From positions 501,001-565,000 of the forward strand of contig CAIIXF020000011.1 of assembly GCA_903813345.2 (NCBI GenBank): a DNA stretch of 64,000 bases, written 5' to 3'. Made by a program: the position numbers and the translations under genes. Below, piece by piece: positions 1 through 64,000 of the stretch. The stretch is from Owenia fusiformis. Taxonomy: Eukaryota > Annelida > Polychaeta > Sabellida > Oweniidae. Position 1 is the stretch's first letter, and each line of letters starts with the position of its first letter. The notes beneath the pieces are model-generated. The model saw only the letters and a list, made by a program, of their open reading frames with translations. It ran no database searches and was not told the DNA's origin.

Positions 1-429
1 GCGTTTAAACAGAAAACAATATATTTTCAAACTGAAAATCCATCTGAACGTATAATACAAAACTAATTGATAGTCAATTTGTACATGTTAAACTGATCTC
101 GATCTTTGATTTTATACCCTGTTTATATTAACTACTTGGCAGCTGATCGAAACTATATCATGTTAGCTAAATCAAATCTAAATGATTCTATTACCAGATA
201 TCAATGGCTAAATCTGATGTATTATACTGGTTACTAAATGAAAACCCAATGCATACTGTGAATTTTCAAAGCAACATTGAGTATGCGTTCTTTAAAGTAT
301 TGTGGTGCAAAAATACTCAATGATCGAAGGACATAATTTTGTAATTACTACCCAATATGATTTGTTCATGAAAGTTCCAACTGGAAAAAAAAGATTTTAT
401 TGAGTGACTGGAACTCTCCTGATAAAGAT

Positions 430-665
430 GGGAGACTTTGATGTCATCTCTGAATCTGATGTCAATTTTGAATCTGAGGTGCTGATGTCAACCCTGATTC
501 TAAGAGATTAAAATGTCACGTCAGATTCAAATAAATGCTTATGTCAACCATGTATCTGATCGGAGAGACTAATATCATCCATGAATCAAAGACCTTTATG
601 CCATCCATGAATCAAAAATGTTGATGTCATCTACGAATCAGGAATGATGTCATCCTTGAACCAGA
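430..665 (+). repeat. Degenerate tandem repeat of GATGTCATCnnTGAATC
   Basis: Some nine diverged copies of GATGTCA(T/A)C...TGAATC at 22-35 bp spacing. There is no long ORF in either strand. Confidence 0.6.
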
Positions 666-3460
666 TACATTTATGTTCTTTCTTTGTAAATAAAAATCAG
701 ATGTACTTTTATTCCACCTACATGAGTTTGACATTCTATACATACTTTACATATAAATCCATTCATCTTCTACTTTTAAAGAGTAACAAAGCAATAAAAG
801 CAATTGTACTTGATGAATTATGAATGGTAGCTGTGACATTTGAGAACTTTCTACATTTGGCAAAATCTCCTTCAGTTTACCCTGTACAAAAGTCAGACTT
901 ACTAAACTCTTAATATAAGTAAAATAAAATAATAAAAAAAAGTAGCATTTATGGTATCAAAATCATTTCATTGTCCCCTGTTCTATTCATATTCAAACTG
1001 CTAATCAAGCTACATTTGCGATTGTAAAGATTTGCATCAAAACGTTGAAATTATTCATAATAGTAAGAGGGCAGAATAATGGGACTGGTAAGTCAGGGTA
1101 ACTTCAGGTCAAATTTTTGATACAAACAACAACTATCAAGTCAGTTTTCAGGTTAAAAAACACAGTTTTTTGCCTACTTAAGTGAAAGGTCACTGAATCC
1201 TTTAGAATGCATTCTATTCAAAATGAAAGCCACCTCAGGGGAGTTTTGAATGCATAATTTCTAAATGAGGCAAATGCCATGTACATTGGGTGCTATCTAA
1301 GAGCTTGATCATGTATAGTGGTTTGAAAAATGCATGATTTTTCTGACCTAAATACGTTTTTAAAACTTTGTGGGTGTTATTTTCAACTCAGAGCTAATAC
1401 TCAATTCCAGGGTATGCTGTTACAAACGAGAGAATATTTTTCCAGTTTGACAATATCCTATTGTTTTGAGGAATTCAGCATGATTTTCTAATAATATTGC
1501 CTTCTTTCATTCCATTGTTAGTTTTCAGAAAATAAATTTATGTCCCTGAGATAACCAGGCTTTGATGGTAATTTACTTTTAAAATTCCTTGCTAATTCCA
1601 CTCTTTTGCATTCTATGTCCAATTTTAAATTGTTTCTTGAACTTCTTGGCATTTGTCTCATGCCTCAGGAATCTGAAGTTACTTTAACATACATAAGGCC
1701 TCCATTCTTCATAAGATAACAAGAGATATGGCCATTATAAACAAACATCAAACAAATGATGTTCAAATCAGAATGGATAATATTGTTGGTATACCCCCCC
1801 CCCACATGGCATCGTGAGATATCACAGCCTTCTCTCAGTTTCCTTCTAGAACACATTCTTGTGCATTGCAGAGATGGTCTGAGTATCAGAATGCCCATAC
1901 GGAGGGGGATTTGGTCGTTTCATTTTTCTTTGCAACATTTTAGAATTTAGAATTTTTTCAAAGTTACATCATTTCAGAACATTGTTATATCTGTGTAAAT
2001 TTTAGATCTTTGTCCTTTTACGTGTGTCATTTAAAATAGTAATTCAAAGATAGACCTGATTGAACATTCCTGTACTAACTTAAAATGTGCTGGGAGGTAT
2101 TTTTAAACACTGGGTTGTGGTACATAATTACAAACAGCATTTTCTTACAAAAAATAAAGTTCACGTTAATTACAGCATGGCAACCATTTGAGCGTATAAT
2201 GCAACATGAAACCAATTACCATGGTAACAGATAAACTCGTTAAAGGTGTCTGTGGTGAAGTTGCATGAAGTAACCAACAGTTCTCCAGATAACAAGATTT
2301 ACCCTTTCTGCGCAAATATTATGATCTCTTCAGCATTATGGTAAAAAAATAGAAATTGCAACTATTCCAGTAAAAAACTAGAATTTGCGACTACTCCTGT
2401 TGAGAGTCTGTTGCAATTAGTTGGAACCACAGTCCACTATATACCTTAAGATGACAATTTGTAATTCTAGGAAAAATTTGGATAATTTGAGAAATTGCAT
2501 TGATGAAATTGAGATCATAGTATGAAAATGAGATTGCTGTATAAAATGAGATCACACAAAATGAGATATTAAAAAATGAGGTGAAAGTATAAAAATGAGA
2601 TCAACGTATTATTTTTTTAGTTGCCTAGGAAATCATCTGTTCTGTTATTACTCAAAATGCCTTTTATAATGTATTATTGTGACAGCCATAAATCTGGACC
2701 TTATTCATCTAGCTGAGTATGGCTATTATTAAAGTCCCAAAGGAGCAAGCTGCATGTATATAATATAATGAATAGTCAACTTTCTCTCCTGAATTTCAAC
2801 TCAGCCAGGGCGAATGCATGATATATACATATATTTTGGATCAAATGCGTGACATGAACGGCAATCACGTGCAAAGACCGAACAGAATGCGTTCGCTTTT
2901 TTTCGCCATTCGGATTTTTTCCGTATCGGCATTTCATAAAAGTGATTTCTAAAAATATCAACATAATGCATGATTTGCGTGATATTTGATCATACACACT
3001 AAATTGATGCGTGATTTCTATTTTTCCAGCAAATGCGTGACAATCACGCCTAATGCATGAGGGTTGACAGGGCTGACTCAGCTGACTCGAGAGTTGAGGC
3101 AACATTAAATTTTCTGGGTGCCTCTTAGAAAAATTGCTGAATTTTATAAAATACATCAAGTTTTTGTTAAATACCAAGTTTAATTGTCATAAAAATACCC
3201 AAATGTTGGGTTAATACCAAATTTTGGCTTCTGTTAATTGCATGATATGATGTTATCATGATTGCAAATCAAGCTGGTGAGCCAGTTATTGCCCTTAACC
3301 CATGTAACAAGCAATTCAACAGTGAATTTCCCAGATAAGTGTTCAGCAAACAAACAGTAGTGGTGGTTTATCTTTCCACTAATGTTGTTATCTAAAACAC
3401 CATACATGACAGGTAGCTGTATTAGTGGGTATAGCTATAATACAAGGCTTGTACTCAACA
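666..3460. other. AT-rich intergenic sequence with no supported gene
   Basis: Short ORFs here have no recognisable domains, no consistent splice signals and no codon bias. An 11-base poly-C tract occurs near 1793-1803 and an AAAATGAGAT-rich patch near 2520-2605. A patch of TGCGTGAT/ATCACGC words lies at 2850-3060. I see nothing else. Confidence 0.5.
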
Positions 3461-3820
3461 ATATGTACTTGCATAGGAGGGGTTGTACTTGCATATGAGG
3501 GGTTGTACTTGCATATGAGGGGTTGTACTTGCATATGAGGGGTTGTACTTGCATATGAGGGGTTGTACTTGCATATGAGGGGTTGTACTTGCATATGAGG
3601 GGTTGTACTTGCATATGAGGGGTTGTACTTGCATAGGAGGGGTTGTACTTGCATATGAGGGGTTGTACTTGCATATGAGGGGTTGTACTTGCATATGAGG
3701 GGTTGTACTTGCATATGAGGGGTTGTACTTGCATATGAGGGGTTGTACTTGCATATGAGGGGTTGTACTTGCATAGGAGGGGTTGTACTTGCATAGGAGG
3801 GGTTGTACTTGCATATGAGG
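3461..3820 (+). repeat. 20-bp minisatellite, 18 copies
   Basis: The unit GGTTGTACTTGCATATGAGG is repeated almost without error, with a CATAGGAGG variant in a few copies. Because 20 is not a multiple of three and the minus strand lacks stops, three overlapping minus-strand ORFs appear. They are artefacts. Confidence 0.95.
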
Positions 3821-3824
3821 GTTG

Positions 3825-4140
3825 AAGGCCTGTGGCCAGGGAGCAACCACCCCCCCATCCCCACTCCCCCTGACCAAAACATTTTTAAAAACCATGCAGT
3901 TTTCACCATTCTGAGCACTTTTCAATTGATTATGGGCCAGGGAGCAACCACCCCCCCCCCCATTCCCCCTGACCAAAACATTTTAAAAAACCATGCAGTT
4001 TTCACCATTCTGAGCACTTTTCAATTGATTATGGGCCAGGGAGCAACCCCCCCCCCATCCCCACTCTCCCTGACCAAAACATTTTTAAAAACCATGCAGT
4101 TTTCACCATTCTGAGCACTTTTCAATTGATTATGGGCCAA
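3825..4140 (+). repeat. Three tandem copies of a unit of about 101 bp
   Basis: Each copy has GGCCAGGGAGCAACC, a run of C, CTGACCAAAACATTTTTAAA, CCATGCAGTTTTCACCATTC and TTTTCAATTGATTATGGGCC. The copies differ mainly in poly-C length. Confidence 0.9.
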
Positions 4141-4551
4141 AATGGTCAAATCTGAAGCCACACCTGGAATTTTTGATTTTTGAAAGTGAGCCCCCTTGGC
4201 AAAAGCTGGCTGTGAGCCTGGGTTGATAGAATTCAATGTTTATGTTGTTGAAAACAACGCTATGTGGTGTTAACCCAGATCTCTCAAACATACTTTTCAA
4301 ATTGTAAAAATACAAACACTTGTTATGTCCATCTGAAACCAATGTTATCAACAAACCAGATTAATTATCATTAACTTTTAATTGGAGTTTTATCACCTAA
4401 ATTAATTTCCCATTTTCTATACAATAAGACCTGTATAAAGGGAACGGCACATATGGAGCCACAAAAGTCTTCACAGTAGGTAGGTGTTCACTAAAGAGGG
4501 ATTTTGAACAGCAGTCAATGTGAAATGTGTCTTGAAGTGGGGGTAGGTTGG

Positions 4552-4815
4552 TTCGTCTCTTTGGAGGAGAAATTCATCAAGGCTATGCCTCTTTGAAGGA
4601 GAAATTCATCAAGGCTATGCCTCTTTGAAGGAGAAATTCATCGAGGTTATGCCTCTTTGAAGGAGAAATTCATCGAGGCTATGCCTCGTTGAAGGAGAAA
4701 TTCATTGAGGTTATGCCTCTTTGAAGGAGAAAATTCATTGAGGCTATGCCGGCCTCTTTGAGGGAGAAATTCATCGAGGCTATGCCTCTTTGAAGGAGAA
4801 ATTCATCGAGGCTCT
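4552..4815 (+). repeat. 33-bp tandem repeat, about 8 copies
   Basis: The unit is TCGAGGCTATGCCTCTTTGA followed by AGGAGAAATTCA, with small changes between copies. Confidence 0.9.
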
Positions 4816-7377
4816 AACAGACACCCAGACAGGCTAGACTTCATTCTGTTTATAACAAACTACTGATAAGAAAATTCTGATACCCATCATCATGTGTGTA
4901 TGAATTTTATCTCCAGTGTGTTTGGGTGTAAACACCTGTTCCTTCTAGTCGGGATTAACCTTTTTGGGGTTGTTGAGATGGCAACAGGAGTAACTAGGCG
5001 CTGTCGTCATAACCACGAGGTCTTGACTTTGAGACAAGTATAAAGCTCCTTGTGTGCATTCATTTCTGTTTCACAGACCCTTGGAAAGAATTGACATGCC
5101 TCTAACTGTGACACTACCCTGATCTTCCTAAGCTAATATACTTCTACTCCCTCTTACAAAAAAAGGATTCAACCATTTGGCACCCCTCGGTCACTCCTAA
5201 TGCTTAAACGGCAGATTTCTTTACATTTATTCAACCTATCAGAGGAAAATAAAGTCAAATCCATAATATATAAACTTGTGTAAGTGGATTGTCTTTGGTG
5301 CCTCAGAAAGTGTTCCACTTAGGAGGTGTTCCACAGACACATATTCATTGTACACTTAAAGTTATGAAAACACCTCAGAGAGGTGTTCCATCTACAGAAT
5401 ACAGAGACGTTCTACTTTACTGTGTGACCGAGGCTAAGAAATAACTGCTTGTGATTGGCTTATCCCAAGCTCAGGTGATTTTCAGTTATCTCAAGAGGAT
5501 GATTGGAATAGACTTAATCCATCTAACAAAGGGTTAAATACTTAACACATACATGAAATAAAATGTTCACCTAGAGAGGTGTTCGAAATAGACAGGTGTT
5601 TAGAATAAACAGGTGTTTTGAATAAACAGTTGTTCGGATATACAGGTTTCACTACAAATGATCTCCCTAGCATTAAGCAAATGGACCCAGCACCCACCTG
5701 AGATTTTAAAAACAGGCTTGCAACCACCTGAAAATCTCTTTGCACCCTCTTGAAAATAAGAAAAATCATGAAAATTAGGTTCCAATTGTAAGATTCAGGA
5801 TTTTGCACCCATTTGAGATAAAATCCTGGGGAGATCACGGTATACTGTAGCATAATCAGAATATGTGAAAAAGCCAATGTATCCAAATCAACAGCACAAC
5901 ACAAATATTTGTTGATGGCCTGGGTTAAATGTCATTTTTATAAAGGTGAATTGAAAGTGAGCCAAGTGAAGTACAGTCACTCCAGTTAAATAAGGCTACA
6001 GTCTTTGAAATTTTGTTTCACAATTACAATAAAAGACTTTTATGTCCAAATACCAAATCACTTTTGAACAATTTGGACAAAACCAAAGCCTTAGAAACTC
6101 TATGATCAAATAAATAAAGTTTAGGTTTAAATTTTAGCTTTTAATAAGTCCATAATTTGCAATAAAACAAACATTATGGCCTTAAGCTATTAAGTACCTT
6201 AGGACTACTTATATATTTAAAACATAAAAACATCAAGGACATATATAACATAATAAAAAAAAAAGTATTTAAGCTGTTTTTAGAGCTAAGCATAGGTGAA
6301 AGTCCAGCTTAACTGTCTATAATCTCAAAGAAAAATGCAACTGCCTCTATAATCTCAAAGCCAAATGCACTTATGCACCCAGGATTGTTTCTCAACAGGT
6401 ATAGATTTATCTAATCCATCCAAATAAACATCATCGAAAATTTTATACGAGAACTACATAAAAAATGCTTTTTTGGTGGTTCATGATAGCATTATAGATA
6501 ACATTCAGACAGTGCTCCAGGATTTTTCCAAATTAGGTCCAAAATACAGAAACCTATTTTGGTTGAGATATCCCAACATTACACTATTTAAGGAAATTTT
6601 GTTAACTGGCTAAATCCTCATTCTATCTGTTTTTGGTCAAATTGTAAAAATTTGGGGAAAACTGGGGGAATATAATTTTCAGATTTCTAACTAACTGCTG
6701 GGGTTTCAATAACAGCCGGCGGCCGGCGAAAACGCCGCTTCAAATCCCAGTTACGCCGGTTCAAATTTTGAGAAAAAAAATTAGAAAAAAAATTGCCGGC
6801 TCAAATGATGAGAGATTTTGCTCACACATGAGACAAATCAATTTAGTTTGTCATGTCAAATGAAAGAATATAAATTAACCTACCTTGAGAAGGCAAAATG
6901 TAAGTATAATAGGCAGATAATCAGCAGTGTTTTAGAGAAACACTGAGATAATTATTTTACTGTAATTCGGCCACCATTTTTATTGACCTACTCTCAAACC
7001 AAAACATTATGCTTTGAGACTAAATGGGTCAGTAGCAATGTCCTGCCACCCCTTTTGTTTCAATGGATACTACATGTACTATTATTACAGTTACACATAT
7101 ACTTGAAATAAACAGTATAAATCAATACAATTGATCTTCTTGGCATTATCTTACATCATATTGAGGAAGCACAAAGGGCAACATTTGAAAAACACAAATT
7201 AATTAACAAGTAAAAAGTTAATTAAAAATCAAATTATGTATTGATCTGCTTTATTGAAATCAATTGCTCATATACAATTTGCATTAAAGTGACAGGAAAA
7301 TACTGATTTCAATATTTTACATCACAGTGAGGAAGCACAAGGGGCAACATTTAAACAAGAACACAAATGTGTACAAA
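4816..7377. other. Intergenic sequence with scattered repeat fragments
   Basis: No gene is supported. The patch 5300-5660 repeats AGGTGTTC(C/G) words and ends in ATACAGGTTTCACT, similar to the ends of the MITE at 9891. At 6703-6770 GGGGTTTCAATAACAGCCGG and ACGCCGGTTCAAAT are one arm of the fold-back family seen whole at 11562. A repeated GAGGAAGCACAAAGGGCAAC lies near 7162 and again at 7329. Confidence 0.5.
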
Positions 7378-9016
7378 ATGTCCCCACCAATGGGTGATCC
7401 CATCAAATGGTTATCCTGAAAATGAGTAGACAAGACTTTATCAACACAATTTGAGGACGGAAAATCCAAAATGGTCACCTTAAAATTTACCCAGAATGCC
7501 AAAAATTTAGTCAGTTCTAGATTTTCAAACTAAGAACCACCCCTGAAAATTTTTAATTGATCCGTCACACAGTTAACTAGAAAACATGTAAACAAGACTT
7601 TACAGACAAGATTTTAGGATGGAAAATCCAAAATGGCTGCCTTGACATTTACCCAGAATGTCAAAAAACTAATCTGTTCCTAGATTTTCATGCTAAAAAT
7701 TCTAAGAATCATCCCTGAAAATATGACATTGATCTACCAAATGGTTCACCTGAAAACGCGTAGACAAGACTTTACAGACAAGATTTTAGGACAGAAAATC
7801 CAAAATGGCTGCCATGACATTTACACAGAATGCCAAAAAACTAATCAGATGTAGATTTTCACACTAAGAATCATCCCTGAAAATTTGAAATTGATCTACC
7901 AAACGGTTCACCTAAAAACGCGTAGACAAGACTTTACAGGCAAGATTTTAAGACGGAAAATCCAAAATGGCTGCCTTGACATTTATCCAGAATGCCAAAA
8001 AACTAATCAGATCTAGATTTTCATACTAAGAATCATCCCTAAAAAATTTGAAATTGATCTACAGAACGGTTCACCTAAAAATGCATAGACAAGACTTTAC
8101 AGACAAGATTTTAGAACGGAAAATCCAAAATGGCTGCCTTGACATTTACCCAGAATGCCAAAAAACAAATCAGTTCTACATTTTCATACTAAGAATCATC
8201 TCTGAAAATTTGAAATTGATCTACCAAACGGTTCACCTGAAAACGCGTAGACAAGACTTTACAGACAAGATTTTAGGACGGAAAATCCAAAATGGCTGCC
8301 TTGACATTTACCCAGAATGCCAAAAAACAAATCAGATCTAGATTTTTATACTAAAAATCATCCCTGAAAATTTGAAATTGATCCACCAAATGGTTCACCT
8401 GAAAACACGTAGACAAGACTTCACAAACAAGATTTTAGGACGGAAAAATCCAAAATGGCCGACAATAAAAAAGTGATTATGTGTTTTTGCTGATTTCTTC
8501 TTACAAAATTATCACATATAACTACTGTTAACAATAACATAGGCTTTTACAACAAAGTACATCTGAAATTATTTATAAAGCTACTAAATAGTTAAAGTAT
8601 GAAAACTCAAAAACACCATTCAATATGATACAAAGTATTATCGTGCGCTATCTTTTCTTAAAACATTCAAAATGGCTGACATGACTGAGCTAACAGGTTC
8701 AAAACCTAATCAGATCTAGAATGAAGTGAGCTGAACAAGATGTTAAAGTTTTAAAAGCCGTTTTTCTTAAAGTTTGCAGACAAGGATTTTAGCATTTGAC
8801 TTCAAAATGGCCGACAGGAAGTAGGTATCGAGTTAAAAATTTGTCATCCACATCTGTATGCACTCATAAGTTATCCCTGAAAATTTGAAGGTGATATCTG
8901 TAGCGGTTTTGGAGAAAACTCCCGGACGTACGGACGGACAGACGGACGGACGGACGGACAGACAGACGGACGCGCCTAGGCCGACAATATGGCCCCACAC
9001 TATGTGGTGGGGACAT
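7378..9016. mobile_element. 1.6-kb TIR element with internal tandem repeats
   Basis: The ends ATGTCCCCACCA (7378) and TGGTGGGGACAT (9005-9016) are inverted. Seven copies of a unit of about 162 bp (GTAGACAAGACTTTACAGAC, GGAAAATCCAAAATGGCTGC) fill 7424-8460. A GACGGACGGA tract lies at 8930-8975. There is no transposase. GTGGTGGGGACATAAA ends of this kind are, from memory, common in bivalve and gastropod genomes. Confidence 0.75.
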
Positions 9017-9890
9017 AAAAACACATAAAGTAATGAACATGTCAAAGAGATCAATTGATCAAATATACAGTTTGCAATAAAGTGGCAGGAAAATTTTGAT
9101 TTTATGATTTTACATATGGGGACCCTGTATATGCTTTTATTTTCAATATATTGAGTCGAGCACCTCCAAAAATGAAGTAGAAAGCGAGCGAAGTCGAACG
9201 CGAGCGAAGCGAGCGGCGAACGATTGAAAAAAATTCAGCCTGCTGAAATTGCCAAATGCCTGTTGAAAAAATATTTATTGAAACCCCTGTAACTGGGTTC
9301 TGCGCTTAATGCTCTTATGCTGGAGAGATCACCTGGTTCTCTGTTACTACATGTAATTCTTTCACAATGATGCAATGGATAATACGATACAATATACATG
9401 TAGAAGACTCTACAATACAATAATACAATGCAGTACAGTCACTACAGTGGATTATACTGGTATTCATCTCATCAAAGTATCATTAGTACCAGGCTCACAA
9501 CATCTTGGTCTATCAAGCATTCGCATATTTTGACCAATTTTGGCTTGTATTGTGAAAATGAGAATTTGCACCCACTTGAGAAAAAATTCTGTATAGATCA
9601 CTAATCAAGATATTTCATATGACTGAACGAATACACTCTTTTAACAGTAAGGGCTCACGAGTGAGTTGTAATAAAGCTGCTAATGAAAAGAGATACTCAT
9701 AAATCATAGTGTGTTATATTATACACTGGCTTGCCTTGCATCATAAAAACAATATGCGGAGTGATTAATTTAGGCAGCCATTCGTTAATGATTAAACAAA
9801 TCATGAAAGCCGTGAGCATGATTTATTGCAATATACTAATTTATAGTGATGTCAAATGGTGTTTTAATATCATGACTGTTGGCCTGTGGA

Positions 9891-10121
9891 TACACAGTAA
9901 AACCTGTCTTAATCTGAATGCCATTAGGACTGGCAAAACGTGTTCAGATTTGCAGCTGTTTAAATTTTTTAATATGGGAGTCTATATTGGACATAACAAA
10001 CTTGCTACCAAGTGTTTATATTATGAGGTGGTCAGATTATGAGGTGGTCATATTATGAGGTGTTCATATTATGAAGTGTTCATATTAGATGGGTGTTTGG
10101 ATATGCAGGTTTCACTGTGTA
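9891..10121. mobile_element. Short MITE
   Basis: TACACAGTAAAACCTGTCTT at the left and ATGCAGGTTTCACTGTGTA at the right are inverted copies. A tandem TATTATGAGGTGGTCA repeat lies inside at 10020-10090. There is no ORF of note. Confidence 0.7.
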
Positions 10122-10614
10122 TATATACTTCAGAGTTAAATTCTCTAAATTCCAAAAGGGCCAAACCCAAGTAGAAACCCAAGTAGACATTCACCAGTCC
10201 CTGGATATGTGCTGATTCTGAATTTGAAGTTTTTCATTTTTCTACCATGTTTATATTCATGAATTTGTTTTTTTTCACTCAAAATGACATGAATTAAAGA
10301 TATTTAAAAGAAACAACAGATCTTTACATGTTAATTTAGTTCTATTTGCCACTATGAGTAAAAAATCTAATGTCTACAATAGATATTTAAATATAAGTCT
10401 CATTATTAGAAAATAGTATTCGCTTCAATAGAAGAGGGGAGGGATTAACTTCAATAGAGCACCACTGCATACACCGTGTGTGGGTGGATCGTGCATTTTT
10501 TGAACCAATCAAATTCCTTAGCATCTTCGGTTGTGGTACAACATCTTCATTTTTGGACCAAAAATCATGACCAATTCAAAAACATCTGATGTTACGTTGA
10601 TGTTAATGTTTTAA

Positions 10615-11337
10615 CTAAGATTTTCGACATCTAAAAAGTCACTCGACTTTTTTGCAAAAAACCTTCCAAAAAGTAACAGTCCCATGAATTCACATTGTCG
10701 TACTTACAAAATGATCCACCGCCTAACTTATGCACCATTGAACTCGGTAATATTGTACACGTAACTATTAATTACGGTATACTCCCTAGAAAACTGGGCT
10801 TGCTTTTCAACATTTCAAGTGAAAATTCTCTAAGGAGCTTTTGTTTTTCTGACGTAATTTCTTCCACGAAATCGGTGACGTGATAGGTTCAGTTCATCTT
10901 ATTTCGAAAGGGGTGTCATCTATTTAGAATATTTATTTTCATCTTGTCCAGTCCTATATACAATCTGCCCTTATCTTTTTCGCTTGTAAAACCGTGTAGT
11001 AATGTTGAAATTAGGGAATAGATTCTCTGAGAGTGGCGACATGTCTTCATTTCTACCATTTTGCGTTTGACACCCCTCTTTTTGGCCAAGTCCAAGTAAA
11101 CCGCACATCCGGGTGATTAGAAAAGGGACATTTTTAAAAAATCGAGCGGCAACAAAGATAATTCTGGTCAAACTGAGTTTATGACGAAACTTATGAAAGA
11201 ATCAATAAAAGGTAAGTGGTATACATTATGCGGATGCCAAAAATTAAACATGGCGCCAATCTGAAACTTCAGAATGCTTTCTGTGATTCAAAATCACAAA
11301 AAAAGTCGAGTGACTTTTTAGATGTCTAAAATCTTAG
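10615..11337. mobile_element. 723-bp element with 40-bp TIRs
   Basis: CTAAGATTTTCGACATCTAA followed by AAAGTCACTCGACTTTTTT (10615-10653) is matched inverted at 11298-11337 with one mismatch. No transposase ORF is seen. Confidence 0.85.
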
Positions 11338-11561
11338 CTTATTATAAAATCAACTATATCATGCATAGATCTACACACAAATGTTAGAATTCAGGACTTC
11401 AAAGTAGCGCAGACAATATCTAGCCTCTGAAGCAGAAGATCGGGAAAAAATCTCATGATCTCTGGCAAGTAGAATATCTAACAGCCTACATTTCATGACA
11501 ATAACTGTAAATAATTGCCGTTTTCCATTTCCGCTTCATCCATTCAATTCGACGAGTTGTT

Positions 11562-11749
11562 ACAGGGGTTTCAATAAGCACAGGCGGGTGGCGAAAATGC
11601 CTGTTCAAATCTCAATTACGCCTGTTCAAATATGTAGAAATAAAATTCACTGTTACTTACCTAACCTTAAGTTATTTTAAGTGAAATAAGTTTCAGCCTG
11701 TTGAAATTGCCAAAAAGCCTGTTGAAAAAATATTTATTGAAACCCCTGT
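11562..11749. mobile_element. 188-bp fold-back MITE
   Basis: ACAGGGGTTTCAATAA and TTATTGAAACCCCTGT form perfect ends. Inside, GCCTGTTCAAAT and related words recur. One arm is also found at 9232-9291 and a diverged one at 6703-6770. Confidence 0.85.
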
Positions 11750-12117
11750 GTTACATTCCTGACATACTGAGTCACTCATTCATCACTTCAATTTCAAAAA
11801 ATTGAAAAAATCGTGAAAAATGAAATGGAGACAAATTTTGAAATGTACATATCTAACGATTAGGACAACGTCGACTAGAATTTCTTTACCCTATGAATAA
11901 ATTTAAATGACACTTACCCTGATATACATCTCTATATGAGCAGCCATTGTGTCGCAAATTGGTTAAATCCTGTAGAAATAGTCACTGAATTTCTGAACAT
12001 CGACCGACCTCGCCCTACGATGAAACCGTACTGCGCATGCGCAAGATCAGTTAAATGATATTAAGCGACATCTTTCAAATGTGTTAGAAAACATTTCTAC
12101 TTTCTATGAGGTTCATC

Positions 12118-12425
12118 CTACACTCCCCTAGACATAAACTTGGCAACCTTTTCCCCAAAAGGCTTACGTGTTTAAGCACCTCTATGTTTATACTTATATT
12201 TTCATAACTTGGAACAAACAAACTGATAATAAGGACGGAGATGTAACTTGACTTTTTTTCCTATATGTCTTCAAGCCCGCCTTCATCCCGGGACAATGAA
12301 TCTCTGATCCAAGTATGTCGATCATTTAATTGATAGAAAATCAAAATATTGACAAATTCATAACATAAAAGGCTGAAAGATTATGCGGTAAATATTGAAA
12401 CGGGGGTTGGCAACATAAAGTGTAA
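12118..12425. mobile_element. Possible diverged relative of the 12641 MITE
   Basis: ACACTCCCCTAGACATAAAC followed by TTGGCAACC at the left resembles the end of the next MITE. GGTTGGCAACATAAAGTGTA near 12405 could be the opposite end. Weak. Confidence 0.4.
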
Positions 12426-12640
12426 TTACTAATAATTCACTCTTAATAACACTGATTAGTACTCTCAAATAAACGCCGATGTCAAATACTGGTGAGTACT
12501 CTCAAATAAACGCCCATGTCAAAATTAACGTCAAGTGGGTGATTTAGGATCGTGATATTCTTTTGAAGGTGTTTCATGGATCCTCACAGGCTGCTAGATT
12601 TGACTTGATTTTAGAATTTTTAATATATAAAACGTAGAGA

Positions 12641-12835
12641 TACACTCCCTCACATAAGTTTGGCAACCCGAAGTAGCCTTTTGAATCTCATCAAAGTCTG
12701 AATAGGAGGTTTCTAACATTTACCAAAGTTTTTGAGCTCGATATTGTAATTAAGGAACGAAGATTCAGAGCATGACCGGCTTTGATATGCTACCAAGTGA
12801 TAACTTCCAGTTGCCAAACTTATGGAGGGGGTGTA
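12641..12835. mobile_element. 195-bp MITE
   Basis: TACACTCCCTCACATAAGTT plus TGGCAAC at the left and GTTGCCAAACTTATGGAGGG plus GGTGTA at the right are inverted copies. There is no ORF. Confidence 0.85.
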
Positions 12836-12935
12836 CTGTAAATAGACAAAAATATTATCATACATTTATGGTCCATTTTATTGCAAAATAATAAAATACT
12901 AAAACAATCATGAAATTACACTTTTCTTATAAATG

Positions 12936-12986
12936 TACAGAGTGACACAAAATCTTATAAAATAAATTTTTTGTGTCACCCTGTAT
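12936..12986. repeat. Short hairpin
   Basis: ACAGAGTGACACAAAA pairs with TTTTTTGTGTCACCCTGT across a short AT-rich loop. Confidence 0.7.
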
Positions 12987-13521
12987 AAACATATATTAAA
13001 CTCAATTATTCAACAATCACATCAATATTTCTCCTTCCTTGAGTTAAAAAATAATACATAAATCACATGTTTCGATAAGGGTGACCAAGGATAAAACAAA
13101 CAATAAAACATTTTATACTCTACCCCTCCATATATTTGTTATTCTCTCCATTAGTTTACCACCATAAATCAGATAATTTAGCACCTTAATAATAAAAATA
13201 AATATATCCCACAAGTATGTACAAATTTACTCCAGATATACAAATCAATATTATATGATATGATGATCAAGATGAGATGGGCCACACTGGTGGATCCCCA
13301 CTTGGTTGGGCCCAGAAAAAGAATTTGTAGGGCCTCAAAAATGGGCCTTTTTGGCAAATATAGAGGTCTGCCTATATTGGGAGAACTCAGGCATATTTCA
13401 CGTTATCGTGACGTAACCTCTAAATATGTGGTGATAAAGGGTAAATACAAAGGCACTAGACCAATTCAAGATGGCAGTAGCAGTCTGTCTGTTTCCAAGG
13501 TCTCCTTACTACCATACCAAC

Positions 13522-15297
13522 GCCATCTTTCGGGTTTACGAAAAAGACTGACCCCACCGACCACCGACCGGTCGGTGTTTTCCACTGGTAGCCTCAAAAC
13601 AGGGTTTGAAGAAAATGTGTAAAAGACTGACTATATCATGTAAAAGACTGAACATATTTGTAGCCTTAAAATATTAATAATTTGATTTTGAATGTCAATC
13701 GTTGGACTAGGCAACGTTTTACCGATTTTGTACCTTGCAACGAATGGCAAGCAAACAAATTGGGCATCCGTTTCCTCTCGATTAATTGTCCTGCCTTAGG
13801 TCCTAACCTATCATTAACCAACCTATTGTTTCTTTTTATGAAATTTAAACCTGCACATCGCTCCAAAACGCAATCTTGGGTTGTTTCGGGTGAACTTTAT
13901 CATTTTGAGCTTAATGAAAGATTATAGAATGATGAACAAATGGGGCAAATCTTGTGTATAAATACTTACGATGAATGTGTCATTTCAAAGATTGTTCATC
14001 GAATTACTTCGATTGGTGACGACGATATGATTTTGGGAAGGTTTAAGAGGAGGGAAAGCCCCAGAGTTTTAAGATGACAGACATGAATTACCTCTCTTGC
14101 TTACCACCTTCGTTCGTTCAAATTTTCATCGGTACTTATCAAATATTACACTTCAATGGGATGTTTTAATTGACAAAGGCATATTCCGTACACCTTTCCT
14201 TATCTTGGTGTGAAATGAGAAGCTATGATATTGGTTAACACGCCAGAAATGAACATGATATTATTCGAAGCATATTTCGAAAATTTATTGACATCATTTG
14301 TTTGTTGACTTTTGACCAATCAGCGACGATGTCATCTCAATTCAGATTTACATTATAAGCGTATGTCATCTTTGAACCCTGGTGTTTCTCCCCCTCTGGA
14401 AAGGTTTCTAAATTAAGAATGTGACGTCACTTCCGAATTATAGCATTAAACCTAAGTTGCGTTTAATTACTCAGAATATTCATAATACATCGTTGGCCTT
14501 GCGGTCGAATGCTCGCTCAGAACGCAGGAGGCCCGGGTTCGAATCCCGCACAAACTTTTTTTTATTTTTTTAACTAAATGATTGTTCTTTGATATTATGC
14601 AGAAAAAACAATTTTTATTTACATAAACTTTATATTAGAGCTTGAAAATGTAAAAACAATATTTGTCAACATATTGCATTTTGGAGCGATGTGCAGGTTT
14701 AACAATTTTGAAACAAAAATGATTTGTTATCGTCATAGCCTACTGAATACTGAACACAATATAATGCTACATGCGTTCTCTTATCGGGATTAAAAGTGAC
14801 TTACCATTTCAGTACACCATTAGAAAGCTTTTTTTGTCATATCAAATGTAGTTTTTACCAGTTGACGTTTAACAACTGAGAAATCAAACATAACATACCG
14901 ACGTCAACATCAACGATGTTTGTGTGTTTTTGTTATTGCGTTTCATATGAATGAACTTAATGCAATGTTACGTGCGTTATTTTCCAAAGTGACTAACCAG
15001 GATGAAATTGGTCTTCTAACAACTGAAACATCACTTAAAAATATGACATTACACACCACGACGATGTAACGTTTTCATCGTGATTTGAAATGATTAATTA
15101 TACGTTTTTAAATCACGACCTAGTAAAGGTACTATAGTCATTGGATTCCCAGTTTTAGTTTTACTTCTAATTTTGCATTTTTTCATCTTAATGTAAAAGA
15201 CCGTCAGCCGACCACCGACCACATGTACCCAACTGTGGAGAGTGACTGGTCGGTGGTCGGTGGTCTGTGTTTTTCGTAAACCCCCATCTTTCTGTTG
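13522..15297. mobile_element. 1.8-kb inverted-repeat element with a nested inverted repeat
   Basis: GCCATCTTTCGGGTTTACGA and CACCGACCACCGACC at the left are matched inverted at 15250-15297. Inside, AAACCTGCACATCGCTCCAA (13847) pairs with its complement at 14679-14700. The larger ORFs within (13260-13622, 13682-13927) show no recognisable domain and overlap the repeat arms. Confidence 0.65.
14491..14556 (+). repeat. tRNA-like SINE head
   Basis: TTGGCCTTGCGGTCGAATGC looks like an A box and GGTTCGAATCCCGC is a perfect B box about 40 bp later, followed by poly-T-rich sequence. The acceptor stem does not pair, so this is a tRNA-derived SINE or pseudogene rather than a working tRNA. Confidence 0.6.
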
Positions 15298-15751
15298 CCC
15301 CAAACACTAACCAAAATAATATAGGTACTAGATCAACAAGATGGCAGCCCACAACTCCAATTATCCCGTCTCAGATTCACACATTGTACAATAAAGCTAA
15401 AAATCACCTAGAAGGGCATAATTGACACTAAGTCCTCTATCTGGGCCAGCACTACTATTGCACCCTGGTCTAACACTATGTACATGTAGTGCATTTATGT
15501 GCTGTTCATATGGATAAAGTTTTCAACTATGTTACCATAGAAACAGTTGATATTGTTAATATATACCATATCATTTTCATTGCCACAGAAACAAAGTTGA
15601 AAAGTAAACTTTTATTTTACAAGGATTTGGCTCCTAGAATGCAATCTCGATATTTTCCAACAATGAATCTGATCCTAATGATGTCATGATTTTCATTTCA
15701 AATTTTGAATCCTGAGTTTTGGTCTTATTTATAACAAAAAAAATACATAAC

Positions 15752-16045
15752 ACTCAAGAAGTGATAATCATTACTCAAGAAGTGATCAACATTACTCAAG
15801 AAGTGATCAACATTACTCAAGAAGGGATCAACATTACTAAAGAAGTGATCAACATTACTCAAGAAGGGATCAACATTACTAAAGAAGTGATCAACATTAC
15901 TCAAGAAGTGATCAACACTACTCAAGAAGTGATCAACATTACTCAAGAAGGGATCAACATTACTAAAGAAGTGATCAACATTACTCAAGAAGTGATCAAC
16001 ACTACTCAAGAAGTGATCAACATTACTCAAGAAGTGATCAATATA
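15752..16045 (+). repeat. 21-bp minisatellite, about 14 copies
   Basis: The unit AAGAAGTGATCAACATTACTC is repeated with GGGATC and ACTAA variants. The 21-bp length keeps one frame open on each strand, giving seven-residue peptide repeats that I do not regard as genes. It ends about 140 bp past the ENPP stop codon. Confidence 0.95.
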
Positions 16046-16184
16046 TTAGCTCAAACCTCAAGAATTGCTACCAGTTCAATGCCAGACAATAATGACAATC
16101 ATTTTCATTGTTGGAAAATATCAAGTTTGCATTCTGGGTACCAATCCTCCTTGCATTTTATGGATTTCTAAGAAATGAACACAT

Positions 16185-19100
16185 TCAGCTTAAAAGTTCA
16201 TCTTCATCATCGAAATCAGATTCAGTCAATAATCGTGTTGAAAGTCCGGAATGTCGACCCTCATCTGCAATACTTTGGCTCAATTCATGACTATTTAGAT
16301 GGCGCCGGTGTCTGAGTCTATGTCTCCGATGGTGACGGCACGCAACTATTGTGAATACAGCCGCAAAGCAGGCACACAAGAGCACAGAAAGTATAACTGA
16401 AATACAAAGAACAATGTTTATTTGTATTATTTATCTATTAAAAAAAGATACAGATTTAACTTAATGAATTGATATATGGGAGAGTATGATGAAATCTGTA
16501 TACCTCTCCAATACGAAAACTTCTCAGTATAGACAATATTGCCCGATCTTCTAAGTATACAGAATCTCTACCAGAGTACAGTACCAAAGTAAATTCATAT
16601 TTTGAATTTATACACATAACAAAATATGGGTTTGGCAATTTCAACTTAAAGTTAATTGAAAAGTAAAGGGTTAAGACCCAGGAAATAGTCCATTCAGCAT
16701 ACAATCATAATGGTTATACACATGTAATATTGTCGTAAAACATTTTGAGACACCTTTACTTACATGTGATAGATGTTGCAGTAAAAGTGTTGTGAGACAC
16801 CTTGGGTTGCAGAAGAAGCTCTCCTATGATATGAAGGGAACCATTTGTGACTGCTGGCTCAAGTTTAAGTATCTCACATATCAAACTATAGATATCTACA
16901 TTTGAAAAAGTTGTCGTGGAAACATATCCCTGAAAAGCATACAAACAAAGCAAAATGTAACAACCTGCAAAATGTTACAAAACTGTAGCAATTGTTACAA
17001 ATGCTAACCCCTATTGAAAGATGGTAAAAATTCAGTCAATGATGAAAAAATATATTGCATTTGATCTTTAAAGTTATCAGTACTGTATGTATATACACAT
17101 AGGCTATATCACAGCTCCAAAGAAAGGGTACAACATTTGAAGTATTTATGAATTAAACAAGTGAGCCATTTTTGTGAATTGAAATTTTTCATTTTCCATG
17201 ATTTTCTCATTTTCAAGTGGGTGCAAATGGACATATTTTGTACAACAATGAGATCTTTAAAATGTATGGTTTTTGTTATTTTAGGTTACTATGGTAACTA
17301 TTGTTGCTTACCTGTTTAAAAGCAGGTCCCTTAGCGATGAAGAAAGGAAACATATCAGGCTCACTGTTGTTGTAGCCATGGCCACCTTCTAAAATACAAA
17401 ATAAACAAATAAAAGTTAAATTATCTGCTTAGAAGGATTTTTCATTGGTTGTAAAATAAACCACATTAGAGGTAGACGAAGTTGTTCCCAACATGAGAGC
17501 TTTTCAAACAGGAGATAATTAAACTGAACTAAACTAAAACTTTATCGCGTATTGGAGTATGAGCAGGCTATAAAAGCTTTCTTTAGGTTGATGCCCCTAA
17601 GAATTTACTAAAAGGAAAATCTTTTTCTTCAACATATTAGATAAATACTTACTATATGGTTTGCTACCATTAATTTGTGGTTTATGGACTGGTATCACAT
17701 CAGCCCCTAGTGTTGCTTCTACTACAATTGGGGCAATACGTTCGCTGTGGGAGTAGTGATAATCTTCGGGAACTTCTGACTTTCTATACACATTCATATA
17801 TTGAGAGTTATGGCCACTGTAACTTTTTAAAGTGTTGTATATTTCTTCTTCTTTACCTGTGAAATGGTAAAAGGAATATAGAAATTTTAACAAAATCTTC
17901 TATTAATTCAATAAACTGTCAACTGTTCAAAATCAGAAACTTTGCCAGTAAAATGGTGCCAAATTGGTATTTTTGCCAACATATAGTATTTAGCATGGTG
18001 CTAACTTTGATTTGAACAGAATTTGGAGGTGAAACAGTAATGAATTGTGAAGCACTTGAACATTTGGAATATCCCCAGAATCCAAGTGGACAACATAGCT
18101 ATTTGAATGAGAAAATGAACTTTTTTACAAACTTTATGGAGCACTTGTAGTTATCAAGAAATTCCCTCTAAAAAATCACAGCAGATATCAGAAATGAAAC
18201 AGAGATAAAAAACACACTAAATATGCGGTACCTTTTTCTGGCCAAACATGAAGTATTGGATTTTGTCCTGTTACTTTGTATATACTGGGGTCTTTTAAAA
18301 TGTCTTCAAGATAGATATCGCATCCTGGCTTTTTCTCTGTCATACCATGATCTGCTGTTATTATAACATTAATCCTATCACTAAGCTCATGTTTCTCTAA
18401 TGATTCTATTAGATACCCAAGGTTTTTGTCAAGCTCTGCTATTTTGTCATATAACTCAAACGAATTAGGTCCAAAATGGTGTCCAACCATGTCTGGTTCG
18501 GGAAAGTATAACAACCCCAGATTGATAGGTGAGTTATGGTCTGTGAACCAGGAAAGGACTGTATCAACACGAACTTCCCAAGGGATCGTATGATTTGCAT
18601 ATCCGTATATCACTGAATCTGATGCTTTTCGATTATTAAACTCTGCCTCTCCGCCAATCCATTGATACACGCCACTACGATAGTTTTTGTCTGGGTTGAG
18701 CTCATTTGTTATCCAAATCGGTGTTCCTTTATACCATTTACTTTCACTTTGATCGCCCTTATAAAAAAAACAACCATTTTTTCCGAAATTCAATGGTTTC
18801 ATTGCATATCATGTAACCATCATTTCAACCTTGAAGATCAAAGGAAAAATCATTATATCAACCATTCAAAACCATTGCGCAACCATTACTTCACCCAATC
18901 TTTTCAACCCTTTTTACATAAAGTTGCAATGGTTACGCAACCATTTTTGAGAAACCATTGCAAAACCATTACAACCATTACCCATTGAAATTAACAGTTA
19001 CAATTGATTGCAACCATTGATTGGGAACTGCAACTATTGCAACCATTAATCCTCAAAATGAATGCTCATGGGCAGACCTGTAGCCAGCTTTTGCACTTTT

Positions 19101-21425
19101 GACACATTTACAAGGGGATTCATATTTTATAACTATGGCCAAAAATTGGCCAAAATCACTTGAAAAGTCCTCAATATGGTGAAAAACCGCATGAATTTGA
19201 AATAATGTTGGGCTATGGCGATATTATTAGTATGTTTTTTTTAAGTAAGCATGTCTGTAGTCTGCAGTCTATCACACTCTTCTCTCATTAAAGAATTTTT
19301 TTTGGACTTTGTGTGTCTCGGATCTTTTTCTCAATGACAAGTCTGACGTCACTTCCAGAACAACAAAAAACATACACTTATTTGTATATATCATTTAATC
19401 TAATCCATAGGATTTTAAACACTTATTTCTATGACTATTGCAATCACTTATCAGGTATCGTTTTTAAGGAGAATGAAAAATGCAGAAATCTTGTAAGAAA
19501 ATAAGGATTCTTTTTTGTTTCAATTCAATATTGTTTAATTTTGCTGGCTTATTTTCATTAAGAAAATTGTAGAAATACGAATTAAGATTTCACATTATTG
19601 AATTCAGATAAGGTACAAAGACAGAGCAGCAACAGTTGCACAGACAGAGCGGCAACGGTTGAAATGCTAATTATAACCATTGAAAAGCTAATTATAACCA
19701 TTGAAATGCTAATTATAACCCTTGAACAGCCAATTAGATAAAGTTCTGTTCTGATAGTTTAACAAAATCATTACAAATTAATTCTTTTTTTAAGAATTAT
19801 TTTTGTCTGAATAATTTATTTTTGAATCCCCCCTACCATAATAATGACACAATCATAGTAAATTAGATGAGATTCACATTAAGATTTTTGAAGCCAGCTG
19901 GCAGCTATGGTCTTGATGAATTCCCTTTTTTCTAGCGATAGTTAACTTAAGTTCATAATACAATTTTGAGACATATCCAACTTCAAGTTCATGCTCATAG
20001 GCATAAAACCATGTCTAGTAAAAGGAAATATCATCTATTCAAGTGTTTAAGATATTTCCCTTTCAGTCATTATGATTAAAGTTCAATCCAATAGTAATTA
20101 ACATTTTTTGATTTGTAAATGATATTGAAGAAAAGACAATCAATCCGGCTCTTGCCTAATCCAAAGCATAAATACAAGGATGTTGATGTTTCAAAATCAT
20201 GTTTTGGAAACATTTTCAGTTTAATCTACTTAATTGTTGTAATAAGACTTCTTTGATATTGAAGAAGCAGTTATTTTGGCACTAGCTTAATCCAAATCAT
20301 AAATAAGAGGCAGGAAATACAATCTTTGATGTTTCATAATATGTATGTATGTACTTTTAGTCAGAAACATTTTTTTGTTGAGATAGGAGAAAAACAGAAA
20401 ATTTCCACAGAACGTTTTGTTGTATTGTTCAGTAAAACTGAATGAATCAAGAAGGAATTTCCAAATAAACTACAAGAATGACCAGGGCCAAAAATGAATA
20501 CACTTGATTCTCTTCAATAAAATAGAAATACTATCTCTATGAACATGAACTTGAAGTAATATTCAGTACCAAAAATGAATAAACCTTATTCTTTATAGAA
20601 ATAATATGCCTATGAGAATGAACTTGAAGTCATATCCAGTGCCAAAAATGAATAAACCTTATGCTCTTCAATTAATTAGAAATAATATGCCCATAAACAT
20701 GAACTACTGTATTTTGAAACATAATAATGCATTCAATTTACTTGTATGTTCTTCATGTTTGAAATTGTCTCATTCTTAAACTAAATAATTTCCACAATAT
20801 GGTTGAAAATAGTTGCAACCATTTGGTAAAATGCAACTTAAACAATCAATGGTTTGTAATGGTTGCAAATGATTCCATAATTTCAATGATATGCAACCAA
20901 AGTTTTCAACCAAATTTTAATGGTTGCAATGTAATGGTTGGAAACCATTTCAATTGGTTGCAGCAATGGTTATGCAATGATTTGTAATGGTTGCGCAATG
21001 GATTTTAACGGTTGAAATTCGGAAAAAATGGTTGTTTTTTTCCTAAGGGCAGTGTGATTTTCAAAATCATAACAATCTTTGAGATCTGGCTCACAGAAAA
21101 GATTGTGAATAATCCCGTGAGTTTCAGCATATAAACCTGTTGCTATAGAATAATGATTGGTTGCGGTGCTTGATATGTATGCTGGCTTCATACCTCTTTC
21201 TGTTTTTACCCCATTTTGAATGAAAATATCAAAATTGGGAGTTGCCCTTCCTGACTTTTTAGCCCTCTCAATATAATCGTGTCTAAAGCCATCCATGGAG
21301 ATCAGGAGGACAGAAGGCACCTCTTCTTCTTCGAAATGACAAACATGTTCTCTAATGAGCAATAAAATAATATAAAAAATACTGTTGAAAAGCTGTAAAT
21401 CAATCATTTTGGTCGATAATCTCAT
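16185..21425 (-). CDS. ENPP4/5-like ectonucleotide pyrophosphatase/phosphodiesterase, 6 exons, about 519 aa
   Basis: Exons on the minus strand, in coding order: 21425-21051, 18757-18232, 17856-17653, 17388-17312, 16929-16764, 16396-16185. Introns 2-5 are GT-AG and every phase agrees; intron 1 is non-canonical and filled by a TIR element. The protein starts with a hydrophobic signal segment (about residues 10-24). Next come SMDGF, with metal ligand D45, and the nucleophile region ending TATNHYS, where T87 aligns with the catalytic Thr although the usual F and P beside it are A and T. Further ligands are in PEPDMVGHH, TADHGM and GGHGYNNSEPD, so all expected zinc ligands are present. PIWITNEL is a family motif. 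The last exon encodes a transmembrane helix followed by a basic RHHRRHRLRHRRH stretch and an acidic tail, making a type I membrane ectoenzyme like ENPP4/5. Such enzymes hydrolyse nucleotide or lipid phosphodiesters outside the cell. The family call is firm; the substrate is not known. Confidence 0.9.
18756..21049. mobile_element. 2.3-kb TIR element occupying ENPP intron 1
   Basis: The left end CCCTTATAAAAAAAACAACC (18756 on) and the right end (up to 21049, ...TTTTTCCTAAGGG) are inverted copies over about 45 bp. Subterminal regions carry many CAACCATT-type motifs on the left (18770-19060) and their complements on the right (20800-21030), as expected for repeated transposase-binding sites. No transposase ORF is visible, so it looks non-autonomous. 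The element borders coincide with the ends of ENPP coding exons 1 and 2. The inner part also holds short AT-rich stretches with repeated AATTATAACC motifs (19670-19730). No clear target duplication: at most GC on both sides. Confidence 0.8.
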
Positions 21426-22279
21426 TTTTTCAAAATTTTAAAATCAAAGTCTACTCGATTACCCACTTCCGGTTGACCTAAATCCGAGTAAAAGGTAAAC
21501 AATGCTTTTGTTACTTTATATCGCGGATTTCTCAGCAAGTCATGAGTCTAACTAATTGGTATATCGTCTGTCACTTCATTTTACACCACTTAGACGTTTT
21601 AGTTTGAAATAAGCCACATCCTTTTCGATATTATATTCAAATTTTTCTTTGGAAATTTAAAACTTATTGTGATATTGATGAGTGTTCTGTTTGTACAAAG
21701 TTCAAGTTTCATCTTTAGCAATCAACTGGTTTTGGATATGTAAATGTGTTATTTGATTTAGTGATATAATCTAAATGATAACTTATACCATTGTCGGACC
21801 ATGGGGTGTATTTTGACTGTGACAACTGGAAAATCTGCCCCCCCCCCCAGATGGGCCCACGAAACTTAGATTTGAGGGCCCTAAAGGGACTTCAAAAATA
21901 CAGGTCTTAAATGGGCCTTTCTGGCCATAATTTGCCTTTTTGGCCAAATTATCAAAAATGGGACTTTAATTTTCAAAATGTGGGCCCAATTTTTGGTTTA
22001 ATTGACACGGAATATTTTTTTGAAGATTTTTTGGCTGACTTGAAATGTGCCCCCCCCCCCCATATGTTAGATTCTTGATTTGACATTGGTATGATGGCTT
22101 GATACTTAATAAAATATACTCGGAAACTGCGTCCGGATCAACGTCCAACCTCTGATTTCTGTTAAAGATAATGGTCTAAGTTACATTGATTTACGTTTCA
22201 TTCTCATCTTTTGTAGAGGCTCTAAACTCATGATCTGTTCTTGGACGCTTGGGGTTGTGAGCAAAAACCGTTGAACAGC
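21426..22279. promoter_or_regulatory. Divergent intergenic region between the ENPP and tyrosinase-mosaic genes
   Basis: The two start codons point away from each other and lie about 855 bp apart, so this stretch should hold both promoters or a shared one. An ETS-like CACTTCCGG lies about 40 bp upstream of the ENPP start (near 21464-21472). Two long poly-C tracts occur (about 21838-21848 and 22047-22059). No TATA box is convincing. Placement is by position only; nothing in the sequence proves activity. Confidence 0.4.
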
Positions 22280-25200
22280 ATGATGCTGATGGGGATATTT
22301 TCAAAGTTCCTTTTACCATGGACGTCCATGCTGTTATTGACAATTATAAGTCATAATTATAATATACTCATATGCCATGGAGTGACGCTAAAAGGTCACA
22401 GTGCAACACAACCAGAAAATCATAAAGGTAAGTAGAACCTTGCATGAAGGCCAAATAATTTTCATGAATACTGTCGGGAATGGATCAGCGGCAATACATG
22501 AAGCTATGTAAATCAAATGGGATATGCTATACATGTATTTGAACTTGTAATTCATTTTCATAATTTCCAAACTTCAGAAATAAATGATCTTATTGGACTT
22601 TAGTGAACCTTAAATCGAGGCTTCAAATTGCAGTCCTTAAATTTACCCCATCGTATTTCTGATAACGATTACAGTTACATGTATATCAAGGAGTTTGTGT
22701 TTTTTTCCTATAGATGGCTCTGTGAGATTAATGGGGCTCAGAGAAAGCAATGACAGAGAAAGATTGGACATTTTAGAAATAGCAGTGAATCGACTTGTCA
22801 ACAAGCTATCTCATCTTCAGAAACAGGTAATGGTTGTGTTATATACTGAGTTGCTTACCCATATTTCCAAATTATGGGCCAACATCTGCCATTTGGAAAT
22901 GGGCTGGGGTGTTTCATTTTTCAAGCATGTTCTCAGATCACAACGGCCTTGTAACACGAGGTTACAAATGGTACTGGTTGTTCACAGATATTTTCAACAG
23001 AATCGGATTCGTCGACCATTCTTTCATTGAATTACATGCTGAAAGCATGTTCTCAGATCTCAACGGCATTGTAATACGGGGTTACAAATGGTACTGGTTG
23101 TTCACAGATTTTTTTTCAACGAAATCGAATTACGTTAAAACTGGTCTGTTGATCACTCTTTCATTGGATTACATTCTGGGCCATGCCCACTTTTCAATGG
23201 AAAACATTGTTTCGCACTTCTTTGCTAGATATTGCCAGTCCATTATCTGGGGGATGGGGTCTAGCCACTTTTCCAAAACATGTTTTGTTAGATTTAAAAT
23301 GGAATATTTTGTTATTTTATGATAACATTTTTCTAAAATGCTCAAATTGTTGACAGAAAAAACAGTAGTGGACACTGGACAGTCTAGTTTGCAACGATTC
23401 AGACTGTTTTGATGTATTCCCAAATGCTTTAAACAGAAAATTGGTTCTAGTCATTCCTGGCAAATGAGCAGCAAAAGTAGTTGAACACAATGTTTTCCAT
23501 TGAAAAGTGGACGTCGACCACAACGTAAGCCAATGGGAGGGAAAGAATGGCCGACGGAGCATTTTTGACCTTATCTGATTTTTTTGAAAGTAAATTTGTA
23601 AATTTCCAGCACCATTTGTAACCCCGTGTTAAAGGGCCGTTGTGATCCAAGAGAATTCCTGATACATGAAACACCCTAAAATGGGCGTTACATGCAAAAT
23701 AATATCCTTGATTAAGGCAATTACGCAGAAATTTTAACACCTTGGATGGCAGAGCACCTTTTAAAATTACTACCATTTGGTTAATTTCATATTTTTAATG
23801 CACAACTTTTAATATCAATTTGTTTGTTATATACGTATCTATGAAATGTACTGTAAAAAATAAACAAAATTTCTCAAAATTAAAGGTAATTAGTTTGCAA
23901 CCAATAGCTATGCATTTAACGGTTAATAGCGAGATTCCGCAACTCCCTTCTAATAAACAATTCATGCTTAAAGCTGAGAGTTGAGAAATGTACCAAAGCT
24001 TGTATTCGCGAATGCAACTAACGCCTGCCGGCTACCGGATTAAACTCATTTAAATATGATAGTACAGTATCTGCCACTATTCCATTCATATTTAAATGAG
24101 TTGGTCATAAAATACTAGGCTAATCCGGTAGCCGACAGGCGTTAGATGCATTCGCGAATGCAAGGTTAAATAAATCATATTGTCCCTGATGAAGTAATAT
24201 TCTTTCTCTAGAATGAAGAGCTGATTGGTCGAGTGAGTTATCTAGAGACATGTGACTGTCAAAGATCGTGCTTTGACAATGGGACATGGTACAGATCGAA
24301 ACAAATATGGCGGCCTCAGAAATGTACCATTTGTGAATGTAAGGTATGAAGATAAGTAGGTCATTATTTTAGTTATATTGTACAACGCGTATGTAAATTG
24401 TAAAGTATATGTTGCACATATCATTGGCATATGTATACACAGCCGATATAATTCGGCGCCGTTTCGACACCGATCCGGTGTAAAAGGGTAGGAGGTCCTA
24501 TCAAATGATAGTCCTACTCTCCATTGATTTATATGGTGACCTAAATATAACTCTTTCCCTCATTATCTTATACACAATCGGGGCCAGTAAGGGCCGTTAA
24601 CAAAGGGGACCATAATCCCTGGTGGACCATCATTTCTTTCATACCGGCACCGAAACCTTTCGACACCAACATTTGCAAACGGGGTGTAATATTGTTCTAT
24701 TTAATTGAATCAAATGTACATTGTACATCATGTATTATGTACCATAATCAGTATTGCGCCGGGGTATTGTGGGTGTGTTCTAATGCATTGAATATAACGT
24801 TCATTGTGCGTGAAATGCACTGCATTGAATAAAATGCATATTTTCATGTGTGCGTATTGTAGCACATTTCACTATACATTGAGTTTAATGTATATTGTAC
24901 GTGTATTGTCCTACACTGGATCATATTTATTGTACGAGTATAATATTATATTGTACTTTGAATCTAATGTTTATTGTACGTGAAATGTGCTACAATGAAT
25001 CTTATGTTCATGTCCGTGCATTGTACTACAGTAAATTTAATGCATTGTACGTTATTGTACTACATTTACTTGTATATTTTTCGTTGTTTAGGGTGGAGGT
25101 GCAATTTGCAGACAGGACAAGGAATCACAGGAATGCATAGGTAAATTTAAGACTGATCTATGATTATTTTCAAAAAATTGTCATTCAATACAAAGCTTAG

Positions 25201-28200
25201 TTTTATGTCTCCAATTGCAAGTTATTTTGTGTTAGATAAAGTTATTTGCAAGTTGAGAAATGGTGCGCAAATAATTATATTTGGATATAGATCACATTAT
25301 GTCATGGGTCGCCTTTGAATGCAGGTGGAATTATTTTGTTTTCCTATTAATCACCCTGTATTAATTGTAAAAATTAGGTTAATTTTTTAAAGAAAATCGA
25401 GGCCCTGAGTTATACCGTCTTTTAAATTATAAGGATTATCTTTGATATTCGGTCCCGAATGGAGTATTTATAAACCCAACTTACGTAATAACTTTGATGT
25501 GCAGCTATTCACTTGCCAGATGTACCTGTAGTATGTTCCGAACTTCTTTCAGTAAATAAACATTCAAATTCCGCAGTTATGTCGTTCACAAGTGACAGAA
25601 ATTGTACTGGTCTTTTACCAATCCAAATTTTTATATTCTATTCACAGGAAAGTGTCGAAAATCTCCATGTAAAAACGAGGGGGTATGTGTGGCAGATGGA
25701 ACAGCCAGAGGGTACAGTTGCTTATGTCCCCATGGCTATTCTGGCCCAGATTGTTCCGTGAAGATCAACCCTTGCTCGTATCCGCCTAAGGTAAGAGAGG
25801 CTGAGGTAGATTAATGCCGCGAGGAGAATCTCACAGGGGATGTTTAAATCTATAAAAGTGAAAATGGACATTTCAAAACTATTGCCAAATAACCTAAGAC
25901 TGACTCAAAGCAATATCATAAAATAGTTACAACTGTTAAAATTGAAAATAGACATGTTCTGGACTGATTTGAGCAATTAATAAATAAATAATTTCTCTCA
26001 TTTTATCTCTAGCCTTTGTGCCTCTTCAATTTTCTATCATTTAAGGTTGGTTCTTGCAATGAAAATGTGACGAAATATTTCTACAGCGAACGCTACCAAA
26101 ATTGTAGGAGCTACCAATACTCGGGTAAGATATCTAAATAAAAACTACCCACCAAATGTTGAGCTACCAACACAAACTCCCATGGCAATGTTGTTGATTA
26201 GGCGTTAGTTTAGATAAACAGAATTCTACTTTACATACAGTACATGTTCTACATGACATTATATGTTCACCTTTCGGTTATTCCTAAAAAAAATTCGCAA
26301 CCAACATTGGGTAATAAAGTTAGAACACTTTGACTTATATTGTAATCTTACCCAATGACATTATCAAAGTTTGATATATGAAATTTTTTTTAATTTCAAA
26401 AAGTTATTTTTAAGGACTTTTTGTTCGTGAATTTATTTAAAACTTTGGAGGTCATATGTTTTTTATAAGCGATAATTCACACCGATGCATAGCATTCACT
26501 CATGCGTTTTTTTTGCCAAAAGAATTAAGTTCACAAATAAACGAAAAATGAACTCATTCATGCATGAAAATGGTTCAGAGAAAAATGCATTTCAAAATTT
26601 TAGTTCTCATTAGAAAACAATGGTACAATGATTTTTAAAACACAATGTATTATTCCTTTTAATCTGGTTAGACAATCAACTAATTTAGAAAAGATTAAAA
26701 TAGAAAAAATTAAACTAAAAAACGTTTTTGCCACCGGCGTAATACGATGAGGTCACTTAGGTTGCAAAATATATTTGATGTGCTTAAACATTGAAGTAGC
26801 ACATTAGATATGACATTTTATCATTTTAGCATTTTTCCAACACTTAAGGTAGTGGTAATATATTGGCAAAATATGGCTCCATATTTTAACATAGGGGCAA
26901 TTAATGGTTTGACTTACTTCGGTCCAAAGCCTTCTCTATAGACTCGAGTAAGGTTTGACCAGCTCTTACATGCAGCTCATATACATTTTATTATATCCCG
27001 ATGTTTTAGTGTATATTATAAATAAATAATTTGATTGATTTAATGAAATTGACCATGTGATGCCACAATTTGTGTTTTTTCACTTTGCAATGGCGAAATT
27101 AATTTTTAGACCTCTTGATGTACAAGTATTTTCTTCATATTTCTTCGATTTCTTCATATCGTAAAAGGTTGTGGTGGATCGGTGAATAATTTTCACACTT
27201 GGATTGATTGTCATGATGTATGTGAAGTTGGAGCGTGTTACCATAGAAACTACAACACAAGAAAAATAGCAGGCATAGAGTTAACGATCCTACAGCCACT
27301 AATAAAATGTCAAGTAAATATCTCTTCTGGCTTGTTTGTTTTTTCGTTTCTTATTTTTGTATTTGATTATGTTCATGGATTCAGTCTTTTTCTGTCATGA
27401 AATCAAAATATTGTCAAGTGATAAAAATGTAAGCAAGTTGCGGCAAAGCACTTTAGAAGAAAGAATTTTAATTTAGATTATAAAACCATAGAAGTACAAT
27501 ATCATGAATAATTTGATTTCAGAAGTTGAATATACCTACATGTCAAAACCTTGGACAGGTCCCACAATCGGACATAGAGCATGAAGTGATTTCGTTCCAT
27601 GCTGGTCAATCATGCCGAGCTGACATTTACGAATCTCCTATGGCTTGCCAACTGGGCCAAACGATGTATAAGTATGGAGAGAAGTTTAAAAGTGGTTGTG
27701 AAGGTTGTCAGTGTTTGCCAAGAGGTCACATCAAATGCAGGTAATTTCCAAAAAATTGTTTTAACTCAAAACATAGTTTCCTTAAATCTATGAGTAGTGG
27801 TGCAACTACATATTTGGCAAAATACTTTTTTTCATCTACCATGCAGTAGTTTTGCTCTAAGTTTTTAGAGTTAACTTTTATTTTGAGTAAAGTCGTCTAA
27901 AGTTTACCAACTTTAACATTTTTGCTCTGGCTAACTGCTTACAATAGGGGCTAAATGCTCGATCCTCCATAGGATGATTTATAAAGGTTATATACTGATG
28001 ATACCGGCTTTATCCCGAGGGAAATACGTTTATTTCTCGAAGTGCAACAGAAACCAAGGGCGATATTCATATTCTCCGTGTGAAAAACGTAACGTACACA
28101 TCTTTCAAACAGATATTTTACAAAACTAAACAGAATTGATGTATACAGGGTATAGAGAGTGCTGAAAAACAGTTAGGATATTTCGATTGGACTTTTTTTG

Positions 28201-31200
28201 GAATCAAACAATTTGATTTTACTTTTCAGATGTACAAAATTAGCTGTTCGCAAAGAAATCAGAAATATGTCATTACCAGAATTAAAGCGTTTCAAAAATA
28301 CCTTGACCACGATGAATAATTCAAGCCTACACACATTCATGGGGGACATGGCAAATATATACTCAACACACGTCATGCAAGCCCAGTCAACCCCCTTCTT
28401 TCTACCATGGCACAGGCTTTACTTGCGTTACATTGAGCGTAAATTACAAGAAATCAATTGTGACGTAACAATACCATATTTGGACTTCATAAGTGATAGT
28501 CGTAATCTTACTGGTATTACTTTGAAATATTTTGAATTCTTCGAAGAAAGTGATGCAAACAATGATGACTATGCAACAATGGTAAATAATGAGAGGAAAC
28601 GTGGTGGAGAGGATGCCGTAAAACAATCTAGGAACAAGGTCATAAAAAATTCAGAATATAATCTTATGAAGAACTCAGTCCCATCCTTGATTGACGTTTT
28701 ACTGATTTTACAAGAAAGAGATTATTTAAAGATGAGCAAAGGCCTACAAACCATATCAACTTACTTTCATTGGTTTTATTTCAAACATTTTGGAACAAAG
28801 TTAAACCCAACCGACCCCATTTTTCTTTTTGTTCATGCTTATATTGATAACCTCTACTGGACGTGGCAAACTGGACCATCGTTTGTTAACAACGAGCATA
28901 ACTACCCATCAACGTATATAGAGGTTCCCATGATGCCCTTCAAAACTAAACCCTATTATGTACTGAAATCGGAAGCGCAATTATGTGTCACTTATGCTCG
29001 GGGACGAACTAATTCTCAACAAGGGGGAAATGTAACATCCAAACAAAAAATGGAATTACATAATACATTATGGCGTATCCTGATTCAGCAAAAGAGAACA
29101 TTTTTGAATACTCTTAAACGAAGTTGTCATACCTTGCAACCAATTCCTGAATTTATCACCAACCAACTTTGGTTGATGGAAGCCCCTTGCCTAAAAGGTA
29201 CTTATTTAAATTGTAATAGTACTATATTTTTTTAATCAAAAGAAGCATATTTTATTCGTCTCTATGTCCGTTTCTCAATTTCAAAATTTCAGCCCAAGTA
29301 TTTTCAAATATCTACATATTTACAAATGAAGTGAGCAATAACCCTTTGTTGCTATTTTGCAGGATCTCCCAACAATAAAAACACCCAAAAGACCGAGATA
29401 CCAGGGTCTTTCAGGGAATCTTATTGTTTTGACGTGTCAATATTTACCCTGGCTATGATGTGTAATGACTCTTATGCCAAATGTAACATGAACCCATGTA
29501 TAGATGTCACTTGTGTGGCTTATCCCAAAGCTGTATGCACGATTGATTTCTGTGACAAGTGTCAGGCCAAGTGGGTGTACGTTGGCAAAGTTATAGATTG
29601 TACACCAAAGAAAGGTATCGTAAATATAAGCAAGTCTACAACGCAAATCTGAAGTAGTCTGGAACGCAACATTATACAACAAATATTACCAGACAATCGA
29701 ACATATATTTATGAAACCCCTTATGTCTCCTGAAACTATTTTATATATTTCCTCAATTTAATTTCCTCTTATTCCTCTGTGTATGAATATACCACATGTT
29801 TGTCATGCATCTCAAAATGTAAGTTCTATGTGCTTTTGTTTCAGACTACTGTAATCCCAGTCCATGCGTTAACTCGGGAACATGCATGGCTTCTAATTGG
29901 CCAGATAGACCTGATTTAGTGACGTGTAAGTGTCACGTGGGCTACCAGGGACGGTTCTGTCAGTTTGAGGCACGGCATCGGTGTACTTTACCCCTTGACA
30001 AAGGTAAAATAAAACCAAGTTAAAGTAAAAATTTGGCTGTAAACTTGGTTTCAGTTGTAATATACATGTTATTGGATTATGAGGGTCGATTCATAAGTTT
30101 TATCTTTTTTGGGTTTAAAGCGATTGAAATGTTGAGGGACTCATTGAGGTCCCTCATCTCATCAATTAATGGAAGGATTTCAACACAGGTATACATCTGT
30201 ATTTATATTTTTACTGAGGAGGGCAGCTTAAAATGGGAACTAATTTTCAAGCTTTTACATATGCCTTATTGGCTATGGCCCGACTATTAATTGGAAACGT
30301 GCTTGCATCAAAGTCGTTAGTTACTTACCAGTAATTCGTAATGATTTCTTTCACGTTTACATCCAGGAGAGCCTTGTAATTCCACCATGCTTCTCCGTTG
30401 GTATCACAATTCAGAAACCAACAAGTGTGAGAAATTTTCCTACAATGGCTGCTATGGCAACAGCAACAATTTCCCTAGTTTTAATGCCTGTCGTGCAAGG
30501 TGCTTCATTGGAGCATGTTGCTATAGAAACGCAAAGAGACAGGATGTGACGTATGGATATGACCCAGAAGGATATGACAGGTATGTTACATTTTGTGATA
30601 CTTTGAACGTTTTATTTTTGTTCGATGCTCTTTTTATGATTTCTGTAAAATAAAGGGATAATATCTGTAATACTGATCCTAAATTATCCAAAAGGTTTTG
30701 CACCCATAATGATTTTTTTTCATATCAATAGGCATTGACATTTTGGTTTCATTTTATGCGAGACATATCACCAAGCATGCTTAATTAAATGTTGATGTGA
30801 TGTGCATACCAATTCCAGGTATGGTTTTGACATTGAAGGCAATGGGAAAGAATCTGACCATTTGCAGACTTTAAACAACTCCATGAAATACACCAAAGGA
30901 AGATTTGATATAAATGGATACGATTGGAGAGGTAGAACACACAGTATTTATAAATAAGTCATCTTTCATTTTATTCCCTTGAATTTGCTGATTTTTCAAT
31001 GTTGTCATTTATATTTCAAGACAATAATTACTGTTTTTGATTTGAATGTATTTTTTAAAACAAATCAGTTTATATTGAAGACACATTTACCTAGCCTTCT
31101 CATTAACATAATGTGAGAAAGTAGATTGAAAATAAGTGTTTTTTCTTTTTCAGGATATGACGTCAATGGGTTAAACATAAATGGTTTAGATCGCCATGGC

Positions 31201-34200
31201 TACAACAAAAACGGCTACCATCGTGCGACAGGATTTGACAGGAAGGGATTCAATGATTTTGGTGAATTTGACGGAATTATTGACTTTGGGGAAAATGGCT
31301 TTGACACCGAAGGTTTTGACAGGTAGGACAAGCAATAAGGTTTTACAAAATGAATAATTGATTTTATTTTAACTACCAAGTGAAGCAGAAAACTATAATA
31401 ATTTGGCTTTCTCTATTAGATCTTTAGTAACAATTTGTTGTTCGTCAAAACTTCAAAATCATATTTTCCTTGAGACTACCATATTCGAAATCAGCATTAT
31501 ATAACGAGTTTTAAATCAGCATGTTTTGATAATCATTTTTTAAATATTCACATTGTTTAGAGCAGGTTTTGATTGCCATGGAAATGACGTGCATAACTTG
31601 AATCATGATGGGACAGTAGCAGGCTTTATTTATGAGTGTCGTGCCATGACGTATGCGAACTGCCAGAGAGTGGAAGAGAGTGATTATTATGGGATGGCTG
31701 AAGTTGTAAAATGGACTCCAGGAAAGCGTTGCCATGAGATACACTGTGAGGAGTCATGTGGATGCTATCTCGGCGGTCAGTCTTACAGGTTACTGTTTTT
31801 TCTAATTTAGTATTTCCTTACTTTACTTTTTTCTTTTGTCTTGATTTTGTTTCCACATTCCAATTTTTTTAATCTCTTGAATCAGATTTTTCATAGTCGT
31901 CTGTTGTATTTCTATAGTTTTTTGATATATGAAATGATTCACAATCTCGCAACACCTTTAAATGCGATATAAAAAATATTTATTGTAGAGATTGATCAGT
32001 TTACATTTTATTTTTTAGTCTTGGGGAAGAGTTCACTACAAATTGTCAAACGTGTAAATGTAATTGGGACGGTTCGCTGGAATGCACATGTACACACATT
32101 ACAACTAGACAATCCATCCATACTATTCCTTATGAGGAACTTATGAAATATCAAAATGCAATTAAAACATTAGCTGCTAATGTTACATCAAATAAATGGC
32201 TTGAATTTGCCGAGTTGCACTCTAAGTTCATTCCACAGGCCTATGGAAATGATGGGTTCTTACCATGGAATAGACTATTCTTACGTCACGTTGAAACTGA
32301 TCTTCAGAAAATTGATTGTCAAATTAGTATACCGTATTTTGATTGGACGATTGATGTTGGAGCTCTAAACACATCCATTGTCTGGTCGGGAAACTATTTT
32401 GGAGGAAATGGGCATGGAACTGAAGGTTGTGTCATGTATCATCCTTTTAAACATCACATCCAATGGGCACCATGCCTAAGACGGAACTTTGATGACCGCA
32501 TTAAGCTACCTGATGCAGTTGCCATGGAAATTGTAACAAGGGAGACTAATTATACAAAATTTAGACTCCAACTTGAGGCTGCCTCTGCTCTATTTCACAA
32601 CTGGGTTGGTGGTCACATGAAAACAGAATTCAGTCCTTATGACCCAATATTTCTATCCCATCATGCATATCTAGATAAATTATGGGATAGTTGGGAGAGA
32701 AATAATCGAGATCCAAGAATGTTTTATCCCTCCCAAAAGCGCTATGTTCCACTGGAACCATTTAAGCTTGCACCCGACTCAGTTTTCAACAGCCAAAGAT
32801 CAACGTGCGCACAATACAAAGAGATTCATGGAAACTGTGAACGGAAACCATACATTCAACTACAAGCATCTAAGACCAAACCCAATATTAGTGATGAAGA
32901 CGATGATGTCAGTGTGAGAAATGACACCATAAGTATTAATGATATTCACGGTCGGGATGTATTTGGCTATGATGTAGAAGGTTATGATATAGCAGGGTAT
33001 AGCCGTGATGGGGAATATAAATCTAGCGTCTACAAAATTGAAAGCCATGAAAATTTAAGGGAACACACTGATGATAGTAGCATTGAAGCTAAAGTTAATA
33101 CTCAATCTATCAGTGAGAAATGCCTCTATATAAGGACATTCCTAGATCTGCAAAAGCAATTAAGAAAGTGTACCTTGTCGATGTTAATGAAGATAAAGCG
33201 AATATGTGAGCGACAAAGCAACATTCCTAATCAGTGGATCAAATATTATTGGCTGTTCAGACATCAGCAGGTAAATAACAATTATGCGTGTATCAATAAA
33301 ATACTAATATACCATTTTATATTGTTCCTGTTTCCCTGTATAGTATTAGTAAGCTTTAGGTAGAGAAAAATGAAGCATCAATAAAAAAGTAAATTATTTA
33401 ATCTTTTGCTGTTATTTAATCAAAATATGTAATGACGTTTGTCAGTAATTGTCCTGTGTTTTTTATATTGTGGGTATTGTTTCTGATGTACACATTTTTA
33501 TATGTGAGGTCAGTGTTTGAGGTGTTGAGATCTGTTATGCAACATGGTTGTGATTTTGCTTCTTATTGTATCTTAAATGTTTATAGCCAGATTGTTCATG
33601 TCCTTGAATATATATTACTTTTTATTTTCAGGTGAACCTTCTAAAGGAAATATCAAACGATATTCAGAATAGACTCAAACAAAACCTCACCGTACCCCCG
33701 GAGATGTCAACTGAGTCCACTTCGAGTAACAATGAAATGGACAAGAGGTGATACAGAATATCTTGACTTTTTCCTATTTTTGTTTTCTTTTGTACTGCTT
33801 CATAGACATCTAGGTCAACCTGCTGTTATATTTATGTCCATGATTTACAAGGGTGTGTATTGTTGTTTGATGTTTTTAACTGTGTTGTTCTTTAAATTGA
33901 TTGTTTTTAAATTGTATCAAATGTGAAATGCTATCTAGGTTCTGTTTCGAGAGCAAACACCTCAGAAACAGCCATATTACCCATCCAGACTGCCCAGACG
34001 AAGCATGCATTGATGCAATCTGTCCGAATCAACCCAGAGCCAAATGCAAAGTGATCAAACAACATGGGGAATGTCAGGCAACTTGGTACAATGAGACAAA
34101 CGCTCGGAAAGTCGTCAACTGCACCAAACGTAAGGGTGGTCAGTTTGTTTATAGAACTCAATGTTGGTTAACCTTATTTTCATGTGCTTAATTCATTAAA

Positions 34201-36789
34201 ATTGTTACATTTAAATGAAGATAGATTAAAAATAGATTTTGTTAAACTATCTCAATGATCTCAAATGCATTTCAGAGTGTTCTTTGGACAATTACAGAAG
34301 TGAAGACTCAAAGGGGTTCCCCTGTCACTATTGTACATGTACAGATGGAGTTGTAGAATGTGTAAAGAGACGTTGCCCTACTCCTCGCTGTGAATACCCT
34401 GCAAGACTACCTGCTCAATGTTGTCTGACGTGTTACAGTAAGTGATTCATGTATGGGGTTTTGACCAGGATTATACATTTCAGGGAAAATGATAATATAT
34501 TATAGAAAATTGCAAAATTAAAGCATATAGTTCTGATTAGTATTTTATTTAACTTTGCTAGACAAAGTGTGTCCAATTCAAGCTAATTAAAAGACAGTAT
34601 TTCAAATAATTGCATTGCCAAGACACGAGCTGCCGCACTTATTCAAAGGTCTGGAAACAAAACATGAGTTGATTAAATCATCCACTATGCAATGAGCCCT
34701 GGGCGTGAATCTATTGGTAACCTGTACTTCAATTAATGTTTTAAAAGGCTGTGAGTACAATGATACCATATATGGTCATGGTGATGAAATTAAAGTACCC
34801 GATCGACCCTGTGATTTCTGTCGATGTAATGCTGGAAATCTTTACTGTATTCCACAACCTTGTCCAAGGTGTCAAAGTCAAGCGGCTTCTAGTCCAAAAA
34901 CTTCAAGTTTAAAATGCTGCCCTAACTGTGCAGATTGTAATGGACACAAAAATGGAACAACCTGGTACGCCAGTCCATGCAAAACATGCACTTGCTTGGT
35001 GAGTACATAGTATCCTAATAACATCTTACACCTGTCCATGCAAAACTTGCATTTGTGTTATCATTATAGTAATGAAAAAATGTGGTACGTCAGTCCATGC
35101 AAAACTTGTACTTGTCTGGTGATTCTGTAGTATTGTAACAACCTCTTACACCAGTCCATGCAAAACTTGCATTTGTCTTGACCGCTCACCTGATACTCAA
35201 GTCCATGAAAAACATGCACTTGTTTGGTGAGTGCATAGTTATGTTACAATCTGTTCTTCAGACCATAAAACATGCACTTGTCTAGTGAGTACATAGTATC
35301 GTAACAACAGCTTACATCAGTCCATGCAAAAATTGCACTTGTCTGGTGAGTTCATAGTTATGCTACAATCTGTTCTTCATACCATAAAACATGCACTTGT
35401 GTGGTGAATACAGAGTAATGGAACAACCTGGTACGGAACAAAGCAAGCCTTAGCAGTCCATTATAAGACTATAAACATTAACACTTAATTTTTCATTATT
35501 TCAGAATGGAGTTGAGAAATGTAAGAAGAAAATCTGCCCTAATCCTTTGTGCTCTCATCCAGCTAAAAACAAGCATAAATGCTGTCCTGAATGTCTGGGT
35601 AAGAGTTCATGTTGCGTAGTAGAAATTAAAATGCTTTTCTTTTCATGTCACAAAGATTATTCGCTATTGTTACCTTTTTAATCTTCTTTTAAACTTACTT
35701 TTGTAATTGCAGTATTGACAGTAATACATTTCTAACATCATATTCAATTAACAAAATAAAATACTCGGAAATTATGCATCGATTTTTCAATTATCTTCAA
35801 TTATAGGTTGTAGTCTTCAACAGAAAATATTCCGCAATCGGGAAAAATTCTTGAAGCATAACTCCCCGTGTGACGTGTGTCTATGCAGTCAGGGCAATAT
35901 AACATGCGAGAGACGAACATGTCCCCGGGGAAAGTGCCAGCACCCAGCTGTCCCTCGGGGACGGTGTTGTCCTCAGTGTAGAGGCAAGTAATGGGAGATG
36001 TTGGGATATCAACATTAAGCTTGCACCCGTGTTATATAAAATTACCTTTTATAGTAAGGTAGTAGGTAGTAGGTAATTTTAATAACGTAATATCTTGCGG
36101 TATCTACGGTATACCTTTTTAATGTTTAGATTAGGTAATTTTAACTTTAAAATGATTTATTCTATTGGATAATTTTACATCACACTGGTGAAGCTTATGG
36201 TACATCATTCATATAATTGCAAATAAACAACAAATATCCATGTGTTATATTAGCCTATATAGGCTTGCAAATAAATTAGTAATCTATGTCATCTATGTAA
36301 TCTATAAACTCCCGTTTATGCAATAATTATTCTCTATGTGTTGATCTCTGCTGTTTATATTACTGTTCCACATAGGTAGCCATCGTCTACATTTGCACCA
36401 ATGATTGTTGCTTATAACACATGATAAATACTAGAATAAACACCAAATAAACACTAGAATAATCTGTTACAAAAAGCAAAACTCACCATTTGATACAGTC
36501 GGACAGACTATTCACTGTAATAAAAATGTATATTTTTGAATCTAGAAACTAACTATATTAATGGACTAGATTACTTAAAATTCTTACATACGATGTAACA
36601 GGAAAGAAAATCCTCTTGATTTATTTATTTTTATTTGTATATTCCCGCTTCATCATTTCAGATTGTTACTATGAAGGCAGATTCTACAAAAATGGTTCTG
36701 AATTCGCTCACCCAGTAGATGTCTGTAAAAGATGTCGCTGTAAATCAGGGTCCGTGAGATGTAAGCTTGATTGCCAGCCTCAGGAATAA
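22280..36789 (+). CDS. Secreted mosaic protein: coiled coil, VWC, EGF, Kunitz, two degenerate tyrosinase domains, VWC tail; 23 exons, 1833 aa
   Basis: Exons: 22280-22427, 22714-22826, 24212-24343, 25092-25140, 25648-25790, 26046-26124, 27168-27313, 27523-27740, 28230-29197, 29363-29614, 29845-30003, 30367-30580, 30819-30931, 31154-31322, 31561-31788, 32019-33270, 33632-33747, 33939-34129, 34276-34437, 34748-34998, 35505-35598, 35807-35983, 36662-36789. Phases agree at all 22 junctions and the sum is 1834 codons with the stop. A signal peptide follows the Met cluster at 22280. Order by residue: coiled coil 55-98, VWC 101-147, EGF 148-186, Kunitz 189-240, VWC-like to 342, tyrosinase 343-600, Cys module 690-749, EGF 750-790, Kunitz 793-850, pentapeptide repeats 860-985, VWC-like 990-1060, tyrosinase 1060-1330, Cys module about 1510-1563, five VWC units 1564-1833. 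It is probably an oligomeric matrix or cuticle/shell-type protein. The start is inferred; Met codons at 22280, 22283 and 22289 are all possible. Confidence 0.9.
22905..23695. repeat. Imperfect inverted repeat in intron 2 of the tyrosinase mosaic
   Basis: TGTTTCATTTTTCAAGCATG and TCAGATCACAACGGCC on the left match, inverted, GGCCGTTGTGATCC and TGATACATGAAACACC on the right (23637-23680). A second left copy, beginning at 23041, repeats the unit directly. Inner arms (GTTTTCCATTGAAAAGTGG near 23490 and its complement near 23190) pair as well. It looks like a fold-back or MITE-type element. Confidence 0.65.
24001..24163. mobile_element. Fold-back MITE in intron 2
   Basis: The ends TTCGCGAATGCAACTAACGC and GCGTTAGATGCATTCGCGAA are inverted copies. 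Inside, CGGCTACCGGATTAAAC pairs with AATCCGGTAGCCG, and TCATTTAAATATGA pairs with TCATATTTAAATGA. Related copies lie near 47290-47745. There is no ORF. Confidence 0.75.
25648..27313 (+). other. First EGF and Kunitz domains
   Basis: The EGF exon carries CRKSPCKNEGVC, then CLCPHGYSGPDC. The Kunitz domain is split over exons 5, 6 and 7. Its cysteine spacing is 8, 15, 7, 12 and 3 residues (from CSYPPKVGSC to CHDVC), exactly the BPTI pattern. The P1-like position after the second cysteine-side loop is not a clear Lys/Arg, so inhibition of trypsin-like proteases is not assured. Confidence 0.9.
28230..29197 (+). other. Tyrosinase domain 1 exon (copper site incomplete)
   Basis: The 968-bp exon 9 encodes FFLPWHRLYLRYIERKL and DPIFLFVHAYIDNLYWTW, the CuA and CuB signatures of type-3 copper proteins. 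Against the bacterial and animal consensus, CuA keeps the first and third His (STH, PWH), but the second His, nine residues before PWH, is Gln. In CuB the first His of HxxxH is Ser (STYFH), while the second and third are kept. Four of six ligands remain, so normal dicopper chemistry is doubtful. A helical tail after the domain is shared with domain 2. Confidence 0.85.
29845..30580 (+). other. Second EGF and Kunitz domains
   Basis: Exon 11 encodes an EGF unit (CNPSPCVNSGTC, CKCHVGYQGRFC) and exon 12 completes a Kunitz unit with spacings 9, 16, 7, 12 and 3, one residue longer than standard in the first two loops. It is followed by GACCYRN, matching GACYHRN after the first Kunitz domain. This shows that the two halves of the protein arose by internal duplication. 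Confidence 0.85.
30535..31575 (+). other. GYD-type pentapeptide repeat segment (exons 12 to 15)
   Basis: Residues near 860-975 repeat the five-residue pattern G-[YFL]-[DN]-x-x: for example YGYDPEGYDRYGFDIEG, RFDINGYDWRGYDVNG and ENGFDTEGFDRAGFD. Exons 12, 13, 14 and 15 all share this frame. A shorter block of the same type (GRDVFGYDVEGYDIAGY) follows the second tyrosinase domain near 32951-33003. The segment is acidic and Gly/Tyr/Asp-rich. Possible roles are an elastic linker, a calcium-binding stretch or a cross-linking substrate; none is shown by the sequence. Confidence 0.8.
32019..33270 (+). other. Tyrosinase domain 2 exon (copper site degenerate)
   Basis: The 1252-bp exon 16 opens with the end of a VWC-like unit (CQTCKCNWDGSLECTC), then a tyrosinase domain with GFLPWNRLFLRHVE, IPYFDWTID and DPIFLSHHAYLDKLWDSW. 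CuA keeps only the first His (AELHSKF). The second is Tyr (TAT) and the third Asn (AAT in PWN), each one base from a His codon. CuB lacks its first His (Ser) and keeps the FHNWVGG and HH ligands. Three of six ligands remain. A helical tail at 33110-33270 resembles that after domain 1. Confidence 0.85.
34960..35425 (+). repeat. Tandem copies of the exon 20 end and its donor site
   Basis: The true exon 20 ends CCATGCAAAACATGCACTTG with the donor GTGAGT at 34999. Downstream the same stretch (CAGTCCATGCAAAACTTGCA and CTTGTCTGGTGAGTACATAG) recurs about seven times at roughly 55-65 bp spacing up to 35425. Several copies keep an intact GTGAGT. They lie wholly in intron 20, before exon 21 at 35505. 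Confidence 0.75.
35984..36661 (+). other. GC-AG intron 22 of the tyrosinase mosaic
   Basis: Exon 22 ends at 35983 and is followed by GCAAGTAATG. No GT donor keeps the frame, while GAG|GCAAGT matches the GC-donor consensus well. Joined to the acceptor ATTTCAG at 36661, it gives an in-frame CxxCRDCYYEGRFY linking two VWC units. If the intron is retained, reading continues as R-G-K and stops at TAA within the donor. Confidence 0.8.
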
Positions 36790-37233
36790 TTCCCCAAATT
36801 TCTTCTAGAAACCTAGGTAAATGATGAGTATATTTATAGGGTTATATTTCCTTTATATTGATGATGATACAGTTCCAAAAAGTATCTTTATACAGACATT
36901 GTGTTTAAACTGTAAATTGACTTCATGAACACCTTATATATCACATAACTAAATGTGGACGATATTTTTCAGATCATTCAGCACCTGTTTCTACAAGGAA
37001 ATAATATCTTTATGGCAAAGTAGTACATATGTACATATTATGTTACAAGAAAGTGACAACAAATGCCTAGTCTGCCAATTTACTTATAGGATTAAAATGT
37101 AATTTGAAAGCATGGCCATTCATTAACATCCTGTGAAGGGACGACGATTGATGCATGATACATGTACAGTTATTATGCAACTGAAAGTGTTGTCAGAGTA
37201 GGATGTTCGAGTGCTAATCTCAATGAAGGTACC

Positions 37234-37387
37234 ATAAGCAAAGCAGTTGTGAAATATAGATTGAACAAGCCTCCATTAGGTTGGTCCCACTTGAGAGAGC
37301 TCCTCATCTTTCACATTTTTATCACGATCAGAATTTTCAACCTAATGGAGGCTTGTTCAATCTATATTTTACAACTGCTTTGCTTAT
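37234..37387. repeat. Long near-perfect hairpin downstream of the tyrosinase mosaic
   Basis: ATAAGCAAAGCAGTTGTGAA with ATAGATTGAACAAGCCTCCA and TTAGGTTG pairs with 37338-37387 over about 50 bp, around a 54-bp loop. A second pair (TCATCTTTCACATTTTTAT in the loop and its complement at 37386-37404) overlaps it. Confidence 0.85.
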
Positions 37388-38228
37388 AAAAATGTGAAAG
37401 ATGAACCGCGGAATCCTAAAGCACTGGGATGTATTGCAACAGAAATATCTTGATAAATGGCACTACTGCTTGAACCTTATTGTTGACGCAGAGGGAGGAG
37501 GGAGCATATGAAGCAATTGTTTAAATAAATAAATTGTAAAATGTTATTAAACAATACTGAAGTTCATAAACAATAAGTTTAGTCACACAATGATGCAAAT
37601 ATACAAGCATGTATTCACCTAACAAAATAATATTCTATAAATAAAAAGTTTACAAAATTCCACAGATTTACTGTTTTCTCCCTAAAATCTAGAGACCTTA
37701 AATAGCGACCCCGCCTCCCAAATAAGTATAATATACCTTTACTATTGATTTTATTACATAGTGTTATATACCATATTGTTGGAAAATATTTAACCTTTAA
37801 AATGATATACAAGTCAATGTATAATATTGAACTGAAGTTGGGTATTGTTTTTTTTGGCCCACCCTGTATTAACAATTATGTCGTTTGTCATTATGACTCA
37901 ATAATTCTCCAATTACTTGCTTATTACAACATGAAAATAATCGCTTGGTTGATGATAGATTTAAATTAAACATTTTATTTAATCATGCATAGCTAAAAGG
38001 CTAATAATATTCCACAAAGTCACAAAGACTTTGTCGGTTGTTATATCAAACACAGTAATATGTAATATGATGTGTATTTGTAAATAAATGTTGAATAAAA
38101 ATAACTTCTTTATATCATAATTATCTTATCAATTGTATCTTATGATAAAACATGACAATAAGAATTCTTCAACTGAATCAGAGAAGATAGATATGAAGTT
38201 TTAATAGCATTTTTTCTTAACATTTTCT

Positions 38229-38884
38229 GTGTCAAAGGAGTGGTATCGATATGGAGAACTGAATTCAACAATGTTTTTCTCTTAAACCAATCATTGAAAA
38301 CATTCTGTAAAAAACACGGTATTTTATGTAATGTTGACTGATTGACAACAATTTAATGCGAACATTTGTTTTTTTTAGTGCAATTGTTTTTGCTCCTTTC
38401 TACCAATTCTTGAGAATGAAAACGTATTTCCGAACCTCGTTGGAACAAAATAGCATATACAACATGTTTTTAGACCTCTCAATATTATAGTTATACAAAG
38501 GAGTTTTTGGTTGATTTTAAAAAAGTATTCAAAAAATTAAAACAAAATCCCCCCAAAATAGATAAAAATCAAGATAAAATTTCCTTTGTATAAATACAAT
38601 ATTGAGAGACCTAAACATGTTGTGTTTATGTCGTTTTGTTCCAATGAGGTTCGGAAAGATGTTTCATTTCACTCTTGAAACATGATACCAAGAACAAAAC
38701 AAGTGCCTGATGTGTTTTCTAAAACAATATAGATAAAAGTATATGTACATTTTTCAAATTATATTGTTACCATTCAAAAGATGACCATTAAGTTGATGAT
38801 GTTAAATTTTTAGATTTTTTATGACTGGTTTAAGAGAAACGTGTGTTCAAAAAGTTCTCCATATTGATACCACTCCTTTCACAT
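38229..38884. mobile_element. 656-bp palindromic element
   Basis: TGTCAAAGGAGTGGTATCGA followed by TATGGAGAACT pairs with 38852-38884. Inner segments (TTCCGAACCTCGTTGGAACA and TGTTCCAATGAGGTTCGGAA) pair as well, so the whole unit is one imperfect palindrome. There is no ORF. Confidence 0.85.
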
Positions 38885-40147
38885 GTGAAAAGTCTAACCA
38901 CATGATTTGTTAGTCAAACACTATGATTCTGAACTAACAGCAACATCATTTGTAGATCAAAAAGATTATTCAGAATTCTATATTGTAGTCTCGCGAGACA
39001 GACCATCTACCATCAGACCATACACTATCCTCAAATCAAATTTAACCAAAATCTGCCAACAAGAATCTAACTATCTATCAAGTCCCATGAGTGATATATG
39101 TCGTCTTCTGAACATAAATCAATGCGTAAGAGATATCAAACTGATTCAGCATGTCGGATATCACAATTTGGAAATATTGTGTTTTAAATTGATTTATAGC
39201 ATCAGATTGATGTTGATCCTTTGATATCTAAGCCTATAGACTTCGAGTCTAAATTCTGTCTGTCCCACATCATTCGAGACTGATTGTTCTATTTTGTATG
39301 AATACTAGTAAGTATCTTCAATTATTTTGATATTATGGGCATTGGTTATCAAATTAACTTTATTCTAAACATATATTGTAATGACTTGAGTATGGATGAA
39401 ATGTCCCTTGGTGCGGTGGTGCTGAATTATGATATGGTACTTGAATTTTGGGAGATGGGCAGGTTACAAATGTAGATATTGTTTCTTCTCACATTAGGTT
39501 ATGGTTTGGGAAAGTTGAAAGTTGGGGTTTGTTTTCCTTGTGACTAGTATGCTATTGGATGCTTTCCTTCCTTCATGCTGTGTTCTGTAATAGTGTTGTT
39601 CCTTTCCCTTTGGCACTTGTGCATACATGTTTAATTCAGAAGAAGGATAATTTAAACCAAAGTCTTGTTTTAAATCATTAGCATAATTGGCATCATTTAT
39701 AAATTGCCAGCCAATGTATTTTGGAGTGGCCAATGTTCAGTGATATTTTGACGTATTCTAAAATAAACATATATTTTCTACATACATTTGAGTAAGTTTC
39801 GTTCCTGTGTTTTGGACAACCCTGTAAAATGTGACATAAACAAGAGGTTAAACGAAATAAAGATGTGAGGTAAAGACTAAAACACTGAACATATGACCAT
39901 TTCCTATTCAGTATGTATTTATTTCATTGTCTTAAAAAGAATGGTATATTTATTTTTTATCTGTAATATATAAGGCAAATAATCATTGAAACACATATTA
40001 TCAAGTACTGTAAACAATAGGTATTTTAAAATACAATAAAGTAGCAATATATCACAGAGCCATAATTTAGTACTTTACCAGGCATAGCTGTTTATGATGT
40101 TTATCTGATTCTGATGCATTGAGAACCAGCCCTACCAGATTGCAGAG
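38885..40147. other. Intergenic sequence upstream of the WSC gene
   Basis: A 105-residue ORF at 38907-39224 has no recognisable domain. No other structure stands out. The WSC promoter should lie within the last few hundred bases. Confidence 0.4.
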
Positions 40148-43100
40148 ATGAAACGTTTGACAGTATTCGCCGCATACTTCGTTGTCATTTCATCAGCACA
40201 CGAGCTTTGTACTCGAGAGGATGCAGAAAGATTGTCTTATGAGATAGCTGAATTAAAAGAAAATAGTAAGTGTAGATTTTGGAACGTATACTTGTATTTT
40301 GTGGTACATGCATTTGATTTTATGTATTCAAGGGGATTCAGTAATCTGTAAATTAACAAGTCAAACTAAGCTAACAAAACTCAGATAAGCATCTTAAACA
40401 TGTGTTAAAAGTGTATATTGTTTTAGACCAGGATACCTACATTGGGTGTTTTATTGATGTCGTTAGAGACAGAGATTTGACCAATTTACAAGGTTTTTTC
40501 CCAGCAACACACGCAACACCTAACACCCTAGACTTCTGTTCAAAAAGATGCCGAATATTAGGTGAGTTCAGTGCCGTAAGCTTTTACACTCTACCCTACA
40601 ACGCAACCACGTTTGAAAGGGATACAGGCTGTGAAATTGCAAATGGAGCTGATATTAACTATCTTTGCATATAGGGCTCTTCTGGTAATGATACACTGCA
40701 AATTGCTCGATGAATATACATAATATACTACAGTATAGTATACAAGTATAGTAGGTAGTGTTAAATTAAAAACTTGAATATCAAAATCCAAAATTGTATT
40801 TTTAATTTGAGGAATCATTTAATCAATTATGTCAGTTGTTTGATCCCACTGTGTGTAGAATTAGATTCATAAGCTGATGTTTTAAGGCCTAGGCTAGGCA
40901 GATAACCCTCTCAGAGATCTAGACAAATACGAATTCTCTGAGAAGTCAACTCTTGAAGTGTTTCCAGAGAGACATATTAAGAACTGTTACGTATAATACC
41001 ATTTTATTTATAAAATATGTAATCTAAATACATTATTCATTTAACTAGGGTTTATATACATGGGTGTTCAAAATTGCCAGGATTGCTGGTGTAGTTACAC
41101 TTATGGGAAACATGGTGAGGTGCCTCGCTGGCAGTGTGACGTCCACTACAAATATACTTTAAATACATATCTATTTTACTAGGGCTTATATGCATGGGAG
41201 TGCAAAATGGTCAGGATTACTAGGTGTAGTAACACTGACGGCAAACATTGTGAGGTGCCTCGCTGGCAGTGTGACGAACTACAAATATTCTTTAAATACA
41301 TATCTATTTTACTAGGGTTTATATACATGGGAGTGCAAAATGGTCAGGATTGCTGGTGTAGTAACACCTATGGAAAACATGGTGAGGCGCCCCACTCGCA
41401 GTGTAACGTCCCCTGCCCTGGTAACAGAGATACTATGTGTGGAGCAGGTCAGAGAAACTCTATATACAAACTAGTGCAGACTCATAACGAGAACTATGTT
41501 GGTTGTTTTATTGATGTTGGCAGAGACAGGGATATGACCAATTTCCAGGGACTTTTCCCAGCAACACATGCTACACCGAACACATTGGGCTTCTGTTCAG
41601 TAAAATGTAGAAAATTGGGTGCGTGTAAGTTAGTGAAATATAATGCATATGTTAATTTTATTTCACATCATATTATGCTATACGTATCGCACCTTACAGA
41701 TTCTTCCTGCACATTTTTATTGATTTGTGTTACAACCTAGAGTATTGATCTAAGCTTCCTCACAAATTGTGTGCACTTCATCCCTGCTCCATGTTTACTT
41801 CTTGACTTTCAAATGTATATATGTTGTGCTCTGAAGCTGAACTAATTACACTCGATTCACACATTTAGTAGTTGAATAGTAAATTCAAAGAATCAAATTT
41901 TAAACCTCACCTGGCCTGTTACATGCAGTTCACTAGCTGAACCAATTATACTTACTCACTTCTCAATACACTTATTCCATAGTCAATACAAAACAAATCA
42001 AATTTTCCAAAAATTGGATCATGGGCCAATTACCTTTCATAAGAGTCAGTGTGGGGTTTAAGTTAAATAAACCATTCGTACTGGGTCTTAGGAGAGCCTT
42101 AGGTACATGTATATCGTATCTTGGCTATTATTTATCCTAAAACCCAGTACTCATATGTTATCCGTATCGGAAAATCCTATGTAGATATTTGTTTTATTAT
42201 ATCACTGTCTATAGCTAAACATCCCTAATATTATTAAGTCATAGGTTAACATTGAAATATATATATATTTACGAATCTACTCGGTTCGTCTGCCATTTTG
42301 ACTTACACTGAACTAAACCATTTACACTGAACGAAAACAAATTCTTTGAAAATTCCCAGGAGCGTGGGATATCGCTAGATATCTCACGGTTGTCTTATCT
42401 GATTAGCATTGCCATTGTATATCGCCAGATATCCCACGACATGTGACCCAGTTTTGACCAATCATACTGTCGCTAGCTAGATAGTGATATAATAGTGCAA
42501 TATATTCCATATGTCATGCATGTTCATTAACGTATTTATGAGCTTTATTGGACTATATATATGATATATATTATACCATTTTGAAGATGCAACGAGTAAT
42601 TTTAATTTTGTATTTCCTTGAATTACTTTACCTGTTTACCAGATTGAAACGGTTAAAAAGAGCACACCAGAATGCATGAAATAATTATGCATTTGTAGGG
42701 TTCAAATACATGGGGGTGCAAAATGGCCAGGATTGCTGGTGTAGTAACACTTATGGCAAACATGGTGAGGCTCCTCAGCACCAGTGTAACGTCTCCTGCC
42801 CTGGCAACAAAGAGACAATGTGTGGGGCGGTTTACAGAAATTCTATATACATCGTAGGACACAAAGACACATATATTGGTTGTTTTGTTGATGTAACTAG
42901 CAATAGAGATATGTCGAACCTACAGGGATTTTTTCCAGCATCACACGTTACACCCAACTCTCTTTCGTTTTGTTCCAGAAGATGCAGAGCAAATGGTGAG
43001 TGTGTAAACAGAAGCGTAAGGCTATGCGTAACATGTACATAGGCGTAGCCAGGGGGGGGGGGTGCGATGGATCCAATAACAAATAAAATAACAAATGAAA

Positions 43101-45374
43101 ATATAACCATGAGATAGATGAAAAAGAGCTTTAAAATGCTTTTTATTTGAAGCTTCTAGCTCAATCATGAAGGAAGTTGCATCAATTTTTGTAAAATTCA
43201 ACATAAATCTTGATTTTTGGCTTGTTTATGCCACAATCCCACCCCCTTGACTAAAAACCGAAATGTTTGGGATCTCGACCCCCCTGACTGAAAGCTGGCT
43301 ACGGCCTGCATTTTTTCACGTTTTTGTAAATGTAAACAAAGGAGGTTGGGACCCTAAGGCTTTTTTATTATTCTATCGACAGAGATGTGATTGGTGTCGA
43401 TAGAAAGTAGAATCAATTTCCCAGAGCATGTGCGTATCGCCGTGCGAACTTGCTGTGAAACATAATCTCAATTTCCGTAGGACAAGGTCACCATTTTTCA
43501 TGAAATGGTATGATTTATTCCGTATTAATGTCAACAAAACCACTAATACAGAACGGTCTAAACGAGACCGTGTACTGACCAATTGATCAGAGTTATTTTC
43601 AATATCTAAACGATTAAAGGAATTCTTGAAGGACGAAATATTGTGATCGGCATTTCAGACTGCGAAAACAGCTTTTGAGTAAAAAATAAATTGTGTGAAA
43701 GTCTAAAACATTGTATGAACCATTCGATTCTCAAAAATATGCTCCTCGAATCAATACAATATGTACCAGGTCGTTCAGATAAGAGGAAATGCATGTCATT
43801 CACTCATAAATTTGCCTACTATTTTGTTGCTTTTCTTTATTGAATAATGTGATGCCCCGCCTACCGAAACGTCAAGTTACCATAGTAACTGTTGTTTTCG
43901 ACCAATCAAATATTAGATGCTGGTATTTCAGAATTCAGAGCATTTTCCCGTGAACTTATTGAACGACTTTGTATAAAAGCTCTACATTGAGCATTTAATC
44001 CTCGGAACTATGTTTCTTGAACCAGCACAATGTACATTCAAGCATTGCATGAATCATTCGATCCTCATGATTAACTATTATTCATGGTATCGTTTATATT
44101 ATGACTACAATGATTGTATATTTCAAGGTTTTAAATACATGGGGGTACAGAATGGCCAGGATTGCTGGTGTAGCAACACTTATGGAAAGCATGGTGAGGC
44201 ACATCACTCGCAGTGTAACGTCCCTACATATATACACTTTAATACATATCTATTTTACTAGGGTTCATATACATGGGAGTGCAAAATGGCCAGGATTGCT
44301 GGTGTAGCAACACTTATGGAAAGCATGGTGAGGCACATCACTCGCAGTGTAACGTCCCTACATATATACTTTAATACATATCTATTTTACTAGGGTTCAT
44401 ATACATAGGAGTGCAAAATGGCCAGGATTGCTGGTGTAGCAGCACTTATGGAAAGTATGGTGAGGCACATCACTCGCAGTGTAACGTCCCTACATATATA
44501 CCTTAAATACATATTATCTATTTTACTAGGGTTTGTATACATGGGAGTGCAAAATGGCCAGGATTGCTGGTCTAGCAACACTTATGGAAAGCATGATGAG
44601 GCGCCCCACTCGCAGTGTAACGTCCCTACATATTTACTTTAATACATACGTGTACCTATTTTACTAGGGTTCATATACATGGGAGTGCAAAATGGCCAGG
44701 ATTGCTGGTGTAGCAACACTTATGGAAAGCATGGTGAGGCACATCACTCGCAGTGTAACGTCCCTACATATATACACTTTAATACATATCTATTTTACTA
44801 GGGTTCATATACATGGGAGTGCAAAATGGCCAGGATTGCTGGTGTAGCAACACTTATGGAAAGCATGGTGAGGCACATCACTCGCAGTGTAACGTCCCTA
44901 CATATATACTTTAATACATATCTATTTTACTAGGGTTCATATACATAGGAGTGCAAAATGGCCAGGATTGCTGGTGTAGCAGCACTTATGGAAAGTATGG
45001 TGAGGCACATCACTCGCAGTGTAACGTCCCTACATATATACCTTAAATACATATTATCTATTTTACTAGGGTTTGTATACATGGGAGTGCAAAATGGCCA
45101 GGATTGCTGGTCTAGCAACACTTATGGAAAGCATGATGAGGCGCCCCACTCGCAGTGTAACGTCCCTACATATTTACTTTAATACATACGTGTACCTATT
45201 TTACTAGGGTTCATATACATGGGAGTGCAAAATGGCCAGGATTGCTGGTGTAGCAACACTTATGGAAAGCATGGTGAGGCGCATCACTCGAGCTGCAACA
45301 TTCCGTGCCCTGGATATAGAGATGATATGTGTGGAGGACTCCATAGGAATTCTATTTACAAACTTGATGGCTGA
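40148..45374 (+). CDS. Secreted protein with three WSC domains, 5 exons, about 339 aa
   Basis: Exons: 40148-40265, 40427-40561, 41316-41618, 42699-42995, 45208-45374. All internal introns are phase 1 and the total is 340 codons with the stop. The signal peptide is MKRLTVFAAYFVVISSAHE. Each WSC domain is built from two half-exons: first half YIGCFIDV, DLTNLQGFFP, FCSKRC; second half YMGVQNGQDCWCSNTYGKHG, CPGNRDTMCG, NSIY. The internal exons carry the second half of one domain and the first half of the next, so they can be added or lost without a frame change. WSC domains are putative carbohydrate-binding modules found in sensors, kremen and polycystin-type proteins. There is no transmembrane segment after the third domain, so secretion is likely. 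A weak polyadenylation signal ATTAAA lies at 45449. Confidence 0.85.
41040..41315 (+). pseudogene. Two decayed WSC half-exons with acceptor sites
   Basis: Copies of the second WSC half-exon start at about 41049 and 41182, each after TTTTACTAG or a similar acceptor. The first reads GFIYMGVQNCQDCWCSYTYG, then loses the CPG...MCG part. The second has a TAG in place of the CWC region. Neither is followed by a donor. They precede the intact exon at 41316 and look like tandem-duplication remnants. Confidence 0.75.
42363..42441. repeat. Short inverted repeat in WSC intron 3
   Basis: CGTGGGATATCGCTAGATAT pairs with ATATCGCCAGATATCCCACG across about 40 bp. Confidence 0.75.
43041..43312. mobile_element. 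MITE with GCGTAGCCAGG ends in WSC intron 4
   Basis: ATAGGCGTAGCCAGGGGGGG at the left and CTGACTGAAAGCTGGCTACG plus GCCT at the right are imperfect inverted ends, with C-rich tracts inside. There is no ORF. Confidence 0.6.
44127..45285 (+). repeat. Tandem array of WSC half-exons with 3' splice sites
   Basis: Nine copies of a 134-138 bp unit start near 44127, 44262, 44396, 44531, 44668, 44802, 44936, 45071 and 45208. Each has ATTTTACTAG, then the first part of the WSC half-exon (TACATGGGAGTGCAAAATGG), then intron-like ACATATATACTTTAATACAT in the first eight. Only the ninth runs on through CPGYRDDMCGG to a stop. The array is also a higher-order repeat: 44151-44690 is repeated, apparently without change, at 44691-45230, a period of 540 bp or four units. 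Confidence 0.9.
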
Positions 45375-45777
45375 TGACACACAAAGAGAGCACTTAGTAA
45401 CGCAAGACAATAGACTAGTTGCGAGTAGAAATAATCTTGATTCACATCATTAAATATTGTCATATTTGAAATCTACATGTAAAAGTACATCTAGAAATAT
45501 GGTTTTGAAAATTGTTTATCAACTTTGAAAATCTAATTTTTTGAAAAATTCTAGTTCGGGTTGATTCCTCATTGACCCCATGTTACTAAATCACAAATAT
45601 GAAAATATCTTGTATTGGACAGATAACTTTGCATAACTAATAGATACATAAGGGTTATATGAAAATTGAACCACTAAAACAGATGTGATTTAAGTTACAG
45701 GGAACTTTCTACTATACCCGCCATGCTATCTGACCCGAACGAGCCTCCTGGTGGTGAACTCGTATATTTCAAAGTGT

Positions 45778-46850
45778 TATACAAGGGGCGATCCATATAT
45801 TCTGATAAAAATGCTCTCATTTTGTGATTTTTTCACATATCCCTTTCTTTTTTTCAGAATATGTAGATTATGTAATTACACATACGATGCTAAACTATTT
45901 TAGCTATATCTTTAATTAATTTTGAAATAAGGTTGCCATGGTAACCTGTATTTAGGGTAGGCAGGTCGGTTAAATTATAACGTCAAAAATACATGTAAAT
46001 ATGTTAATTTAATCATTCCTCGGTACCTATTTTAAGCAGACCAAACGCATCTTCCAGTCATTGCCAACTATTCATTGATCTGTTCCATACCCCTGTTGCC
46101 CTTGTTTGATAATTTATACAATGGGATAGCTATCTTTTCATTAGTAACATCTCAATTTATCGTAGTATTATTCTCTGTCCGCAAGCTCTTCTTGCAACCA
46201 GATTGTGGATGATCTTCAACAGTGACCATGCCTTCCTCTTTACAATACTACCTATAGATTCTTTATGCAGATATAACACCTTGCCCATGCACTTAATAAG
46301 TCCATGCATGTCTCTGACAGTGTCCTCTAACTTATTCTTAAAAGAAAAGAAAATCTAATTGTGTTCCCTAATGCATGTAATGTATCCGTTAATGTGACAC
46401 TCTGCATCAGCCACATTAACCTAATCTGACAATTTGATTTTTGGTGTGTCTCATAACATGTAATGTCAATTGGCCCATTCTGTCCTACAATGCTATTGTG
46501 ATTTGTTGTGATGTTATAGTGAGCACATATAAACATTTGTTTAGCAACAAACAAAGAATAACAATACCAAACTCTTTTAGAAAAATGCATGATTTCCGCA
46601 TGCTTTAAAATAATTAAAATATCAAGTTATTATGATATTTATATGCTATAGTTTAATTGACCTGCCTACCCTTAATACAGGTTACCATGGCAACCTTATC
46701 TCATTGATAATTTAAGATATAGCTATAATATTTTAGCATTGTATGTGTAATTACATAATCTACATTTTCTGAAAAAATAAGAGGGATATGTGAAAAAAAA
46801 TCACAAAATGAGAGCATTTTTATCAGAATATATGGATCGTCCCTTGTATA
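45778..46850. mobile_element. 1.07-kb fold-back element with arms of about 195 bp
   Basis: Left arm 45778-45970 begins TATACAAGGGGCGATCCATA and ends near GGGTAGGCAGGTC. Right arm 46655-46850 is its inverted copy (GACCTGCCTACCC ... CCCTTGTATA) with a few mismatches. The central 680 bp has no recognisable gene. Confidence 0.85.
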
Positions 46851-46918
46851 TGAATATGTGAAATACGTTTCTGATAGGATGATTCATTGATTTTTGTTCA
46901 CGTTTTTATAAAGTATAT

Positions 46919-47030
46919 TTACTGGGAGGGATTGAATATGGGTTTTATTCCTAGGGACAATATGATATTGCCCAAGGTCAATATCATATTTTCCGAGGAA
47001 TAAAACCCATATTCAATCCCGACCAGAAAT
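46919..47030. repeat. Palindrome of about 110 bp
   Basis: GGGATTGAATATGGGTTTTA with TTCCTAGG pairs with CCGAGGAATAAAACCCATAT plus TCAATCCC. A partial copy, ATACAATATGGGTTTTATTC, lies near 47220. Confidence 0.8.
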
Positions 47031-47289
47031 GACCTATTTATTCCATAATACGTTCGTCTAGAATGTTACATTTGTATAATGCTTTAATTGTCAATTAGCC
47101 AAGGTTAAAAATAACCGGGAAACCAATGTAATACGATTCAATACGATTTTTATTCCTTCATATTTCCCTGGGAGAACAGTATTATTATGGAATAAATAAA
47201 GGTTATTTACTGGGAGTGATACAATATGGGTTTTATTCCGTCAATATGGAATTTCCCGAGGAAATGAGTTGAGGAAAGGGGCCATAAAA

Positions 47290-47745
47290 TATTAGGTTAC
47301 TCCGGTAGCCGACAGGCGTTAGTTGCATTCGCAAATACACGGTTAGCCAACATTTCACCGATACACTAAGCTTGTATTCGCAACTGCAACTAACACCTGT
47401 CGGCTACCGGATTCACCTACTATTTTATGGGCAACTCGTTTAAATATGAATAGTACCTGCAACTATTCCATTTACATTTAAATGAGTTGGTAATGAAATA
47501 TTAGGTTAATCCGGTAGCCGACGGGCGTTTAGTTGCATTCGCTAACGTTAGCTTGTCTTCGCAAATGTAACTAACGCCTGTCGGCTACCGGGTTTGACCT
47601 CTACTTAATGGGCAACTCATTTAAATGTGAATAGTGCCAGCAACTATAGTCCACTCATATTTAAATGAGGTAGTCATGAAATAGAAGCGGTTAATCCGGT
47701 AGCCGACATGACAGGCGTTAGTTGCATTCGCGAAAACATGGTAAG
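47290..47745. mobile_element. Cluster of fold-back MITE copies
   Basis: Alternating CCGGTAGCCGACAGGCGTTA and GCAACTAACACCTGTCGGCT segments with TCATTTAAATGTGA linkers give about three overlapping copies of the element at 24001-24163. Confidence 0.75.
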
Positions 47746-49739
47746 ACTTAAAGCTATGATCAAAGAGGGTGGCGGACTAATTAAACTCCTCTTTTAGATC
47801 AGATACAATCCAAATTGAAGGACCTATTCTATTATTTTATTACTCAGGACCTCTAGCATTTTTAGTATGTCGCTTTATGTTGCTTTTTCCCATAATAAAA
47901 AAGGATTGAAGGGGCAACAAGGATTGTAGAGAGAAAATTCTATTTTATACTTTTTCTGAGCTCCCGGGGACAACATTTGGCTCACATCTTCTTTGACATA
48001 CCTTCTTAAAATGTATTGATAAACTATCAATTTCAGCATTAAAAGTGTAAATTCAGTTCAAAGCTTCGATATTCTGTATTAATTAGAATATGTAATCTGT
48101 AAAGGTAGTCCCACTTATCGATGTTTAAGATACACCACCTTTCAAGAGGAATATCAGCTGAAATAATGTCCCGAATAATGTTCATCGAGGGGTTTCTTTG
48201 TAGATAGGCCTGATAAGAACATATGTTGGTTTTTGATGAAGTTTCCAAACTTGAATATATTTTGACACTGGTCGATGCATGATCACGAATTGTTGCACCT
48301 TTAAATATGTAGACAAATCAACCAATCTGAATCAATCAATCGGCGATTTTGACCCACCCTGTACATAGCAACATGATCGGTATTACAATTGAGGCTTTGA
48401 AAAGCACCTTGCTTTGATAGTTATAAATGTTAACTTGACCTTTACATTATGTTCTATAACTATTCTAATGCTATCACATGTTAAATTATATACAGGTATA
48501 TGCTTTAAATGGGCTTATTAACCTTTTCTCAGAGAACATTAGCCCACTAATTATGCAGGTAACTGAGATACATGCCGCTCCATAATTTATTGCAAGGGCT
48601 TCCCCTTTTGGACCACCCTGTACTTTTTTACAACCACACAAAGCTGAGCTGACAAAATTATGAGATTAGCTAGAACTATTTTCAATCTTTTGATTTTAAA
48701 TAGAGGTGCTAGGCGGCGGGGTACACCTCCCAAGAACTTTTAGTCTAGTAGGAAGGTATGGTCCCCATGCACCCGAAAGATGTATTTTTTTAATGTACAT
48801 TTTTGTAATCCTAAAGGTCCATACTAAAGATTTTTGCATGTTCCCAGAATGAAATATTGTCCCATGGTATCCATTGGCGGCCATCTTGTCGGCCATCTTG
48901 GATTTTTGAAAGAGTTGATGTTAATCATCTCAAAGTATAATAACTTCCACAGTTTTGAGAATTGAAAGCTGTAAGTGGTACCAAAATGAAGCTATTATAG
49001 TATCCTATATTATCAGATGCAATAATTATGCAAATTGTCTCATTTGCATAAAATGTGACATCATCAATCATAATTCTTGCCTCTTTACAACGGTATCGCA
49101 TTATACCTTTCTGCCTGAGTGATCAGTCTTAGTCATTCATGAACATTAATGATTTTAAATATATAGGTACATTAATTTTGAACATATTTGCAATCGAAAG
49201 TTTTGGAAAAACATTGTCAGACACATGATTATGTTACTGAAAAGGGGCGTGGCACTTCTTGTGAAAGAATTGATGTTAATCATTTCAAAGTACAATAACT
49301 TCCACAGTTTTGAGAGTTGAAAGCTGCAAGTGGTACCAAACTGAAGGTATCACAATATCCCGCATTATAAGATACAATAATTATGTAAATCACCATATTT
49401 GCATGAAATATGACATTATCAATCATTATTTTTGCCCCTTTTCAACGGTAGTGCATATTGCATTTTCCTCTGAGTGACCAGTCTTGGGTCTCTCATGAAT
49501 ATAAAAGATATTAAATGTATACATTTATTTTGAACATATTTGCAATTGAAAGCTTGAACATATTTGCATTGAAAGTTTTAGAAAAACATTGTCAGAAATC
49601 AAGGTATGACCTTTCAAATGATTATTGTTCTGAAAAGGGGCGTGAAAATCCGTAATGTTATTATATAGTCGATGTATCATCTGTAAAATACCCAGGGGTT
49701 CACTGAATACACAATTCTGTAGTTGTCCTAGGCTGAGCC

Positions 49740-50190
49740 CTAAGATATCATTATGCTCCCATAATCATTATGTTCCCATACCAATCTGTCAAATTTCAAT
49801 GTGTTCACGTACCAACCAAAATAACGCCCAAAAGCCATACCAAATATCCAAATATAATACCAATGCTATACCAAATGTTCAAATATAGGACTAATGCCAT
49901 ACCAAATATCCCAAAAATATAAGACCATTGGAATGCAAAATGTCTAAAGCCCCTGGAAGAAGCAGAACTTTTATGAAAATGAAAACAACCTCAAATTAAG
50001 GACATTTGTAAAAACTAGACCAATCCCATACCACAAGTGAGAGGTAACATATTCTCCATGACCATTCTTGTACCACAAAGTAGAAAACTCAGACCATTGT
50101 CATACCTCAAAAGTCATAATTAAATGGGGGCATTCTCATTCCAGATCCTAAAATTTTGATCCATTGCCATACCAAATGTTAAAAGAGGAA
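49740..50190 (+). repeat. Degenerate GCCATACCAAAT repeats
   Basis: About ten diverged copies of a unit of about 30 bp containing (G)CCATACCAAAT(A/G)T; no gene. Confidence 0.55.
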
Positions 50191-50499
50191 CCCCCTGTCA
50201 ATGTTTATATAGAGTGAATCCCTCGGGTGTAAAATATAGCTTTTGACTTTTAGAAAGTAGCCCAGTGATGTTCCTTATTCCTAGCTTGTTCAGAAATTCT
50301 TGTTGGTCTGTTTGGCAGACATTTAAATTTCAGCCAAAGATATATAATCTGTATCGCTTTTGGACTAAGTACTATACAGATACGAATGACCACATATCCC
50401 CATATCATTTTAGGATAGGCAATGGACTGAAATGGGTACTCACAGTATTTAGTTGTTAAAGCTATATAATTAACTCAATATGTATTAAGCCTCTACCTC

Positions 50500-52660
50500 A
50501 GTTCAATGTTTTATCCAAGACATCCGACTGGACTCTCAGCTGACTTCTTACAGAAACTCAGTGCTGATGTCAAAACACAGAGGTCCAACATCTTCAATGA
50601 GCTCATGGTACCTTCAGAAGAGTTGACCGATTAAAAAATATCTGATCAGCTTAAAAATCCAAGACCTATTTGATGAGGCTAAGACAAGAGGGTGGTATGC
50701 AGTTATGCACCCAATAGAAGTGGGATGCAGAGCCCAGCCTCTTCACTATGCTACCTCTTGTCCAAGTTAGAACGATTTCCATCCCAGATGCGAGGACAGT
50801 GAGTGGAGGAAACATCTGTGAAACACCATTGTGTTGGGCCAAGTAGAAGACAAAAGCTTCTCTTGGGAAGGAGAGATGAAGCCCACAGTGTTCGTGGATG
50901 GCTTCAACACTGGCAAGTGAAAAAGATCAGAGAGCTCCAACAGATGCTTCTTAAGAGATTACTTCATCTTAGAGAAAATCTAAAGAGAAGCGCAGGACCA
51001 GGAAGACATTCTTTGAAAATCTCTATAGGCTCACATCAAACTTGTTAGGGAACCAAAGAGTGCCCGTATGGCATATACGCAGGATCAAGCAGAAGCAAAT
51101 ACTTTGGCAGCGCACAGTGACCCAGATCGAAATATGCCATCGAGTAATTTCCCAATTGACATCTCACCATATTTATCATCAAAACCGTTTGACCAGTCAG
51201 ATTTTAAGCTTGATGAGGTAAGAACATACATTAGGAAGGCATACATGGTGTACAAGAACAGCCATAAGCTGTTAATACACCTATGGTGATTGCTAACAAG
51301 CATCCAGAACAAGAAAAATCTAGCAAGGACTTGGGCTTTGGCGGAAAGGTGCTTCATTCCAAAGGAGCTAAAATTTGAGGGACTGGACCAGTTCAAGTAG
51401 ACATCATTATCGGATGCTGAGGGAAAGATCTTCTGGGCCATTGTGGTCAAGTCTCACAGTTATTTCCTACTGGCCTGCCAAGCATTCAGAAAAGTGGTAT
51501 CCCAAGACATCAAGGGTGCATATAGCAGCAATAAGCCAACTTGTGAAGGAAGCCAAGGAAGAGAATAAGTAGTTTGGCTGGACCTAAGGTCTACCTAGTG
51601 TCCCTCACCAACTGATACTAGAGGTACAAGTTAACTTTCACGTACCAAAACCAACAGATGTAGTCAATCTGACAATGGGACACACAAACTCCTTGAAGTT
51701 GCACAATTACATTTGGCAATAATACCACTAATTAGCAGAGTTCAGAGAAAGGCATAGTGGCAGACCGCACTGTATCAGTAGTTCTCTTCGTAACATCAAT
51801 GAACTTACTGCTCAAGGCAGGGATGATGCAGTGTAAGGTTTCAAAAGCAAACGAAGGTGCAAAACACTTACCATACAGAGCTTTCATGGATGACATCACA
51901 GTTATGACCAGTTCAGCAGTGGGTACAAGATGAAAGTGGGTACTTGCATGAAGTTAAAAACCAACCAGGTCAAGAAGCATGGTTTTGGTTGATGGCAAGC
52001 TTTCTCCAATGCAGTTCAAAATAAATGGCAAGCATGGCAAGCAAATACCAACAGGGCAAGATAAAGAAACAATTGTCTAGAGAAGAACTATGTGTGGTTT
52101 GAACAAAACAGCTGAAGTGTCAAGGGACCTGGACAAGTGGCTTAGAGCCATTGACTCAAGTCATATATCGGGGTGTTATGATATTACTCCCCGATTTCAG
52201 TGGCCTTTCCAGATTAACATTACCTGGGAATTACTTGACATTACATTACCTGACATTACCTGGGAACCCTCACTTCAGCACTTCTTGAAATGGAATAACC
52301 TTTGGTCCATGGACCAAGGGAGGCTCAGTTTCCTATTAAGAGCTTTCCCTGACCTGGTCTCAACTCCATCAAACCTCAGACTTTGGGGGAAGGAAGAAAC
52401 CGCCAACTGCCCCACGTGCATGGCAACTGAATGACACATACATTAAATCATATACTCATTATTTGGGTTACAGCTCCCGCTAATGGACAATACAGATGGC
52501 ATCATGATTGAGGCTAAGGATGCCCATACTTTGATCTGGGCCTACCTTCAATATCTATCTCGTGTTAATTTGATCTGGGCATTATTTACCACTACCACTT
52601 TTAACATGTCTCATCAGATCGACTTTTGCACATGTGACAATAAAATAGCCTGACTTGTAT
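50500..52660 (+). pseudogene. Decayed non-LTR retrotransposon reverse transcriptase
   Basis: Pieces in shifting frames resemble a LINE-type reverse transcriptase in the right order: IPKELKFEGLDQF and DAEGKIFWAIV (51350-51440, fingers), a palm-like YRAFMDDITVMTSS (51880-51918), WLRAIDSSHISG (52138-52173), then a C-terminal NCPTCMATE Cys motif (52405-52431). Stops and frameshifts break it many times. The FMDD box in place of FADD is typical of one widespread animal retroelement group. No intact ORF exists. Confidence 0.75.
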
Positions 52661-54708
52661 TGTGCTGTCATATTGGAATTACACTATCATAATGAACACT
52701 TCATGTACTTGTAAGCAGTGCATACAAGATGCAAAATTTGGCCAAAATTTCACCAATGAGCAACATTGGGCTCTATCTACTTGACTCTGCTAGAGGAGCT
52801 TCAGCCCTTGAATTTGATATTAGTGTTTAGAAGTTAACATTTTGAACAAAAGTGCCCCCCCCCCTTTTTCAGTTACATAATCATGTGAAGTGTCAACACT
52901 TAATTTCTTACAAAGTTTTTCCAAAATTTCAATTGCAAATATGTTCAAAATTAATGTACCTATATATTCAAAATCATAAATGCTCATGAATAACCAAGAC
53001 TGTTACCTAGAGGGAAAGATATTGGTCGTTACCATTGAAAAATGCCAAAAATAATAGAGGTTGTCACATATTATGCAAATGGGAAAATTTGCATAATTAT
53101 TGCATTTTTATAAGTATATTATAATAGCTCCATTTTTGTTTCACTTACAGCTTTCAATTATCAAAACTGTGGAAGTTATTGTACTTTGAAATGATTAACA
53201 TCAACTCTTTCTCAAGAAGTGCCACGCCCCTTTTCAGTAATATAATCATGTGAAGTATTATAACTTAGTGTCTGACAATGTTTTTCCAAAACTTTCAATT
53301 GCAAATATGTTCAAAATTAAAGGCAGAATCTGATCTATAGGGGGTGACAAAATTACAAGCAACATGTATAATTGACCTACCAATCTATTCCTTACAATAT
53401 CAAATACAATATCTCCCAAAGATTCACAATATGTTATAAATTGGTGAAGTTATTAATGTTTCAAAGTGCAAAAATGAGTGAAAAATGTTTAAATTCTCCC
53501 AATTAATAAGAATGGTAACCATTCTTATAGAAAAATAATACATTATTGTAAAAATCTTTAGTTTTCCTTGAATAAAGTATGCACTTTTGTGATTTTTAGA
53601 AAATAGACATGACAAGGAATGACATGAGCCAAAAATATTCTAAAATTGAAACAATTTTTTGTTAAGCCTGCTCGCTATCTCTGATTCTCTCTTTAATGTA
53701 CTTATATATTCAAATTCATTCATGTTCATGGATGACTAAGACTGGTCACTCAGGCAGCAAGGTATTGTGTGATACCGTTGTAAAGAGGCAAAGATTACGA
53801 TAAATGATGTCACATTTTATGCAAATGAGACTATTTGCATAATTATTACATCTTATATAATATGGGATACTATAATAGCTTCATTTTGGTACCACTTACA
53901 GCTTTCAACTCTCAAAACTGTAGAAGTTATTATACTTTAAGATGATTAAAATCAATTCTTTCACAAGAAGTGCCACGCCTCTTTTCAGTAACATTATCGT
54001 GTGTCTGACAATGTTTTTCCAAAAGTTTCGAATTTTTTTGTTGCAAATATGTTCAAAATTAATGTACCTATATATTTAAATTTATTTATGTGAATGAATG
54101 ACTAAGACTGATCACTCAGGCAGAAAGGTATAATGTGATACCGTTGTAAAGAGGCAAGAATTATGATTGATGATGTCATATTTTATGCAAATGAGACAAT
54201 TTGCATAATTATTGCATCTGATAATATAGGATACTATAATTGCTTCATTTTGGTACCACTTACAGCTTTCAAATCTCAAAACTCTGGAAGTTATTATACT
54301 TTGAGGTAATTAACATCAACTCTTTCAAAAATCCAAGATGGCCGATAAGATGGCTGCCAATAAATACCATGGGACAATATTTCATTCTGGGAACATGCAA
54401 AAATCTTTAGTATGGACCTTTAGGATTACAAAAATGTACATTAAAAAATACATCTTTCGGGTGCATGGGAACCCCTCCTTCCTACCCGTCTATTTGACTA
54501 TCGGAGTTTTTATGGGCATTCAGATTATAAATAAAGCCCCGGAGCCGCATCAGTATACACTCCGTGGCAGTACTCGTCTTCAACATAGCATTGGAGTTTG
54601 TTGGAAGTGATGGCATACCAAGTCACATGGCGGTGTTACTAATTCAAAAGCATGATTTTAAGCCACCCTGTAAATAATGTCATGTGACAGTCACGTGCTT
54701 GTTTACTT

Positions 54709-54726
54709 CCGGTAAACATGTTATGA
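54709..54726. promoter_or_regulatory. Palindromic GTTTAC/GTAAAC site upstream of the small secreted gene
   Basis: GTTTACTTCCGGTAAAC lies about 80-95 bp upstream of the start codon at 54804. The arms GTTTAC and GTAAAC are forkhead-like and the centre holds an ETS-like TTCCGG. A CACGTG E-box lies just upstream, near 54692. This is a promoter candidate by position and motif only. Confidence 0.3.
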
Positions 54727-54803
54727 AATAATTTTTCGTATCTAATCTTTTCTCGTGACTTAAATCAATGCGAAGTCGCTTTTGTAGAGACAATTGCTTC
54801 ACG

Positions 54804-57800
54804 ATGGTGTCTGGACTTTTGTTGGGAGCTTCAACTTTATTTGTAGTTATAGTTTGTGCGGTCGGCGGCCCATTACACGCCTCTTGTACCATCGAATGGT
54901 GAGTGGAGAATTATTTTCTGATTTGTTTTGCATTTTTGAAATTATGGATCTAGCCTAGTTGGGAAGAAAAATAAATGACACATGGATTTTCTATCACCAT
55001 TTCCTAACCAAGGTCGTCTGAAAGCCCATAATTTCCAATATTGTCTAGATAAATATTCCTAAAATTTGTATATTTTACATTTTGTATAGATCTAATCCCA
55101 TCCACTGATGTATAAAAAATGGTTACCTGTATTTTACAGGCGGGCAGGCGACCCAGGCGGCCGCTTTTATTTTTTTCATAGAGGTGGTAGGATCAAAAAC
55201 ACATTCCAACATTATTTTATTGCATGATTATCTTTGAGATTCTGTCGTCGTGTATTGCTAACCACAATTGGAAAAAGTTCCCTACCCGAATTAAAAGTTA
55301 CCAAATTGTCGTTGAAAATAAGAAATCGTGTTTACTGAAGCAAGGTTGGGATGTTTAATTGAAAGGAATCAGGGCAATCTGTGAGGTTCGTTTTTTCTTG
55401 CTCTTCACAAGATAGCACCCATTTGTTTAGTAATATCCCATCGAACAAAGTTCGGAGGGATATAGGGAACGCCTCCATCCGTCGTCCGTACATACGTCCT
55501 TCCGTCCGTCTGTCGGGGCAATAACTCAAATACTGTTGACCCGATTTTGTTCATATTTCATACACATGTGCACTATGGGGGTAGAAGTTCTGCTCGAAAG
55601 CCGATTTTCAAAATGGCCGATCGTTTTAAAATGCTGTAATGTTAATTCAAGATGCTGTAACTTTTTTATTTGTGGGAGATGTTTATGTTAATGACAATGT
55701 TTTTGTCTTTCACATAGTCTGCTATGCCAGTTACCAAAACTCTGTGTTTCAGTAACAAAATGTCTGAACATTGAACATTTTCCTTATTTCATGCATTGTG
55801 ATTAGAATTTCTACATTCGAAGACAAATGTGTGTCAATGTACAATTGCGAACTAAAAGTTCAGGAGACACAGATTTTTCGATTTAATACCTCACTATTGT
55901 AACATAAACAGAACAGGTTAAAAGTGCAGATCTTAACCATTATTTTAAATTCTGTGTACGTAACACAAGTGAGAAATTAAATCAACAATTCTGTCATCTT
56001 CTGAACTATGTGTTTGCAAATATGTACATTATTGTAGATATACATGTTTGATACTGATACACATTTGTGATGAAAATGTAGTGCTCCCTCCTCATCTGAC
56101 CAAAAGAATCATTTGGTGGGGAACAAATTCCACGTCGATTGTCTCAAAAGAAATGAGAAGCACCCATCACCCCCCCCCTGTGGATGCCTATGTTAAATAT
56201 GACCAGATGCCAAAATAAATGCCATCACATCAGTAAATGTTCTTTTTACAGGTCATGGGATGCCAAATGTAGTGACGTCAACAATGCTATTGTTAAATGC
56301 CATCACATCAGTAAATGTTCTTTTTACAGGTCATGGGATGCCAAATGTAGTGACGTCAACAATGCTATTGTTAAATGCCATCGCATCAGTTAATGTTGTT
56401 TTTACAGGTCATGGGATGCCAAATGTAGTGACGTCAACAATGCTATTGTTAAATGCCATCGCATCAGTTAATGTTGTTTTTACAGGTCATGGGATGCCAA
56501 ATGTAGTGACGTCAACAATGCAATTGTTAAATGCCATCACATCAGTAAATATTCTTTTCACAGGTCATGGGATGCCAAATGTACTGATGTCAACAATGCT
56601 ATTGTTAAACAAATAGCTTTATGGAAAACAGATGACAACTGCAAAGGAGGAGGAGAGAAATGCCTCTACGCGGTAAGAAAAATGTTTATGTGATATTTGT
56701 TTCTATCTGAATTCGCAAACGTACATTTAGATATGATAAATGCCACATTGAATCATCCCAAAAATTTCTAATCATATTTGTGAATTCAGCTTCTGCTGTC
56801 TGCCAGATAAACCTATGAATTAGCATTAATTAAACCCTTTGTTTTGAAGTTGAAATAAAGAACAACCCAATAGTCAACTAAGAGTGATCTATTCAGGAAG
56901 AAAAATGAACACAAATGTTTCTCATTTCAAGCATATTGGTTGGACTTTTCAACCATTTCAATCACTACGTCTTGGAAAATGAAATTACAGTTTCGCTGCT
57001 TGCGCTTGTTTTGCCGTTTCAAGAATTCCAATCAATTTCCCCACGCTATTTTCAATTTCACTTTCATTTCAACCATTTCAAGCAGTTCGGCCATTTTACC
57101 CCCGTTTCAAGCATTTCGCCCGCCAGTGTATACAGGGCTTTAGATTATCATTTTGATCTATGTTCTGACATGCCCTATGTAACATAATAAACTAATGATA
57201 AATTCATGTAAGATATTACTGAACATATATGATTACGATATAGCTTTTACGACCAAAATCCATTTAAATATATGTTCTTAAGAAATGTATATGTAAGTTG
57301 TACCTTATATCTTTGAAATTAGAAACTTAATATCTTTAAATAAGAAACTTTTCTTCTTTAAATTAGAAACTTTATATCTTTAAATTAGAAACTTTTTATT
57401 TTGAAATTAGAAACTTCATTATGTCCTAATTTAGAAACTTTTCATTTTGAAATTAGAAACTTTTCATTATGTCCTAATTTGTTGTTGCAGCTTGTGAGTA
57501 GAACTGACAGAATAATAAAAGCGACACACACCACACCTAAGAAGGGATATGTCGATGATCTCACATTTACTTTTACACAGAATAGCAACATTTGTAACGT
57601 CAATGTAAGTTTTTATATCACAAATATAAATATGAAGTTTTTGCAAGAAAGTAATGGAAAAATAAAAATGAAATTGAATATAAAATAAAATATAGAATAT
57701 AAAAAAACATCATCATAATGAAATAACATAATTTCATTATGTTTATTTTAACTTCTTAAAAACATTTTGTCTTTGACTTTGATTGAAATTTTAAAATTCA

Positions 57801-59235
57801 AATCTTAAATTTACTCCTGTATTAACAGTATGCTAGCATATATCCTCACCATGGTTTTCTGTATAGCACTGAAATCGTAGGGTGTCAATGTTATTTTATG
57901 AAACCCTTTATTTTAAGAAGTGATTAAAAGTTTGTTAACATTTGTTCTTCCAGGGTCACTCAACCTCGGAGACGTGGTATGCTGTTTTAGACTATAGCAC
58001 TAATTACTGCAACCTGAACAACCTGATCACAGGTAAATGCTTTAAGTTATTGTGATAAAAGGTAAACACTTTGACCTTCCTGATAACAGGTAAACACTAT
58101 GACCTTCCTAATAAAAGGTAAACACTATGACCTTCCTAATAACAGGTAAAAAATATGACCTTCCTGAAAACAGATAAACACTATGACCTTCCTAATAAAA
58201 GGTTAACACTATGACCTTCCCAATAAAAGGTAAACACTATGACCTTCCTAATAACAGGTAAAAAATATGACCTTCCTGATAACAGGTAAACACTATGACC
58301 TTCCTGATAACAGGTAAACACTATGACCTTCCTGATAACAGGTAAACACTATGACCTTCCTGAAAACAGATAAACACTATGACCTTCCTAATAAAAGGTA
58401 AACACTATGACCTTCCTAATAAAAGGTAAAAACTATGACCTTCCTGATAACAGGTAAAAACTATGATCTTCCTGAAAACAGGTAAACACTATGACCTTCC
58501 TGATAACAGGTAAACACTATGACCTTCCTGATAACAGGTAAACACTATGACCTTCCTGATAACAGGTAAAAACTATGACCTTACTGATAACAGGTAAACA
58601 CTATGACCTTCCTGATAACAGGTAAACACTATGGCCTCCCTGAAAACAGATAAACACTATGACCTTCCTAATAAAAGGTAAACACTATGACCTTCCTAAT
58701 AAAAGGTAAAAACTATGACCTTCCTGATAACAGGTAAAAACTATGACCTTCCTGAAAACAGGTAAACACTATGACCTTCCTGATAACAGGTAAACACTAT
58801 GACTTCCTGATAAGAGGTAAACACTATGACCTTCCTGATAACAGGAAAATACCATGACCTTCCTGATATCAGGTTAACAATATGGCCTTACTGATAACAG
58901 GTAAACACTATGACCTTCCTGATAAAAGGTAAACACCTTAAACTTCCTGATAACAGGTTAACACTATGACCTTCCTGATAACAGGTAAACACTATGACCT
59001 TCCTGATAAAAGGTTAACACTATGACCTTCCCGATAACAGGTAAACACCAGTATCATATTTGTTATGTGCAGCCTTTTTATTATTAAGTATTCTATCACG
59101 TTTATTGTACTGCATTCTCTTTACTATTGTACTACATTTTCAGGAGCTGGGCTAGACAAGGCTAAGGCCTACAGTGAGACTACCAGTGACAGGATCTGTA
59201 CGCAATATTCTTCAAGAAACTGTGACAAGTATTAA
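54804..59235 (+). CDS. Small secreted Cys-containing protein, 5 exons, 162 aa, function unknown
   Basis: Exons: 54804-54898, 56564-56672, 57491-57604, 57954-58032, 59144-59235. Phases agree (2, 0, 0, 1) and the total is 163 codons with the stop. The signal peptide is MVSGLLLGASTLFVVIVCAV. The mature part contains EWSWDAKCTDVNNAIVKQ, GGGEKCLYA, KATHTTPKKGYVDDLTFTF, STSETWYAVLDYSTNYCNL and ICTQYSSRNC. It resembles an uncharacterised secreted family that I believe also occurs in fish and amphioxus, from memory and unverified. No catalytic motif is evident. About eight cysteines suggest a disulphide-bonded extracellular domain. A polyadenylation signal AATAAA lies at 59307, 72 bp after the stop. 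Confidence 0.85.
55437..55620 (+). repeat. Dispersed repeat fragment with a CCGTCCGTC tract
   Basis: CATCGAACAAAGTTCGGAGG, a CGTCCTTCCGTCCGTCTGTC tract and GGGGCAATAACTCAAATACT lie in intron 1 of the small secreted gene. The pattern is like dispersed repeats of molluscan genomes (recognition from memory). Confidence 0.5.
56195..56570 (+). repeat. Tandem array of exon 2 starts with 3' splice sites
   Basis: Five copies of a unit of about 78 bp carry TTCTTTTTACAG followed by GTCATGGGATGCCAAATGTA and GTGACGTCAACAATGCTATT. Acceptor junctions lie near 56250, 56331, 56409, 56487 and 56564. Only the last continues into the rest of exon 2. The first four return to the intron-like GCCATCACATCAGTAAATGT. 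The exon part still encodes SWDAKCSDVNNAIVK in each copy. Confidence 0.9.
57305..57480 (+). repeat. Degenerate tandem repeat of AAATTAGAAACTT
   Basis: About nine copies of a unit of 17-22 bp based on AAATTAGAAACTTT with variable TTATATC or TTCATT linkers lie in intron 2, ending just before the acceptor of exon 3 (57491). Confidence 0.75.
58022..59045 (+). repeat. 29-bp minisatellite carrying a 5' splice-site motif
   Basis: About 35 copies of a unit like CTGATAACAGGTAAACACTA plus TGACCTTC fill most of intron 4. The first unit is the real exon 4 end, CTGATCACAG|GTAAATGC at 58023-58040. The array therefore appears to have grown from the exon-intron boundary and multiplied a CAG|GTAAAC donor-like site. 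Variants have AAAAG or AACAG before GT. Confidence 0.9.
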
Positions 59236-59312
59236 TAACATAACATTCCAGGACATTTCAATATTTGTAGACAATAATTAACATCCATGACTTTCTGTGC
59301 AGTTTCAATAAA

Positions 59313-61315
59313 ATTTCAACAATTATTTCCATGAAAATCAGTTGGATAACATCGATAATGTTGTGTGATGAGACAATGGAGAAAAGGTGTTTCTGGAAAA
59401 TCTTACATCCCTGGTAGTTAAGAAATCACTTATACAAGGGGTCCATAAAGTCTCTTTACAATTACAATACAAAGTCTGTGTAGTGAAAAGACTTTATTGA
59501 CACCCTGTGAGTATGTGTATATGACAATTATGTATTTGTAAAGGCCTTTTAGCTAAATGTTGTCAAATGCTTCATGCCTGTTGCCATAGAGATGTTAAGA
59601 ACTCCATTCAATGTATATTCGATATGTGCTTATAATTGCTGTAAAATTGCTTGATTTCAACAGGCAAACTTACTGAAAATAATAATTTCGACATTTGCCC
59701 TTTCGCCTGTTGCCATAGAAATGTAAAGAACTCCTTTCAGTGAATCTTCGATATATGCTGCTGTAAAATAGCTTGTATATAGATTTTTACAAATAACAAA
59801 TTGGATTTTTATTTTCACATGAAAGTGATGTGAGTTTTGATGTATGAACATAATAAGTTACTAGACAACATAGAATAAAAATATTGATTTCTATAAAGCT
59901 TTTGTCTGTATGTGTTTTTTTCCAGATAACTTCATCGGTATGAGTGTGGTATCTCAAAAATGGAAGAATCATGAACTTTTTTAGTCATGACAAGGGGCAA
60001 CAAACAGATATGTTAAGAAAAATTTTCCAAAAATTGTCACTACTAGTACTTTACATTTTTTTTTATAACAATGAAATGATTGTAAGAGACATATTTGATT
60101 GCTGTTTGAAGATGGTACATAAACAATTTTATTCTCTGGATCTCTTTTTCCTACTTTACCTATGGATACTTTAACTATGGATCCTCAATGGTCAAACATT
60201 TCACCCGATTTGAACCTTTGGTTTAATGTGTTTCTGCAAATACAGTCACAAAAACAGACTCCCATGTATCTTAAATTTTGACAATTCTTGCACCAACGGC
60301 AAAATTGACACAGGTTAAATTTTTTTTCAATTTGTCAGTGCCAATTTCCAACTTTTCACACCTTTATGTACTTAAAATTCACTGAGCTTTTTCAGAATTC
60401 AAAAATTCCAAAGAAGCCCTGCATTTATTGAATGACTCATGATTGACTTCAATGCTTCAACCCATGGGGTAGGTGCATCCATGCACCCTCTGGGTCTCTG
60501 AGGATCGTGTTGGCCCAAGTCCTTACGACAATCCAACGCATTAGAGGCGGTGTTCACCGTCTACCCATGGGGCATTCATTGATATTAAAGTTTTGATTTT
60601 ACAGAGCCATCTATACAAAAAAATACAAACACTTCATTTATTTTTCATCATATTTATTTCATTTTGAGATTTCTACACTCCAATGGATAATATAATCTTA
60701 CATGATACGATAATATAATTAAAAGTATAAAAAACATCAATCATTTAAATATGATGTTTATAAATTTGATTATTACATTCATTGCAAATACAATTGCTGT
60801 TTCAAATGGAATTGCGAAGTTGCATATTGTACAAACAATATTTATGCACTGTACCATGTATTTATTAAGTGTTACCATGAATTTTTTATAATTAGCATTT
60901 TGTCATTTTGGTGTTTATCAAATTTGACTCTAATTTACCTTACTTTTGATAATTTATTTGTGCTATTTAAATAAAAATGTATCTAGGCTAGACTTAAGAA
61001 TCTGAAAAATTGAACACTGCCAAACTGACCAATTTGGTACAATATCTGGAAATACAAAGCGAGAGATGAAGTATTAAACTTGAAAATAAATACAATTCCA
61101 TGTGACATCAACTACATGTGACATGGAGATAAAGTTTTGTTTCTAATAATTTTACAACATTAAGGCACATTATGACACAATACTGACACATGCATTGTGT
61201 CACTAAGACACTTACATTGTATCTCTACTGAGACACATCCATAAGTCACTAACAAACATTAAATATATTGTTACAATATATATCCATTTTGGTCACTAAT
61301 ATATAAACAATATGT
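59313..61315. other. AT-rich intergenic sequence with no supported gene
   Basis: A duplicated GCCTGTTGCCATAGA(G/A)ATGT lies near 59577 and 59704. A compact GC-richer patch at 60440-60590 is bounded by CCCATGGGGTAGG and CTACCCATGGGG and stands out from its surroundings, but matches nothing I recognise. No ORF has a domain. Confidence 0.4.
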
Positions 61316-61317
61316 TA

Positions 61318-61650
61318 CTAAAATACAGCAAACATGTCACTAATTCACATTTCATATGTCACTAATACACATTACATATGTCACTAATTCACATTACATA
61401 TGTCGCTAATACACATTACTTATATGTCACTAGTTCACATTACATATGTCACTAATTCACATTACATATGTCACTAATTCACATTACATATGTCACTAAT
61501 ACACATTACTTATGTCACTAGTTCACATTACATATGTCACTAATTCACATTACATATGTCACTAATACACATTACATATGTCACTAATTCACATTACATA
61601 TGTCACTAATACACATTACATATGTCACTAGTTCACATTACTTAAGTCAC
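61318..61650 (+). repeat. 22-bp minisatellite, about 15 copies
   Basis: The unit ATATGTCACTAATTCACATT or its ATACACATTAC variant is repeated with few changes. GACACA words flank it. Confidence 0.9.
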
Positions 61651-62342
61651 TAATACAAATATCCACTGTCATTATTGATTTTAAGAAAGACACATTCATA
61701 TTATATCAGACACATAGACACATTTATATGACGCAATATTCACAATTTGACCTGAACATATTGCATTGCAACTATTCTATGCACTGTATTACTTGAACAT
61801 TCTTAAAGTGGGTGGTGTTGAACAAGAAAATCAGCTAACAAACTAAGATATTATCCACAGACATGTCTCTTATAAACACTACACTGTCTACCTTAAATAT
61901 TTGTTATAGTTAGACATCTTAGATGAAATTTTTTATAAAAACATGAATACTGAGATGTTTTAATAAAGAGACCACAAATGAGGGCTGTTCAATAAATACT
62001 GATGTAATAAATAGACCACATACAATATCAATACTGATACATGGTTCTACACTCAGAAACATTCAGATTCAGATTTTCAGATATTTATAACTATTTTGAA
62101 AATTATATATGACATTCAATACAACATGACGCTCTCAAGAGCATATATGTTGGTTTTAACTGGACAGAAATGGGTCAGTGACACCAACAGGTAAGACAAA
62201 TAAAAATGGAGTGGAGAAATACCTGAGAATGACACTGGCCCAAGTCTGTTGGAAATAATTTCAAAAATGTAAAAAATATTAACACTCGGGGACAGAGACA
62301 CAGGACACGAGAACGGGTAATTGCTGCTAAGTTTATAATATG

Positions 62343-63235
62343 TATACAGTAAAACCTGTCCGATGGAATACCTCTCTGTAGGGAAAACCTATGAACAAGG
62401 AATGCTTTTCAAAAGAACCAAATATTTTTCTATTGACTTACATGTTAACGGACCCTCTCTGTAGGGAAAACCTGTGAACAGGGAACAAGGAACACTATTT
62501 TGGGGCAAATTATAAATATTCACCTGTGAACAAGGAATATGGAATATTGGTGACACTGTATATTCCATTATTTTTCAGAGGTGTGAAAGTCCTAAGCCAA
62601 TATCTGATCCTAAAAAGCTTGGATTAATATGACTGAGATTAAGATAAGCCAATTGTTTACAGTATGTAGCATCCCACCCACTGTTAATTACCCTGATATA
62701 TTAACCTAATTACATCAAATCAGTTGTGATAATCTAGGGACCCAGGGACTGACAATTGTTTTAAGGGGATAACAGATAAGTACATGTGTCATGTTGAGCC
62801 AAATCTCTTTAAATCTTTTACTGATCCAAACTTCTAGATTATCAATGATATAAAATGGGGTTGATGAAACTTGAAATTCAGTTCTTAGCAACAGATTTCT
62901 ACACATCATATCAAAAATTACATCAACTAGACATCATCAGACGCCAGTAGCAGCGGCTAAAATCAACATAGGGAGAACGCTCCTTACCCTCAGCCAATGG
63001 AGGGAGGCGGGAGACCTTCATACATCTTCCAAGATGTCACTACAAGGTCTAGCAACCAAGTATTGGTACAATTGGCATTGGTACAATCAATCAACACCCA
63101 TATAGATACAAATATGGTTATTCGGCAAGTTTGAGTTTGCTGAAATTGTGGCCCCTCTCTATAGGGAAAACCTCTGAACAAGGAAACTTTCCTCCAGTCC
63201 CAAGAGCATTCCCTGTTCGCAGGTTTTACTGTATA
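62343..63235. mobile_element. 0.9-kb MITE
   Basis: TATACAGTAAAACCTG (62343) and CAGGTTTTACTGTATA (63220-63235) are inverted ends. Internal TAGGGAAAACCT(A/C)TGAACA words recur at 62381, 62466 and 63161. There is no ORF with a domain. Confidence 0.8.
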
Positions 63236-63306
63236 TATAAGTTGATAAGACAAAATGTGGCAGAGTACAGATTTTCAATAGTAAAGACATTTTCAAATCT
63301 TTAAAA

Positions 63307-64000
63307 CTATAAAGGTATGTCATTTATTTTATTTTGTTTGAACAAAGACTTAAAAATTGAGAGTGAGGCTGCTTGTCGAATATGATGAGATATAGAATTC
63401 CAGATTTGCTGACCTTGCACTTTCAGTGAATAAAGGCCAATATTTGTTTTGAACTTGAAGGCATGGATATCATGTGAATGTCTAGTTTGATACCGATGAA
63501 TGTCAACATTTAACGTAAAATAGTTTTCAAAAATCTTGCGGTGGACTAATATATTGTTATACCAGCAATAAACAAAAATTCCAACATTTAATTGATAGAT
63601 ATCATGCACTGGAAGTATTCTAAATTGTTTGAAAAGTGGAGCCGAGTGCTCAAACCTGTCTTTTCCTGCCATGAGACGAAGGTATGATTTTTGTAATTTG
63701 AGTAGTTTATCCAAAGCTGAATATGCTCCGGCCCAAATGATTGTGCAATAATTCAAGTAGGAATATATTAAAGAATTATAAATTGCTAACATACTTTTTA
63801 TGTTTAGCAAGTATCTGCATTTGAATGAGATTCCAATGGTTCTAGATATTTTTCTTTCTACATTTTTTATGTGACTTTTCCAGTCAAGGAATTCATCAAT
63901 TGTTACTCCCAAAAAATTTATTTCATGAACCCTATCAATTTGTTTTCCATTTATAAATATTTCAATTTGTTGACAAATCTTTTTTCGTTTTTTGGAGAAG
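63307..64000 (-). CDS. C-terminal part of a LINE reverse transcriptase ORF, cut by the window edge
   Basis: On the minus strand one frame is open from the window edge to a stop at 63307. It reads INGKQIDRVHEINFLGVTID, then DWKSHIKNVERKIS, YLNYCTIIWAGAY, LQKSYLRLMAG and SLKVQGQQIWNSI. This is the thumb and C-terminal region of Jockey/RTE-like non-LTR reverse transcriptases; the catalytic part would lie beyond the edge. No stop interrupts these 230 codons, so it is a fairly young copy. A small gap separates it from the MITE ending at 63235. Confidence 0.85.
   Translation of the reverse strand, partial: FSKKRKKICQQIEIFINGKQIDRVHEINFLGVTIDEFLDWKSHIKNVERKISRTIGISFKCRYLLNIKSMLAIYNSLIYSYLNYCTIIWAGAYSALDKLLKLQKSYLRLMAGKDRFEHSAPLFKQFRILPVHDIYQLNVGIFVYCWYNNILVHRKIFENYFTLNVDIHRYQTRHSHDIHAFKFKTNIGLYSLKVQGQQIWNSISHHIRQAASLSIFKSLFKQNKINDIPL

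Follow-up and report, generated by a model that had tools for sequence, protein, structure and literature searches.

Tandem-repeat arrays on splice junctions of three neighbouring genes, with the apparent transfer of one array between sister junctions

Five tandem arrays, delimited with TRF and with gene models that have open reading frames, lie on splice junctions of three neighbouring genes within 24 kb of the window (the whole stretch of 64,000 nucleotides that was analysed). At the level of the sequence these junction-spanning arrays are real and well delimited, and in all likelihood they are minisatellites of the kind that has been called 'mirages', one of them (array 2b) having been seeded from another (array 2a), with splicing preserved by exon definition. 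What is new here, and worth following, is that an array has apparently been transferred from one splice junction to its sister. A first-pass annotation of this DNA had reported four arrays that contain a real splice junction; the junctions are indeed real, but the arrays are five.

Gene models and junction-spanning arrays

Gene models were assembled manually, with splice signals and reading frame as the guide, and were kept only if the CDS stayed open. The lack of internal stops in the three CDSs supports the junctions used in the models, which are as follows:

22280-36789, + strand, CDS of the tyrosinase mosaic gene (23 exons, open CDS)
34748..34998, + strand, exon 20 of 23 of the tyrosinase mosaic gene (open CDS; VWC domain PF00093, E 5.9e-08)
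40148-45374, + strand, triple-WSC gene (five exons, open CDS)
41316..41618, + strand, exon 3 of the WSC gene (open CDS)
45208..45374, + strand, exon 5, the last exon of the WSC gene (open CDS)
54804..59235, + strand, small secreted-protein gene (5 exons, 162 aa, open CDS)

Pfam searches that covered six of the 23 exons of the tyrosinase gene gave two tyrosinase, one EGF, one Kunitz and two VWC domains, and the WSC gene protein contains PF01822 in three stretches (E 2.4e-51). For the small secreted gene the sole match is to DUF1499, with an E of 0.0022 that falls short of the family cut-off. The Pfam searches also covered a selection of other sequences, namely nine ORFs outside the three gene models and one exon of an ENPP gene. 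The DNA of the window is of animal type, and its GC content is 30-41 percent in 2-kb steps; that of lancelets is about 41 percent, and the host is probably not a lancelet.

With TRF rows of overlapping periods merged, the junction-spanning arrays and two features within them are:

34956..35435, + strand, array 1, units of about 60 bp over the exon-20 donor of the tyrosinase mosaic gene (TRF 34956-35427, local matches to 35435)
41025..41411, + strand, array 2a, which covers the acceptor of exon 3 in the WSC gene with three 133-bp units (TRF)
44128..45290, + strand, array 2b, nine acceptor copies over the exon-5 acceptor of the WSC gene (TRF 44135-45290, units of 132-138 bp)
44128..44133, + strand, exon start behind the presumed ancestral acceptor of exon 5 (first 2b copy, with its own intron tail), now a decoy
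56216..56609, + strand, array 3, which covers the acceptor of exon 2 in the small secreted gene with five 78-bp units (TRF)
56486..56563, + strand, nearest array 3 decoy unit (acceptor 56486, 26 in-frame codons, no stop; predicted isoform)
58019..59048, + strand, array 4, which covers the donor of exon 4 in the small secreted gene with about 36 copies of a 28-bp unit (TRF 58053-59048, 35.6 copies, extended to the donor)

Two donors and three acceptors are spanned, one junction per array (34998/34999, 41315/41316, 45207/45208, 56563/56564 and 58032/58033). The functional acceptor is the 3′-most copy in array 2a (41316), array 2b (45208) and array 3 (56564), and the functional donor is the 5′-most copy in array 1 (34998/34999) and array 4 (58032/58033). 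In array 1 degenerate copies follow in intron 20, where the unit at the exon end has eight local matches as far as 35435; these score 28-74, where the background does not exceed 22. The TRF edge of array 4 ends 20 bp short of the exon-4 donor; the donor matches the 28-bp unit at 15 of 16 bases and stands 29 bp from the next copy. Its unit score of 27 was reached by 2 of 20000 random segments outside the main arrays, and among the remaining 29 donors of these genes the best unit score is 18.

Unit lengths differ between arrays (TRF periods of about 58-61, 133, 132/268, 78 and 28 bp), just as the first-pass annotation had stated. Its further statement that the sequences are unrelated and do not form one repeat family holds for units 1, 2, 3 and 4, which have no clear mutual relation (array 3 against 2a and 2b gives weak scores, reached by 6/300 and 14/300 shuffles, respectively). 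Arrays 2a and 2b have the same unit family (0/300 shuffles reach the score). A preference for units that preserve the reading frame was considered and rejected, as the unit lengths 78 and 132 are divisible by 3, whereas those of 28, 134 and 136 would shift the frame.

Mean pairwise identity, taken from samples of unlike composition, is about 0.85 in array 1 (eight segments), 0.86 in array 2a (96-nt pieces), 0.91 in array 4 (27 pattern-matched units of about 36), 0.94 in array 3 and 0.95 in array 2b (eight units, each starting at an upstream acceptor). These differences in divergence suggest that the arrays are of different ages.

It would be surprising, on this evidence, if the arrays were wholly or partly artefacts of assembly. 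Array 2b contains a 540-bp block twice, with a 590-nt exact match at offset 540, while the 2b units differ from each other by up to 10 percent; this doubled block points either to a duplication that happened very recently or to an error in assembly. The mirage of the lancelet globin BflGb6, whose draft version looked aberrant, had to be rebuilt from traces (PMC3087553). Arrays 1, 2a, 3 and 4, however, hold diverged variant copies, which duplication during assembly does not make; their copy number may be wrong.

Decoy splice sites and a possible origin of the arrays

Splice sites were scored with a PWM whose training set, 28 donors and 27 acceptors, came from the same genes and excluded the array junctions. 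Decoys that score at or above the training minimum occur in each of the five arrays, which bears out the earlier description of many decoys in the introns. Some or all of the decoys match or beat the used site in arrays 1, 2b and 3. Specifically, two of the five decoy donors of array 1 reach or exceed the functional score of 7.3, the array 3 decoy acceptors score 9.8-10.1 against 8.7 for the functional one, and the eight upstream acceptors of array 2b score 8.7 (one), 8.5 (six) and 6.8 (one) against 6.8. The used site is the strongest in array 2a (8.5 against 4.6 and 6.7 for the decoys) and in array 4 (10.1, decoys at most 9.3).

Read-through from the decoys leads to premature stops at three sites in array 2a, eight in 2b, five in array 1, three of the four in array 3 and all three that were tested in array 4. 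The one decoy free of stops among those tested is acceptor 56486 in array 3, which would add 26 residues in frame and, at 9.8, outscores the acceptor used in the model (8.7). This last site speaks for repeated junctions that function as alternative splice sites and give rise to protein isoforms; yet the other decoys tested (in arrays 1, 2a, 2b and 3, and the first three of array 4) give premature stops, and as a general account of the arrays this is improbable.

The functional end copy of array 3 differs from the decoys at 2-3 of 44 exonic bases, and the decoys differ from each other at 0-1; such divergence of the end copy from homogeneous decoys is the edge effect that has been reported for lancelet mirages (PMC3087553, as far as the available text goes). 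As side observations on array 3, a TAAA motif, a candidate microhomology at the founder breakpoint, is common to exon and intron when compared by eye, and the intron upstream of the first unit, which might contain degraded copies, aligns to the unit with a score of 18, within the range of shuffles (mean 13.5, maximum 25).

The mechanism that we infer for these arrays consists of duplication and conversion, with splicing taken to remain correct. In it, tandem duplication of a short segment crossing an exon-intron border would have come first, followed by expansion through unequal exchange or slippage. Since the junction lies inside such a segment, one copy alone would be usable, namely the one still attached to the remainder of the exon (the 3′-most for an acceptor, the 5′-most for a donor), and the remaining copies would become intronic decoys. 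The first-pass annotation had remarked on a single functional junction at one end of each array; the pattern is there, but it does not count as separate evidence, given that the geometry of a duplicated junction forces it. At least four founding events would be needed (arrays 1, 2a, 3 and 4), and array 2b would have arisen when non-allelic conversion carried sequence of 2a to the sister exon 5, where it later expanded; the exon 5 acceptor would thereby have been replaced by an imported copy and intron 4 lengthened by about 1.1 kb. That splicing survives is probably a matter of exon definition, the end copy being the only one that makes up a complete exon.

Apparent transfer of an array from exon 3 to exon 5

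The decoys compared in array 2b are a mosaic of exon 3 and exon 5. In decoys 1-4, which the comparison covered (2b units 5-8 sit in the repeated 540-bp block), exon nucleotides 80-98 match exon 3 at 17 of 18 positions and exon 5 at 11 of 18, while over nucleotides 1-80 exon 5 is the closer of the two (73-79/80, against 68-73/80 for exon 3). The end copy of 2b is identical to decoy 2b_2 at 79 of its first 80 exonic nucleotides, and only nucleotides 80-98 differ.

The intron tails were compared with the tail of exon 3. Those of 2b_2 to 2b_5 and of the functional exon-5 copy match it (0/2000 shuffles each), whereas exon 5's own tail, which precedes 2b_1, does not (1023/2000 shuffles reach the score), nor does the intron tail of exon 4 (992/2000). 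The own tail of array 2a, at its first copy, gives a weak match to the functional exon-3 tail (19/2000 shuffles), as would be expected if the array was founded in place at exon 3. Comparison of the bodies of introns 2, 3 and 4 found no similarity above shuffles.

The most likely origin of array 2b is non-allelic conversion with exon 3 as the source, followed by expansion, since the 2b units match the exon-3 array and carry 3′ exon and intron-tail sequence that is foreign to the intron of exon 5. The acceptor now used by exon 5 is probably an import, 1080 bp downstream of the original at 44128. The original scores 8.7 in the PWM, against 6.8 at 45208, and read-through from it to the end of the exon meets nine stops, the natural stop included. 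Alternatively, the 3′ part of exon 5 might have diverged after the exon was inherited together with its array, which would make conversion unnecessary; this reading leaves the unrelated intron tails of exon 5 unexplained. If the copying of 2a to 2b is upheld, arrays can propagate between sister exons and pull coding sequence into minisatellite turnover.

Junction overlap compared with chance expectations

The array footprint is 3798 of the 24169 bases of the three genes, and no junction is touched by 6 of their 11 arrays, or by 9 of 14 once the ENPP gene is included. Whether five junction hits exceed chance was assessed with two kinds of null, in which only arrays inside gene models were used and array 4 was entered with its extended start (58019). 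The three arrays of the ENPP gene are absent from the three-gene nulls and were added in the ENPP nulls. All nulls are post hoc and concern one window, chosen because the pattern had been seen there.

When whole array footprints are placed at random within the three genes, the 5 of 11 hits compare with a mean of 3.87 (P 0.30), and for arrays of at least 100 bp the 5 of 6 hits give P 0.14. Adding the ENPP gene results in P 0.45 (5/14) and P 0.22 (5/7, at least 100 bp), or, with 2b dropped, in P 0.52 (4/13) and P 0.27 (4/6). If only exon-sparing placements are allowed, the footprint null gives P 0.13 for 5/11 and P 0.02 for 5/6. Arrays grow in place, and the founder unit is therefore a fairer object for a null. 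Founder-unit nulls expect 0.8-1.6 hits in the three genes (P 0.0006-0.03, genes collapsed to one unit per array) and 0.75-1.26 with the ENPP gene and uncollapsed genes (P 0.0005-0.014).

A high density of tandem repeats in introns may be ordinary here, with some arrays overlapping junctions by chance in exon-dense genes, and this has a substantial chance of being the explanation, though somewhat short of even. The footprint nulls agree with it, expecting 3.3-4.4 junction-containing arrays against the five seen when all five are kept (P 0.14-0.45). The founder-unit null, which expects 0.75-1.6 (P 0.0005-0.03, post hoc and in one window), points the other way, as does the fact that no junction array swallows a whole exon and each holds exactly one junction.

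A process biased towards junctions would account for the same numbers if splice-site DNA or nascent RNA (e.g. through R-loops or paused replication) provoked duplication, or if selection kept repeated splice signals. In its favour, 4 of 5 arrays of at least 100 bp span a junction once 2b is dropped as derived (founder null P 0.002-0.0035, three genes), donors and acceptors are both affected, and divergence differs among arrays. With small numbers, a post hoc design and 6 of 11 arrays (9 of 14 with ENPP) away from junctions, such a bias nevertheless appears unlikely. The first-pass annotation had called chance a poor explanation; the outcome depends on the null that is chosen (footprint P 0.02-0.52, founder-unit P 0.0005-0.03), and the enrichment of arrays at junctions is not robust and amounts to a hint.

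Intron gain and comparison with known systems

It had also been suggested that local tandem duplication at AG|GT sites, a process proposed to create introns, may be frequent here. Each array, however, holds only one of the two splice sites of its intron, the other lying outside in all five introns (35504/35505, 40561/40562, 42995/42996, 54898/54899 and 59143/59144), so none of the arrays provided a new intron with both of its ends. The classic form of intron gain, in which a duplicated exonic AGGT supplies both splice sites, thus fails in five of five introns, and the creation of introns is unsupported in the window beyond being possible. No new intron is evident; introns have grown longer, and one acceptor has probably moved by 1.1 kb.

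Among papers on repeats that span junctions, judged mostly by title and the start of the abstract, those recognised as direct relatives concern lancelets (two papers), human paralogs and potato; other cases may exist. The sources cited below were available in part, and the comparisons are limited to those parts. In lancelet globins, minisatellites that span junctions were named mirages and a model of intron gain was published with them in 2010 (PMC3087553). The lancelet PGBD5 gene has imperfect tandem repeats of 60 and 108 bp at its 5′ and 3′ splice sites, and Adh and TnC are cited in the same paper (PMC3902484). Lancelet mirages apparently leave splicing undisturbed (PMC3087553, PMC3902484). 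The arrays described here resemble the lancelet mirages in that the junction lies in the repeat, donors and acceptors are both involved and many copies keep AG/GT, and unit lengths vary there too (150-160 bp, and 10-72 bp in Adh3; PMC3087553). They differ in that five arrays are found in three neighbouring genes, one of them apparently transferred between sister junctions. The PGBD5 case is alike in its imperfect tandem repeats that contain splice sites, but it concerns one gene, and its 108-bp repeat is a triplication (PMC3902484).

In the potato RdRp gene, a new intron arose from a tandem duplication across the border between the first intron and the second exon (PMC4974935); the duplicated segment crosses an intron-exon border as it does here, but the outcome in potato is a new intron and none is evident in the window. 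Human paralogs in segmental duplications have variable internal tandem repeats at exon-intron boundaries (PMC2812944), and variation of boundary repeats alters intron structure in both systems. The human study compared recent paralogs with transcripts, whereas genomic DNA is the material here. In the available part of a study of intronic minisatellites in C. elegans (PMC4039745), no junction-spanning arrays were seen.

Significance of the arrays

Both the phenomenon and a connection with intron gain have been published before, for lancelets, and the present arrays add members to it, probably in another animal group. Minisatellites that span junctions may not be confined to lancelets. A wider reading is that mirages recur at splice junctions outside lancelets and spread between sister junctions by conversion, an imported acceptor replacing the functional one and the exon start being homogenised with the decoys. 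We offer this tentatively, as it seems rather doubtful at present; if true, it would mean relocation of splice sites and growth of introns without intron gain. Five arrays in 24 kb would in any case be a dense test bed for how the spliceosome ignores near-identical decoys, how introns lengthen and how splice sites move.

Element within the ENPP-like gene

The catalytic exon of one gene in the window is split by an element of ~2.3 kb.

This gene encodes an ENPP-like phosphodiesterase (PF01663) and lies on the minus strand at 16185-21425.

The element is bounded by 53-nt terminal inverted repeats (TIRs; 18755-18807 and 20998-21050, 83 percent complementary), and the exon reads open on either side of it, with the break falling at a codon border at both edges. 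A scan for donors at the element, covering the final 128 nt (21125-20998), found three GT sites, none of which is in phase with the AG inside the opposite TIR, and a single weak in-phase GC at the TIR edge. The element would be either a transposon insertion allele or a transposon-derived intron.

Tandem arrays close to gene features

An array of about 14 copies of a 21-bp unit (15752-16041) begins 144 bp past the point where the ENPP reading frame stops, and possibly lies within the 3′ UTR. In the small secreted gene (an open, hand-built five-exon model), a 22-bp array (57308-57468) stops 22 bp short of the exon 3 acceptor and does not extend to it.

Tyrosinase mosaic gene

In translation, the two tyrosinase domains of the tyrosinase mosaic, a hand-built 23-exon model, are separated by a degenerate run of GYD/GFD-type glycine-aspartate repeats (30367-31788). 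Intron 22 (35984) is probably of the GC-AG type: the end of exon 22 in this open model reads GTAGAG|gcaagt.
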